Program-made: the position numbers and the translations under genes | Assembly (NCBI RefSeq): GCF_964019385.1 | Contig: NC_088654.1 | Span: forward strand, 5,677,218-5,741,217 | Source of the DNA: Sycon ciliatum | Lineage: Eukaryota; Porifera; Calcarea; Leucosolenida; Sycettidae | Reading direction: 5' to 3' | DNA length: 64,000 bases | Shown here: positions 1-64,000 of the stretch, piece after piece | How the letters are laid out: every line of letters starts with the position of its first letter | Position numbering within the stretch: position 1 is the stretch's first letter | Notes under the pieces: model-generated | Database searches by the model: none | Seen by the model: only the letters and a program-made list of their open reading frames with translations | Told to the model about the DNA's origin: nothing

Positions 1-364
1 CTAAATTAAAACGCCGATGAAATTTTTCACAGCATCTGTCGCACTATACCATGCCCTCTACCCCACGCCGAAAATAAATCGCCGCCGAATTGTCAAAAAT
101 CGTGAAGTGCCGAAATTTTGCAGCGCCGAAATTTTGTATATTTACAGTATTATTATTATTTTGCTTGTTCGCGTTGGCAACAACCTGCAAAAAAGAAGGT
201 ATATAGCCCTCGCTTAAGCTTCCGTAAAAAAGGCTCATCCTAAGCGAGAGGGCTAGAAGAAAAGATAACGATAACGAGATACAGAATACAAAGAAATCCA
301 GTGACTTAACACATAGTTCAAAACATGAAAGAAAGAAAAAAGAAAAGCCTCGCCGAAGTTACTA
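1..364. other. No gene; degenerate repeat remnants
   Basis: AT-rich sequence with recurring GCCGAAATTT-type motifs (also near 7800-8100 and 9500) and a TAAGCGAG/CTCGCTTA inverted pair around 205-250. Nothing coding is recognised. Confidence 0.4.
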
Positions 365-672
365 CCGTAAAGTCGCGGATAAAAGCCGGGCTTATAAGCA
401 CATAAGCCGCTTTCTGCATCAGGCTTTAATGCAAACCAGGCTTGTATGCAAACCATGCTTATATGCACTACTGATATTTTTTGCCAGGCTTGTATTCACG
501 TTTACTATGCACTGTACATAGTGCATGCACTCTTGACCTACCCGATCCGCGCTTGCACAGAAGCCAGGCTTCTACGCGCGACAGGCTTATATGCATTTGA
601 CCCGTTTGACTTTCAGGCTTCTATCCGCGATGGGCTTGTATGCAAAACCGGGTTTTATCCGCGACTTTACGG
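365..672. mobile_element. MITE with CCGTAAAGTC termini, TA-flanked
   Basis: 308 bp. Terminal inverted repeats CCGTAAAGTCGCGGATAAAA and its complement, flanked by TA on both sides. The interior is made of repeated AGGCTT(C/G)TATGC-like motifs. Same family as 20967-21179. Non-autonomous, no ORF; the TA target suggests a Tc1/mariner-type mobiliser. Confidence 0.75.
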
Positions 673-876
673 TAATCGGAGTTAGGCTATGGTAAAAATT
701 ATCTTTGATTCTCAAGTACGCGCGCACCGACGATTTTTTAAATTTCTATGCATGCATATGCACGCAGGAAAACGGTCAATGCGAAAGGCATGAATCAGGG
801 AGTAGTAAAATACCGGTATTTTTCTACTCCCCGGCCTGAATTATTATGAACATGTGACGTCATGACCATGTACATA

Positions 877-1269
877 GGGTGCGTTCTTAAATCCTCTCGG
901 AAAAGTTGGAGACTATCCGAAAAGTTCGAGAGCTGTTCTTATATCCTCTCCGACTTTTAGGAGGCTCTCCAAAGCTCTCCAAGCTCTCCAAGCTTCAGAG
1001 GTGGTTGAAACTTGGAGATTCCCGCGGTTTGGGATCAGCGCATGCGAACTACGGCTAAAAGCCACGTGTTCATCATGAGTGTACGCATTTCCCTTTTCGC
1101 ATACACACATACATTCATCACTCAAGATCGCGGCCCCTTTGGCGCTTCACTTTGCTTGACATGTGCAAAATATCTCCGAATTCTTCGAGACCCGTTCTTG
1201 AGTAATCCCAGTTTCTTCGACTTCTCTTTCCTTCTTCTTCAAGAAGCTAGAGAATATAAGAACGCACCC
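877..1269. mobile_element. MITE with GGGTGCGTTCTTA termini, 3 bp target site
   Basis: 393 bp. GGGTGCGTTCTTAAATCCTC at the left and its imperfect complement at the right, flanked by ATA on both sides. A 3 bp duplication fits PIF/Harbinger-like elements, but ATA is not the classic TWA form. No transposase. Confidence 0.7.
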
Positions 1270-1401
1270 ATAATGTGTGACCCTATCTTTAGAAATAAAA
1301 AAATTGTGGGAAATAAAATAAAAAATCGCTCGCTCGCACCGATTTTCACAGGCTCATGACCAGAGAATCAACTTTATTTTTTACCATGGACTTATGAATA
1401 A

Positions 1402-1712
1402 TATCAAGAGTAGATAAACAAGAGTGTGCAACTCCGGGTCTCTCCTGCACAATCTGCAGATACCCCGCGCCCACGGCGGAATTTTTTGTTTACGTCAGCT
1501 TTTTTCAGAGAAACGCGGATTCTGCCGCAGAGCAGTGTGAGAGCACGTGCTGGGCACCGACCTAGTAGTGTAAAGCCCAGCCAAGTGCACGAGGGAAAAC
1601 TCTCCAAAAGGCTCGCAGCGCGTGCGTCGTCGAAAAGATTACGTCAACAAAAAATTCCGCCGTGGGCCAACCCATCCGCGAGTTGCACACTCTTGTTTAT
1701 CTACTCTTGATA
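1402..1712. mobile_element. Fold-back MITE with 33 bp perfect inverted ends
   Basis: 311 bp. Ends TATCAAGAGTAGATAAACAA... repeat in inverse at 1680-1712. A second inverted pair lies inside (GGAATTTTTTGTTTACGTCA at 1480 and its imperfect complement at about 1640-1665). No clear target duplication and no ORF of note. Confidence 0.7.
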
Positions 1713-1715
1713 ATT

Positions 1716-1905
1716 GTGGAAGAGAAAAGGACATATGGATACGAGTTAAGAGTAACTCTCCATCACTGTAACATGTAACATGAATGTTTCAGTACTCTGT
1801 CAGTTTTGTGCCTAGTTATTGCACTTTCTGACTGTATATAGTATCATGTTACAGTGATGGAGAGTTACTCTTAACTCGTATCCATATGTCCTTTTCTCTT
1901 CCACA
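1716..1905. mobile_element. Short palindromic MITE related to the 591 bp repeat
   Basis: 190 bp. Inverted ends of about 60 bp, outer sequence TGTGGAAGAGAAAAGGACAT. It is the stripped-down relative of the 277 bp elements (28572, 34199) and of the 591 bp tandem monomers. It abuts the preceding MITE. Confidence 0.75.
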
Positions 1906-2872
1906 TTTATTTATGGCTCAACATCCGAGTTTCACTCTTGATAATATTAATAATTTCCCCTCAAACCAGTTAATGATAATAATAATAAAAATAATAATAA
2001 TATGCATTCTCGTGTTCACATGGATTAATCCAAGTGTTCGCATACGCTGAACGAACAAATAATATCCGGGCGGATCTGCAAGCCAAATTGGCAGCCACAA
2101 AAACCATGACGCCGGTATTGATTTAGGCTATTAAAGGCCTGTGGAGAATCCATAAATACAAATACAAATACATTGGCAAATAGATACTGTGACGTTAACT
2201 TAGATGCAATAGAAGAATTATCCGATGAATATATTTCTCCAGTTCACCAAAGGTTGGTCCGAGAGATGCCAAATATGATGGGTATAAAGTTATGGTACAG
2301 ATAATAATAGTGTAGTATTCCAGTTTGTCAAATTCATAATGATGTGCTAATATCATTACGATTTTTTAAAATTTAAGTTCTATAGTATCCTTTACAGACA
2401 GGAGAACGAGCAGTTGCGGTTTCGTAACCCTGAGTTTCACGAAATTAATCGATTATCAGACGAAAATTGGAACAATAGTATTCCATATAATCTATTCTAT
2501 ATAATATTATTTTGACAGTTTAAGAGATAGAATAGGTGTCGTGTTGTCTCTGGTTACTCAAAGGACATGACCGATGATAGTGTCAGCCGGAGCCTGGATG
2601 CAGCTGCTCTTGTTGAATCCTGACCACCTATTGTCCAGTGCCTTCGTGATCTCGGCAGCTATGCCCGCGATAGAAAACAATGGGGTAACATCTGCTCAGC
2701 CATTTAGTCTTGTACTGCTCTTCTTAAATTTGACCTCTATTACAAGGCTCTCTCTTTCTTTTTCATTTCGTTTTCCCACTCTCACACACACCTGCTCACA
2801 GTCAATTCTGCCGTCGTGAGTTCCATTCGGGACGGATAGGAGAATAATAATATTGCCCAGTGTTCAGTGTGA
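1906..2872. other. Presumed 3' flank of the receptor gene; no other gene seen
   Basis: AT-rich, with (AAT)n-like stretches near 1975-2000. On the minus strand this holds the 3' UTR of the tail exon. The closest plausible AATAAA on that strand is in the MITE tail near 1905-1911, which is weak evidence for a poly(A) site. Nothing else is recognised. Confidence 0.4.
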
Positions 2873-4446
2873 TTATACACCCGGTTGTGGAGATTTGGGC
2901 TGCACTGGCGGAAATGCTAGACAGGGCCGCGCACTTGAAGGTAACTGAGGTTTAGACACGGTCTGATGCTGTCGAGTGCTGTTATCGACCTGCTGCCGAG
3001 CGGGAGGAGAAGTCTGCACAGCGCCACTGCGATTGGGGCTGCTTTTAGGGAAGTTACGATACGTATTTCTAACACCAGCGTCACTTGAATCTCCACTGCA
3101 CTGATATACATTCTCTGCAACCGCATTGCCGCCACTTGCAACTTCACCATATTGATATACATTCTCTGTGGTCACATTTCTAGCAATGGTATCACGTGCA
3201 CCTTCATCACACTGATATACATTCTCTGCAACCGCATTGCCGCCACTTGCAACTTCACCATATTGATATACATTCTCTGTGGTCACATTTCTAGCAATGG
3301 TATCACGTGCACCTTCATCACACTGATATACATTCTCTGCAACCGCATTGCTGCCACTTGCAACTTCACCATATTGATAATATACATTCTCTGTGGTCAC
3401 ATTTCTAGCAATGGTATCACTTGCACCTTCATCACACTTATATTCATTCTCTGCAATTGCTTTGCTGCCACTTGTAATTTCACCATAATATTGATATTCA
3501 TTCTCTGCAATCGCATTTCTAGCAATGGGATCACTTGCACCTTCATAACACTTATATTCATTCTCTGTAATGGTGTTGCTGTCTCTTGCAACTTCACCAC
3601 ATTGATATACATTCTCTGCAACGTTGTTGCTGTAACTTGCAACTTCACCACATTGATATACATTCTCTGCAACGTTGTCGCTGTAACTTGCAACTTCACC
3701 ACATTGATATATATTCTCTGTAATCCCGTTTCCACCAATGGTATTACTCGCACCTGCACCGCTGCTGTCGTTGACGCACATGTTATACACATCACTGTCA
3801 TCACCACTCTCATTGCCGTAGATGTCAGCGTCGATGACATTGCCATCCACATCACGGTCATCACCACTCTCATTGCCGTAGATGTCAGCGTCGATGACAT
3901 TGCCATCCACATCACGGTCATCACCACTCTCATTGCCGTAGATGTCAGCGTCGATGACATTGCCATCCACATCACTGTCATCACCACTCTCATTGCCGTA
4001 GATGTCAGCGCCGTGCTTACTGTCACCGCTGAGGCTGCATGGAGTCTCCTCAGTGTCTCCAGTTACAAGTTTGGGTCGGCCAGTGGTTTGTTCGCTAGAA
4101 TTGCAGCTAGTGAAAGTCGCTACACTGGCCGGGGAACGATTGTCATGGGAATCATCATGTATCGCCTCGGCTGATAGACTTTCACTAGTACTAGCACTCG
4201 TGTGGTCAGAACGAGCGCTTTTCTTTAAGGCTAACCCGAGAACACGCTGGTACATACTAGCTTTGTTGGCTTTGGGTGAGCGGCGGCATGCTGTGTTGCT
4301 CTTCGTTGCCGCCGTGGAGAAATTGATGACGTACTGGTTGCTGTTGGCCTTGTCCGGTGCACCAGAATCTCTCTTTGCCAATTCAAGGCTGTAAACTGTA
4401 TTGGAGTACACGTTGCCCGCGTCATTCCCCAAAATGTGACGAGAGG
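2873..4446 (-). CDS. Terminal exon: cytoplasmic tail with tandem tyrosine motifs
   Basis: Open for 523 codons after a pyrimidine-rich acceptor (ttcttctccctgcag|CC) and ends at TAA (2875-2873). The frame stays open upstream to an ATG at 4549, but the acceptor and the matching phase 1 make a splice start at 4446 better supported. Order of parts: an N-terminal segment with VYSNTVYSL and NQYVINF; a Ser/Thr-rich stretch; four 20-residue repeats around DIYGNESGDD (60 bp DNA repeats, about 3777-4010); then about twelve repeats of 16-20 residues built on ENVYQC/ENVYQY/ENEYKC (about 3100-3735); and a Pro/Ser-rich C terminus (SPPARQQ, KPQLPSS, PPVQPKSPQP). YGNE and YSNT fit the known Grb2-type SH2 preference pY-x-N. 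Acidic residues just before each Tyr suit tyrosine kinases. No catalytic domain is seen. Inference: a multi-site phosphotyrosine docking tail, with proline motifs as possible SH3 ligands. It could instead be a free-standing low-complexity protein if the splice model is wrong. Confidence 0.7.
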
Positions 4447-6196
4447 CTGCAGGGAGAAGAAAAGCAACAGGCCAAAAATACCCGATGTTGGATGTTTTGT
4501 TACGACGTACTGTCCTGTCCATCTTTACCTCTACGGTGTTTGTACACATGCATTCTTTTGAGAGTTTTTTTTCTCCTTTCGTTTAAAGATAGAATCAGCA
4601 GAATCAACGAAGCGGACATTGGACGTGGTAATCAACAAAAGATAATTATTATGGATAACGAAAATTTCCTAACAACTTGTCTAGAGACATTCATCAGGGA
4701 AATATGTCTCCATAATGAAATCTAGTAATAAACAACAATAATATACGTGGAAGAGTACGAAATGCATTTTATTATCCACATTTTATTGTGTTCATTACTA
4801 CGTCCAATATCCACTTCTCTGGTTCTGCTGCCTTCCATAATAAAGTTAGTGTCTCACCGCGTCTCTTATCTGTAAAGATAGAACCTTTCTCAGTTTTTTC
4901 TACTTTGTGTATTCTAAAATGCCACTTGGCTCTTGGCTACTTAACAATCTAACATGGTGCAGTGAACAGGGTAGAGCAGAAAAACGCAGCAGGTTTAGCC
5001 GGTCTTCTTTCCGAGCTGCAAAGTTCACCACTAGCTAACAAAATTAATGTTGAATAGCTTGATGAAACAAAAGTGAAGTAGACTGAAAAACTGAATTTCA
5101 CCTGGGTGACCACCAGAAATCAAATCAGTGATCTGGGCTAGAGGAGAGCCATGCTTTGACCATACTGCTATGTGCAGTCATCATCCGAGCAAACACCATA
5201 CAAAGTTGTCTTGAGGCTTCAAAACCATCTAAAATGCGCAGGTGGTATGTCGGCGACCTAGACGTTTACAATGCTTTCCCACGGCATACAACACATGTCA
5301 GCATTAGCCTGTGGCGGGCTGAAGCTGATGTTTCTGCAAGGTGAAGTACTGGCTCGCTGTTCGTACTGCAAACCTCTACTCATGCCTTGGCCTCTGCCTC
5401 ATTGACGAGTGACTTAAAAAAAATGCTGCAACGTTCAGGTTGAACATACCTTCTTTTGCAATGCTGCCATGGCTGTTTGTTTGTTTTTATTTTACTTCAC
5501 CAGATACACAGGCATGCCTGCCTTCTCCTCTAACTATACGGCTAGACTCTCAAGAAAAGATGAAGAAGATTAAAGCAAACATGTGACTGCACGTTTTTTT
5601 GTTTTTTGTTTTTTTTAAAATTTTACAAAGACCAGTTATATGCCAAACATGAGATGCAGCTAGGGGAAGTACGCACAACCTGAATCGTGGCAGTGGTGGT
5701 GAGGTTTAGGGAGCTCCGCCGACCAAGGGTCTGCATCTTCGCTCCAAATCTCCAGTGTGAATATGCTTTCGAAATCAGCTTCCAACGTTTCTGAATACCA
5801 GTCGCTTTGTGCTTGGACTGGGGAATTCCCCACGGCCGAAACAAACTGTGCTACAAACATGGGAGTCAATCGTACAGGCTCGTTTTCACATACAGTAAAA
5901 CCTGGTTTAAGCAACAACTCCAAGCAAAAGCCAGGTAGTCTTTAGAACCAGATCCCATACAGTCGTGGCGTATCGGATCGTGTACATACATGTGTATGAC
6001 GTGCTATGGGTTTGGCGTGTGTGTGTATGTGTGTGTGTGTGTGTCTGTGTATGTGTGTGTGGTGCGTGTGTGTTTGGCGCGCGCGCGCGTGTGTGTGTTT
6101 AGGTGCGATAATGCGGGAGTGTGGAGAGTGTGAGAACGAGAGGCTGTGTGTATGTGTGTGTGGTGCATGTGTGTGTTTGGTGCATGTGTGTGTTTG

Positions 6197-6253
<57 letters not shown>

Positions 6254-9200
6254 CGCGTGTGTTTAGGTGTGATAATGCGGGAGTGTGGAGTGTGTGAGAA
6301 CGAGAGGCTGTGTGTGGATGAGTGTGCGTGTTCATGTTTCACCCAGCACCTGAGATGTTGATTCTGGCACGTCAGAGCGTACTGCCTCTGGGAGGTGTTG
6401 AATGATTATCATAATTATTGTCTGCACTGAATTATTCTATCTCCTCTGCTTGGCTTCATATACCTGCGTTTTCTAATCTCCTTATGTTGTCTGATGATTG
6501 GTTTTTGCCATGAAACTCTGAGTTACAACAAAAACAACCCTATATACTTCCTTTTGTGTACCTCTTGCGTACTACGCTCTGCCCATTCCGGGCATTTGAG
6601 CACTATTGCAGGTTAAGGCGCACACCCTCTGTGTATGATTGTACTTCCATGTACTCATATTGAGAGGCGCGGAGCATAGAATACTTTCGTGCAGGCTAAA
6701 AAACCTCATCCTGCACTGTCATTTGTCACTTCTGTTGACTGCATAAAAACTTGCTTCAGAGCCCACCTCAACCCTGTTGCAGTCAGCCCTGCAAGCCAAG
6801 TTGGCACTTTAGGCTAGTTTTGGTCGTTGTGTGCAGGTCCGATATGGCACTTGGTACACTAAAAGTCGGCCACTGGTGTGATTCACACTTTTAGATTTGC
6901 TCCATGATGCAGTCATTTACGCTTTGCACTGCCGCCATTCACAACTTTTAGATTTGCGCCATGCTGCAGCAATTTACACTTTGTTTTGTATATAAACCAA
7001 TACTGATCCAGATTTCTCAGTACTGTTTTCTGATGATCGCTTAGTGCGTGAAACTCGGGGTAAAAACACTTTCTCTGTCCTCCTATTGTTTGAACCAGCT
7101 CTACCTCTCGGTTTTGAGCACTCTCTTGGACAGTCTGGAACCTCTCTGCTTTAATAATTATATTATTCATTTTTTAAAAGTTGCAAGGCTTGCTCGATAG
7201 TAAGTCGCACCCGCTTTATATTGGTCCTGACGTTTACGGTGAAGAAAGTGTAAGACGTCTATTCTGGAAAATATGGCACCTACCAAGCAACTGCACCTGT
7301 TGGCTGTACTCACACGACACACTTCACGAAGTTGGCACAACGTGAGTCATCGCAAGCGAGCAACATGCATACATGCCAGCCTGGAGGCTTGAGTTCCCTG
7401 GACAAGGAGGCTGAACTCCCTTGATTTTCAACGCTTTTCCTCGACACAAATTTGTTTAGCGCACCCATCATTAGCAGATGTATTTTTCATGACTGCCGTT
7501 ATAACGTTAAAGCAAAGGGAGCCTCATTGCATTGAGCTGTAACTGTACAAATAAATTATCTGTGGACTACTATTATACCGGTGATCCATTGCAGTTCCAT
7601 AACTTAGTATACTATGTGCTACTACGGGCTGTGTGTAATTACAACCGATCTACATGTACATGATCGAGGAAACACTGAGAAAGCGTCATAAAAAGGAGAA
7701 CTTCGATTTCAAAAGTTCCAACTCAATCCTGGACTTTTGCAGGACATCTCCGGCCCCCGTCACAAACTCCCTATTCCCTGAACTGTTCCGGCGAAACCCT
7801 GGACTAGGCATTTCCCAAATCGGCCGGCCGAAAAATTCGCCGAAACTGTGGTCTTGAGGAAATCACCGATCTTTTCGCCGAATATGCAATTTCCCCACTG
7901 AATTTGCCGATAATCGATGTTTTGTTGCCTCTACACCATGCAAATACAATTTCTGTTGCTATTATACTGCAACAGGTGACTGCTTCTTAAGTCATTTCCG
8001 AAATCGGCCAACAGGAAAAGACGTCGAAATCAATGGCTGTGAAGAAATCGCCGATAATTGCGCCGAATTTACAAATTCCGCACTGAATTCGCAGAAAATC
8101 GATGTTTTAATGCCTCTAAAGCATGCAGGTAAATGTACACTGCATTGCGAGCGGTGACTTCAACTACTGCTTTGAGTCGAATTCTGACTTTCGGGCTCAT
8201 AATATGGCTGAATTTGGACATTCTCTTAGCCGATCGAAAAGCCGATTAGGCGAAAAATCTGGCCGATTTGGGAAATGCATACCCTGGACGGTTGGCATGT
8301 ACGAGAGAGCTTGGAAGCGCAGGGCCCTACGCTATGCTTTTTTGCTTGCTTATCATGCATGTGACGTGCCAAAGCCGTGTGAACCCTGGCTAGCGCCAAA
8401 CGATACTGAAGTAACGTCTGTTGCATTACTACGGGATTAATTCCCGTAGCTATGCAGAAGACGTTACTTCAGTAACGTCTGGCGCTAGCCAGGGTCCACA
8501 CAGCTTTAATTTGGTATTTGTTTGTTTGTGTGTTTGTTTGTTTGTTTGTGTCACGCCTGGCGCTATCCCGTATCTGTCCCGTATCTGTCCCGTATCTGTG
8601 ACTACAAAGGCTCTACAGGATTGTACATAACAGCTAGCTGTCCACAATATTTGCGGGCTCCTGTATCTGTCCCGTACCGTACCAATATTCGTCGTATTAT
8701 GTATACGACTCCCTGATGTAGAGGGAGATTTGGAAAGAAATAGGAAGACGAGGAGGAAATTAAATTAGAATAGACGCCGAATAGGTGATAGGATGCGTCA
8801 GCATAAACAGCGTCAGCATAAACATACATGTACTTTGGAAGAGAGATCGCGTCGTCTCCAAAATAAGCGTGAACGAGCGATTCAGCGCCGGTCACAGGAA
8901 ACGTCGGAAGAGAGATCCCGTCGACTCCAGAACGCCCGTGATCGGCAGAGTCCGCCGGTCCCAGGCAACGTCAGGACAGACATCCCGTTGAGTCCAGAAC
9001 GCCCGTGATCGGCAGAGTCTAAGCCGGTCCCAGGAAACGTCAGGACAGACATCCTGTCGAGTCCAGAACGCCCGTGATCGGCAGAGTCTAAGCCGGTCCC
9101 AGTGAACGTCAGGACAGACATCCCGTCGACGCGCAGAAAAACTAAATCTGCAGCCTCTTTTGCCGTCGGACAGGATACGTATTATAGGAGACTGTAAAGT

Positions 9201-12200
9201 TATGTAATGTCCAAATTTCCACGTGAGCAGCAGGTCACTCGCGTTGATTTTTCGACGTGCGAGCCAAATAACGCGAGCTGAACTTTCGCGTCGCAGACAT
9301 CCCGTCGACGCGCTCAATACCTAAATCTGCAGACTCTTTTGCCGTCGGACAGGATACGTATTTTAGGAGACTGCTAAGTTATGTAATGTGCTCCACAGGC
9401 AACCATGCATTCGGCGTCGTCATTGGCTCAACAGGTCAATGTACATGTATTACTACAAAAAGGCCAGAAAATCCGATTACTGTATTAAAATCAACTAATT
9501 TTCGCTGGCGATTTAATTTCGCTGATTTCGCCGCTTGGTACCAACCGGCCAAAGTAAATCACAGAGCAAAGTTTGTCATAATATTAGTACTACATAATAT
9601 ATAGGAAATTGATGCATTAGTAGTAGTAGTAGCATTCTTTTATATTCCATCGGAAGCCTTAACAGTGATGAACACAACTCTTAAGAGGGCCGATAACAGA
9701 GTAGAGGGGTGTGGGGTGAGAAAAATAAATAATAATAAGAGATATTTAAACTAAACTAAACTGATACTTGGAACAATAAAGCATTGAGCAATGGATGCAT
9801 GTGAGAGCAAAAATACCTATCGATTTCAAATTTGACGTGAAATTGCGCGTCACGTCGGAAATAACGTGCATCTTAACCTCTCTAATAGAGAGGTTTCTAT
9901 TTCTCATCAGCCAAAATTTGTTGATTTACAGTATAAGGAGATAAAAAGAAAAGAAGGAGCAAACCAAAAGAAGATGATTATTAGAGAAATAACAATCCGC
10001 AATAAATTCTGCAAATACTTTTGCCTCAGTTCTTATAACATGTACGATGAGCCAGGCAAAAAAGCATAAAAGCATAGCGTAGGGCCCTGAGCTTCCAAGC
10101 TCTCTCGTATGATTTGTTTATTTTTAATTTTTAATTTTTCTGTGTCACGCCCGGCGCTATCCCGTATTTGTCCCGTGCCGTACCATCAAAGGCAGCTGGC
10201 CACAAACAGCTGGCCACAACATGTTTCGTTTGTTTGTGCCATCGGCATGCCTGGCGCTATCCCGTACCTGTCTCGTTTCTGCCGATCACGGGCGTTCTGG
10301 AGTCGACAGGATGTCTGTACTGACGTTTCCTGTGAACGGTAGGCATATGCGGACAATGCCGGCAGAAAAATTGGCAAATTCAGTACTTTTGTGGTAAGTT
10401 TCATGCATGTTTGGTATGTGGATAAAGAAATGGAGCAGAATTGGAATTGCCCGCTATAGGTTTGTATGGTTCTGCCAATTTCTCTGCTTTTCGAGCAGAA
10501 TCTGCCCCCTTTTCGAGCAGAATCCGCACCCCCCTAGTGACCGGCGCTGACTCTGCCGATCACGGGCGTTCTGGAGTCGACGCGATGTCTGTTCTGCCGT
10601 TTCCTGTGACCGGCGCTGACTCTGCCGATCACGAATGTTCTGGAGTCGACGGGATCTCTCTTCCGACGTTTCCTGTTACCGGCGCTGACTCTGCCGATCA
10701 CGGACGTTCTGGAAACGACGGGATCTCTCTTCCGACGTTTCCTGTGACCGGCGCTGACTCGCTCGTTCACGATTATTTTGGAGACGACGGGATCTCTCTT
10801 CCAAAGGTTGTTTTTGCTGACGCATCCTGTCACCTATTCAGCTACTAACGTCCATTCTAATTGCATTTCCTCATCTCCCTACTTCGTATTTCTTTCCAGA
10901 AAATCTCCCTATACAGCAGGGAGTCGTTTACATAATACGAATCCCTGCTATACATATATACACGTTATAATTATTATGCTATCGGCCTACATGCGATTCC
11001 CGGGCTGGTCGACAGGCGGCCCAGCCAGCCTGCTAGAGGGATCTCGGCCTCGCACACAAATCCCCACAAAATGTTACTGCACTGAATGCATTCCCCCGAT
11101 ACACTTCGTATATATACTCATTCTCTTGATTGTACCGTATTCTTGATGGTTCGGGACAGGTACGGGATAGCGTCAGGCATGCCGATGGCACAAATATTGT
11201 GGCCAGCTGTCTTGGCTGGTACGGTACGGTACGGGACAGATACGGGATAGCGCCAGGCGTGACACAAACAAACAAACAAACAAACACCAAATTAAAGCTG
11301 TGTGGACCCTGGCTAGCGCCAGACGTTACTGAAGTAACGTCTTCTGCATAGCTACGGGAATAAAATACCATATGACTAACTGTGACTATACCCTGGACGG
11401 TTGGCATGTATAAAATACCATATGACTAACTGTGACTACACTAGATGAATGAAAGAACGTACACATCTGTGTGTCCAGGCAAAATATGTACTTCAAAGTG
11501 TGCAGCCTGCGGAGGAAGGTTTCTGACGTCCAGGAGTATGTGTCCTCCAGAGGTATACCGGTACATCTTCTTGGAACCGCGGAAACTTGGTTGAAGCAGG
11601 ATATCAGTGATGGTGAAGTAGCTATACCACATTTCAAATTGTTTCGCAAGGACAGACCAGATCGTCCTGGTGGTGGAGTAGCTGTATACTGCCACAAGTC
11701 TCTGGCTGTTCGTCGCCGCTTCGATCTGGAAACTGAGCTGGAGCTACTATGGCTTGAGGTTGTAGTTCCCGGCCACGACTCTCATGTTATTGGTTGCTGC
11801 TACCGGCCACCTAACAGCCCAGGTGCCTTCTGGGCATCACTACAGTCCATTCAGAAAAAAAGATGGACTTCTAGCTGTTGGCCATAAATGGGTCAAACTG
11901 TGAGTTTTTTTAAGAATTTTTTCTGCAATCCCTATGTACTCTTCCAATTATGTTTCTGAAGTTTTTTTTGTCCAAAAAGCAAGCCATAACAAGAATAGGA
12001 TTTCGGCCAGGTTTTGCCCCGAAAGCACTGAATTGGGAAAACCATAAAAACTCAGGTCGTTTGAACCCGCCTGCGACAGTGCATCGTGCGGTTCGAACCC
12101 CAGTTCAGGTACCCGTTTTGGACCCTTTTTTCAAATTTCAAATTTCGCAGCACTGCACTGTGTACGATGAAATCACGAAAAATCGCCAAATACGGGAGCT

Positions 12201-15200
12201 GGCCAGAGCCAGGGCCCATCTTTTTATGAATGGACTGTAGAACACAACATCGAGTGAGCTGTGGAAGGCCGGCGAAGTCTACCACGATTGTCGGCGACTT
12301 CAATGTGGACTTTGCCCATGGTCAACCATCTGCAGTACCTCTGTGCTCGATTATCAGCCCTTTCAACCTTTCCAACTATGTAACATCTCACACCTGAGTG
12401 ACCTCCCATTCAGCTAAGCTGCTGAATTTACTCCTTTCATCAGCTCCACCGGTTGGCAACTGTGAAACAGTATACTTAGACATGAGTGACCATTTTGCGA
12501 TTCCTGCCCACTTGCATATTAGAGTGCCGAAGCACAGCTCATCAGCACCAACGACCACGCGGCGGTTGCACCTCCTTGACTGGGACCGCTTCAGCAAGGA
12601 CGTCCATCGCAAGCAGCAGGCATTTCCTGACAATGGCAACTTGGAGGAAATGATTACATCTTTCACTGAGTCTCTTCTATCACCATAAAACCACCATGCG
12701 CCTCTAGTTGCTCAGTGTGCCTATCGACGTCTCCCATGCCCATGGCTGACAAATGAACTAGGTGTGGCTGTACGGAAGCGCAATGGCTTACATCGGAAGT
12801 TGATGCGGGACCAGGGGAATGCAAGATTACGCGAGGAACATAAATCAGCTCGTTATGTGGCTGGGAAGCTAGACAGGAAACTGCACAACCAGTAGTTTAC
12901 CACCCAATGCCAAACTACCAACCAGAGGAAACTCTGGAGGGTACTAAATACTGTCACTGGCAGAAGGAAGCAATCGCAAATCCCTCAAGCGCCTTTGCCA
13001 GAGCTAATTCGAGAGTTTGGCGGAGTAGTGAATGATCCAACACGTCCACCCCACCTCCAGCTGCCGTCGGGCTCAAGCCTCCAATGCAGCTTAAATGTAT
13101 TCCAGCCTGTCACAGTGACAGATGTCGTGTCATGCCTTAAATCAGTGGATGCAAGCAAAGCCACGGGCAGTGATAGGATTCCCAGTTTCCTGCTCAAGCA
13201 ACATGCCTCTGTTCTTGCTCCGAATCTCACCAGCATTATCAATTTGTCTCTTAGAACTGGACATGTTCCGCCAACCTTCAAAGTGTCACATGTCAGTTGC
13301 CTATTTAAGAGTGGCGACCCAACCCTGCCCCAGAACTATCGTCCAGTGTCTCTCTTCCCCATTATCCCCCTTATTCTGGAGACAATGGTTAAGAGACAGC
13401 TCACTGCCTATCTGGAGACACACCAGCTATTGCCCGACAGCCAGTTTACTTATCGCAAGCAACATTCGACTGAGGATGCACTTGTGTTAGCTGTTAATCG
13501 ATGGTCCACCGCTAGATGCATTAACTGGGACAGTGTTCGTTGATATGTCGAAAGCTTTCGACCGTGTTAAGCAAGAACGTCTAGTTACAGTTTTGTTTTC
13601 CCGTGGTATAGCTGGAACTGCATTGGAATGGTTCGCTGACTACCTCTCAGGGCGTTTCCAGAGTGTCAATTTCCTGGACTCTGTTAGTGAGGCCGTCAGT
13701 TGCTCCTGTGGTGTTCCGCAAGGTAGCGTTCTTGGGCCACTGCTTTTTGTGCTCTACACTAGTGAACTCCACACCGTACTGCCACTTTCTGTACAGCACT
13801 AAGACAGATGACATTGTCATCGACTGCTCCCATTCTGATCCTGCTGTAGTGTGCAGAACCCTCACGCAAGCCATGACAAACACTGCTACCTGGCTGGAGG
13901 ACATTGGCCTGCTCCTCAACTCTTCCAAGACACGGTTGCTCTTCACCCAGCGACGAGGCGCGGCTGCAATACAACCGGCGAGAAACTTTCTGTGACCTCT
14001 ACAGCCCAGTACCTTGGTTTAGTCCTGGATAATGATTTATCCCGGGCTCCACATGTGGAGTATATTGGTCGCAAGACAGTGCGAACAATTGGTCAGCTCT
14101 GGAGGCATGGACGAGGACTGAGTTTGCTTGCCCGGCGAACGTGGTTCCTGAGCATGATCCTTTCCCAGCTGTGTTATGGCTCAAACAGTTTTTTTTCCAG
14201 GAATTAGCGCACACCTGCTTGGTCAGCTTGAAAAGACGTTCAAGGCTGGCATCCATGCCACCTTGCAACAGCGGCTCTTGACTCCAACTGCCCCGCTGCT
14301 CTCTATGCTCAGCATTGTTAGTCTACCACATACATTATACACACAAAATTGTCGTATTTGATCATCGATGCATTAACTCCTCCTGTAGCCCCCTTCTTCA
14401 ACAATTATTCACCCGAACGGCCCCAGAGACTGTTCCGGAGGAGCAGCGCACCACACGGGGACAAGTGTCGAACTAGCTTCAAGTTCCCTTTCTTGCGGGA
14501 CGATCAATCATGATGTTTCGGGGAAGCATTCTCTGGAACGCTCTCCCCTCTGATTTTAGAGTGATAGGTGTCCCTGGTCCCTTCCGGAAAGCTCTTTCTG
14601 CCATTGATATACTTACTTTGTGAATATCCTCATTAAACTTTTATTTTCTTCTTTTGGTCCTTTCTGTCGTATATGAGGCATGGGCAGCAAAAACTAGGGT
14701 TAGGTGATATTTACCGAAAAAGATTTTTGATGGCTTTGAGCTGTCCACTAAATGAGTGATCTATGGGCCAAATTTTGGAGCTCTGGGCACCTTCCAAGAT
14801 GGTAAAAAGAACGCCCGAAATGATGGGTGAAGGTCGACAAAAATGGTCAGCAAAAGGGCAACATGGAACGCAGTTACAGCTAGCTCTAATGGAGTGGCTG
14901 AGAATAATTTAGCATATTTATAGGTCTTCAGGGAAGCACAGAGTACTCTAGTTGATAATATTCTAACATTGTTCCCTGCACTTGCTGCAATGTTACTTGA
15001 CAACTCAATCCATGTCATGCGCAGGTCTGGTGTTGTATGCAAACTTATCAGACAGAAAGAAGACAAGCAACTGACGTTTTACATGGCTGGGAAGAATCTA
15101 CAACTTAGTCCACGACTAGATATACATGCTGGGCCAAGCCAGATACATCCACCAAGCATGTTTTGCTCTCCTACGCACAGCAGCTCATAGATACATGCAT

Positions 15201-16337
15201 TATACTGTGACAAATTTCATGCGCACCGCAAGCGTGCAAGTATACTTGCAACAATTTTATTCTATCAAGTAAGGTTTAGTTCATTCAGGGCTGTCTCCGT
15301 ATCTCCTTATCCAGCTGCGAATAGTCGCCACAGAGTACTGAATCTCGTTCGTCACTCTCACCGCTGCTGTCCGCGTCGCCACTTCGTGTCACGGAGCTCT
15401 CAAACTCATCGTCTGCGCTGCCTTCGCTGATGGCTTGTCATCTGAGCGAAACCTCTTCACTTTCACCTGATTCTTCTTGCGGGAGACTATCACAGGCAGC
15501 TGAGTATCTCCAGAGATCCAGCTGTCAAATATTCTAGTCGCTCGTGCTCCACCAAGAATTTGTGACGGGATCGTTCCGCCAAGACATTATTTGTTCCGCT
15601 CTCTTTTGAGCGCATGATTTGCAGGCGCTACCCCGAGCGCAAACGCCTCCATGGTGACTGAAAACGCCTACCTGGGCGTCCCAAGTGCTTGGCGGATAAA
15701 CTTCAACTGCGATGACAACAAATTATAGTGAAGCCACCAAGAGGAAAGCACTTTCAAAGCGATAGCGCAAGAAGTCTTTCCGCTTTGATCGCGGTGATTA
15801 AAAAACGACATCGGTTCGGTTTTTCGCAAATATTGGCATTTTGAAAAATTGCCAGGACCCCGGTTCTTGCTGCCGATGCCTCATATTATTATCATTTCTT
15901 GTTTTCCCTTGCATATCATCCCTTCATCATTCTGTGAGAACCTGTCCTATGGGCAGGTGAGAAGGCATCTCTGCCTGTTCATTTGGTGAAGTAAAATAAA
16001 CAACAACAACAACACGGCTAAGGGACTCCCCCATCTATGCTTCTCTTGATCTCTTCAATAGTATTCCACTCAACCTCCGGCAAATCAACCCCAGACGAGA
16101 TTTCAAAGCAAACATCCTACCACTTGTCATCTCTTCCGTATGTACTTGCTCACATTGCTCAGCACATCTATAGCTCCATTGCGCCCAGCCGATGTGATAA
16201 ACTCCCTATTGCCATCGCTACTGCCTCAGCAAGCAGCTAAACTTTGATCTCTCTGTATCTGTTCCCCGTGCCTGTAATTATTTTTCTCTTATTGGCCACA
16301 GGCCATCGTGAGAATAAAAGAGTTCAAATACATACAT

Positions 16338-16372
<35 letters not shown>

Positions 16373-19300
16373 AACACACATACACACAGAGAACTGTGAG
16401 CAGTATCCAAATTAGACTCGGAGAGTTTTGACCGACCTTTGGTCTATCTTTTCAAAATTCGGAATTTAATACTTACATTTTCCAAGTGTACGTCCAGACC
16501 TGCTGGATATTCCGTGTATTCCTCGCAGCTTATTGTTTCGAAAACGAATGAAAAAAGTAAACAAAGTCACTACCAGCACAGCAACAAGACTGAGAGAAAG
16601 ACCCAGAGTTAGGTAGGTATTCGACTGACTTGCGTTGGCGTCTGTTGCTGAAAGTCAGAATGCAACAGTTCAAGCAGACAAAAGGGCCGATAAGATGAAT
16701 TCATCACTGACATTCATGCATGAATGAATACCAATCACTCAATGCAAACAAATGTTTCTAGCGCACAACCACCTCTCTGCTTAAACATACAACTACTATC
16801 GCAGATGCGCAACCAGCAGTCCCGCACTTCCCATTCTCATACAGTTTCACAGTCACAGCTATACGCGCTCAGGCACACCCCCAGCCACACCCCCAGCCAG
16901 TCACCCAACCACCACCCTCCAATCCACTCCCTGCACTGCAAAATACAGACTTGTCATGCTCGTATCAGTCGTTCGTACAATCAGGGAAGGTGCATTTCTT
17001 CTTGCCGGTGCCGGTGGTTGTGCTTTGGCAAAGAACGTTTTCGGCATGAAATAGTGCAGATTCATTTATGCTACAACGATGAGTCAACAACCGTGACAAG
17101 TGACAATACAACGAACAGCTCCCGGACCTAAAACGTTCAGATCCCGTAGTGTTGTGAACCTTGAACCGAAGAGTTGTGGCCGTGGTTCAAAGAGCCTGCA
17201 TTGTTCTCCAAAAGAGCAGCGTCCAAAATATGCCATGCTGACACCAAAAATCACTATATGGCAGACTACTGGAGTCGTTATGGAACAGCTTTTAGAGCAC
17301 TCCCATCAGTCTTCTCCATTTCGCCGACTCTACTCTCCAGATATCTGATAATCATATCAGCCTCGCCGCTGCTGCTTCTTCATCAGTCGCAAACGCTGCA
17401 GGGCTCACTCTTGACCAGCCCGCTCGGCCATTTCTTCTGCAGAACACCGGAGTTCTCAGCCCAGACCGAACTCATGAAGGTCAGCCATGGCTGCATCCTC
17501 ACTCTCACACAGATTTATGTCTTCGTGGCCGCTTGCACCGACTACTATCGGTCGTCAAATCATTTGAAATAGCATTGACACTATTGATTTCCTGCAGTCC
17601 CTTTGACCTGGCTGCATGCTATGGCATTGCAGATTGTGTGGGGCGGCTGCATGACGTCATGGGCGCAACCCCTCCCCCCATACTTAGTTTTTCGAACGGA
17701 AATATCTCAAGAACGCTTTGTTGAAGGCAGGTCGGACCAACAACATTGAACTCAGCGACCCAAACTCTCCGGGTCCTGAAATTTAATTTTTTTCTCCGAA
17801 CTTCCCCATTAAGTGTGCCGATTCATGACATTATGACTTACCTGTGCAATGCGTTTCATTTCCCTGGTAACCAGTTGTACATACACATGCATATGAACCA
17901 ATGGTATTGTTACATTGAGCGTTGACATGACAACCATGTGTTTTTGCTGTACATTCATTGGTGTCTGATATGGTGATACAGTGGACAACAGAATAGCATA
18001 ACATGCTAGTCATTGGGCACTTTCGACTACATGTTTGGACCCAGGTTTTATAATTCTCGAATGAACAGAATGAACGCATTGCGGCCATGTAGACAAACGA
18101 CTACAGTGACATAAATCGTAAAAGGGGATCACGTGGGAGCCCGTGCACCCTCGCGCGCATGTGGACCTAGCACGGCGTTTACGTCGAGTGCGTCAATTCT
18201 GGAATTAGCAATTCTGGAATTACATGTCGCAATTCGGCCCTATCTTCAGAATTGACCAAATTGACGGAATTGCAATTGACGACAGATTTTGTGTAACTGA
18301 ACGGCGCATCCACCATAAATAATTCGACTGTCGTGGACATGGAAATCCGGTCGCATGTCTAGTGGCCCCAGACCACTGACCATGCAGCCGTGGATAAGCG
18401 GTACACACATGCATTTATGCGCTGCAGCGCGCTGGTTGTAGCGGATCAGCATGTGCACTGCACACAGCGTTCTGTACGCGCTGAGAGCACCGGCTCCGGT
18501 CAATTGACTGCATTTCTATGTTTCTATGTCTGCTGCAGTAGAATTGGCGGAAATGTGTGCAATCGAGCCCGCCCATTGTTACAGAGGTTTACAAAGCAAA
18601 CGTTTGTGCGGATTTTCGTTTGACCTCACGAAAAGGGAAACTTCATGCGAACGTTCGCAGGTTTGAACGCAACATTTGAAGAAAACGCGAAACAAAACTC
18701 GAACTACAGTAAAACCAGGTTCAAGTGACGACTTTGGTAACGGTCTTGCAGACAGAACTGTCATCATGGCATGGACTTACCCTCCACCAGCCGATAGATG
18801 CTGTCGCAGTCCGCACAATGGCAGCGGACCGACAGGCATGGCGTGGAGCCCGCACCACCTAACAGGACTGATTCTCGTGATCCACGTGATTCCGCCAGAC
18901 ATGTTGTATGCATATTCTATTTTATTTTATACTTTGGATAAGTTTTCCATTAGTAACAGGACTGATTCTCGTGATCCACGTGATTCCGCCAGACATGTTG
19001 TATGCATATTCTATTTTATTTTATACTTTGGATAAGTTTTCCATTAGTCCTATTGGTATTGTTGCTAACGGCGTTTGTTGATGTCACTTCTGTCATTTCA
19101 TTGTATCGCATTACTCTTCAGACATCAATCCTGAATGGCATAAGCGAAAGTGGCACCCCCGCCACCTACGCGGACATGCTTTTAATAATAATAATATACT
19201 AAAGTGACCATCCCACGGTGCAAGCGAAAGCGGTCGTTAAAGCCAAGTGGTCTTTAGAACCAGGTCCCATACATTCGCGGCATATCGGATCCTGTACATA

Positions 19301-22300
19301 CATGTACATATGCATGGTTGTACATCCATGCACTCGTATTTACAGGCGTGGAGAATAGAAGACTTTCGCACAGGCAAAGCACGCCTCATTCAAGTGCATG
19401 CAGTGCATCCTGCACTCTCACTTGTCACTTCTGCTGACTGCATGCACTTGCGTCAGAGCGCACTTCAACCCTGTTTGCGTCAACCCTGCCAGTGAAGATG
19501 ACACTAGGAAGGGTTTCGCTCTACGGAATTACGTATGAAAATAACGTATGAACTGCACGGAATTTTCATACGTAAAAATCAGAGCTGTTGGGTTTCGCTC
19601 TACGTGATGTCTCCATGACTGCTAAACATGCGTTGTTGCTTTGGAGACGCGTTGGCTGCACGTGACCACCGCATGCACCATGAACCGAAACCGCGTTCTC
19701 CATTATATTTTGCACGCGTGGTGTACGGTGTGTGTACCTTGTGTTTCGCGCGGCTTGAATGTTGCCATGGACAAATTCAGAAAATGCGAAAAATATTTCA
19801 AAAAGTCCTACGGAGGACCCAACGTAGGAAAGAGCTTTCCTACGGAAATCCGTAGAGAGATTTACGTATGAAAGTTGCCCTCGCTCCCCGGCGCGTACGA
19901 CATACGGATTTTCATACGTAATTACGTAGAGCGAAACCTCCCTACTTTTGGCTGGTTTGGGCCACTCTGTGCAGGTCCTATATGGCACTTGGTACACTAA
20001 AAGTCGTTTGATGGCCGTGTAAGGTAGGTGGTCGCTGTATCCAGTGCTATTTCTGTGTAGAATTGTCTGTGCATGAAAAAAGCGGTCATTAAAAGCAGGT
20101 GGTCACTAAAATCAGAGGTTGCTTAAACCAGGTTTTATTGGACTGTTCACAAAATTGATGAAACAGTCAGGTGGGCAAGTCATAAAATTACGACTTACCT
20201 GAGCAATGTGTTCCATTTCCTTGGTAACCAGTTAAACATGCACATGTATATGAACCAAGGATGTTGCTACAGTTAGCGTCGGCATGACAACCATGTGTTT
20301 TTGCTGCACATTCATTGTTGTCTGATATGGTGATACAGTGGACAACAGAATAGTATTAGGAGCCATTCGTAAACATTATATTTAGAAACAAAAAGTAGTT
20401 GTTTAAGGGGGAGGGGGGGCGGGGTGAGCGCCTGTTCGTTTCTCGGAAAATATCGATGCACAGTTTGTATGTGTGGGCACATCCAGCTAGAAAAGAAAAA
20501 AATATATACTATGTGCCGTATGTATGTGTTCGTTTCTCAGGGAGGGGGAGGGGTTGAAGGGAAATGACTAGCTTTCGTGTAAATATCAGTATTTGTTTGT
20601 TTAGCTTTATTTTACTTCACCAGAAACACAGGCAAAATCTGCCTTCTCACTGGGCGTATTGCCACAGTTCTCGCAAAATGATGAAGGTGGTCATATAAGA
20701 AAAGGAGGAAGAGGAAAATACAATCATGAACAAGGCACAAAGAGAATACGGAAACAAATCAATGGGGAGTACTACAAGTAACGAATTTGAATTTAATAAT
20801 GAAACGGATCCAAAGGTTCCAGGGTTGAGGGAATATATACGGATGACCCCTAATGGGCAAGTCATCAGAGACGTTCCGCACTACGTGAAGTTGAGCAACG
20901 TTACGTTAGTGGGCGGGAAAACCCTTGAACTCACGAGTTTGCACCTCACTTATGGAAAATTATCTACCGTAAAGTCTTGTACAAAAGCCGCGGCTTCTAT
21001 GACTTTCCTTGTGAAATTTTGCAGACTTCTATAATGAGACAGGCTTCATTACAAGACATGTACTTCTATGTATGTCATCACTAAAACCAGGCTTATGTGT
21101 GATTGGATTGGCCCAAAATTGCGGCTTCTATTCGAGGGCGGCTTCTATTCAAGTGCAACTTCTATACAAGACCTTACGGTATGCAGCGTATGTATGTAGG
21201 ACTCTGATAACGGAGGTGCTCCGTAAGTGTGTTGGGGTGCAAATTTTTTACTCACTCCCTAGGTCGACCCGGTCGTACACTGCCGCGTTCCGAGTTGCCA
21301 AGGGCAGCTATGTCATTCGAAAACTACATATGGCGGAACACAAATCGGCATGGAGTGTGGGTAAGACTTTCCATAGATCGACTACATTCGCTACTTATGT
21401 AATTGATTGATCAGTATGATGGCGGGCGGGAGCAATTTTGGAGCTGCGCCTTGCATCACTTTTTCCTTTCAACTTGATCCTCTTTGGGAGATCGATAATG
21501 TATTTTTCATTAAAGGAACTAGCTAGTAATGGAGTCACGCCCGACGAACTCCAGCAAGTGGACCTGCATGGCAGACCAGGCTGGTGCACTGTCACCCTCA
21601 AGCATGCCGCCGCCAGGGATCGTCTTGTGTCCACTTCTTTCAAAATTGCTGGTAAGGCAGTAGATATTGTCATTGGAGACACCGAGCTCATTAGCTTGCA
21701 TGTGTTTGGCTGTCCGTATCACCTGCATGACGGGGCATTGTCTTCGGCCATAAGCCAGTATGCAACGATTCACAGGTCTCCTGCTAGGAAAAAATCCTGC
21801 ACGAAGGGTTCTCAGTTGAAACCGGTACTAGCTTCTTGAAAGTGAAATTGCGAAAGTCAGTTCCGTCTCTTGTTCGCGTGGGTCAGACGCCCCTACGCAT
21901 CTGGTACAAAGGGCAACCCCAGACATGCTTCCATTGCGCAGCACCAGGCCATAAAGCAAGGGATTCCCCACGCCGAAAACCTCCAGCTAGTCAGTCAACG
22001 AGTACGGGATGCACTGAAGTGAACAGGTCAGCAGCAAGCCCTCAAAGTACGCATAGTCAAGAGGTTGCAGCTGCTGGGTCAGTGCATGTGCAGCAGGATG
22101 AGCATTCCCGGGAAAACACACCTATGAGCTCTGGTACGACAGCCAACCGCAAACTTGCCAGTACTAGTGGCGTGGGGTCAGAAAAACCGTACTCGTACTC
22201 ATCTGCTGTAGGAGGATCGGATGCGGAAAGGGATGCACCTGGGGAATCGGAACCTGCCTCGGCAGGAGGCACGGAAGGTGAGCCCGATTTCACTCTAGCT

Positions 22301-25300
22301 CTGTCCCCCACAGCAGCTGGGTTGAGGAGTCAGGAGAGGAGCCACCACCCCCTCCACACAGCAGCCTAACCCCACCACGTCTCTGGCCCACACATCAAAC
22401 ACCTATGACGGAGGTCTCATACCTGGGCAGCATGACAAAATGTGCCTACACCAAATGGGCAATACACATGATCCAGCAGCTGAACCCAATGATTCAAGCG
22501 GCTCAGAAGCGGATGCAGAAGACCAGCATCACAACACTGCAGCCGAAAGAGCCGACAACGTTTTCTTTGATACACTGAAGCCATCAAAGCGGCAGCGGGA
22601 ATCGATATCACCAGAACACGACGGCAGATTCACTCTTGTCAAGAATGGAAGTCCAAGGAAACAAGCCAACTCGTTTGCACTCCCCTGCCATCAGCCAGAA
22701 GCCTGGCTGGCGAGCTTGAGTACTAGTCATCTTTCTCTCTAGTGTTCATATTAGCCTGACTATCTATCTATGTTTCATCATGCTTTCTCCCCGCCTTAAC
22801 CCCTCTGCACCAGTGTTTGTTCCCCGCCCTTCTATCCCCCGACTTCGCCTTTACATGACCAATGCATTTGGATTGCTGTCCAAGCTTGGTGAGCTTCAGC
22901 ACGCAGTGAAGATCTCGAAGCCTGATGTTATTATCGTGACTGAGACCAAGCTCACTGCAGACAAGGCCACCTAGGCGGAAGTCTCACTACCTGGATATGC
23001 CCCTCCCATTCGTCGAGACCGCACCGCTCATGGAGGAGGAGTTGCGGTCTGGACTAGGGACGGCATTGCCTTTCAGCACCTCCATGACATCGACTGTGAT
23101 CACGAAATTGTCTGGGTGTCTGTCTCCATGGCCCCCCACACGAACACTGTCATTGGCGCTGTCTACAGGCCAGGCTCCTGTCTGGCCACTGACACCAAAC
23201 TCTTCGAACACCTTGACGCAACTCTTGACAGAGTTAGGCAGCATGGGTCGAAGATTATCGTCGCTGGCGACTTCAATGTGCTTAGCGGCTTGTGGTTAGG
23301 AAGCAACAAAACAACTCCTGCAGGGGAATGTGCTGAGGATATGTGTGTTAGCCACGGCCTGGAACAACATGTTACGATGAAGACCCGAGGGGACAATATA
23401 CTGGATCTGAGTATGTCTTTCTATCTTTCTGATGTAACAGTCCGTTGCAAACCTCCCCTTGGCGCCTCGGACCATGTAACTCTGATAGCTGAATTTCCCA
23501 CAAAAGTGTCGGAGGAACCTCCCACAAAGCGAGTAGTCTGGCGCTAGAACCTAGCGGACTGCCCTCAACTTGCTCATTTTTATCGGCAAGCTGACTGGAC
23601 CACAGCCATCAGTCAATGTCCCAACAAATCATGTCACAATGTCACCAAGATCATTAATAACCTTAACAAGGCATGAAGCAATTCATACCAGCTCGTGAAC
23701 TGGTAACCAGCCCGTCTGACCCTTCTTTGGTGGACACTGGAGTGTTCAACCAAGGTGAAGGCAAAACAGGAAGCTTGGAAACACTCCCGCACGGCTCCAT
23801 CTCCGCAGCTACGACTGGAGGCCCTGGAGGCAACCAGGCGTGGCACTCACTATCTGCGCCAGGCGCAGGCAATACGCCTTGCTACGCTGGGAGACAAACT
23901 TTCACGTGGGAGCATGTCTGATCGAGAGTGGTGGTCCACGCTGAAGCAAGCAGGTGGTAGTGGGCGCAGCACAACTATACCAACTCTTGTTGACACTAAC
24001 GGCGTCCGAGTTATGGCCAACTCCGAGAAAGCAGAGCGGTTTGGCACGTTTTTTCGTCGAAGTCCAGCCTCGCAGCAGATGACTTTCCAAACGATCTGCC
24101 ATCAGACGATCTGCCACCTGTAACACCTCACACCGAGTCTCGGCTCACTACCATCCACTTTCGAACGGATACTGTCAGAAGAGAGCTCAGAAGACTGAAT
24201 CCCACGAAAGCCAAAGGCCCTGACCGGATTCCAGCAAGGGTGCTGAAGAATTGTGCCAGTGAGCTCTGCTTGCTTGTCGCCCGGCTGTTCTCCTTGTGCT
24301 TTCGGCAGCAAGTGCAACCGAGGCTGTGGAAGGTCGCCCAGGTTGTTCCGATTCACAAGAAGAAAGCTAGATCAGACCTGCGCAACCATCGCCCGGTGTC
24401 TCTCCTCTGCATTCTCTCCAAGACAATGGAAACAATTGTTAACCGCTGTATCATGAACTTCTTCTCAAAGCACAGTGTAATCTCGTCTCGGCAATATGGC
24501 TTCCGGAAGGGACTTGGTACATCAGATCTACTAACAAAGCTGCACAACGACTGGTTATCCACTGCGGCGAGAGGCGGCATGGTACATGTACTGGCCATCG
24601 ACATCGCCGGGGCGTTCGACAAGGTTTCGCATCGAGGTGCCCTCCATAAAACAGAGGCATGCGGCATCAGTGGTCCGTTCCTTGGCTGGCTCTCAAACTA
24701 CCTCTGCTGCCGGCAACTACGTGCCATAGTCGGAGGACAACAGTCATCGGAATACCCTTTGCTTGCTGGGGTCCTCCAAGGCAGCATCTTGGGTCCAACC
24801 CTGTTTCTGGTTTACGTAAACAACTGTGAGGAAGTAACACCGGATAGTACCTCTCTGGCTGTATACGCAGATGGCACCACAGCCTACCAATGCATTGCGG
24901 CCACATGCGACATAGCGGAAAGTGCGACCTATCGCCCGATGGGGTGCTGAGTGGAAAATAACTTTCGAACCGACCAATTCCCAGGCGCTCACAACAGACT
25001 TTCACCGTCCGGCAACACCTCTTCCCCACGCACTGTTCAACGGTACCAGGGTGCCTGAAGCTGACGAGATCAAGCTCCTCGGTGTTTTCTTCGACACCAC
25101 GTTGCGATTCTCGACCCACATACGCCAGGTTGCCACCAGGGCCCTCCAACGCCTCCACGTTCTCCGGAAGGTGGTGCCACTTTGGACAGCACCTGGCTGT
25201 ATTGCTGTTTACAACGGCTTCAAACGGCCAACCATGGAGAACTACTGCCTGGTCTGGATGGGGGCTCCACTGGCCCGCCTGGACACAGTACAGCGCAGGA

Positions 25301-28300
25301 CACTAAAGCTGATAGGCCCTGGAGTCTTCGTACCAAGCCTGGAGCATAGGCGCAGGGTGGCGGCCCTGAGCTTCCTGTACAAGCTCTGCTTCCTTCCACC
25401 GACGAGCCCCTTGAAAGCGATTATGCCCAAGCCACTCCAGCTGGCGGATGAAACCCCCCAACACCCGTTTCTCCGCCCAGCGACGCCAGTCACACGACTT
25501 TCCATTGGCATGTAGCCTGCCTCGCCGTTCCCGCTCAGCCTTGGCCAAGGCTTTCTTTGCTTGCGTGCTGAGTGCATGCAACTTCCTGCCTCGGAGAATC
25601 CTCGCACAGCAGCCATACAAGGGGATGTGGAAGTTCAAGAAGATGGTCCACCATCACCTGTTGTGCAGCAACTGGATGCAAGCACCCGACGCCTTGTAAA
25701 CCTGCTACATAAACTTGCTGAACTACAGGCTCTCATGTACATGTACTCTCTCCTTCTCAATCTACCTCCTCCCCCCCCCCCCCCCCCCCCCGTTCTTTCT
25801 CTTTCCCTCATACTTCCATTAAAAATGCTTATCTGCTGCGACCAGAGTGTGACAATGTCCACCATGCATGGCTGCTGCATGTTCCCTTTGCGTGCACCAC
25901 TTGGCTTTTCGTAAAAAAAATTATGTCATGCGGAATCTCTCTATCGTCTCAGATGTTTTGCAGAGCGAAAATTCAAGAGAATTTTCCTTTGACGTCACGG
26001 AAAAAAACTACTTCGCACAAAAATCGATGGAGCAGTCAAGTGTGCCGAGTCATAACATTACGACTTACCTGAGCAATGTGTTCCATTTCCTTGGTAACCA
26101 GTTAAACATGCACATGTATATGAACCAAGGATGTTGCTACAGTTAGCGTTGGCATGACAACTATTTGTTTTTGCCGTACATTCATTGGTGTCTGATATGG
26201 TGATACAGTGGACAACAGAACAGCATAACATGCTAGTCATTGGGCACTTTCGATTACATATTTGGACCCAGCGCACTTCAACCCTGTTTGTGTCAACCCT
26301 GCCAGTGAAGACGACACTTTTGGCTGGTTTGGGCCGCTGTGCGTAGGTCCTATATGGCACTTGGTACACTAAAAGTCGTTTGATGGCCGTGCAAGGTAGG
26401 TGGTCGCTGTATCCAGTGCTGTTTCTGTGTAGAACAGTCCGTGCATGAAAAAAGCGGTCATTAAGAGCAGGTGGTCGTTAAACCCAGAGGTTGCTTACAC
26501 TAGGTTTTACTGTATTAGGAATGGGTTTGCTCCCAAACTGGAGCTCGCGCTATTCCGCCGACGACTTGACACTTGACTGACTCACGACCGCCGCAAACTC
26601 GCAACCTCTATTTTACTGTACTGTACACAATATCGACGAAACAGTCAAGTGTGCGGAGTCATGAAATCACGACTTACCTGAGCAATGTGTTCCATTTCCT
26701 TGGTAACCAGTTGAACATGCACATGTATATGAACCAGGGATGTTGCTACAGTTAGCGTTGGCATGACAACCATGTGTTTTTGCTGTACATTCATTGTTGT
26801 CTGATATGGTGATTCAGTGGACAACAGAATAGCATTAGGAGCCATTCGTAAATGTAGATATTTATTTAGAAACCAAAACGAGTTGTTCAAGGGGAATATC
26901 AGTATTTTACGGATGATCCTTAATGTGCAAGTCATTAGAGACGTTCCGCACTACGTGAAGTTGAGCAACCTTACGTTAGTAGGCGGGAAAACCCGTGAAC
27001 TCGCGAGTTTGCACTTAACCTATGGAAAGTTGTCTATGTATAGTACATACGTAGGGCTCTGATAACGGAGGTGCTCCGTAAGTGTATTGGGGTGCAAAAT
27101 TTTGACTCACTCCCTAGGTCGACCCGGTCGTACACTGCCGCGTTCCGAGTTGCCAAGGGCAGCTATATCATTCGAAAACTACATATGGCGGAACACAGAC
27201 CGGCATGGAGTGTAGGTTACACTTTCCATAGATCGACTGCATTTGTTACTAACGTAATCGTAATTATGTCGTGCGGAACCTCTCAATCGTCAGAGATGTT
27301 TTGCAGAGCGAAAATTCAAGCGAATTTTCGTTTGACATCACGGGAAGGGGAACTTCATGTGAACGCCCGTGGCTTTGAACGCGAAAGTTGAAGGACAAGC
27401 GAAACAAACTTCAACTAATGTGCACAAAAATTGATGAAACATTCAAGTGTGTCGAGTCATAAAACTACGACTTACCTGAACAATGTGTTCCATTTCCTTG
27501 GTAACCAGTTAAACATGCACATGTATATGAACCAGGGATGTTGCTACAGTTGGCGTTGGCATGACAACTATTTGTTTTTGCCGTACATTCATCGGTGTCT
27601 GATATGGTGATACAGTGGACAACAGAACAGCATAACATGCTAGTCATTGGGCACTTTCGATTACATATTTGGACCCAGCGCACTTCAACCCTGTTTGTGT
27701 CAACCCTGCCAGTGAAGACGACACTTTTGGCTGGTTTGGGCCGCTGTGCGTAGGTCCTATATGGCACTTGGTACACTAAAAGTCGTTTGATGGCCGTGCA
27801 AGGTAGGTGGTCGCTGTATCCAGTGCTGTTTCTGTGTAGAACTGTCCGTGCATAAAAAAGCGGTCATTAAGAGCAGGTGGTCGTTAAACCCAGAGGTCGC
27901 TTACACTAGGTTTTACTGTATTAGGAATGGGTTTGCTCCCAAACTGGAGCTCGTGCTATTCCGCCGACGACTTGACACTTGACTGACTCACAACTGCCGC
28001 AAACTCGCAACCTCTAGTTTTACTGTACTGTACACAAAATCGACGAAACAGTCAAGTGTGCGGAGTCATAAAATTACGACTTACCTGAGCAATGTGTTCC
28101 ATTTCCTTGGTAACCAGTTGAACATGCACATGTATATGAACCAGGGATGTTGCTACAGTTAGCGTTGGCATGACAACCATGGGTTTTTGCTGTACATTCA
28201 TTGGTGTCTGATATGGTGGTACAGTGGACAACAGAATAGCATTAGGAGCCATTCGTAATTTTATTTAGAAACAAAAGTAGTTGTTTAAGGCGGGGGCGAG

Positions 28301-31300
28301 CGCCTGTTCGTTTCTCGAAAAATACCGATGCACAGTTTGTATGTGTGGGCACATCCAGCTAGAAAAGAAAAATCTATACTATGTGCTGTATGTATGTGTT
28401 CGTTTCTCAGGGAGGGGGTGGGAGGGGGGGGGGGAGGGGGGGGGGGGTTGAAGAGAAATGACTAGTTTTCGTGTCTAAACGAGAGAGCTATGCTTTTTTG
28501 CCTTGATGACCTAGACAAAAAAAGCATAGGGATATTATAAATTTGAAACTCGGATGTTGAGCCATAAATAAATGTAGAAAGGAAAAGGACATAATATGGA
28601 TACGAGTTAAGAGTAACTCTCCATCACTGTAACTGGATACTATCATACAGTCAGAAAGTGCAATAACTAGGCACAAAACTGACAAGAGTACTGAGACATT
28701 CGACGTCCTGACACCTAGCTTCAACACATCTCCGTAGCGCTAACCGACAGCCTTCCAACTTGGAAGGTTCAAGGTTGTGGAAATACCAAAGAGGGGAAGG
28801 CAAGCATTACTCTTAACTCGTATCCATATGTCCTTTTCCTTTCTACATGTTATAAATTCTTATAAATTTCTACTTTTTGTTTTTAGACATAACCTGGGAT
28901 TCGAACCCGCACTATTGCCCTGCATGCATCCGTGGACCCCGATACACTTCGCATACATACTAATTCTTCCAAGTTGCTTCACGTTATGATCTTGTATTTG
29001 AAAGCGCTATATGAATATGCATTGTGGCCAGCCGTCTTTGATTGTACGGTACGGGACAGGTACGGTACGGGACAGGTACGGGACAGGTACGGGACAGGTA
29101 CGGGACAGGTACGGGAAAGGTACGGGACAGGTACGGTCGAGGGTAATACGACACCATCTACCGCCTTGATGACGGCAAAAAAAGAATAGGGACGTTATAA
29201 ATTTTTCAATTTTCCTATTTTCAGGCATTACCAGGGATTCGAACCCGCACTATCGCCCTACATGCATTCCCCCATACACTTTGCATTCATACTCATTGTT
29301 CCAAGTTGCTTCACGTTATGATCTTGCGTTTGAGAGACCTATTTGAATAGTGCGGCCAGCTGTATGTGGCCAGCTGTGTTTGACGGTACGGTACGGTACG
29401 GTACGGGACAGATACAGGATAGCGCCAGGCGTGACACAAACACACAAACAAACACACAAACAAACACCAAATTAAAGCTGTGGGGACCCTGGCTAGCGCC
29501 AGACGTTACTGAAGTAACGTCATCTGCATAGCTACGGGATTAAATAACAGTATTTGTTTGAAGAAGAGGTTGGTGCGACTTCGGTGATAGTAGGGGAAGA
29601 GTGTGTTGCTCCCTACATGGGAGCTCGCGGTTTTCCTGCCGACTTGAATTCTCACTTGACTGACTCATGACTGCCATCCAGAGCACACGAGAAGTCCATC
29701 GAACCGTCCACTCGGCAAACCTGCAAGAAAGCACCACTCCCTGCTCAATACACAGTGTTTCAGTCGGGAGTCAGTCAATCAGAATTCAAGTTGGCAGGGA
29801 AACCGCGAGCTCCCACGTAGGGAGCAACACACTCTTCCCCTAGTATTTGTTTGTTTAGCTTTATTTTACTTCACCAGAAGCACAGGCAAAATCTGCCTTC
29901 TCACTGGGCATACTGCCACAGTTCTCGCAAAATGATGAAGGTGGTCATATAATGCGATTAATAGTATTAGTGAAGCGGACATTACAAAAAATCGGGAAAA
30001 TCGTCTCACAATAGAGGCTATACGGAGAAACAAACTACTTATAGGTTACTTATATAGGTTACTTATAGGTTCTCCGTATAGCCTCTATTGTGAGACGATT
30101 TTCCCTGATGATAGTCTCAAGAAAATCGATTAGGAACAACCATTTTAGATACATGTATTCTCATTCATCATTTTGTAATGTCCGCTTCACTAATACTATT
30201 AATCGCATTAATAAAGTTATTGTCTCCTCGTCGTCTTTTCGTGGTCATATAAGAAAAGGAGGAAGAGGAAAATACAAATCATGAATAAGGCACTAGGAGA
30301 AGACGGAAATCAATGGGGGAGTACTACAAGTAACTTGAATTTGATGAATTTTTTCATGAAAATAATGCAACGGATCCAAAGGTTCCAGGGTTGAGGGAAT
30401 ATTTACGGATGACCCCTAATGTACAAGTCATTAGAGGCGTTCCGCACTACGTGAAGTTGAGCAACCTTACGTTAGTGGGCAGGAAAACCCATGAACTCAC
30501 GAGTTTGCACTTCACTTATGGAAATTTGTCTATGTAGAGTACGTACGTAGGGCTCTGATAACGGAGGCGCTCCGGTGGTGTATTGGGGTGCAAATGGCTG
30601 ACTCACTCCCTAGCTTGACCCGGTCGTACACTGCCGCGTTCCGAGTTGCCAAAGGCAGCTATGTCATTCGAAAACTACATATGGCGGAACACAGATCGGC
30701 ATGGATTGTAGGTTAGACTTTCCATAGATCGACTACATTTGTTACTAACGTAATTATGTCGTGCGGAAACTCTCTATCGTCAAAGATGTTGTGCAGAGCG
30801 AAAATTCAAGCGAATTTTCGTTTGATATCACGGAATGGGGAACTTCGTGTGAACGCCCGTGGCTTTGAACGCGAAATTTGAAGGAAACGCGAAACAAACT
30901 TGAACTGCTTCGCATAAAAATCGACGAAACAGTCAAGTGTGCCGAATCATAAAATTGCTACTTACCTGAGCAATGTGTTCCATTTCCTTGGTAACCAGTT
31001 GAACATGCACATGTATATGAACCAGGGATGTTGCTACAGTTAGCGTTGGCATGACAACCATGTGTTTTTGCTGCACATTCATTGGTGTCTGATAATATTA
31101 TGGTGATAAAGTGAACAACAGAATAACATTACTTCCTCCGTATGCAAAAACTTCGTGACATTTTTAAGGCTGCGCATAGCTATGCAATTGTTTAGCTTGA
31201 CTTAGAATAACACTCGTGGCATTGTCTAACCTATTTATAAGCTATATACAAAGACAAAAAGCACCTCAGACGAATGATATTGAGTTTATTCCGAGTCTTC

Positions 31301-34300
31301 TTTGCTCTTGTCATTCAAGCGAATTTTCGTTTGACATCACGGGATGGGGAACTTCGGGTGAACACCCGTGGCTTTGAACGCGAAAGTTGAAGGAAACACG
31401 AAACAAACTTGAACTACTTCACACAAAAATTGATGAAGCAGTCAAGTGTGCCAAGTCATAAAACTACGACTTACCTGAGCAATGTGTTCCATTTCCTTGG
31501 CAACCAGTTAAACATGCACATGTATATGAACCAAGGATGTTGCTACAGTTGGCGTTGGCATGACAACTATTTGTTTTTGCCGTACATTCATTGGTGTCTG
31601 ATATGGTGATACAGTGGACAACAGAACAGCATAACATGCTAGTTATTGGGCACTTTCGATTACATATTTGGACCCAGCGCACTTCACCCCTGTTTGTGTC
31701 AACCCTGACAGTGAAGACGACACTTTTGGCTGGTTCGGGCCGCTGTGCGTAGGTCCTATGTGGCGCTTGGTACACTAAAAGTCGTTTGATGGCGGTGCAA
31801 AGTAGGTGGTCGCTGTATCCAGTGCTGTTTCTGTGTAGAACTGTCCGTGCATGAAAAAAGCGGTCATTAAGAGCAGGTGGTCGTTAAACCCAGAGGTCGC
31901 TTACACCAGGTTTTACTGTATTAGGAATGGGTTTGCTCCCAAACTGGAGCTCGCGCTATTCCGCCGACGACTTGACACTTGACTGACTCACGACTGCCGC
32001 AAACTCGCAACCTCTATTTTTACTGTACTGTACACAAAATCGACGAAACAGTCAAGTGTGCCGAGTCATAAAATTACAACTTACCTGAGCAATGTGTTCC
32101 ATTTCCTTGGTAACCAGTTGAACATGCACATGTATATGAACCAGGGATGTTGCTACAGTTAGCGTTGGCATGACAACCATGCGTTTTTGCTGTACATTCA
32201 TTGTTGTCTGATATGGTGATTCAGTGGACAACAGAATAGCATTAGGAGCCATTCGTAAATGTAGATATTTATTTAGAAACCAAAACTAGTTGTTTAAGGG
32301 GAATATCAGTATTTTACGGATGATCCTTAATGTGCAAGTCATTAGAGACGTTCCGCACTACGTGAAGTTGAGCAACCTTACGTTAGTAGGCGGAAAAACC
32401 CGTGAACTCGCGAGTTTGCACTTAACCTATGGAAAGTTGTCTATGTATAGTACATACGTAGGGCTCTGATAACGGAGGTGCTCCGTAAGTGTATTGGGGT
32501 GCAAAATTTTGACTCACTCCCTAGGTCGACCCGGTCGTACACTGCCGCGTTCCGAGTTGCCAAGGGCAGCTATATCATTCGAAAACTACATATGGCGGAA
32601 CACAGACCGGCATGGAGTGTAGCTTACACTTTCCATAGATCGACTGCATTTGTTACTAACGTAATCGTAATTATGTCGTGCGGAACCTCTCAATCGTCAG
32701 AGATGTTTTGCAGAGCGAAAATTCGAGCGAATTTTCGTTTGACATCACGGGAAGGGGAACTTCATGTGAACGCCCGTGGCTTTGAACGCAAAAGTTGAAG
32801 GACACGCGAAACAAACTTCAACTAATGTGCAAACATTCAAGTGTGTCGAGTCATAAAACTACGACTTACCTGAACAATGTGTTCCATTTCCTTGGTAACC
32901 AGTTAAACATGCACATGTATATGAACCAGGGATGTTGCTACAGTTGGCGTTGGCATGACAACTATTTGTTTTTGCCGTACATTCATCGGTGTCTGATATG
33001 GTGATACAGTGGACAACAGAACAGCATAACATGCTAGTCATTGGGCACTTTCGATTACATTTTTGGACCCAGCGCACTTCAACCCTGTTTGTGTCAACCC
33101 TGACAGTGAAGGCGACACTTTTGGCTGGTTTGGGCTGCTGTGCGTAGGTCCTATATGGCACTTGGTACACTAAAAGACTACAGTGCATTTCAAAACTATA
33201 GACGCGTAGAGTTTTTGAAATATTTCAAATTTGGCTGGAACGTTTTGAGAATAGTTTTCGGAATATTGCTCAGGATCGCTCCACAATTACTCTCATATAG
33301 TTTCTAAAGGATTGGATAACAGACGCCCAATTTGGAAAAAATTATGCACAAAGTGATCACAGATTTTATGTGGTATAGATGCTGGCATAACGGTTTTTGC
33401 CTAGGTACGCGTCTATAGTTTTGAAATGGACTGTAGTAAAAGTCGTTTGATGGCGGTGCAAGGTAGGTGGTTGCTGTATCCAGTGCTGTTGCTGTGTAGA
33501 ACTGTCCGTGCATGAAAAAAGGTCATTAAAAGCAGGTGGTCGCTAAACCCAGAGGTTGCTTTCACCAGGTTTTACTGTAGTAGGAATGGGTTTGCTCCCA
33601 CACTGGAGCTCGCGCTATACTGCCGACGACTTGACACTTGACTGCCGCAAACTCGCAACCTCTATTTTTACTGTACTGTACACAAAATCGACGAAACAGT
33701 CAAGTGTGCGGTGTCATAAAATTACAACTTACCTGAGCAATGTGTTGCATTTCCTTGGTAACCAGTTGAACATGCGCATGTATATGAACCAGGGATGTTG
33801 CTACAGTTAGCGTTCGCATGACAACCATGTGTTTTTGCTGTACATTCATTGTTGTCTGATATGGTGATACAGTGGACAACAGAATAGCATTAGGAGCCAT
33901 TCGTAATTTTATTTAGAAACAAAAAGTAGTTGTTTAAGGCGGGGGTGAGCGCCTGTTTGTTTCTCGAAAAAATACCGATGCACAGTTTGTATGTGTGGGC
34001 ACATCCAGCTAGAAAAGAATAATCTATACTATGTGCCGTATGTATGTGTTCGTTTTTCAAGGAGGGGGGGGGGGGTTGAAGAGAAATGACTAGTTTTCGT
34101 GTCTAAACGAGAGAGCTATGCTTTTTTGCCTTGATGACCAAGACAAAAAAGCATAGGAATATTATAAATTTGAAACTCGGATGTTGAGCCATAAATAAAT
34201 GTAGAAAGGAAAAGGACATAATATGGATACGAGTTAAGAGTAACTCTCCATCACTGTGACTGGTATATACAGTCAGAAAGTGCAACAACTAGGCACAAAA

Positions 34301-37300
34301 CTGAAAAGAGTACTGAGACATTTGACGTCCTGACACCTAGCTTCAACACATCTCCGTAGCGCTAACTGACAGCCTACCAACTTGGAAGGTTCAAGGTTAT
34401 GGAAAGACCAAAGAGGGGAAGGCAAGCGTTACTCTTAACTCGTATCCATATGTCCTTTTCCTTTCTACATGTTATAAATTCTTATAAATTTCTACTTTTT
34501 TGTTACTCGGATGTTGAGCCATAAATAAATGTAGAAGAGAAAAGGACATATGGATACGAGTTAAGAGTAACTCTCCATCACTGTAACATGATACTTTATA
34601 CAGTCAGAAAGTGCAATAACTAGGCACAAAACTGACAGAGTACTGAAACATTCGACGTCCTGACACCTAGCTTCAACACATCTCCGTAGCGCTAACCGAC
34701 AGCCTTCCAACTTGGAAGGTTCAAGGTTATGGAAAGACCAAAGAGGGGAAGGCAAGCGCAACGAAAACGAGCAAAAGCTACAGTCCCAACGGAACAAAGA
34801 ATGTCGATTGTTACTGGACGATGACGAGACCAGTACGATATTTGACAAAGCGGTCTAACTACAATTCGAAGCAGCAAAGCAGCACACCACCCAACTTGGG
34901 TGGGTCATAAATATCAAAGATAAGTAAAGAAAGGGAAGCTTTGCGAAAACGAATTGTACAAGCCGAAAGCCAAACTCCTACAGTACTCCTCATGCATGAC
35001 ATTGTGATGGACTAGTTGACTACAAAACAAGTTGTTTCACACGACGTACGTTTCGCCGTATGGTTCGTGACGGCTCATCAGGTGTGCAATATGAAACTCG
35101 GATGTTGAGCCATAAATAAATGTAGAAGAGAAAAGGACATATGGATACGAGTTAAGAGTAACTCTCCATCACTGTAACATGATACTTTATACAGTCAGAA
35201 AGTGCAATAACTAGGCACAAAACTGACAGAGTACTGAAACATTCGACGTCCTGACACCTAGCTTCAACACATCTCCGTAGCGCTAACCGACAGCCTTCCA
35301 ACTTGGAAGGTTCAAGGTTATGGAAAGACCAAAGAGGGGAAGGCAAGCGCAACGAAAACGAGCAAAAGCTACAGTCCCAACGGAACAAAGAATGTCGATT
35401 GTTACTGGACGATGACGAGACCAGTATGATATTTGACAAAGCGGTCTAACTACAATTCGAAGCAGCAAAGCAGCACACCACCCAACTTGGGTGGGTCATA
35501 AATATCAAAGATAAGTAAAGAAAGGGAAGCTTTGCGAAAACGAATTGTACAAGCCGAAAGCCAAACTCCTACAGTACTCCTCATGCATGACATTGTGATG
35601 CACTAGTTGACTACAAAACAAGTTGTTTCACACGACGTACGTTTCGCCGTATGGTTCGTGACGGCTCATCAGGTGTGCAATATGAAACTCGGATGTTGAG
35701 CCATAAATAAATGTAGAAAGACCCAGAGTTAGGTAGGTATTCGACTGACTTGCGTTGGCGTCTGTTGCTGAAAGTCAGAATGCAACAGTTCAAGCAGACA
35801 AAAGGGCCGATAAGATGAATTCATCACTGACATTCATGCATGAATGAATACCAATCACTCAATGCAAACAAATGTTTCTAGCGCACAACCACCTCTCTGC
35901 TTAAACATACAACTACTATCGCAGATGCGCAACCAGCAGTCCCGCACTTCCCATTCTCATACAGTTTCACAGTCACAGCTATACGCGCTCAGGCACACCC
36001 CCAGCCACACCCCCAGCCAGTCACCCAACCACCACCCTCCAATCCACTCCCTGCACTGCAAAATACAGACTTGTCATGCTCGTATCAGTCGTTCGTACAA
36101 TCAGGGAAGGTGCATTTCTTCTTGCCGGTGCCGGTGGTTGTGCTTTGGCAAAGAACGTTTTCGGCATGAAATAGTGCAGATTCATTTATGCTACAACGAT
36201 GAGTCAACAACCGTGACAAGTGACAATACAACGAACAGCTCCCGGACCTAAAACGTTCAGATCCCGTAGTGTTGTGAACCTTGAACCGAAGAGTTGTGGC
36301 CGTGGTTCAAAGAGCCTGCATTGTTCTCCAAAAGAGCAGCGTCCAAAATATGCCATGCTGACACCAAAAATCACTATATGGCAGACTACTGGAGTCGTTA
36401 TGGAACAGCTTTTAGAGCACTCCCATCAGTCTTCTCCATTTCGCCGACTCTACTCTCCAGATATCTGATAATCATATCAGCCTCGCCGCTGCTGCTTCTT
36501 CATCAGTCGCAAACGCTGCAGGGCTCACTCTTGACCAGCCCGCTCGGCCATTTCTTCTGCAGAACACCGGAGTTCTCAGCCCAGACCGAACTCATGAAGG
36601 TCAGCCATGGCTGCATCCTCACTCTCACACAGATTTATGTCTTCGTGGCCGCTTGCACCGACTACTATCGGTCGTCAAATCATTTGAAATAGCATTGACA
36701 CTATTGATTTCCTGCAGTCCCTTTGACCTGGCTGCATGCTATGGCATTGCAGATTGTGTGGGGCGGCTGCATGACGTCATGGGCGCAACCCCTCCCCCCA
36801 TACTTAGTTTTTCGAACGGAAATATCTCAAGAACGCTTTGTTGAAGGCAGGTCGGACCAACAACATTGAACTCAGCGACCCAAACTCTCCGGGTCCTGAA
36901 ATTTAATTTTTTTCTCCGAACTTCCCCATTAAGTGTGCCGATTCATGACATTATGACTTACCTGTGCAATGCGTTTCATTTCCCTGGTAACCAGTTGTAC
37001 ATACACATGCATATGAACCAATGGTATTGTTACATTGAGCGTTGACATGACAACCATGTGTTTTTGCTGTACATTCATTGGTGTCTGATATGGTGATACA
37101 GTGGACAACAGAATAGCATAACATGCTAGTCATTGGGCACTTTCGACTACATGTTTGGACCCAGGTTTTATAATTCTCGAATGAACAGAATGAACGCATT
37201 GCGGCCATGTAGACAAACGACTACAGTGACATAAATCGTAAAAGGGGATCACGTGGGAGCCCGTGCACCCTCGCGCGCATGTGGACCTAGCACGGCGTTT

Positions 37301-40300
37301 ACGTCGAGTGCGTCAATTCTGGAATTAGCAATTCTGGAATTACATGTCGCAATTCGGCCCTATCTTCAGAATTGACCAAATTGACGGAATTGCAATTGAC
37401 GACAGATTTTGTGTAACTGAACGGCGCATCCACCATAAATAATTCGACTGTCGTGGACATGGAAATCCGGTCGCATGTCTAGTGGCCCCAGACCACTGAC
37501 CATGCAGCCGTGGATAAGCGGTACACACATGCATTTATGCGCTGCAGCGCGCTGGTTGTAGCGGATCAGCATGTGCACTGCACACAGCGTTCTGTACGCG
37601 CTGAGAGCACCGGCTCCGGTCAATTGACTGCATTTCTATGTTTCTATGTCTGCTGCAGTAGAATTGGCGGAAATGTGTGCAATCGAGCCCGCCCATTGTT
37701 ACAGAGGTTTACAAAGCAAACGTTTGTGCGGATTTTCGTTTGACCTCACGAAAAGGGAAACTTCATGCGAACGTTCGCAGGTTTGAACGCAACATTTGAA
37801 GAAAACGCGAAACAAAACTCGAACTACAGTAAAACCAGGTTCAAGTGACGACTTTGGTAACGGTCTTGCAGACAGAACTGTCATCATGGCATGGACTTAC
37901 CCTCCACCAGCCGATAGATGCTGTCGCAGTCCGCACAATGGCAGCGGACCGACAGGCATGGCGTGGAGCCCGCACCACCTAACAGGACTGATTCTCGTGA
38001 TCCACGTGATTCCGCCAGACATGTTGTATGCATATTCTATTTTATTTTATACTTTGGATAAGTTTTCCATTAGTAACAGGACTGATTCTCGTGATCCACG
38101 TGATTCCGCCAGACATGTTGTATGCATATTCTATTTTATTTTATACTTTGGATAAGTTTTCCATTAGTCCTATTGGTATTGTTGCTAACGGCGTTTGTTG
38201 ATGTCACTTCTGTCATTTCATTGTATCGCATTACTCTTCAGACATCAATCCTGAATGGCATAAGCGAAAGTGGCACCCCCGCCACCTACGCGGACATGCT
38301 TTTAATAATAATAATATACTAAAGTGACCATCCCACGGTGCAAGCGAAAGCGGTCGTTAAAGCCAAGTGGTCTTTAGAACCAGGTCCCATACATTCGCGG
38401 CATATCGGATCCTGTACATACATGTACATATGCATGGTTGTACATCCATGCACTCGTATTTACAGGCGTGGAGAATAGAAGACTTTCGCACAGGCAAAGC
38501 ACGCCTCATTCAAGTGCATGCAGTGCATCCTGCACTCTCACTTGTCACTTCTGCTGACTGCATGCACTTGCGTCAGAGCGCACTTCAACCCTGTTTGCGT
38601 CAACCCTGCCAGTGAAGATGACACTAGGAAGGGTTTCGCTCTACGGAATTACGTATGAAAATAACGTATGAACTGCACGGAATTTTCATACGTAAAAATC
38701 AGAGCTGTTGGGTTTCGCTCTACGTGATGTCTCCATGACTGCTAAACATGCGTTGTTGCTTTGGAGACGCGTTGGCTGCACGTGACCACCGCATGCACCA
38801 TGAACCGAAACCGCGTTCTCCATTATATTTTGCACGCGTGGTGTACGGTGTGTGTACCTTGTGTTTCGCGCGGCTTGAATGTTGCCATGGACAAATTCAG
38901 AAAATGCGAAAAATATTTCAAAAAGTCCTACGGAGGACCCAACGTAGGAAAGAGCTTTCCTACGGAAATCCGTAGAGAGATTTACGTATGAAAGTTGCCC
39001 TCGCTCCCCGGCGCGTACGACATACGGATTTTCATACGTAATTACGTAGAGCGAAACCTCCCTACTTTTGGCTGGTTTGGGCCACTCTGTGCAGGTCCTA
39101 TATGGCACTTGGTACACTAAAAGTCGTTTGATGGCCGTGTAAGGTAGGTGGTCGCTGTATCCAGTGCTATTTCTGTGTAGAATTGTCTGTGCATGAAAAA
39201 AGCGGTCATTAAAAGCAGGTGGTCACTAAAATCAGAGGTTGCTTAAACCAGGTTTTATTGGACTGTTCACAAAATTGATGAAACAGTCAGGTGGGCAAGT
39301 CATAAAATTACGACTTACCTGAGCAATGTGTTCCATTTCCTTGGTAACCAGTTAAACATGCACATGTATATGAACCAAGGATGTTGCTACAGTTAGCGTC
39401 GGCATGACAACCATGTGTTTTTGCTGCACATTCATTGTTGTCTGATATGGTGATACAGTGGACAACAGAATAGTATTAGGAGCCATTCGTAAACATTATA
39501 TTTAGAAACAAAAAGTAGTTGTTTAAGGGGGAGGGGGGGCGGGGTGAGCGCCTGTTCGTTTCTCGGAAAATATCGATGCACAGTTTGTATGTGTGGGCAC
39601 ATCCAGCTAGAAAAGAAAAAAATATATACTATGTGCCGTATGTATGTGTTCGTTTCTCAGGGAGGGGGAGGGGTTGAAGGGAAATGACTAGCTTTCGTGT
39701 AAATATCAGTATTTGTTTGTTTAGCTTTATTTTACTTCACCAGAAACACAGGCAAAATCTGCCTTCTCACTGGGCGTATTGCCACAGTTCTCGCAAAATG
39801 ATGAAGGTGGTCATATAAGAAAAGGAGGAAGAGGAAAATACAATCATGAACAAGGCACAAAGAGAATACGGAAACAAATCAATGGGGAGTACTACAAGTA
39901 ACGAATTTGAATTTAATAATGAAACGGATCCAAAGGTTCCAGGGTTGAGGGAATATATACGGATGACCCCTAATGGGCAAGTCATCAGAGACGTTCCGCA
40001 CTACGTGAAGTTGAGCAACGTTACGTTAGTGGGCGGGAAAACCCTTGAACTCACGAGTTTGCACCTCACTTATGGAAAATTATCTACCGTAAAGTCTTGT
40101 ACAAAAGCCGCGGCTTCTATGACTTTCCTTGTGAAATTTTGCAGACTTCTATAATGAGACAGGCTTCATTACAAGACATGTACTTCTATGTATGTCATCA
40201 CTAAAACCAGGCTTATGTGTGATTGGATTGGCCCAAAATTGCGGCTTCTATTCGAGGGCGGCTTCTATTCAAGTGCAACTTCTATACAAGACCTTACGGT

Positions 40301-43300
40301 ATGCAGCGTATGTATGTAGGACTCTGATAACGGAGGTGCTCCGTAAGTGTGTTGGGGTGCAAATTTTTTACTCACTCCCTAGGTCGACCCGGTCGTACAC
40401 TGCCGCGTTCCGAGTTGCCAAGGGCAGCTATGTCATTCGAAAACTACATATGGCGGAACACAAATCGGCATGGAGTGTGGGTAAGACTTTCCATAGATCG
40501 ACTACATTCGCTACTTATGTAATTGATTGATCAGTATGATGGCGGGCGGGAGCAATTTTGGAGCTGCGCCTTGCATCACTTTTTCCTTTCAACTTGATCC
40601 TCTTTGGGAGATCGATAATGTATTTTTCATTAAAGGAACTAGCTAGTAATGGAGTCACGCCCGACGAACTCCAGCAAGTGGACCTGCATGGCAGACCAGG
40701 CTGGTGCACTGTCACCCTCAAGCATGCCGCCGCCAGGGATCGTCTTGTGTCCACTTCTTTCAAAATTGCTGGTAAGGCAGTAGATATTGTCATTGGAGAC
40801 ACCGAGCTCATTAGCTTGCATGTGTTTGGCTGTCCGTATCACCTGCATGACGGGGCATTGTCTTCGGCCATAAGCCAGTATGCAACGATTCACAGGTCTC
40901 CTGCTAGGAAAAAATCCTGCACGAAGGGTTCTCAGTTGAAACCGGTACTAGCTTCTTGAAAGTGAAATTGCGAAAGTCAGTTCCGTCTCTTGTTCGCGTG
41001 GGTCAGACGCCCCTACGCATCTGGTACAAAGGGCAACCCCAGACATGCTTCCATTGCGCAGCACCAGGCCATAAAGCAAGGGATTCCCCACGCCGAAAAC
41101 CTCCAGCTAGTCAGTCAACGAGTACGGGATGCACTGAAGTGAACAGGTCAGCAGCAAGCCCTCAAAGTACGCATAGTCAAGAGGTTGCAGCTGCTGGGTC
41201 AGTGCATGTGCAGCAGGATGAGCATTCCCGGGAAAACACACCTATGAGCTCTGGTACGACAGCCAACCGCAAACTTGCCAGTACTAGTGGCGTGGGGTCA
41301 GAAAAACCGTACTCGTACTCATCTGCTGTAGGAGGATCGGATGCGGAAAGGGATGCACCTGGGGAATCGGAACCTGCCTCGGCAGGAGGCACGGAAGGTG
41401 AGCCCGATTTCACTCTAGCTCTGTCCCCCACAGCAGCTGGGTTGAGGAGTCAGGAGAGGAGCCACCACCCCCTCCACACAGCAGCCTAACCCCACCACGT
41501 CTCTGGCCCACACATCAAACACCTATGACGGAGGTCTCATACCTGGGCAGCATGACAAAATGTGCCTACACCAAATGGGCAATACACATGATCCAGCAGC
41601 TGAACCCAATGATTCAAGCGGCTCAGAAGCGGATGCAGAAGACCAGCATCACAACACTGCAGCCGAAAGAGCCGACAACGTTTTCTTTGATACACTGAAG
41701 CCATCAAAGCGGCAGCGGGAATCGATATCACCAGAACACGACGGCAGATTCACTCTTGTCAAGAATGGAAGTCCAAGGAAACAAGCCAACTCGTTTGCAC
41801 TCCCCTGCCATCAGCCAGAAGCCTGGCTGGCGAGCTTGAGTACTAGTCATCTTTCTCTCTAGTGTTCATATTAGCCTGACTATCTATCTATGTTTCATCA
41901 TGCTTTCTCCCCGCCTTAACCCCTCTGCACCAGTGTTTGTTCCCCGCCCTTCTATCCCCCGACTTCGCCTTTACATGACCAATGCATTTGGATTGCTGTC
42001 CAAGCTTGGTGAGCTTCAGCACGCAGTGAAGATCTCGAAGCCTGATGTTATTATCGTGACTGAGACCAAGCTCACTGCAGACAAGGCCACCTAGGCGGAA
42101 GTCTCACTACCTGGATATGCCCCTCCCATTCGTCGAGACCGCACCGCTCATGGAGGAGGAGTTGCGGTCTGGACTAGGGACGGCATTGCCTTTCAGCACC
42201 TCCATGACATCGACTGTGATCACGAAATTGTCTGGGTGTCTGTCTCCATGGCCCCCCACACGAACACTGTCATTGGCGCTGTCTACAGGCCAGGCTCCTG
42301 TCTGGCCACTGACACCAAACTCTTCGAACACCTTGACGCAACTCTTGACAGAGTTAGGCAGCATGGGTCGAAGATTATCGTCGCTGGCGACTTCAATGTG
42401 CTTAGCGGCTTGTGGTTAGGAAGCAACAAAACAACTCCTGCAGGGGAATGTGCTGAGGATATGTGTGTTAGCCACGGCCTGGAACAACATGTTACGATGA
42501 AGACCCGAGGGGACAATATACTGGATCTGAGTATGTCTTTCTATCTTTCTGATGTAACAGTCCGTTGCAAACCTCCCCTTGGCGCCTCGGACCATGTAAA
42601 TCTGATAGCTGAATTTCCCACAAAAGTGTCGGAGGAACCTCCCACAAAGCGAGTAGTCTGGCGCTAGAACCTAGCGGACTGCCCTCAACTTGCTCATTTT
42701 TATCGGCAAGCTGACTGGACCACAGCCATCAGTCAATGTCCCAACAAATCATGTCACAATGTCACCAAGATCATTAATAACCTTAACAAGGCATGAAGCA
42801 ATTCATACCAGCTCGTGAACTGGTAACCAGCCCGTCTGACCCTTCTTTGGTGGACACTGGAGTGTTCAACCAAGGTGAAGGCAAAACAGGAAGCTTGGAA
42901 ACACTCCCGCACGGCTCCATCTCCGCAGCTACGACTGGAGGCCCTGGAGGCAACCAGGCGTGGCACTCACTATCTGCGCCAGGCGCAGGCAATACGCCTT
43001 GCCACGCTGGGAGACAAACTTTCACGTGGGAGCATGTCTGATCGAGAGTGGTGGTCCACGCTGAAGCAAGCAGGTGGTAGTGGGCGCAGCACAACTATAC
43101 CAACTCTTGTTGACACTAACGGCGTCCGAGTTATGGCCAACTCCGAGAAAGCAGAGCGGTTTGGCACGTTTTTTCGTCGAAGTCCAGCCTCGCAGCAGAT
43201 GACTTTCCAAACGATCTGCCATCAGACGATCTGCCACCTGTAACACCTCACACCGAGTCTCGGCTCACTACCATCCACTTTCGAACGGATACTGTCAGAA

Positions 43301-46300
43301 GAGAGCTCAGAAGACTGAATCCCACGAAAGCCAAAGGCCCTGACCGGATTCCAGCAAGGGTGCTGAAGAATTGTGCCAGTGAGCTCTGCTTGCTTGTCGC
43401 CCGGCTGTTCTCCTTGTGCTTTCGGCAGCAAGTGCAACCGAGGCTGTGGAAGGTCGCCCAGGTTGTTCCGATTCACAAGAAGAAAGCTAGATCAGACCTG
43501 CGCAACCATCGCCCGGTGTCTCTCCTCTGCATTCTCTCCAAGACAATGGAAACAATTGTTAACCGCTGTATCATGAACTTCTTCTCAAAGCACAGTGTAA
43601 TCTCGTCTCGGCAATATGGCTTCCGGAAGGGACTTGGTACATCAGATCTACTAACAAAGCTGCACAACGACTGGTTATCCACTGCGGCGAGAGGCGGCAT
43701 GGTACATGTACTGGCCATCGACATCGCCGGGGCGTTCGACAAGGTTTCGCATCGAGGTGCCCTCCATAAAACAGAGGCATGCGGCATCAGTGGTCCGTTC
43801 CTTGGCTGGCTCTCAAACTACCTCTGCTGCCGGCAACTACGTGCCATAGTCGGAGGACAACAGTCATCGGAATACCCTTTGCTTGCTGGGGTCCTCCAAG
43901 GCAGCATCTTGGGTCCAACCCTGTTTCTGGTTTACGTAAACAACTGTGAGGAAGTAACACCGGATAGTACCTCTCTGGCTGTATACGCAGATGGCACCAC
44001 AGCCTACCAATGCATTGCGGCCACATGCGACATAGCGGAAAGTGCGACCTATCGCCCGATGGGGTGCTGAGTGGAAAATAACTTTCGAACCGACCAATTC
44101 CCAGGCGCTCACAACAGACTTTCACCGTCCGGCAACACCTCTTCCCCACGCACTGTTCAACGGTACCAGGGTGCCTGAAGCTGACGAGATCAAGCTCCTC
44201 GGTGTTTTCTTCGACACCACGTTGCGATTCTCGACCCACATACGCCAGGTTGCCACCAGGGCCCTCCAACGCCTCCACGTTCTCCGGAAGGTGGTGCCAC
44301 TTTGGACAGCACCTGGCTGTATTGCTGTTTACAACGGCTTCAAACGGCCAACCATGGAGAACTACTGCCTGGTCTGGATGGGGGCTCCACTGGCCCGCCT
44401 GGACACAGTACAGCGCAGGACACTAAAGCTGATAGGCCCTGGAGTCTTCGTACCAAGCCTGGAGCATAGGCGCAGGGTGGCGGCCCTGAGCTTCCTGTAC
44501 AAGCTCTGCTTCCTTCCACCGACGAGCCCCTTGAAAGCGATTATGCCCAAGCCACTCCAGCTGGCGGATGAAACCCCCCAACACCCGTTTCTCCGCCCAG
44601 CGACGCCAGTCACACGACTTTCCATTGGCATGTAGCCTGCCTCGCCGTTCCCGCTCAGCCTTGGCCAAGGCTTTCTTTGCTTGCGTGCTGAGTGCATGCA
44701 ACTTCCTGCCTCGGAGAATCCTCGCACAGCAGCCATACAAGGGGATGTGGAAGTTCAAGAAGATGGTCCACCATCACCTGTTGTGCAGCAACTGGATGCA
44801 AGCACCCGACGCCTTGTAAACCTGCTACATAAACTTGCTGAACTACAGGCTCTCATGTACATGTACTCTCTCCTTCTCAATCTACCTCCTCCCCCCCCCC
44901 CCCCGTTCTTTCTCTTTCCCTCATACTTCCATTAAAAATGCTTATCTGCTGCGACCAGAGTGTGACAATGTCCACCATGCATGGCTGCTGCATGTTCCCT
45001 TTGCGTGCACCACTTGGCTTTTCATAAAAAAAATTATGTCATGCGGAATCTCTCTATCGTCTCAGATGTTTTGCAGAGCGAAAATTCAAGAGAATTTTCC
45101 TTTGACGTCACGGAAAAAAACTACTTCGCACAAAAATCGATGGAGCAGTCAAGTGTGCCGAGTCATAACATTACGACTTACCTGAGCAATGTGTTCCATT
45201 TCCTTGGTAACCAGTTAAACATGCACATGTATATGAACCAAGGATGTTGCTACAGTTAGCGTTGGCATGACAACTATTTGTTTTTGCCGTACATTCATTG
45301 GTGTCTGATATGGTGATACAGTGGACAACAGAACAGCATAACATGCTAGTCATTGGGCACTTTCGATTACATATTTGGACCCAGCGCACTTCAACCCTGT
45401 TTGTGTCAACCCTGCCAGTGAAGACGACACTTTTGGCTGGTTTGGGCCGCTGTGCGTAGGTCCTATATGGCACTTGGTACACTAAAAGTCGTTTGATGGC
45501 CGTGCAAGGTAGGTGGTCGCTGTATCCAGTGCTGTTTCTGTGTAGAACAGTCCGTGCATGAAAAAAGCGGTCATTAAGAGCAGGTGGTCGTTAAACCCAG
45601 AGGTTGCTTACACTAGGTTTTACTGTATTAGGAATGGGTTTGCTCCCAAACTGGAGCTCGCGCTATTCCGCCGACGACTTGACACTTGACTGACTCACGA
45701 CCGCCGCAAACTCGCAACCTCTATTTTACTGTACTGTACACAATATCGACGAAACAGTCAAGTGTGCGGAGTCATGAAATCACGACTTACCTGAGCAATG
45801 TGTTCCATTTCCTTGGTAACCAGTTGAACATGCACATGTATATGAACCAGGGATGTTGCTACAGTTAGCGTTGGCATGACAACCATGTGTTTTTGCTGTA
45901 CATTCATTGTTGTCTGATATGGTGATTCAGTGGACAACAGAATAGCATTAGGAGCCATTCGTAAATGTAGATATTTATTTAGAAACCAAAACGAGTTGTT
46001 CAAGGGGAATATCAGTATTTTACGGATGATCCTTAATGTGCAAGTCATTAGAGACGTTCCGCACTACGTGAAGTTGAGCAACCTTACGTTAGTAGGCGGG
46101 AAAACCCGTGAACTCGCGAGTTTGCACTTAACCTATGGAAAGTTGTCTATGTATAGTACATACGTAGGGCTCTGATAACGGAGGTGCTCCGTAAGTGTAT
46201 TGGGGTGCAAAATTTTGACTCACTCCCTAGGTCGACCCGGTCGTACACTGCCGCGTTCCGAGTTGCCAAGGGCAGCTATATCATTCGAAAACTACATATG

Positions 46301-49300
46301 GCGGAACACAGACCGGCATGGAGTGTAGGTTACACTTTCCATAGATCGACTGCATTTGTTACTAACGTAATCGTAATTATGTCGTGCGGAACCTCTCAAT
46401 CGTCAGAGATGTTTTGCAGAGCGAAAATTCAAGCGAATTTTCGTTTGACATCACGGGAAGGGGAACTTCATGTGAACGCCCGTGGCTTTGAACGCGAAAG
46501 TTGAAGGACAAGCGAAACAAACTTCAACTAATGTGCACAAAAATTGATGAAACATTCAAGTGTGTCGAGTCATAAAACTACGACTTACCTGAACAATGTG
46601 TTCCATTTCCTTGGTAACCAGTTAAACATGCACATGTATATGAACCAGGGATGTTGCTACAGTTGGCGTTGGCATGACAACTATTTGTTTTTGCCGTACA
46701 TTCATCGGTGTCTGATATGGTGATACAGTGGACAACAGAACAGCATAACATGCTAGTCATTGGGCACTTTCGATTACATATTTGGACCCAGCGCACTTCA
46801 ACCCTGTTTGTGTCAACCCTGCCAGTGAAGACGACACTTTTGGCTGGTTTGGGCCGCTGTGCGTAGGTCCTATATGGCACTTGGTACACTAAAAGTCGTT
46901 TGATGGCCGTGCAAGGTAGGTGGTCGCTGTATCCAGTGCTGTTTCTGTGTAGAACTGTCCGTGCATAAAAAAGCGGTCATTAAGAGCAGGTGGTCGTTAA
47001 ACCCAGAGGTCGCTTACACTAGGTTTTACTGTATTAGGAATGGGTTTGCTCCCAAACTGGAGCTCGTGCTATTCCGCCGACGACTTGACACTTGACTGAC
47101 TCACAACTGCCGCAAACTCGCAACCTCTAGTTTTACTGTACTGTACACAAAATCGACGAAACAGTCAAGTGTGCGGAGTCATAAAATTACGACTTACCTG
47201 AGCAATGTGTTCCATTTCCTTGGTAACCAGTTGAACATGCACATGTATATGAACCAGGGATGTTGCTACAGTTAGCGTTCGCATGACAACCATGGGTTTT
47301 TGCTGTACATTCATTGGTGTCTGATATGGTGGTACAGTGGACAACAGAATAGCATTAGGAGCCATTCGTAATTTTATTTAGAAACAAAAGTAGTTGTTTA
47401 AGGCGGGGGCGAGCGCCTGTTCGTTTCTCGAAAAATACCGATGCACAGTTTGTATGTGTGGGCACATCCAGCTAGAAAAGAAAAATCTATACTATGTGCT
47501 GTATGTATGTGTTCGTTTCTCAGGGAGGGGGTGGGAGGGGGGGGGGGGGTTGAAGAGAAATGACTAGTTTTCGTGTCTAAACGAGAGAGCTATGCTTTTT
47601 TGCCTTGATGACCTAGACAAAAAAAGCATAGGGATATTATAAATTTGAAACTCGGATGTTGAGCCATAAATAAATGTAGAAAGGAAAAGGACATAATATG
47701 GATACGAGTTAAGAGTAACTCTCCATCACTGTAACTGGATACTATCATACAGTCAGAAAGTGCAATAACTAGGCACAAAACTGACAAGAGTACTGAGACA
47801 TTCGACGTCCTGACACCTAGCTTCAACACATCTCCGTAGCGCTAACCGACAGCCTTCCAACTTGGAAGGTTCAAGGTTGTGGAAATACCAAAGAGGGGAA
47901 GGCAAGCATTACTCTTAACTCGTATCCATATGTCCTTTTCCTTTCTACATGTTATAAATTCTTATAAATTTCTACTTTTTGTTTTTAGACATAACCTGGG
48001 ATTCGAACCCGCACTATTGCCCTGCATGCATCCGTGGACCCCGATACACTTCGCATACATACTAATTCTTCCAAGTTGCTTCACGGTATGATCTTGTATT
48101 TGAAAGCGCTATATGAATATGCATTGTGGCCAGCCGTCTTTGATTGTACGGTACGGGACAGGTACGGTACGGGACAGGTACGGGACAGGTACGGGACAGG
48201 TACGGGACAGGTACGGGAAAGGTACGGGACAGGTACGGTCGAGGGTAATACGACACCATCTACCGCCTTGATGACGGCAAAAAAAGAATAGGGACGTTAT
48301 AAATTTTTCAATTTTCCTATTTTCAGGCATTACCAGGGATTCGAACCCGCACTATCGCCCTACATGCATTCCCCCATACACTTTGCATTCATACTCATTG
48401 TTCCAAGTTGCTTCACGTTATGATCTTGCGTTTGAGAGACCTATTTGAATAGTGCGGCCAGCTGTATGTGGCCAGCTGTGTTTGACGGTACGGTACGGTA
48501 CGGTACGGGACAGATACAGGATAGCGCCAGGCGTGACACAAACACACAAACAAACACACAAACAAACACCAAATTAAAGCTGTGGGGACCCTGGCTAGCG
48601 CCAGACGTTACTGAAGTAATGTCATCTGCATAGCTACGGGATTAAATAACAGTATTTGTTTGAAGAAGAGGTTGGTGCGACTTCGGTGATAGTAGGGGAA
48701 GAGTGTGTTGCTCCCTACATGGGAGCTCGCGGTTTTCCTGCCGACTTGAATTCTCACTTGACTGACTCATGACTGCCATCCAGAGCACACGAGAAGTCCA
48801 TCGAACCGTCCACTCGGCAAACCTGCAAGAAAGCACCACTCCCTGCTCAATACACAGTGTTTCAGTCGGGAGTCAGTCAATCAGAATTCAAGTTGGCAGG
48901 GAAACCGCGAGCTCCCACGTAGGGAGCAACACACTCTTCCCCTAGTATTTGTTTGTTTAGCTTTATTTTACTTCACCAGAAGCACAGGCAAAATCTGCCT
49001 TCTCACTGGGCATACTGCCACAGTTCTCGCAAAATGATGAAGGTGGTCATATAATGCGATTAATAGTATTAGTGAAGCGGACATTACAAAAAATCGGGAA
49101 AATCGTCTCACAATAGAGGCTATACGGAGAAACAAACTACTTATAGGTTACTTATATAGGTTACTTATAGGTTCTCCGTATAGCCTCTATTGTGAGACGA
49201 TTTTCCCTGATGATAGTCTCAAGAAAATCGATTAGGAACAACCATTTTAGATACATGTATTCTCATTCATCATTTTGTAATGTCCGCTTCACTAATACTA

Positions 49301-52300
49301 TTAATCGCATTAATAAAGTTATTGTCTCCTCGTCGTCTTTTCGTGGTCATATAAGAAAAGGAGGAAGAGGAAAATACAAATCATGAATAAGGCACTAGGA
49401 GAAGACGGAAATCAATGGGGGAGTACTACAAGTAACTTGAATTTGATGAATTTTTTCATGAAAATAATGCAACGGATCCAAAGGTTCCAGGGTTGAGGGA
49501 ATATTTACGGATGACCCCTAATGTACAAGTCATTAGAGGCGTTCCGCACTACGTGAAGTTGAGCAACCTTACGTTAGTGGGCAGGAAAACCCATGAACTC
49601 ACGAGTTTGCACTTCACTTATGGAAATTTGTCTATGTAGAGTACGTACGTAGGGCTCTGATAACGGAGGCGCTCCGGTGGTGTATTGGGGTGCAAATGGC
49701 TGACTCACTCCCTAGCTTGACCCGGTCGTACACTGCCGCGTTCCGAGTTGCCAAAGGCAGCTATGTCATTCGAAAACTACATATGGCGGAACACAGATCG
49801 GCATGGATTGTAGGTTAGACTTTCCATAGATCGACTACATTTGTTACTAACGTAATTATGTCGTGCGGAAACTCTCTATCGTCAAAGATGTTGTGCAGAG
49901 CGAAAATTCAAGCGAATTTTCGTTTGATATCACGGAATGGGGAACTTCGTGTGAACGCCCGTGGCTTTGAACGCGAAATTTGAAGGAAACGCGAAACAAA
50001 CTTGAACTGCTTCGCATAAAAATCGACGAAACAGTCAAGTGTGCCGAATCATAAAATTGCTACTTACCTGAGCAATGTGTTCCATTTCCTTGGTAACCAG
50101 TTGAACATGCACATGTATATGAACCAGGGATGTTGCTACAGTTAGCGTTGGCATGACAACCATGTGTTTTTGCTGCACATTCATTGGTGTCTGATAATAT
50201 TATGGTGATAAAGTGAACAACAGAATAACATTACTTCCTCCGTATGCAAAAACTTCGTGACATTTTTAAGGCTGCGCATAGCTATGCAATTGTTTAGCTT
50301 GACTTAGAATAACACTCGTGGCATTGTCTAACCTATTTATAAGCTATATACAAAGACAAAAAGCACCTCAGACGAATGATATTGAGTTTATTCCGAGTCT
50401 TCTTTGCTCTTGTCATTCAAGCGAATTTTCGTTTGACATCACGGGATGGGGAACTTCGGGTGAACACCCGTGGCTTTGAACGCGAAAGTTGAAGGAAACA
50501 CGAAACAAACTTGAACTACTTCACACAAAAAATGATGAAGCAGTCAAGTGTGCCAAGTCATAAAACTACGACTTACCTGAGCAATGTGTTCCATTTCCTT
50601 GGCAACCAGTTAAACATGCACATGTATATGAACCAAGGATGTTGCTACAGTTGGCGTTGGCATGACAACTATTTGTTTTTGCCGTACATTCATTGGTGTC
50701 TGATATGGTGATACAGTGGACAACAGAACAGCATAACATGCTAGTTATTGGGCACTTTCGATTACATATTTGGACCCAGCGCACTTCACCCCTGTTTGTG
50801 TCAACCCTGACAGTGAAGACGACACTTTTGGCTGGTTCGGGCCGCTGTGCGTAGGTCCTATGTGGCGCTTGGTACACTAAAAGTCGTTTGATGGCGGTGC
50901 AAAGTAGGTGGTCGCTGTATCCAGTGCTGTTTCTGTGTAGAACTGTCCGTGCATGAAAAAAGCGGTCATTAAGAGCAGGTGGTCGTTAAACCCAGAGGTC
51001 GCTTACACCAGGTTTTACTGTATTAGGAATGGGTTTGCTCCCAAACTGGAGCTCGCGCTATTCCGCCGACGACTTGACACTTGACTGACTCACGACTGCC
51101 GCAAACTCGCAACCTCTATTTTTACTGTACTGTACACAAAATCGACGAAACAGTCAAGTGTGCCGAGTCATAAAATTACAACTTACCTGAGCAATGTGTT
51201 CCATTTCCTTGGTAACCAGTTGAACATGCACATGTATATGAACCAGGGATGTTGCTACAGTTAGCGTTGGCATGACAACCATGCGTTTTTGCTGTACATT
51301 CATTGTTGTCTGATATGGTGATTCAGTGGACAACAGAATAGCATTAGGAGCCATTCGTAAATGTAGATATTTATTTAGAAACCAAAACTAGTTGTTTAAG
51401 GGGAATATCAGTATTTTACGGATGATCCTTAATGTGCAAGTCATTAGAGACGTTCCGCACTACGTGAAGTTGAGCAACCTTACGTTAGTAGGCGGAAAAA
51501 CCCGTGAACTCGCGAGTTTGCACTTAACCTATGGAAAGTTGTCTATGTATAGTACATACGTAGGGCTCTGATAACGGAGGTGCTCCGTAAGTGTATTGGG
51601 GTGCAAAATTTTGACTCACTCCCTAGGTCGACCCGGTCGTACACTGCCGCGTTCCGAGTTGCCAAGGGCAGCTATATCATTCGAAAACTACATATGGCGG
51701 AACACAGACCGGCATGGAGTGTAGCTTACACTTTCCATAGATCGACTGCATTTGTTACTAACGTAATCGTAATTATGTCGTGCGGAACCTCTCAATCGTC
51801 AGAGATGTTTTGCAGAGCGAAAATTCGAGCGAATTTTCGTTTGACATCACGGGAAGGGGAACTTCATGTGAACGCCCGTGGCTTTGAACGCAAAAGTTGA
51901 AGGACACGCGAAACAAACTTCAACTAATGTGCAAACATTCAAGTGTGTCGAGTCATAAAACTACGACTTACCTGAACAATGTGTTCCATTTCCTTGGTAA
52001 CCAGTTAAACATGCACATGTATATGAACCAGGGATGTTGCTACAGTTGGCGTTGGCATGACAACTATTTGTTTTTGCCGTACATTCATCGGTGTCTGATA
52101 TGGTGATACAGTGGACAACAGAACAGCATAACATGCTAGTCATTGGGCACTTTCGATTACATTTTTGGACCCAGCGCACTTCAACCCTGTTTGTGTCAAC
52201 CCTGACAGTGAAGGCGACACTTTTGGCTGGTTTGGGCTGCTGTGCGTAGGTCCTATATGGCACTTGGTACACTAAAAGACTACAGTGCATTTCAAAACTA

Positions 52301-55300
52301 TAGACGCGTAGAGTTTTTGAAATATTTCAAATTTGGCTGGAACGTTTTGAGAATAGTTTTCGGAATATTGCTCAGGATCGCTCCACAATTACTCTCATAT
52401 AGTTTCTAAAGGATTGGATAACAGACGCCCAATTTGGAAAAAATTATGCACAAAGTGATCACAGATTTTATGTGGTATAGATGCTGGCATAACGGTTTTT
52501 GCCTAGGTACGCGTCTATAGTTTTGAAATGGACTGTAGTAAAAGTCGTTTGATGGCGGTGCAAGGTAGGTGGTTGCTGTATCCAGTGCTGTTGCTGTGTA
52601 GAACTGTCCGTGCATGAAAAAAGGTCATTAAAAGCAGGTGGTCGCTAAACCCAGAGGTTGCTTTCACCAGGTTTTACTGTAGTAGGAATGGGTTTGCTCC
52701 CACACTGGAGCTCGCGCTATACTGCCGACGACTTGACACTTGACTGCCGCAAACTCGCAACCTCTATTTTTACTGTACTGTACACAAAATCGACGAAACA
52801 GTCAAGTGTGCGGTGTCATAAAATTACAACTTACCTGAGCAATGTGTTGCATTTCCTTGGTAACCAGTTGAACATGCGCATGTATATGAACCAGGGATGT
52901 TGCTACAGTTAGCGTTCGCATGACAACCATGTGTTTTTGCTGTACATTCATTGTTGTCTGATATGGTGATACAGTGGACAACAGAATAGCATTAGGAGCC
53001 ATTCGTAATTTTATTTAGAAACAAAAAGTAGTTGTTTAAGGCGGGGGTGAGCGCCTGTTTGTTTCTCGAAAAAATACCGATGCACAGTTTGTATGTGTGG
53101 GCACATCCAGCTAGAAAAGAATAATCTATACTATGTGCCGTATGTATGTGTTCGTTTTTCAAGGAGGGGGGGGGGGGTTGAAGAGAAATGACTAGTTTTC
53201 GTGTCTAAACGAGAGAGCTATGCTTTTTTGCCTTGATGACCAAGACAAAAAAGCATAGGAATATTATAAATTTGAAACTCGGATGTTGAGCCATAAATAA
53301 ATGTAGAAAGGAAAAGGACATAATATGGATACGAGTTAAGAGTAACTCTCCATCACTGTGACTGGTATATACAGTCAGAAAGTGCAACAACTAGGCACAA
53401 AACTGAAAAGAGTACTGAGACATTTGACGTCCTGACACCTAGCTTCAACACATCTCCGTAGCGCTAACTGACAGCCTACCAACTTGGAAGGTTCAAGGTT
53501 ATGGAAAGACCAAAGAGGGGAAGGCAAGCGTTACTCTTAACTCGTATCCATATGTCCTTTTCCTTTCTACATGTTATAAATTCTTATAAATTTCTACTTT
53601 TTTGTTACTCGGATGTTGAGCCATAAATAAATGTAGAAGAGAAAAGGACATATGGATACGAGTTAAGAGTAACTCTCCATCACTGTAACATGATACTTTA
53701 TACAGTCAGAAAGTGCAATAACTAGGCACAAAACTGACAGAGTACTGAAACATTCGACGTCCTGACACCTAGCTTCAACACATCTCCGTAGCGCTAACCG
53801 ACAGCCTTCCAACTTGGAAGGTTCAAGGTTATGGAAAGACCAAAGAGGGGAAGGCAAGCGCAACGAAAACGAGCAAAAGCTACAGTCCCAACGGAACAAA
53901 GAATGTCGATTGTTACTGGACGATGACGAGACCAGTACGATATTTGACAAAGCGGTCTAACTACAATTCGAAGCAGCAAAGCAGCACACCACCCAACTTG
54001 GGTGGGTCATAAATATCAAAGATAAGTAAAGAAAGGGAAGCTTTGCGAAAACGAATTGTACAAGCCGAAAGCCAAACTCCTACAGTACTCCTCATGCATG
54101 ACATTGTGATGGACTAGTTGACTACAAAACAAGTTGTTTCACACGACGTACGTTTCGCCGTATGGTTCGTGACGGCTCATCAGGTGTGCAATATGAAACT
54201 CGGATGTTGAGCCATAAATAAATGTAGAAGAGAAAAGGACATATGGATACGAGTTAAGAGTAACTCTCCATCACTGTAACATGATACTTTATACAGTCAG
54301 AAAGTGCAATAACTAGGCACAAAACTGACAGAGTACTGAAACATTCGACGTCCTGACACCTAGCTTCAACACATCTCCGTAGCGCTAACCGACAGCCTTC
54401 CAACTTGGAAGGTTCAAGGTTATGGAAAGACCAAAGAGGGGAAGGCAAGCGCAACGAAAACGAGCAAAAGCTACAGTCCCAACGGAACAAAGAATGTCGA
54501 TTGTTACTGGACGATGACGAGACCAGTATGATATTTGACAAAGCGGTCTAACTACAATTCGAAGCAGCAAAGCAGCACACCACCCAACTTGGGTGGGTCA
54601 TAAATATCAAAGATAAGTAAAGAAAGGGAAGCTTTGCGAAAACGAATTGTACAAGCCGAAAGCCAAACTCCTACAGTACTCCTCATGCATGACATTGTGA
54701 TGGACTAGTTGACTACAAAACAAGTTGTTTCACACGACGTACGTTTCGCCGTATGGTTCGTGACGGCTCATCAGGTGTGCAATATGAAACTCGGATGTTG
54801 AGCCATAAATAAATGTAGAAGAGAAAAGGACATATGGATACGAGTTAAGAGTAACTCTCCATCACTGTAACATGATACTTTATACAGTCAGAAAGTGCAA
54901 TAACTAGGCACAAAACTGACAGAGTACTGAAACATTCGACGTCCTGACACCTAGCTTCAACACATCTCCGTAGCGCTAACCGACAGCCTTCCAACTTGGA
55001 AGGTTCAAGGTTATGGAAAGACCAAAGAGGGGAAGGCAAGCGCAACGAAAACGAGCAAAAGCTACAGTCCCAACGGAACAAAGAATGTCGATTGTTACTG
55101 GACGATGACGAGACCAGTACGATATTTGACAAAGCGGTCTAACTACAATTCGAAGCAGCAAAGCAGCACTTTTCTCTTCTACATTTATTTATGGCTCAAC
55201 ATCCGAGTTTCATATTGCACACCTGATGAGCCGTCACGAACCATACGGCGAAACGTACGTCGTGTGAAACAACTTGTTTTGTAGTCAACTAGTCCATCAC

Positions 55301-57576
55301 AATGTCATGCATGAGGAGTACTGTAGGAGTTTGGCTTTCGGCTTGTACAATTCGTTTTCGCAAAGCTTCCCTTTCTTTACTTATCTTTGATATTTATGAC
55401 CCACCCAAGTTGGGTGGTGTGCTGCTTTGCTGCTTCGAATTGTAGTTAGACCGCTTTGTCAAATATCATACTGGTCTCGTCATCGTCCAGTAACAATCGA
55501 CATTCTTTGTTCCGTTGGGACTGTAGCTTTTGCTCGTTTTCGTTGCGCTTGCCTTCCCCTCTTTGGTCTTTCCATAACCTTGAACCTTCCAAGTTGGAAG
55601 GCTGTCGGTTAGCGCTACGGAGATGTGTTGAAGCTAGGTGTCAGGACGTCGAATGTTTCAGTACTCTGTCAGTTTTGTGCCTAGTTATTGCACTTTCTGA
55701 CTGTATAAAGTATCATGTTACAGTGATGGAGAGTTACTCTTAACTCGTATCCATATGTCCTTTTCTCTTCTAATTTTTTGTTTTTAGACATAACCTGGGA
55801 TTCGAACCCGCACTATCGCCCTGCATGCATCCCCGGACTCCCGATACACTTCGCATGCATACTAATTCTTCCAAGTTGCTTCACGTTATGATCTTGTATT
55901 TGATATATGAATATGCATTGTGGCCAGCCGTCTTTGATTGTACGGCACGGGACAGGTACGGTACGGGACAGGTACGGGACAGGTACGGGACAGGTACGGG
56001 ACAGGTACGGGAAAGGTACAGGACAGGTACGGTTGAGGGAAATACGACACCATCTACCACCTTGATGACGGCAAAAAAAGAATAGGGATGTTATAAATTT
56101 TTCAATTTTCCTTTTTTCAGGCATTCCCAGGGATTCGAACCCGCACTATCGCCCTACATGCATTTCCCCATACACTTTTGCATTCATACTCATTCTTCCA
56201 AGTTGCTTGACGTTATGATCTTGCGTTTGAAAGCCCTTTTGGATAGTACGGCGAGCTGTATGTGGCCAGCTGTGTTTGATGGTACGGTACGGTACGGGAC
56301 AGATACGGGACCCTGGCTAGCGCCAGACGTTACTGAAGTAACGTCATCTGCATAGCTTCGGGAATAAATAACAGTATTTGTTTGAAGAAGAGGTTGGTGC
56401 GACTTTGGTGATAGTAGGGGAAGATTGTGTTGCTCCCTACATGAATTCTCACTTGACTGACTCACGACTGCCATCCAGAGCACACGAGAAGTCCATCGAA
56501 CCTACAACTGGCAAACCTGCAAGAAAGCACCACTCCCTGCTCAATACACAGTGTTTCAGTCGGGAGTCAGTCAATCAGAATTCAAGTCGGCAGGAAAACC
56601 GCGAGCTCCCACGTAGGGAGCAACACACTCTTCCCCTAGTATTTGTTTGTTTAGCTTTATTTTACTTCACCAGAAGCACAGGCAAAATCTGCCTTCTCAC
56701 TGGGCGTACTGCCACAGTTCTCGCAAAATGATGAAGGTGGTCATATAAGAAAAGGAGGAAGAGGAAAATACAATCATGAACAAGGCACAAAGAGAAGACG
56801 GAAACAAATCAATGGGGGAGTACTACAAGTAACGAATTTGAATTTCATGAATTTTTTCATGAAAATAATGCAACGGATCCAAAGGAATATTTACGGATGA
56901 CCCCTAATGTATAAGTCATTAGAGGCGTTCCGCACTACGTGAAGGTGAGCAACCTTACGTTAGTGGGCGGGAAAACCAGTGAACTCACGAGTTTGCACTT
57001 CACTTATGGAAATTTGTCTATGTAGAGTACGTACGTAGGGCTCTGATAACGGAGGCGCTCCGGAGGTGTATTGGGGTGCAAATTGTTGACTCACTCCCTA
57101 GCTTGACCCGGTCGTACACTGCCGCGTTCCGAGTTGCCAAAGGCAGCTATGTCATTCGAAAACTACATATGGCGGAACACAGATCGGCATGGATTGTAGG
57201 TTAGACTTTCCATAGATCGACTACATTTGTTACTAACGTAATTATGTCATGCGGAAACTCTCTATCGTCAGAGATGTTGTGCAGAGCGAAAATTCAAGCG
57301 AATTTTCGTTTGACATCACGGAATGGGAAACTTCTTGTGAACGCCCGTGGCTTTGAACGCGAAAGTTGAAGGAAACGCGAAACAAACTTGAACTGCTTCG
57401 CATCAAAATTGATGAAACAGTCAAGTGTGCCGAATCATAAAATTACGACTTACCTGAGCAATGTGTTCCATTTCCTTGGTAACCAGTTAAACATGCACAT
57501 GTATATGAACCAGGGATGTTGCTACAGTTAGCGTTGGAATGACAACCATGTGTTTTTGCTGCACATTCATTGTTGT
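2873..57576 (-). CDS. Gene model: EGF-array single-pass receptor with tyrosine-repeat tail (5' incomplete)
   Basis: Composite gene span, not one open frame. In sense order the visible exons are 23 EGF exons (57576 down to 17842), a transmembrane exon (16647-16477) and a terminal exon (4446-2873). Every EGF exon starts after a ...TATCAG acceptor and ends at an AG|GTAAGT-type donor; all introns are phase 1. EGF exon 17842-17964 ends with G, which joins CA of the transmembrane exon to give Ala. The transmembrane exon ends with T, which joins CC of the tail exon to give Ser. The inferred product is a type I plasma-membrane protein with up to about 940 residues of EGF modules, one span and a 523-residue tail. 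Signal peptide, any other ectodomain and the start codon were not found and probably lie beyond the window. Small exons in the 12 kb intron before the tail could have been missed. Family context: EGF-rich receptors of the Notch/MEGF/fibrillin type use phase 1-1 EGF exons. No kinase domain is visible. Confidence 0.75.
3100..4010 (-). repeat. In-frame minisatellites encoding the tyrosine motifs
   Basis: Two tandem arrays lie inside the tail exon. The first (about 3777-4010) has four nearly identical 60 bp units coding for DIYGNESGDD(S/R)DVDGNVIDA. The second (about 3100-3735) has units of about 48-60 bp, partly organised as 114-120 bp doublets, coding for E-N-x-Y cores. Unit lengths are multiples of three, so copy number can change without breaking the frame. 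Near identity of neighbouring units indicates recent expansion or homogenisation. Confidence 0.85.
4598..4838. repeat. Fold-back repeat upstream (in sense) of the tail exon
   Basis: CAGCAGAATCAACGAAGCGGACATTGGACGTGGTAAT near the left end pairs imperfectly with the sequence ending in TTCTGCTG on the right. The core AGCGGACATT also occurs in the fold-back at 29951, so the two may be related. No ORF. Confidence 0.55.
4839..5473. other. Intronic stretch, nothing recognised
   Basis: Unique-looking AT-rich DNA within the long intron between the transmembrane and tail exons. I see no gene, array or clear element ends. Confidence 0.4.
5474..5571 (-). repeat. Retroposon 3' tail (TGGTGAAGTAAAATAAA family)
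   Basis: On the minus strand it reads ...GAAGGCAGGCATGCCTGTG...TGGTGAAGTAAAATAAA followed by (CAAA)n. The same roughly 100 bp tail recurs at 15905, 20591, 29845 and 56640. This is the pattern of 5'-truncated LINE/SINE copies ending in a short microsatellite. Confidence 0.6.
5572..5890. other. Intronic stretch with a T-rich run
   Basis: A T/G-rich run at about 5594-5620, then unique-looking sequence. No gene recognised. Confidence 0.4.
5891..6880. mobile_element. Decayed mariner-like repeat (CAGTAAAACCTGG family)
   Basis: Starts TACAGTAAAACCTGGTTTAAGC and includes segments also found at 18707-20140 (CCCATACA..CG.GG..TATCGGATC, then GGTCC.ATATGGCACTTGGTACACTAAAAGTCG at the right). Interrupted by the (GT)n tract. 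The right end is not clear. Confidence 0.55.
6008..6268. repeat. (GT)n microsatellite
   Basis: About 260 bp of mostly GT repeats in two halves, each followed by a matching GATAATGCGGGAGTGTGGAG segment (about 6109 and 6271). The halves look like a tandem duplication of a GT tract plus its flank. Confidence 0.9.
6881..8370. other. Intronic stretch without a recognised gene
   Basis: Contains two loosely similar segments (about 7800-7930 and 7990-8110), each with CGAAA..GCCGA and ending ..AATCGATGTTTT, probably a decayed tandem or paired repeat. ATACCCTGGACGGTTGGCAT at about 8279 is repeated directly at about 11388, just outside the other end of the 2.9 kb element. Confidence 0.4.
8862..9125. 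repeat. 67-68 bp tandem repeat (left arm)
   Basis: Units around AACGCCCGTGATCGGCAGAG recur at about 8931, 8999 and 9066. The same unit is present in inverse orientation at 10540-10800. Confidence 0.8.
9118..9390. repeat. 177 bp tandem duplication
   Basis: CATCCCGTCGACGCGC..AAATCTGCAG..CTCTTTTGCCGTCGGACAGGATACGTATT..AGGAGACTG occurs at 9118 and again at about 9298. Confidence 0.75.
9391..10270. other. Interior of the 2.9 kb element; no gene
   Basis: AT-rich DNA with (TAG)n at about 9618-9632. An inverse copy of 8300-8350 (AAAAAGCATA..GCGTAGGGCCCT..GCTTCCAAGC) lies at about 10055-10108. Confidence 0.45.
10540..10815. repeat. 69 bp tandem repeat (right arm)
   Basis: Four units of GTGACCGGCGCTGACTCTGC followed by CGATCACGGGCGTTCTGGAGTCGAC-like sequence, inverse to the array at 8862-9125. 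Confidence 0.8.
11470..14655 (+). pseudogene. CR1/jockey-like LINE, decayed, EN-RT remnant
   Basis: Broken ORF2 of a non-LTR retrotransposon. An apurinic-type endonuclease piece (11500-11842) has ETWLKQD, GGGVAVYC and CCYRPP. After an inserted MITE, VGDFNVD (about 12290) and SDHF (about 12487) follow in other frames. Reverse transcriptase (about 12995-13990) shows KATGSDRIPSFLL, LPQNYRPVSL, VDMSKAFD, GVPQGSVLGPLLF and, where YADD is expected, KTDDIVID. The C-terminal GSILWNALPSDF lies near 14525 and a stop near 14620, followed by AT-rich 3' sequence. At least four frame changes and the lost first catalytic-box residues make it non-functional. ORF1 is not found. It is antisense to the host gene, inside the long intron. 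Confidence 0.85.
11843..12237. mobile_element. Mariner-like MITE inside the LINE endonuclease
   Basis: 395 bp. CAGTCCATTCA..AAAAA..GATGG at the left and its inverse at the right, flanked by TA on both sides (11841-11842, 12238-12239). It splits the endonuclease frame between ..FWASL and the DFN motif. Same terminal family as 33181-33433 and the partial copy at 58373. Confidence 0.8.
14656..15904. other. Intronic stretch; possible coding remnant on the minus strand
   Basis: Mostly unrecognised. On the minus strand about 15555-15415 reads ATRIFDSWISGDTQLPVIVS then RKKNQVKVKRFRSDDKPSAK, and a neighbouring frame gives DDEFESSVTRSGDADSSGES. This looks like a frameshifted coding remnant, perhaps from a transposon. 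The family is not identified and it could be chance. Confidence 0.3.
15905..16335 (+). repeat. LINE 3' end fragments
   Basis: At 15905-16010: ATCATTCTGTGAGAACCTG..GAGAAGGCA..TTTGGTGAAGTAAAATAAA then (CAA)n, the plus-strand form of the tail family. At 16010-16335: a second fragment ending GGCCATCGTGAGAATAAAAG followed by AAATACATACA and (CA)n, another retroposon-style tail. No intact frame. Confidence 0.55.
16339..16388. repeat. (CA)n microsatellite
   Basis: About 50 bp of CACA with interspersed AAACA, directly after the retroposon tail. Confidence 0.9.
16477..16647 (-). CDS. Transmembrane exon of the EGF receptor
   Basis: 171 bp exon, phase 1 at both ends, acceptor ctttcag|CA and donor AAAT|GTAAGT. 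It encodes a short Ser/Asn linker (TDANASQSNTY), a hydrophobic segment of about 22 residues whose core is LTLGLSLSLVAVLVVTLFTF, then FIRFRNNKLRG with clustered Arg/Lys. That is the usual type I arrangement: EGF exons upstream on the outside, basic stop-transfer and tail downstream on the inside. The exon lies 1.2 kb downstream (in sense) of EGF exon 17842-17964. Its left part is just outside the 19.1 kb duplication, so it is the only intact copy in the window. Confidence 0.8.
16648..17841. other. Intron between transmembrane exon and EGF exon 1
   Basis: No exon recognised on the minus strand. The plus strand has overlapping open frames (about 16724-17131 and 17174-17572) without recognisable domains. 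The copy at 35768-36961 appears identical. Confidence 0.4.
17842..17964 (-). CDS. cbEGF exon 1 (copy 1, most 3', divergent)
   Basis: 123 bp, phase 1-1, 41 residues. The Ca-binding EGF signature is DTNEC near the start and C-N-N-x4-Y-x-C-x-C in the middle; six cysteines. It is the most divergent copy (HVNAQCNNTIGSYACVC, TTGYQGNETHC) and has two sequons (NNT, NET). It is the module next to the membrane in the model. Confidence 0.85.
17965..18706. other. Intron segment upstream of EGF exon 1
   Basis: The first 100 bp (TAGCATAACATGCTAGTCATTGGGCACTTTCGA) are conserved upstream of most EGF exons. A GATTTTCGTTTGAC..TCACG segment near 18610 is a shared intron module also seen at 27330, 30815 and elsewhere. 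Duplicated at 37085-37826. Confidence 0.5.
18861..19050. repeat. 94 bp tandem duplication
   Basis: AACAGGACTGATTCTCGTGA... repeats at 18861 and 18955 and ends ..AAGTTTTCCATTAG each time. Also at 37981-38170. Confidence 0.9.
19506..19943. mobile_element. MITE with AGG(G)AGGTTTCGCTCTACG ends, 3 bp target site
   Basis: 438 bp. Inverted ends continue into ATTACGTATGAAAAT. ACT flanks both sides, and the empty site GACACTTTTGGCTGG is present in the paralogous introns at 26310, 27720 and 31718, which proves the insertion boundaries. No transposase. Copy 2: 38626-39063. Confidence 0.85.
20199..20321 (-). CDS. cbEGF exon 2 (copy 1)
   Basis: 123 bp, phase 1-1. Begins DNNECAAKTHGC; has CSNILGSYTCAC and NGTHC (sequon). 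Six cysteines, donor CAG|GTAAGT. It follows a 1.4 kb mariner-like repeat in the intron. Confidence 0.85.
20350..20590. repeat. Dispersed repeat with G-rich tracts
   Basis: GGAGCCATTCGTAAA...GAGCGCCTGTTCGTTTCTCG...GTGTGGGCACATCCAGCTAG...GTTCGTTTCTCAGGGAGGGG. Family members lie at 28246-28470, 33892-34110, 62840-63060 and the copy 2 positions. The G tracts vary in length between copies. Confidence 0.7.
20591..20735 (-). repeat. Retroposon 3' tail copy
   Basis: TTGTTTGTTTAGCTTTATTTTACTTCACCAGAAACACAGGCAAAATCTGCC on the plus strand, the inverse of the 15905 tail. It preserves the empty site (GTGGTCATATAAGAAAAGG) used by the fold-back at 29951. Copy 2: 39711-39855. Confidence 0.6.
20967..21179. 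mobile_element. MITE with CCGTAAAGTC termini, TA-flanked
   Basis: 213 bp. CCGTAAAGTCTTGTACAAAAG at the left and CTTCTATACAAGACCTTACGG at the right, with TA on both sides. Same family as 365-672, with GGCTTCTAT motifs inside. Copy 2: 40087-40299. Confidence 0.75.
21405..25918 (+). pseudogene. LINE with gag-like ORF1 and EN-RT ORF2, degenerate (copy 1)
   Basis: Non-LTR retrotransposon in an EGF-gene intron, antisense to the gene. ORF1 region (21438-22742, three frames) has a zinc knuckle CFHCAAPGHKARDS in which the last Cys is Ser. Endonuclease (22780-23547) shows NAFGLLSKL, VIIVTETKL, a TAG at 22972, GGGVAVWTRDG, GAVYRPGS, VAGDFNVL and GASDHV. Reverse transcriptase (about 24135-24950) shows KAKGPDRIPARVL, LRNHRPVSLL, GFRKGLGTSD, AIDIAGAFDKVSH, GVLQGSILGP and AVYADGTTAY, so the catalytic YADD reads YADG. 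A C-terminal domain runs to 25515. Poly-A of 8 and a candidate AATT target site lie at 25913-25922. Empty-site comparison with 30739-30760 supports both ends. Several frameshifts and the active-site change make it inactive. Confidence 0.88.
25770..25791. repeat. Poly-C tract
   Basis: About 21 consecutive C after CTACCTCCT. The copy 2 equivalent near 44890 is 7 bases shorter. It is in the 3' region of the LINE. Confidence 0.9.
26069..26191 (-). CDS. cbEGF exon 3 (copy 1, subtype B)
   Basis: 123 bp, phase 1-1. DTNECTAKTNSC, CSNILGSYTCACLTGYQG, NGTHC. Subtype B is marked by TNSC and LTGYQG. It lies just past the 3' end of the intronic LINE. Confidence 0.85.
26678..26800 (-). CDS. cbEGF exon 4 (copy 1, subtype A)
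   Basis: 123 bp, phase 1-1. DNNECTAKTHGC, CSNIPGSYTCACSTGYQG, NGTHC. Subtype A is marked by THGC and STGYQG. Spacing to exon 3 is 609 bp. Confidence 0.85.
27476..27598 (-). CDS. cbEGF exon 5 (copy 1, subtype B)
   Basis: 123 bp, phase 1-1. DTDECTAKTNSC, CSNIPGSYTCACLTGYQG, NGTHC. DTDEC is the strongest match to the D-x-D-E-C calcium site among these copies. Confidence 0.85.
28085..28207 (-). CDS. cbEGF exon 6 (copy 1, subtype A)
   Basis: 123 bp, phase 1-1. DTNECTAKTHGC, NIPGSYTCACSTGYQG, NGTHC. It differs from its 19 kb-distant twin by one silent base (Ala GCC/GCG). Confidence 0.85.
28410..28448. repeat. Variable poly-G tract
   Basis: GGGAGGGGGTGGGAGGGGGG-type run. 11 bases shorter in copy 2 (about 47523-47550). 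Part of the dispersed repeat described at 20350. Confidence 0.85.
28572..28848. mobile_element. 277 bp MITE related to the 591 bp repeat
   Basis: ATGTAGAAAGGAAAAGGACA at the left and its inverse at the right; inverted ends of about 45 bp. The interior matches the first part of the 591 bp monomer (ACAGCCTTCCAACTTGGAAG palindrome). Copy 2: 47674-47950. Confidence 0.75.
28862..29160 (-). repeat. SINE-like repeat with B-box plus 11 bp minisatellite
   Basis: The minus strand contains GTGCGGGTTCGAATCCCAGG, an exact RNA polymerase III B-box (GGTTCGAATCC). It is preceded in sense by (GGTACGGGACA)n in inverse orientation (29042-29135). No convincing A-box or cloverleaf, so a tRNA-derived SINE is likely rather than a tRNA gene. 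Copy 2: 47964-48262; relative: 55772-56060. Confidence 0.5.
29200..29545 (-). repeat. Second SINE-like repeat joined to the end of the 8441-type element
   Basis: B-box GGTTCGAATCC on the minus strand near 29230. Then TACGGTACGG repeats, GCGCCAGGCGTGACACAAAC and GACGTTACTGAAGTAACGTC up to the CTACGGGAT end at about 29545, as in the right end of 8441-11360. Copy 2: 48302-48647; relative: 56110-56366. Confidence 0.5.
29591..29842. mobile_element. Fold-back MITE with about 60 bp ends (TAGGGGAAGAGTG)
   Basis: 252 bp. TAGGGGAAGAGTGTGTTGCT at the left is mirrored at 29823-29842. Both arms include GGGAGCTCGCGG and CAAGT/ACTTG. Related to the intron motif GGGTTTGCTCCCA..CTGGAGCTCGCG found beside the EGF exons. 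Copy 2: 48693-48944; a deleted relative: 56415-56638. Confidence 0.75.
29845..29960 (-). repeat. Retroposon 3' tail copy, split by a fold-back
   Basis: Same tail as 20591. It continues after the inserted fold-back at about 30241. Copy 2: 48947-49062. Confidence 0.55.
29951..30239. mobile_element. Fold-back element with nested inverted repeats
   Basis: ATGCGATTAATAGTATTAGTGAAGCGGACATTAC is mirrored at about 30175-30209. Inside, GGGAAAATCGTCTCACAATAGAGG is mirrored around 30079-30104. Flanking GTGGTCATATA occurs on both sides, while the empty site is single at about 20688 and 56731, so an unusually long (about 11 bp) target duplication accompanied the insertion. Copy 2: 49053-49341. Confidence 0.7.
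30966..31088 (-). CDS. cbEGF exon 7 (copy 1, subtype A)
   Basis: 123 bp, phase 1-1. DTNECAAKTHGC, NIPGSYTCACSTGYQG. The intron just before the acceptor has an extra ATTATA-type insertion, but the terminal CAG is intact. It sits alone, between the two four-exon blocks. Confidence 0.8.
31475..31597 (-). CDS. cbEGF exon 8 (copy 1, subtype B, extra Cys)
   Basis: 123 bp, phase 1-1. DTNECTAKTNSC, NILGSYTCACLTGCQG. The usual GYQG is GCQG, giving a seventh cysteine in a six-cysteine fold. The change is a single A-to-G and is shared by the copy at 50577. Confidence 0.82.
32085..32207 (-). CDS. cbEGF exon 9 (copy 1, subtype A)
   Basis: 123 bp, phase 1-1. DNNECTAKTHGC, NIPGSYTCACSTGYQG, NGTHC. Spacing to exon 8 is 610 bp, the same as exons 3 to 4. 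Confidence 0.85.
32870..32992 (-). CDS. cbEGF exon 10 (copy 1, subtype B)
   Basis: 123 bp, phase 1-1. DTDECTAKTNSC, NIPGSYTCACLTGYQG. Counterpart of exon 5 in the 5.4 kb block duplication. Confidence 0.85.
33181..33433. mobile_element. Mariner-like MITE (CAGTGCATTTCAAAACTATAGACGCG)
   Basis: 253 bp with inverted ends of about 28 bp (right end ..TATAGTTTTGAAATGGACTG), flanked by TA. Inserted in the intron upstream of EGF exon 10 but absent from the block-duplicate intron at 27780, so it postdates the 5.4 kb block duplication and predates the 19.1 kb one. Copy 2: 52283-52535. Confidence 0.82.
33733..33855 (-). CDS. cbEGF exon 11 (copy 1, subtype A)
   Basis: 123 bp, phase 1-1. DNNECTAKTHGC, NIPGSYTCACSTGYQG, NATHC in place of NGTHC (sequon kept). 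Spacing to exon 10 is 863 bp, because a 253 bp MITE lies in the intron; without it the spacing is the standard 610. Confidence 0.85.
34199..34470. mobile_element. 272 bp MITE related to the 591 bp repeat
   Basis: Block-duplicate of 28572-28848, with the same ends ATGTAGAAAGGAAAAGGACA and inverse. Copy 2: 53301-53572. Confidence 0.75.
34505..35714. repeat. 591 bp tandem repeat (copy 1: two monomers plus a stub)
   Basis: Monomers start at 34505, 35096 and 35687 with ACTCGGATGTTGAGCC; period exactly 591. Monomers are almost identical (for example C/T at 34838 against 35429). The third is cut after 28 bases by the duplication junction. Short open frames in each monomer look non-coding. Confidence 0.9.
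35628..35767 (-). pseudogene. Truncated second copy of the transmembrane exon, fused to repeat DNA
   Basis: The acceptor and first 53 bases of the exon (TDANASQSNTYLTLGLS) are identical to the intact exon. At 35715 the sequence switches to the 591 bp repeat family; the short shared stretch AGAA marks the breakpoint. Reading on gives 28 unrelated residues and a TGA at 35630-35628. Most of the span and the donor are lost. If skipped, flanking EGF exons still join in frame because all are phase 1-1. If used as a terminal exon, it would give an ectodomain without a proper membrane span. No polyadenylation signal was identified close by. Confidence 0.75.
36962..37084 (-). CDS. cbEGF exon 1' (copy 2)
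   Basis: Identical by eye to the exon at 17842, offset 19120. The transmembrane exon that should follow is truncated at 35715. Confidence 0.82.
39319..39441 (-). CDS. cbEGF exon 2' (copy 2)
   Basis: Copy of the exon at 20199 (offset 19120): DNNECAAKTHGC, phase 1-1. Confidence 0.82.
40525..45031 (+). pseudogene. LINE copy 2 (carried by the segmental duplication)
   Basis: Same element as 21405-25918, with the same TAG, the same YADG and the same frameshifts, so it was not a separate insertion. Differences seen: one Thr-to-Asn in GASDHV(T/N)L (42600), one T-to-C at 43003, and a shorter poly-C tract (about 44891). Confidence 0.9.
45182..45304 (-). CDS. cbEGF exon 3' (copy 2, subtype B)
   Basis: Copy of the exon at 26069. 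The offset is now 19113, because the poly-C tract in between is 7 bases shorter in copy 2. Confidence 0.82.
45791..45913 (-). CDS. cbEGF exon 4' (copy 2, subtype A)
   Basis: Copy of the exon at 26678 (offset 19113); DNNECTAKTHGC, phase 1-1. Confidence 0.82.
46589..46711 (-). CDS. cbEGF exon 5' (copy 2, subtype B)
   Basis: Copy of the exon at 27476 (offset 19113); DTDECTAKTNSC, phase 1-1. Confidence 0.82.
47198..47320 (-). CDS. cbEGF exon 6' (copy 2, subtype A)
   Basis: Copy of the exon at 28085 (offset 19113), with one silent change in the CHANA Ala codon. Confidence 0.82.
50068..50190 (-). CDS. cbEGF exon 7' (copy 2, subtype A)
   Basis: Copy of the exon at 30966. The offset is 19102 after a poly-G tract that is 11 bases shorter in copy 2. 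Confidence 0.8.
50577..50699 (-). CDS. cbEGF exon 8' (copy 2, subtype B, extra Cys)
   Basis: Copy of the exon at 31475 and keeps the GCQG seventh cysteine, so that change predates the 19.1 kb duplication. Confidence 0.8.
51187..51309 (-). CDS. cbEGF exon 9' (copy 2, subtype A)
   Basis: Copy of the exon at 32085 (offset 19102), phase 1-1. Confidence 0.82.
51972..52094 (-). CDS. cbEGF exon 10' (copy 2, subtype B)
   Basis: Copy of the exon at 32870 (offset 19102), phase 1-1. Confidence 0.82.
52835..52957 (-). CDS. cbEGF exon 11' (copy 2, subtype A)
   Basis: Copy of the exon at 33733 (offset 19102), with NATHC; phase 1-1. Confidence 0.82.
53607..55167. repeat. 591 bp tandem repeat (copy 2: two full monomers plus a partial third)
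   Basis: Monomers start at 53607, 54198 and 54789. The third stops after about 379 bp at GCAAAGCAGCAC, where an inverted monomer begins. Confidence 0.9.
55168..55772. repeat. Inverted full-length monomer of the 591 bp repeat
   Basis: Reverse complement of the monomer: starts TTTTCTCTTCTACATTTATT and ends ..CATATGTCCTTTTCTCTTCT. With the partial third monomer it forms a hairpin-capable palindrome of several hundred bp per arm. Confidence 0.9.
55772..56366 (-). repeat. SINE-like pair, relative of 28862-29545
   Basis: Two B-box segments on the minus strand (near 55800 and 56136). The 11 bp minisatellite lies at 55945-56030 and the CAGACGTTACTGAAGTAACG end at about 56323. It has the same order as 28862-29545 with deletions, so this is an older block duplicate. 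Confidence 0.55.
56415..56638. mobile_element. Fold-back MITE, left arm partly deleted
   Basis: Relative of 29591-29842: TAGGGGAAGATTGTG... at the left, lacking the GGGAGCTCGCGG segment, which is intact in the right arm. Confidence 0.7.
56640..56775 (-). repeat. Retroposon 3' tail copy
   Basis: Same family as 20591; carries the uninterrupted GTGGTCATATAAGAAAAGGA site. Confidence 0.6.
57454..57576 (-). CDS. cbEGF exon 12 (most 5' seen)
   Basis: 123 bp, phase 1-1, outside the 19.1 kb duplication. DNNECAAKTHGCHSNANC, NIPGSYTCACLTGYQG, NGTHC. It has HSN where other copies have HAN. Its flanks resemble those of exon 7 (AATAACATTACTTCC, ATGATATTGAGTTTATTCC), so these two are block relatives. No EGF exon is seen from here to 64000. 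Confidence 0.83.
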
Positions 57577-57793
57577 CTGATATGGTGATAAAGTGAACAA
57601 CAGAATAACATTACTTCCGTCGTATACAAAAATTTCGTGACTTTTTTAAGGCTGTCCATAGCTATGGAATTGTTTAGCTTGACTTAGAATAACACTCGTG
57701 GCATTGTTTTTAAAACCTATTTATAAGGTATAACAAAGACAAAAAGCAACTCCAACGAATGATATTGAGTTTATTCCGAGTCTTCATCAAGTT

Positions 57794-58018
57794 ATGGCTC
57801 AACCTGCTGCTTCTCCCACAGCTGCTGCACCTGCCGTCGCTACTCCTGCGCCCGAGAAGTGTCCATGCAAGGCAACGGCCAACTAGCCCGACATGATGCA
57901 AGCCATCGTCTTTGGTGCCAAGCGTGCTGCGACGTCCATATGCACGCCGACGGACAACTCGCCCCACATGATGCAAGCCATCGTCTTTGGTGCCAAGCGT
58001 GCTGCAACGTGCAGGTAG
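57794..58018 (+). pseudogene. Small Ala/Pro-rich ORF with tandem 25-codon repeat and one stop
   Basis: ATG at 57794 reads MAQPAASPTAAAPAVATPAP then EKCPCKATAN and a TAG at 57884-57886. After the TAG the same frame gives PDMMQAIVFGAKRAATSICT, then a second copy of MMQAIVFGAKRAAT and a stop at 58016. The DNA repeat is 75 bp, which keeps the frame. In the second repeat the position of the TAG reads TCG (Ser), so the stop looks like a point mutation of a longer frame. CAG|GTAGAC at 58011-58019 could be a splice donor instead. Function unknown. It lies just outside the EGF array and on the opposite strand. Confidence 0.4.
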
Positions 58019-59131
58019 ACTAATTCCGGTATGGCATTTTCTTTCCTGTCTTCCTTCAGTCTTCCTTTTCGCGAGTGTGTGAATCCAGTTTAGTTGGGTA
58101 GACGTCTGATCATGGTGAGCCACGGTCTACCTAACTAACCTGGAACAATGTGTGTGAGAATCGAGTTTTGGGTTGAGAACAGTCTTCGAGGGCAGTTAGC
58201 TTTTTCGAGCTCCGTAGTTTTCTCAGGTTTTGTAGTAGCCAGCCGGCAGCAGTCCGGTCTGGAGAAGGGTAGGTACTAGATAGTTAAATACATGTAGGTA
58301 GTAGTTAGTTAGTGAAGTGTATACGTATGTAGTCTGTCTGTAAATATGTCTGAAAAAGGTAGTTCTAACCTACAGTCCATTTCAAAAATATAGACGCGTG
58401 AACTCCTACGTAGCAAATCCGTTTGAGTCGCACCGTCACGTAGCGCACTACAGCTGCGAGTTTTGCATGTGTTTTTCAGGTTTTTCTAAATTTTCTTCGC
58501 CGCGGCGGAATATATAAAAAGATGCAAAAGATGCAAAGTCGCAAATGAAAAGATGTAGCTCGTTTCAGGTAATGTCGATGTCTTCTAGATGTGGTGGGCG
58601 CTTGGAGAGATTGGCTGTGGCGATGTCGGCACGGAATGCGACTCGAAATTGCAAATTTGTATCGCTGATCCCATCGCAGTATTTCGCTCTCCAGACAGGA
58701 GCGAGAGGGAGGGCAGCGATGGCCTAAAATCGTCACGGCAGGCGTAATTCACCAGCCAGCGACTGCTTCTTGTCTTCTCTTTCACTTACCTTACGCTGGA
58801 TGTGAGTAGATGGAGAAAAATATTGATATCGAATCGGACACAATAATTCGAAATAATAATGGGACACATAAAGCAGTACTACTTGCACGCCATACATGCA
58901 TGTATTCTGACTCTGTGCGCGCGTGATCGCAAAGAGGGCAAGTCGCGGTATTCTGTGACTAGTTTGTAGGCACCGCAACTGGTTTCTCAAAAGACCCAAA
59001 CTGTGACTGGTGTGTGAGTGATTTTGACTGCATGACTGACTTTGGGGACCAAGACTGCTATGTGGGACGTGACTGCTATCTGAGTCCTACATATATAAAA
59101 TATTTAAGTTCTTTTTTACCATTATTGTAAA
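58019..59131. other. No confident gene; partial mariner-like MITE end
   Basis: 58373 begins CAGTCCATTTCAAAAATATAGACGCG after TA, matching the end of 33181-33433; the other end is not found. The open frames at 58476-58999 have no recognisable domain. Confidence 0.4.
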
Positions 59132-59530
59132 AGGCGAGACCAAAATAAAATCGAGATTCCCGGGCAGGACCCATCTGAAATTGGTGCGGGCGGGCGAATT
59201 TTTTTAAAAATATTTTTTCCTATGTGTGTATGCATGGCATGCTGAACTCTTTTTACAGTATTTTCCGGCATTTATTTATTATTTTTTACAAACGACAGGT
59301 ATATGGTACGTGGTTTACCGGTACTCGTACAATTTCTTTTGTATTTCGGCCAACGACAGCCCTGAGTCGTACACCAGGGAGTCGTACAAGCCCAGGTTTG
59401 TGTGACACCATGTCACAGATCTACTCGCACGATCAGTACTGTACAGAATACGACTGTTCAAAAAAAATGCCTTCGGCTCGATTTTGGTGCGGGAGGGCCC
59501 GGGAATCTCTATGTTTTTTTGGTCTCGCCT
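59132..59530. mobile_element. MITE with AGGCGAGACCAAAA ends
   Basis: 399 bp. AGGCGAGACCAAAATAAAAT...GATTCCCGGGC at the left is mirrored (GCCCGGGAATCTCTATG..TTTGGTCTCGCCT) at the right; about 34 bp with mismatches. TAA occurs at both flanks, shifted by one base, so the target site is uncertain. Confidence 0.7.
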
Positions 59531-59897
59531 AAGTACAAATTTTCGTTCACGAAATCTTTCGGTAGATCAAACTTATGGCCTCCGACCTCTAGGGCCACAC
59601 GTTTTTATTTCCATGTTTCTCGTCACCTGAAAATCTAAGAACGTATGTGAGATGTGGAAAAAAATTAAAATGGCCGAAAATAAAAAAAAGTTTATTAGAC
59701 CGTTGTTCACACTAAAATCTACGAATGCACCATGCAAAATAGCATCCATAGTTAGCAACTAGTATGTGTTAGGAGCTTCTGTTACAATCTGTGCATGTGC
59801 AGCTAGATTGTGCACAAACAATGCCGACCTCGCATCATGTGTCGCGCAGGCCAGGCCACATTATGTACATGTGCTTGAGTTTGCTGGTCCCCACATG
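59531..59897. other. No gene seen
   Basis: AT-rich at first, then mixed sequence up to the LTR element. No feature is recognised. Confidence 0.4.
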
Positions 59898-59902
59898 CAG
59901 TC

Positions 59903-60285
59903 TGTTGTGAACCCTCTGGTTCTCTAAAGTGTCAGGAACGAACGACCCCACACGGCACGAGGACAACTATTATTCTCAACAGTATATTTCACTTCCATCG
60001 ACTAATACCAATGAACAATGAATGTATGAACAACGGAATGAACTGAATGAACAACACTAAAACCAGCAGGTAGTTATAGCGTGAAAATGACAGCGTATAT
60101 GAGAAAAGCCTACACATACAACATACAAATACAGCGCACTCAGCAAACCGCACATAGCGCATGTAGCGTATACTACGTCGTAAACATCAACGGTACGGCG
60201 GAGTCGGAATACAACTGCATTGGAACGAACACAATGTCACAAGCGAGAAGGCCTTTCACTCTCGAGAACTTGTCGTTTCACAACA
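59903..60285 (-). repeat. LTR (3' LTR in element sense)
   Basis: 383 bp, TG...CA ends. Reads GCAGG where the partner reads CCAGG near 60068, and CAGCGTATATG against CAGCTTATATG. Confidence 0.88.
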
Positions 60286-60331
60286 TTCTCCCCACCAAAG
60301 GGCTTCTCACCGCCGTACAACAACTCACAAG

Positions 60332-61277
60332 TCAAAAGATTTGGGGCTTACTACGCGTCATCTTCTGCTGCGGTGGTGGCCATGGTAGAATATCACTAAT
60401 GCCCACCAATTCAGAAAACTCGACATCGCGAAGCTTGCCGCTGTGGACTGTCGCACACGACACTGTCACCGATCCACTTCGACATGGGGCAGACGCTGGA
60501 CCAGACAACACACAACCGATAATGTCATAAAGCTCGACGATGTGGGCTGTCACACACGACATGGTCACCGGTACACTGCTTCGACCCGGGGCGGGCGCGG
60601 AATCCGAGGACACACATCGGATCTCTGTGTTCCACACAGTCTCGCCGCTTACTTCTTCCGTGCTAACCAGTAGTATCGCCCTTCTTATTTTCTCGGCTTC
60701 TACGCCTTGCGTTTCTAAGTCTTGCGCCTCTAACTCTTCCGCCTTTAACTCTTGCGCCTTTAACTCTTGCGCCTCCAACTCTTGCACCTCCAACTCTTGT
60801 GCCTCCAACTCTTGCGCCTCCAACTCTTGCGCCTCCAACTCTTGCGCCTCCAACTCTTGCGTTCGGCCGAGACTCCAGCTGCTTCTGAGCGTGTCCGACC
60901 GATGTCGCCATGCACTGCACCGACCCAGTGGGCCTTGAATCTGATCCTCCCACTGGCTTCGAATGCTCCTCTGACCGCTGCTTGTCTGTAAGCAAAGTCT
61001 TACACGCCTTGTCCGGCGTCCTTCCGGGCGAGGCAAGCAAATCTCGCTTTGCTTCCTCATAATATGTACTGACGGCGATGCGCTCGGCCATCTTCTTGAG
61101 CTTTTCGTTAAACTCTGCGCGGAGCGCACACTCTTGCCGTCTAGCACTGCGCTCTTCAAACTCCTCGCTCTGTCGGAGCCTCTTCTCCACGTATTCTCTC
61201 AACCTATCGCCTTCAAATCCATACCGAATTCCGTTGGCGATAAAGCTGGCTTCAATGACCCATAGTTCCTGTGCCAT
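60332..61277 (-). pseudogene. Gag-like reading frames of the LTR element
   Basis: First frame (Met at about 61277, following a longer frame from the LTR border) reads MAQELWVIEASFIANGIRYG and then a charged helical region (LREYVEKRLRQSEEF, FNEKLKKMAERIAV). It runs into a 15 bp minisatellite where it gives ARVGG repeats. A second frame reads the minisatellite as ELEAQ repeats, a coiled-coil-like pattern common in gag-type proteins, and continues to a stop at 60332. A frameshift probably separates the N- and C-terminal halves. No zinc knuckle is visible. The family is inferred from position and composition only. Confidence 0.5.
60708..60862. repeat. 15 bp minisatellite in gag
   Basis: About ten units of CTCTTGCGCCTCCAA on the plus strand. 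It encodes ELEAQ or ARVGG on the minus strand, depending on frame. Confidence 0.85.
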
Positions 61278-61308
61278 GCTCGCTTCGTATCCTGGCGTGG
61301 TCGCCAAA

Positions 61309-61691
61309 TGTTGTGAACCCTCTGGTTCTCTAAAGTGTCAGGAACGAACGACCCCACACGGCACGAGGACAACTATTATTCTCAACAGTATATTTCACTT
61401 CCATCGACTAATACCAATGAACAATGAATGTATGAACAACGGAATGAACTGAATGAACAACACTAAAACCACCAGGTAGTTATAGCGTGAAAATGACAGC
61501 TTATATGAGAAAAGCCTACACATACAACATACAACTACAGCGCACTCAGCAAACCGCACATAGCGCATGTAGCGTATACTACGTCGTAAACATCAACGGT
61601 ACGGCGGAGTCGGAATACAACTGCATTGGAACGAACACAATGTCACAAGCGAGAAGGCCTTTCACTCTCGAGAACTTGTCGTTTCACAACA
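61309..61691 (-). repeat. LTR (5' LTR in element sense)
   Basis: 383 bp, same ends as 59903-60285. It would carry the promoter for minus-strand transcription. Confidence 0.88.
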
Positions 61692-61696
61692 CAGTC

Positions 61697-62835
61697 AATG
61701 CAGCACAGTTTTTTTCTTTCTTTTTTTCCTCCAGACTCCTGAATCGTATGCACGCTTGTGACGAGAAACATAGAAATAAAAACGTGTGGCCTAATAAAAA
61801 AGAAGAAAAAACAGTATTTGCGTCTTGCGCTCAAACCAGTGAAAACAGTAGCGTATTTTCTTTCATAAAAGCCCAGATCTCCAATAAAAACCCAGGGGGG
61901 GGGGGGGGTTGTTTGAAATAATAAAAGCACAGTCTCTAATAGTAGCGGAGGTCACAATTGGAGTATGCAACAAGTATATTGACGGCATATAAAACAACAG
62001 TACGTCATGCCAAGCACCTATCTGTAAGGAGGTTTTCGGTCTATTTGTACTTCTTCCTTCCTGGCGCCCATGTTATTGTGAAACATCAGGTTTGACAATA
62101 TTCCTCAATTTAGTTAGGGTTGAGCAAATCAGTCTTGATATGGTTAGTTTATGGCTTATTTCATGCCTATATAGACTGGAGTTGGCTTGATAATGGAGCA
62201 TTGAAAACATAAAAAGCACCGTCTCGAATAATAGCACAGTCTCTAATAGGAGCGCAGCTCAGTAAAATAATAATAACCCCGGGCTCTTATTAGAGAAAAT
62301 ACGTAGCGTGCAGCAGTGGCATGATGTGCCTTTGAGCATGCACTTGTGTGTCCACATACTAAGTCTTACACACCACGTAGTGCACAGGACTAGAAGAACT
62401 TGCATCCTCGGCTCTAAGAGCTTTTCCCTGGATGTGTGTGTGTGTGTGTGTGTATATGAGGGGGGGGGGGGGGGGACTTCTACGGCATTGAGCAGTGAGC
62501 AAGGAAATACAAACTTATTTCCCCAAATGCAAGTCGCACCTTTTTACACCTCAGGCTTTGACACTAATCTTCCAGAGCAAAGAGGGGCTGTGGCTTGACC
62601 TGTATAGAAGCAAGACTCGAATAGAAGCCGATTTTTTTCGAAGCGCGGCATGACACAGAAGCATGATTTGAATAGAAGCCGCTCCCTGCAAAGTACATGT
62701 ACATGTACATGTTCATGTAAGCAAGCACATGCGTGGCAGTATGCACGGCACAATGTTTACTGATGATGTTGACGGAGAAGCATGTTTTGAACATAAGCAT
62801 GTAACTTGAATAGAAGTATGGTTTGAACCCCGGCT
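61697..62835. other. No gene; mononucleotide tracts and decayed MITE-like sequence
   Basis: Poly-G at 61896-61908 and 62461-62475 and (GT)n at 62433-62453. Paired motifs AAAGCACAGTCTCTAATAG (61924) and AGCACAGTCTCTAATAGGAG (62232), and TAGAAGC-type motifs (62605-62820) related to the CCGTAAAG MITE interior. Boundaries are unclear. Confidence 0.45.
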
Positions 62836-63065
62836 TAGGGGCCATCCATAAATATAGATATTTATATAGAATAAATAGTCGTTTAGTGGAGAGGCGGTTG
62901 AGCGCCTGTTCGTTTCTCGAGAAATATCGATGCACTATTTGTATGTGTGGGCATGTCCAGAAAAAAAAGAAGAAAAGATCGATATTGATATACCGTTTGT
63001 ATTGTGTTCGTTTCTCAGGGAGGTTGAGGGGGTTGAAGAGAGATGAGAAGTTTTCATTTCTAAAT
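62836..63065. repeat. Dispersed repeat, diverged member of the 20350 family
   Basis: GGGGCCATCCATAAATATAGATATTTATA..., GAGCGCCTGTTCGTTTCTCG and GTTCGTTTCTCAGGGAGG in the same order as 20350-20590. Confidence 0.65.
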
Positions 63066-63227
63066 AAATTATTCAGATGGAGAGCCAAGGTTTAATTTAT
63101 ACAAAAGAGAAAGATCAAGGAACTACAAGTTACGCTATACTGTCCACTAACACCACCAGTTACTAAACAATCAGCTCATGCGATTACATTGCACGACACT
63201 GACCGTCGGTACTGACGTTCTACAACT

Positions 63228-63696
63228 ACCGTATTTTCCGGGGTATAAGCCGCACTTTTTTTCGCTAAAAATCGGAACAAAATCACCCCTGCGGCTTATA
63301 CACCGAATGTGCTTGCGCGAATGAATGCTAAGCTTACATCAGTATGCATGCTGACGTCATGTGACATGTCATTCAACTCAGCTTCGCGCCTGTGTTGCTG
63401 ATCAACATCAGTGGCAGCGAGACTGAATATAGTGCAGATGACATGGAGTGATCTGTAGTCAATACAGCAATACACCAACATCTCTGCAGCAACCTGTGGT
63501 GCACTAACACTTCATAATCTGATCTAACATGGTATTTAGCTCCATGACCATAATAAATTTGTAGAAAGGCCATTTTGTCAATGAGTGTGAAAAATTTTGG
63601 TTTGTGGGTGCGGCTTATACTCCGAATACCAACTTTTAGTCAATATTTTGCCTCAAAAAGGGGGGGGGGTGCGGCTTATACCCCGGCAAATACGGT
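63228..63696. mobile_element. MITE with ACCGTATTTTCCGGGGTATA ends
   Basis: 469 bp. Ends ACCGTATTTTCCGGGGTATAAGCCGCAC and inverse GTGCGGCTTATACCCCGGCAAATACGGT. Flanked by AACT on both sides (63224-63227, 63697-63700); alternatively TA if the ends are read two bases shorter. GCGGCTTATAC motifs repeat inside. No transposase. Confidence 0.8.
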
Positions 63697-63704
63697 AACT
63701 GACT

Positions 63705-63860
63705 AACAGCTCTAGCACATCTTGGATGCGCACTCCAACAGCCTTCCAACTTGGAAGGTTCTAAGTTATAGAAATACCATAAGAAGGGGAACGTGAGCAC
63801 AACCAAGACAAGCACGAGCTGAAAGTCTCAGCTGTGAAGGATGTTGGACGTTAACTTAGA
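63705..63860. repeat. Diverged relative of the 591 bp monomer
   Basis: ACAGCCTTCCAACTTGGAAG followed by GTTCTAAGTTATAGAAATACC..GGGGAA matches the central part of the monomer with many substitutions. The rest to 64000 has a short AAACGTTTCAA repeat and no gene. Confidence 0.6.
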
Positions 63861-64000
63861 ACCTGGACAGTATAGAGTAACTTGTAGAATACGCTTCCAC
63901 AGATTTAGATAAGATCGTTTACTAGTACACGACAACGCTGAAAAACGTTTCAAAAACGTTTCAAACGAAAAACGGCCTTCAGTGTGTTTTTCAATCGTTT

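Follow-up and report, generated by a model that had tools for sequence, protein, structure and literature searches.

Do the EGF exons on contig C13 of the Sycon ciliatum genome belong, together with a membrane-span exon and a tyrosine-rich exon, to one receptor gene, and do the numbers of its extracellular modules and docking sites change without a break in the reading frame? An earlier note, made from the letters of a 64,000-nt stretch of DNA (C13:5677218-5741217; hereafter the window), proposed both. Our search of the genome (538 Mb in 313 contigs) revealed five copies of the same exon anatomy with variable module counts, and at two of these loci the array is preceded by a further set of exons, which we refer to as the head.

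Exon anatomy of the window copy

The minus strand of the window contains 23 EGF exons of 123 nt each, all in phase 1-1, and every one of them is flanked by a TCAG acceptor and a GTAAGT donor (23/23), which confirmed the array of same-strand, phase-1 exons described in the earlier note (Table 1). Downstream of the array lie a membrane exon and the exon encoding the tail, and the splice phases of the three exon classes are compatible throughout. The tail comprises 523 aa after a split codon and ends in a stop; our counts of its DIYGNE and EN[VIE]Y motifs agreed with the four and twelve reported before. The tail lies in an open frame of 569 codons; under an independence model, such a frame would arise ~2e-10 times in random sequence with the same base composition. 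Hydrophobicity, judged by eye, indicated one complete membrane-span exon between the ectodomain and the tail. The single membrane span reported in the earlier note was thus found again, but a second, truncated copy of the exon had been missed.

A two-unit test protein scored above the Pfam cut-offs for EGF_CA (69 bits vs 27) and EGF_3 (82.8 bits vs 28.5). All 12 distinct units, comprising one copy of each of 11 duplicated pairs and one single exon, matched the consensus patterns for cbEGF modules and for Asx hydroxylation. The distinct exons were on average 93% identical over 66 pairs, compared with 72% for the 100-bp intron flanks, and their mean dN and dS values were 0.063 and 0.100, respectively. 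A seventh cysteine was present in exons 5 and 16. Because the units are homogenised and not diversified, our working model is that the array may chiefly form a stalk, stiffened by calcium and variable in length, and not a series of separate sites for ligands.

Elsewhere, EGF_CA matches form long clusters at C2:24.65-24.91, C3:36.06-36.71, C10:27.03-27.24 and C1:93.70-93.76 Mb, with many of the matches in short open frames; EGF exon arrays are therefore common in this genome.

The introns of the window copy contain LINE-like open frames on the plus strand at 11.4-14.2, 21.8-25.5 and 40.9-44.6 kb, in which endonuclease and reverse-transcriptase motifs were recognised by eye; the latter two frames are a duplicated pair. 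An open frame on the minus strand (60335-61337) encodes a charged, coiled-coil-like sequence with a 15-bp repeat and is perhaps transposon-derived, and a 141-aa part of it had no Pfam match. Cysteine-containing, secreted-looking ORFs lie on the plus strand upstream of the gene, at C13 5745-5785 kb (68.8-71 kb and 106.7 kb in window coordinates), and had no Pfam match at E<=0.1. Five ORFs on or near the window and one stretch of the tail likewise matched no Pfam family at E<=0.1.

Table 1. Coordinates of the exons and of the tandem duplication. Positions are those of the window unless C13 is given.
Feature	Position	Strand	Phase or remark
Cadherin exon, locus E	C13 7116113-7116355	-	phase 0-0
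Cadherin exon, locus E	C13 7115628-7115735	-	phase 0-0
Cadherin exon, locus E	C13 7114487-7114600	-	phase 0-0
Cadherin exon, locus E	C13 7114039-7114176	-	phase 0-0
Cadherin exon, locus E	C13 7113156-7113284	-	phase 0-0
Cadherin exon, locus E	C13 7112335-7112505	-	phase 0-0
Last cadherin exon, locus E	C13 7111613-7111773	-	phase 0 to 2
TSP1 exon, locus E	C13 7108935-7109072	-	phase 0-0
Linker exon X6, locus E	C13 7106062-7106233	-	phase 0 to 1
Linker exon X5, locus E	C13 7104205-7104321	-	phase 1-1
EGF exon 1	57454..57576	-	single copy, outside the 19-kb duplication
EGF exon 2	52835..52957	-	
EGF exon 3	51972..52094	-	
EGF exon 4	51187..51309	-	
EGF exon 5	50577..50699	-	extra Cys, Y33C
EGF exon 6	50068..50190	-	
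EGF exon 7	47198..47320	-	
EGF exon 8	46589..46711	-	
EGF exon 9	45791..45913	-	
EGF exon 10	45182..45304	-	
EGF exon 11	39319..39441	-	
EGF exon 12	36962..37084	-	duplicate of exon 23
Truncated membrane exon copy	35715..35767	-	acceptor plus first 53 nt, then stop; lacks the span
EGF exon 13	33733..33855	-	
EGF exon 14	32870..32992	-	
EGF exon 15	32085..32207	-	
EGF exon 16	31475..31597	-	extra Cys, Y33C
EGF exon 17	30966..31088	-	
EGF exon 18	28085..28207	-	
EGF exon 19	27476..27598	-	
EGF exon 20	26678..26800	-	
EGF exon 21	26069..26191	-	
EGF exon 22	20199..20321	-	
EGF exon 23	17842..17964	-	last before the membrane exon
Complete membrane exon	16477..16647	-	phase 1-1, CAG acceptor, AAAAT/GTAAGT donor, one span
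Tail exon with stop	2873..4446	-	31 Tyr, 4 DIYGNE, 12 EN[VIE]Y
Tandem segmental duplication, first copy	16595..35714	.	
Tandem segmental duplication, second copy	35715..54824	.	99.86% identical

A recent 19-kb tandem duplication in the window copy

Self-comparison of the window revealed a segment of 19.12 kb that recurs head-to-tail with eight mismatches and three gaps in 19128 positions. Each copy of the segment carries 11 EGF exons and one EGF exon lies outside, so that the 23 exons are accounted for as 2 x 11 + 1. The earlier count of 23 near-identical exons was therefore correct, but about half of them are due to this one recent duplication. The breakpoint lies within the membrane exon and left a fragment of it that separates EGF exon 12 from exon 13; splicing of this fragment into the transcript would add ~46 residues and a stop, with no membrane span. 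Approximately 4 bases are common to both sides of the junction (by eye), and inside the 11-exon block smaller blocks, introns included, were duplicated as well.

A unit of ~591 bp, in direct and inverted copies, adjoins the breakpoint (34505-35721 and 53607-55779); it was also found upstream of the window at 91.2-91.9 kb and at a second locus (B, below).

So few differences between the two copies could also mean that the assembly placed a repeated or haplotype segment twice. We regard such an artefact as distinctly unlikely, because the copies stand head-to-tail, flanked by unique sequence and with a clean breakpoint within the membrane exon, and because the number of EGF exons varies in other paralogs as well.

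Five copies on C13

A genome search with the tail identified five loci, all on C13 and on the same strand, which we lettered A to E in order of position, with A for the copy in the window. Their tails lie at about 5.68, 5.85, 6.00, 6.88 and 7.06 Mb, and their matched pieces share 97-100% identity with the query; each of the five loci also has a complete membrane exon, with 93-100% identity. The EGF matches at loci A to E numbered at least 23, 11, 18, 11 and 15, respectively (78 of 110 matches at E<=1e-9); these are lower bounds, with 150 of 2746 candidates scored, and one of the 11 matches at locus D covers 35 of 42 residues. The EGF exons of loci B to E are search matches, of which the first exons at C, D and E were read directly. 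The paralogs differ by ~1%, and such near-identical copies are ones that an assembly could misplace.

The EGF, membrane and tail exons recur together at the five loci in the same order and on the same strand, and their phases fit, which supports the earlier assignment of the three classes to one gene; the joins between exons are deduced from splice phase, exon order and recurrence. Between the membrane and tail exons of the window lie 12 kb with retrotransposon-like sequence, as might be found if the tail and EGF exons were two neighbouring genes with the membrane exon in one of them. The fivefold recurrence, the matching phases and the lack of a separate start downstream of the tail exon's acceptor make this arrangement highly unlikely.

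All five tails are open, with lengths of 523, 543, 486, 523 and 523 aa at loci A to E. They contain 4, 5, 4, 4 and 4 DIYGNE motifs, 12, 12, 9, 12 and 12 EN[VIE]Y motifs and 31, 33, 29, 31 and 31 tyrosines, respectively. Since the counts differ between copies while the frame is intact, both module numbers vary in frame. The earlier proposal that ectodomain modules and docking sites evolve in number by in-frame duplication is consistent with these counts, although the difference among the tails is slight. In-frame minisatellite units that expand or are lost best explain the changes in tail motif number.

A decayed tail-end relic with stop codons was detected at C13:5579491-5579655, ~100 kb from the tail of the window copy. 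This dead sixth member is as a birth-and-death process predicts.

A cadherin-TSP1-linker head at two loci

At loci C (18 EGF exons) and E (15 EGF exons), the minus strand 5' of the array encodes cadherin repeats, a TSP1 domain and two linker exons, X6 and X5 (Table 1). The cadherin exons, joined by hand, matched Cadherin PF00028 in two stretches (50.5 bits vs a cut-off of 28.8), and a comparison with PDB sequences gave CELSR1 (8vy2_A, 2.6e-50). The TSP_1 score was 24.3 bits for the exon alone and 21.1 bits in a longer joined query, against a cut-off of 21.6. X6 and X5 together had no Pfam match over the cut-off, and the donor phase of X5 fits the first EGF exon. At locus E, the last cadherin exon ends in phase 2 and the TSP1 exon starts in phase 0; one exon is therefore missing between them, for which 7110035-7110131 is a candidate. 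Apart from this gap, the head exons are compatible in phase. No N-terminal exon or signal peptide was found for E and C up to 7.15 and 6.099 Mb, respectively. Between C and E, nine head exons differed at 23 of 1347 positions, compared with 2.27% in the surroundings, which is not significantly slower (p=0.20). The EGF exons, taken in the earlier note for the ectodomain of the receptor, are part of it but probably not the whole, in that two paralogs add the linker, TSP1 and cadherin parts at the 5' side.

X5 had four matches in the genome, from four candidates scored, namely at loci C and E and at two loci on contig C9. On C13, the other head exons matched solely at C and E (12 of 12 C13 matches; 121 of 176 candidates scored). 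X6, X5 and several other head exons recur at the two C9 loci with ~47-72% identity; the splice boundaries of X6 and X5 are identical in the C9 paralog, in which these exons are ~54-62% identical. The two C9 loci (5187119-5203806, minus strand, and 5269612-5282349, plus strand) stand in opposite orientation and have the same cadherin-TSP1-linker exon order. No EGF exon was found in the 8 kb after X6 of the C9 paralog, and an exon of C9, c9b, was not found in the loci examined.

The 5' end of the window copy

The 5' end of the gene in the window lies outside the window. No cadherin, TSP1 or linker exon was found in the 50 kb upstream, in agreement with the absence of C13 head matches other than those at C and E, and a simple scan to 72 kb, of a kind that may miss such exons, turned up no convincing candidate for a signal-peptide exon that ends in a phase-1 donor. 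Because the head is missing, the window copy is probably a 5'-truncated derivative and perhaps a pseudogene; the headless loci B and D also look 5'-truncated.

Sequence upstream of the window at 93.5-94.7 kb resembled the intron before TSP1 at locus E and was considered as a relic of a lost head; this was rejected, as the sequence is a dispersed repeat (at least 40 near full-length copies among the 51 matches listed, with 40 of 363 candidates scored). At loci A, B and D, copies of the repeat occupy corresponding positions, which agrees with a shared segmental duplication.

Loci A, B and D could instead be complete short receptors, each with a signal peptide, an EGF array, a span and a tail, and loci C and E would then be later fusions with a cadherin gene. 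At A, B and D, the exons for the EGF modules, the membrane span and the tail are all intact, although intactness says little at a divergence of ~1%. Upstream of the array, A, B and D resemble one another in sequence that is absent from C and E, which share a different sequence. Moreover, the C9 cadherin paralogs share the head alone, so that the head and the EGF-tail part could once have been separate. The scan for a signal-peptide exon weighs against complete short receptors, and we consider them unlikely; truncation of the window copy remains our preferred reading.

The tyrosine-rich tail

The earlier note had pointed to YxN motifs as the preference of Grb2-type SH2 domains, but the tail is not mainly an array of such sites. 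YxN was found at 7 of the 31 tyrosines (the four DIYGNE motifs and three others), an excess over shuffled tails (p=0.015). The twelve EN[VIE]Y motifs all lack it and were accordingly rejected as Grb2 sites. Valine or isoleucine precedes 16 of the 31 tyrosines, a count reached in none of 5000 shuffles, and an acidic residue stands within four positions upstream of 23 of them; all of these counts include tandem copies. Src-family kinases prefer substrates with valine or isoleucine at -1 and acidic residues upstream. By these preferences, the tail would look more like a series of substrate sites for Src-family kinases than like an array of Grb2 sites. The 523-aa tail matched no Pfam family at E<=1, and neither a kinase domain nor a known cadherin tail or catenin-binding domain was found in it.

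Selection on the tail is hinted at by tests that are weak or mixed. In the tail, 26 of 1458 sites vary, roughly half the rate in the adjacent intron (32/968, p=0.02), and the variable sites are spread evenly over the codon positions (9/8/9). Pairwise dN/dS was 0.41-0.82 in nine of the ten pairs and 3.0 in the remaining pair, which has a single synonymous change. None of the 18 variable amino-acid columns among the five tails affects a tyrosine, which is uninformative because ~1 is expected by chance. Between the repeat units within the tail, pN/pS was 1.24 and 1.10, values that do not demonstrate purifying selection.

These data also bear on the possibility that recent duplication left non-functional debris, comprising either the entire cluster or at minimum the window copy, in which the frames are open for lack of time. 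The low divergence of the paralogs and the even codon positions are compatible with such decay, as are, for the window copy, the missing head and the membrane exon broken inside the array by the 19-kb duplication. We nevertheless think this possibility unlikely, since all five tails are open, all 23 EGF exons of the window have intact splice sites, the EGF exons are far more alike than their introns, and the tail is about half as variable as the intron beside it.

A probable birth-and-death cluster of adhesion receptors

Our best explanation, which we hold to be probable, is a birth-and-death cluster of cadherin-type adhesion receptors in which the EGF stalk is variable and the tail is a tyrosine-rich docking region; the window copy would be a headless derivative. 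The full form, at loci C and E, would comprise cadherin repeats, TSP1, the two-exon linker, 15-18 near-identical cbEGF modules, one span and a tail of ~490-540 residues. EGF exons would be gained and lost through unequal duplication, with the introns duplicating along, and the headless copy A would have been enlarged to 23 EGF exons by the recent 19-kb duplication. If this model holds, the figure of 23 reflects a local and recent condition, not how the receptor is built in general. We infer a single transcript, whose product would adhere through the head, extend on the EGF stalk and be phosphorylated and dock SH2 proteins at the tail. The cadherin/TSP1 head may make calcium-dependent cell contacts, and the tail may be phosphorylated by Src-like kinases and recruit SH2 adaptors, those of the Grb2 type at the few YxN sites.

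Fat, Dachsous, CELSR/Flamingo, the type III classical cadherins and hedgling are members of the cadherin superfamily with membrane-proximal EGF repeats; loci C and E share with them the order of cadherin repeats, EGF modules and membrane span. Unlike these proteins, C and E have TSP1 and the linker between the cadherin and EGF parts; the parts scanned here gave no LamG, 7TM, catenin-binding or phosphatase domain; the number of EGF units varies, and the units are near-identical; the tail is a tyrosine repeat array with no Pfam match; and the window copy is without the cadherin part. MEGF10/Draper/CED-1 are EGF-rich receptors with tyrosine-motif tails and share an EGF array, a single span and tail tyrosine motifs with the present proteins, whose modules are, in contrast, cbEGF and not laminin-type EGF, with no EMI domain found, no ITAM/NPxY array noted and far more tyrosines. 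The multi-site docking tails and scaffolds LAT, FRS2 and Gab/DOS have in common with the tail many tyrosines, a disordered-looking, kinase-free region and some YxN sites, whereas the tail described here consists of tandem minisatellite units and belongs to a transmembrane protein with an EGF ectodomain.

We know of no named family with the order cadherin-TSP1-linker-EGF-span-tyrosine tail. A word search of open papers, which is no proof of absence, found no title or abstract with this domain combination; PMC10199209 is only loosely related. Set against known families, the protein would count as a cadherin-type adhesion receptor whose tail is unusual; the novelty of the combination is weakly supported.

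A further reading is that the cluster is one of fast-turnover, cadherin-headed receptors in which stalk length and tyrosine valency are tuned in frame, possibly for individual-specific contact or self/non-self recognition, with the headless copies as decoys or donors; this is speculative, and we give it little weight. If the birth-and-death model holds, a cluster of copies that diverge by ~1% shows stalk length and docking-motif number changing while the frame is unbroken. Its members would then be natural length variants with which to probe stalk length and phosphotyrosine valency in invertebrate signalling, and the receptor would be a candidate for contact recognition.
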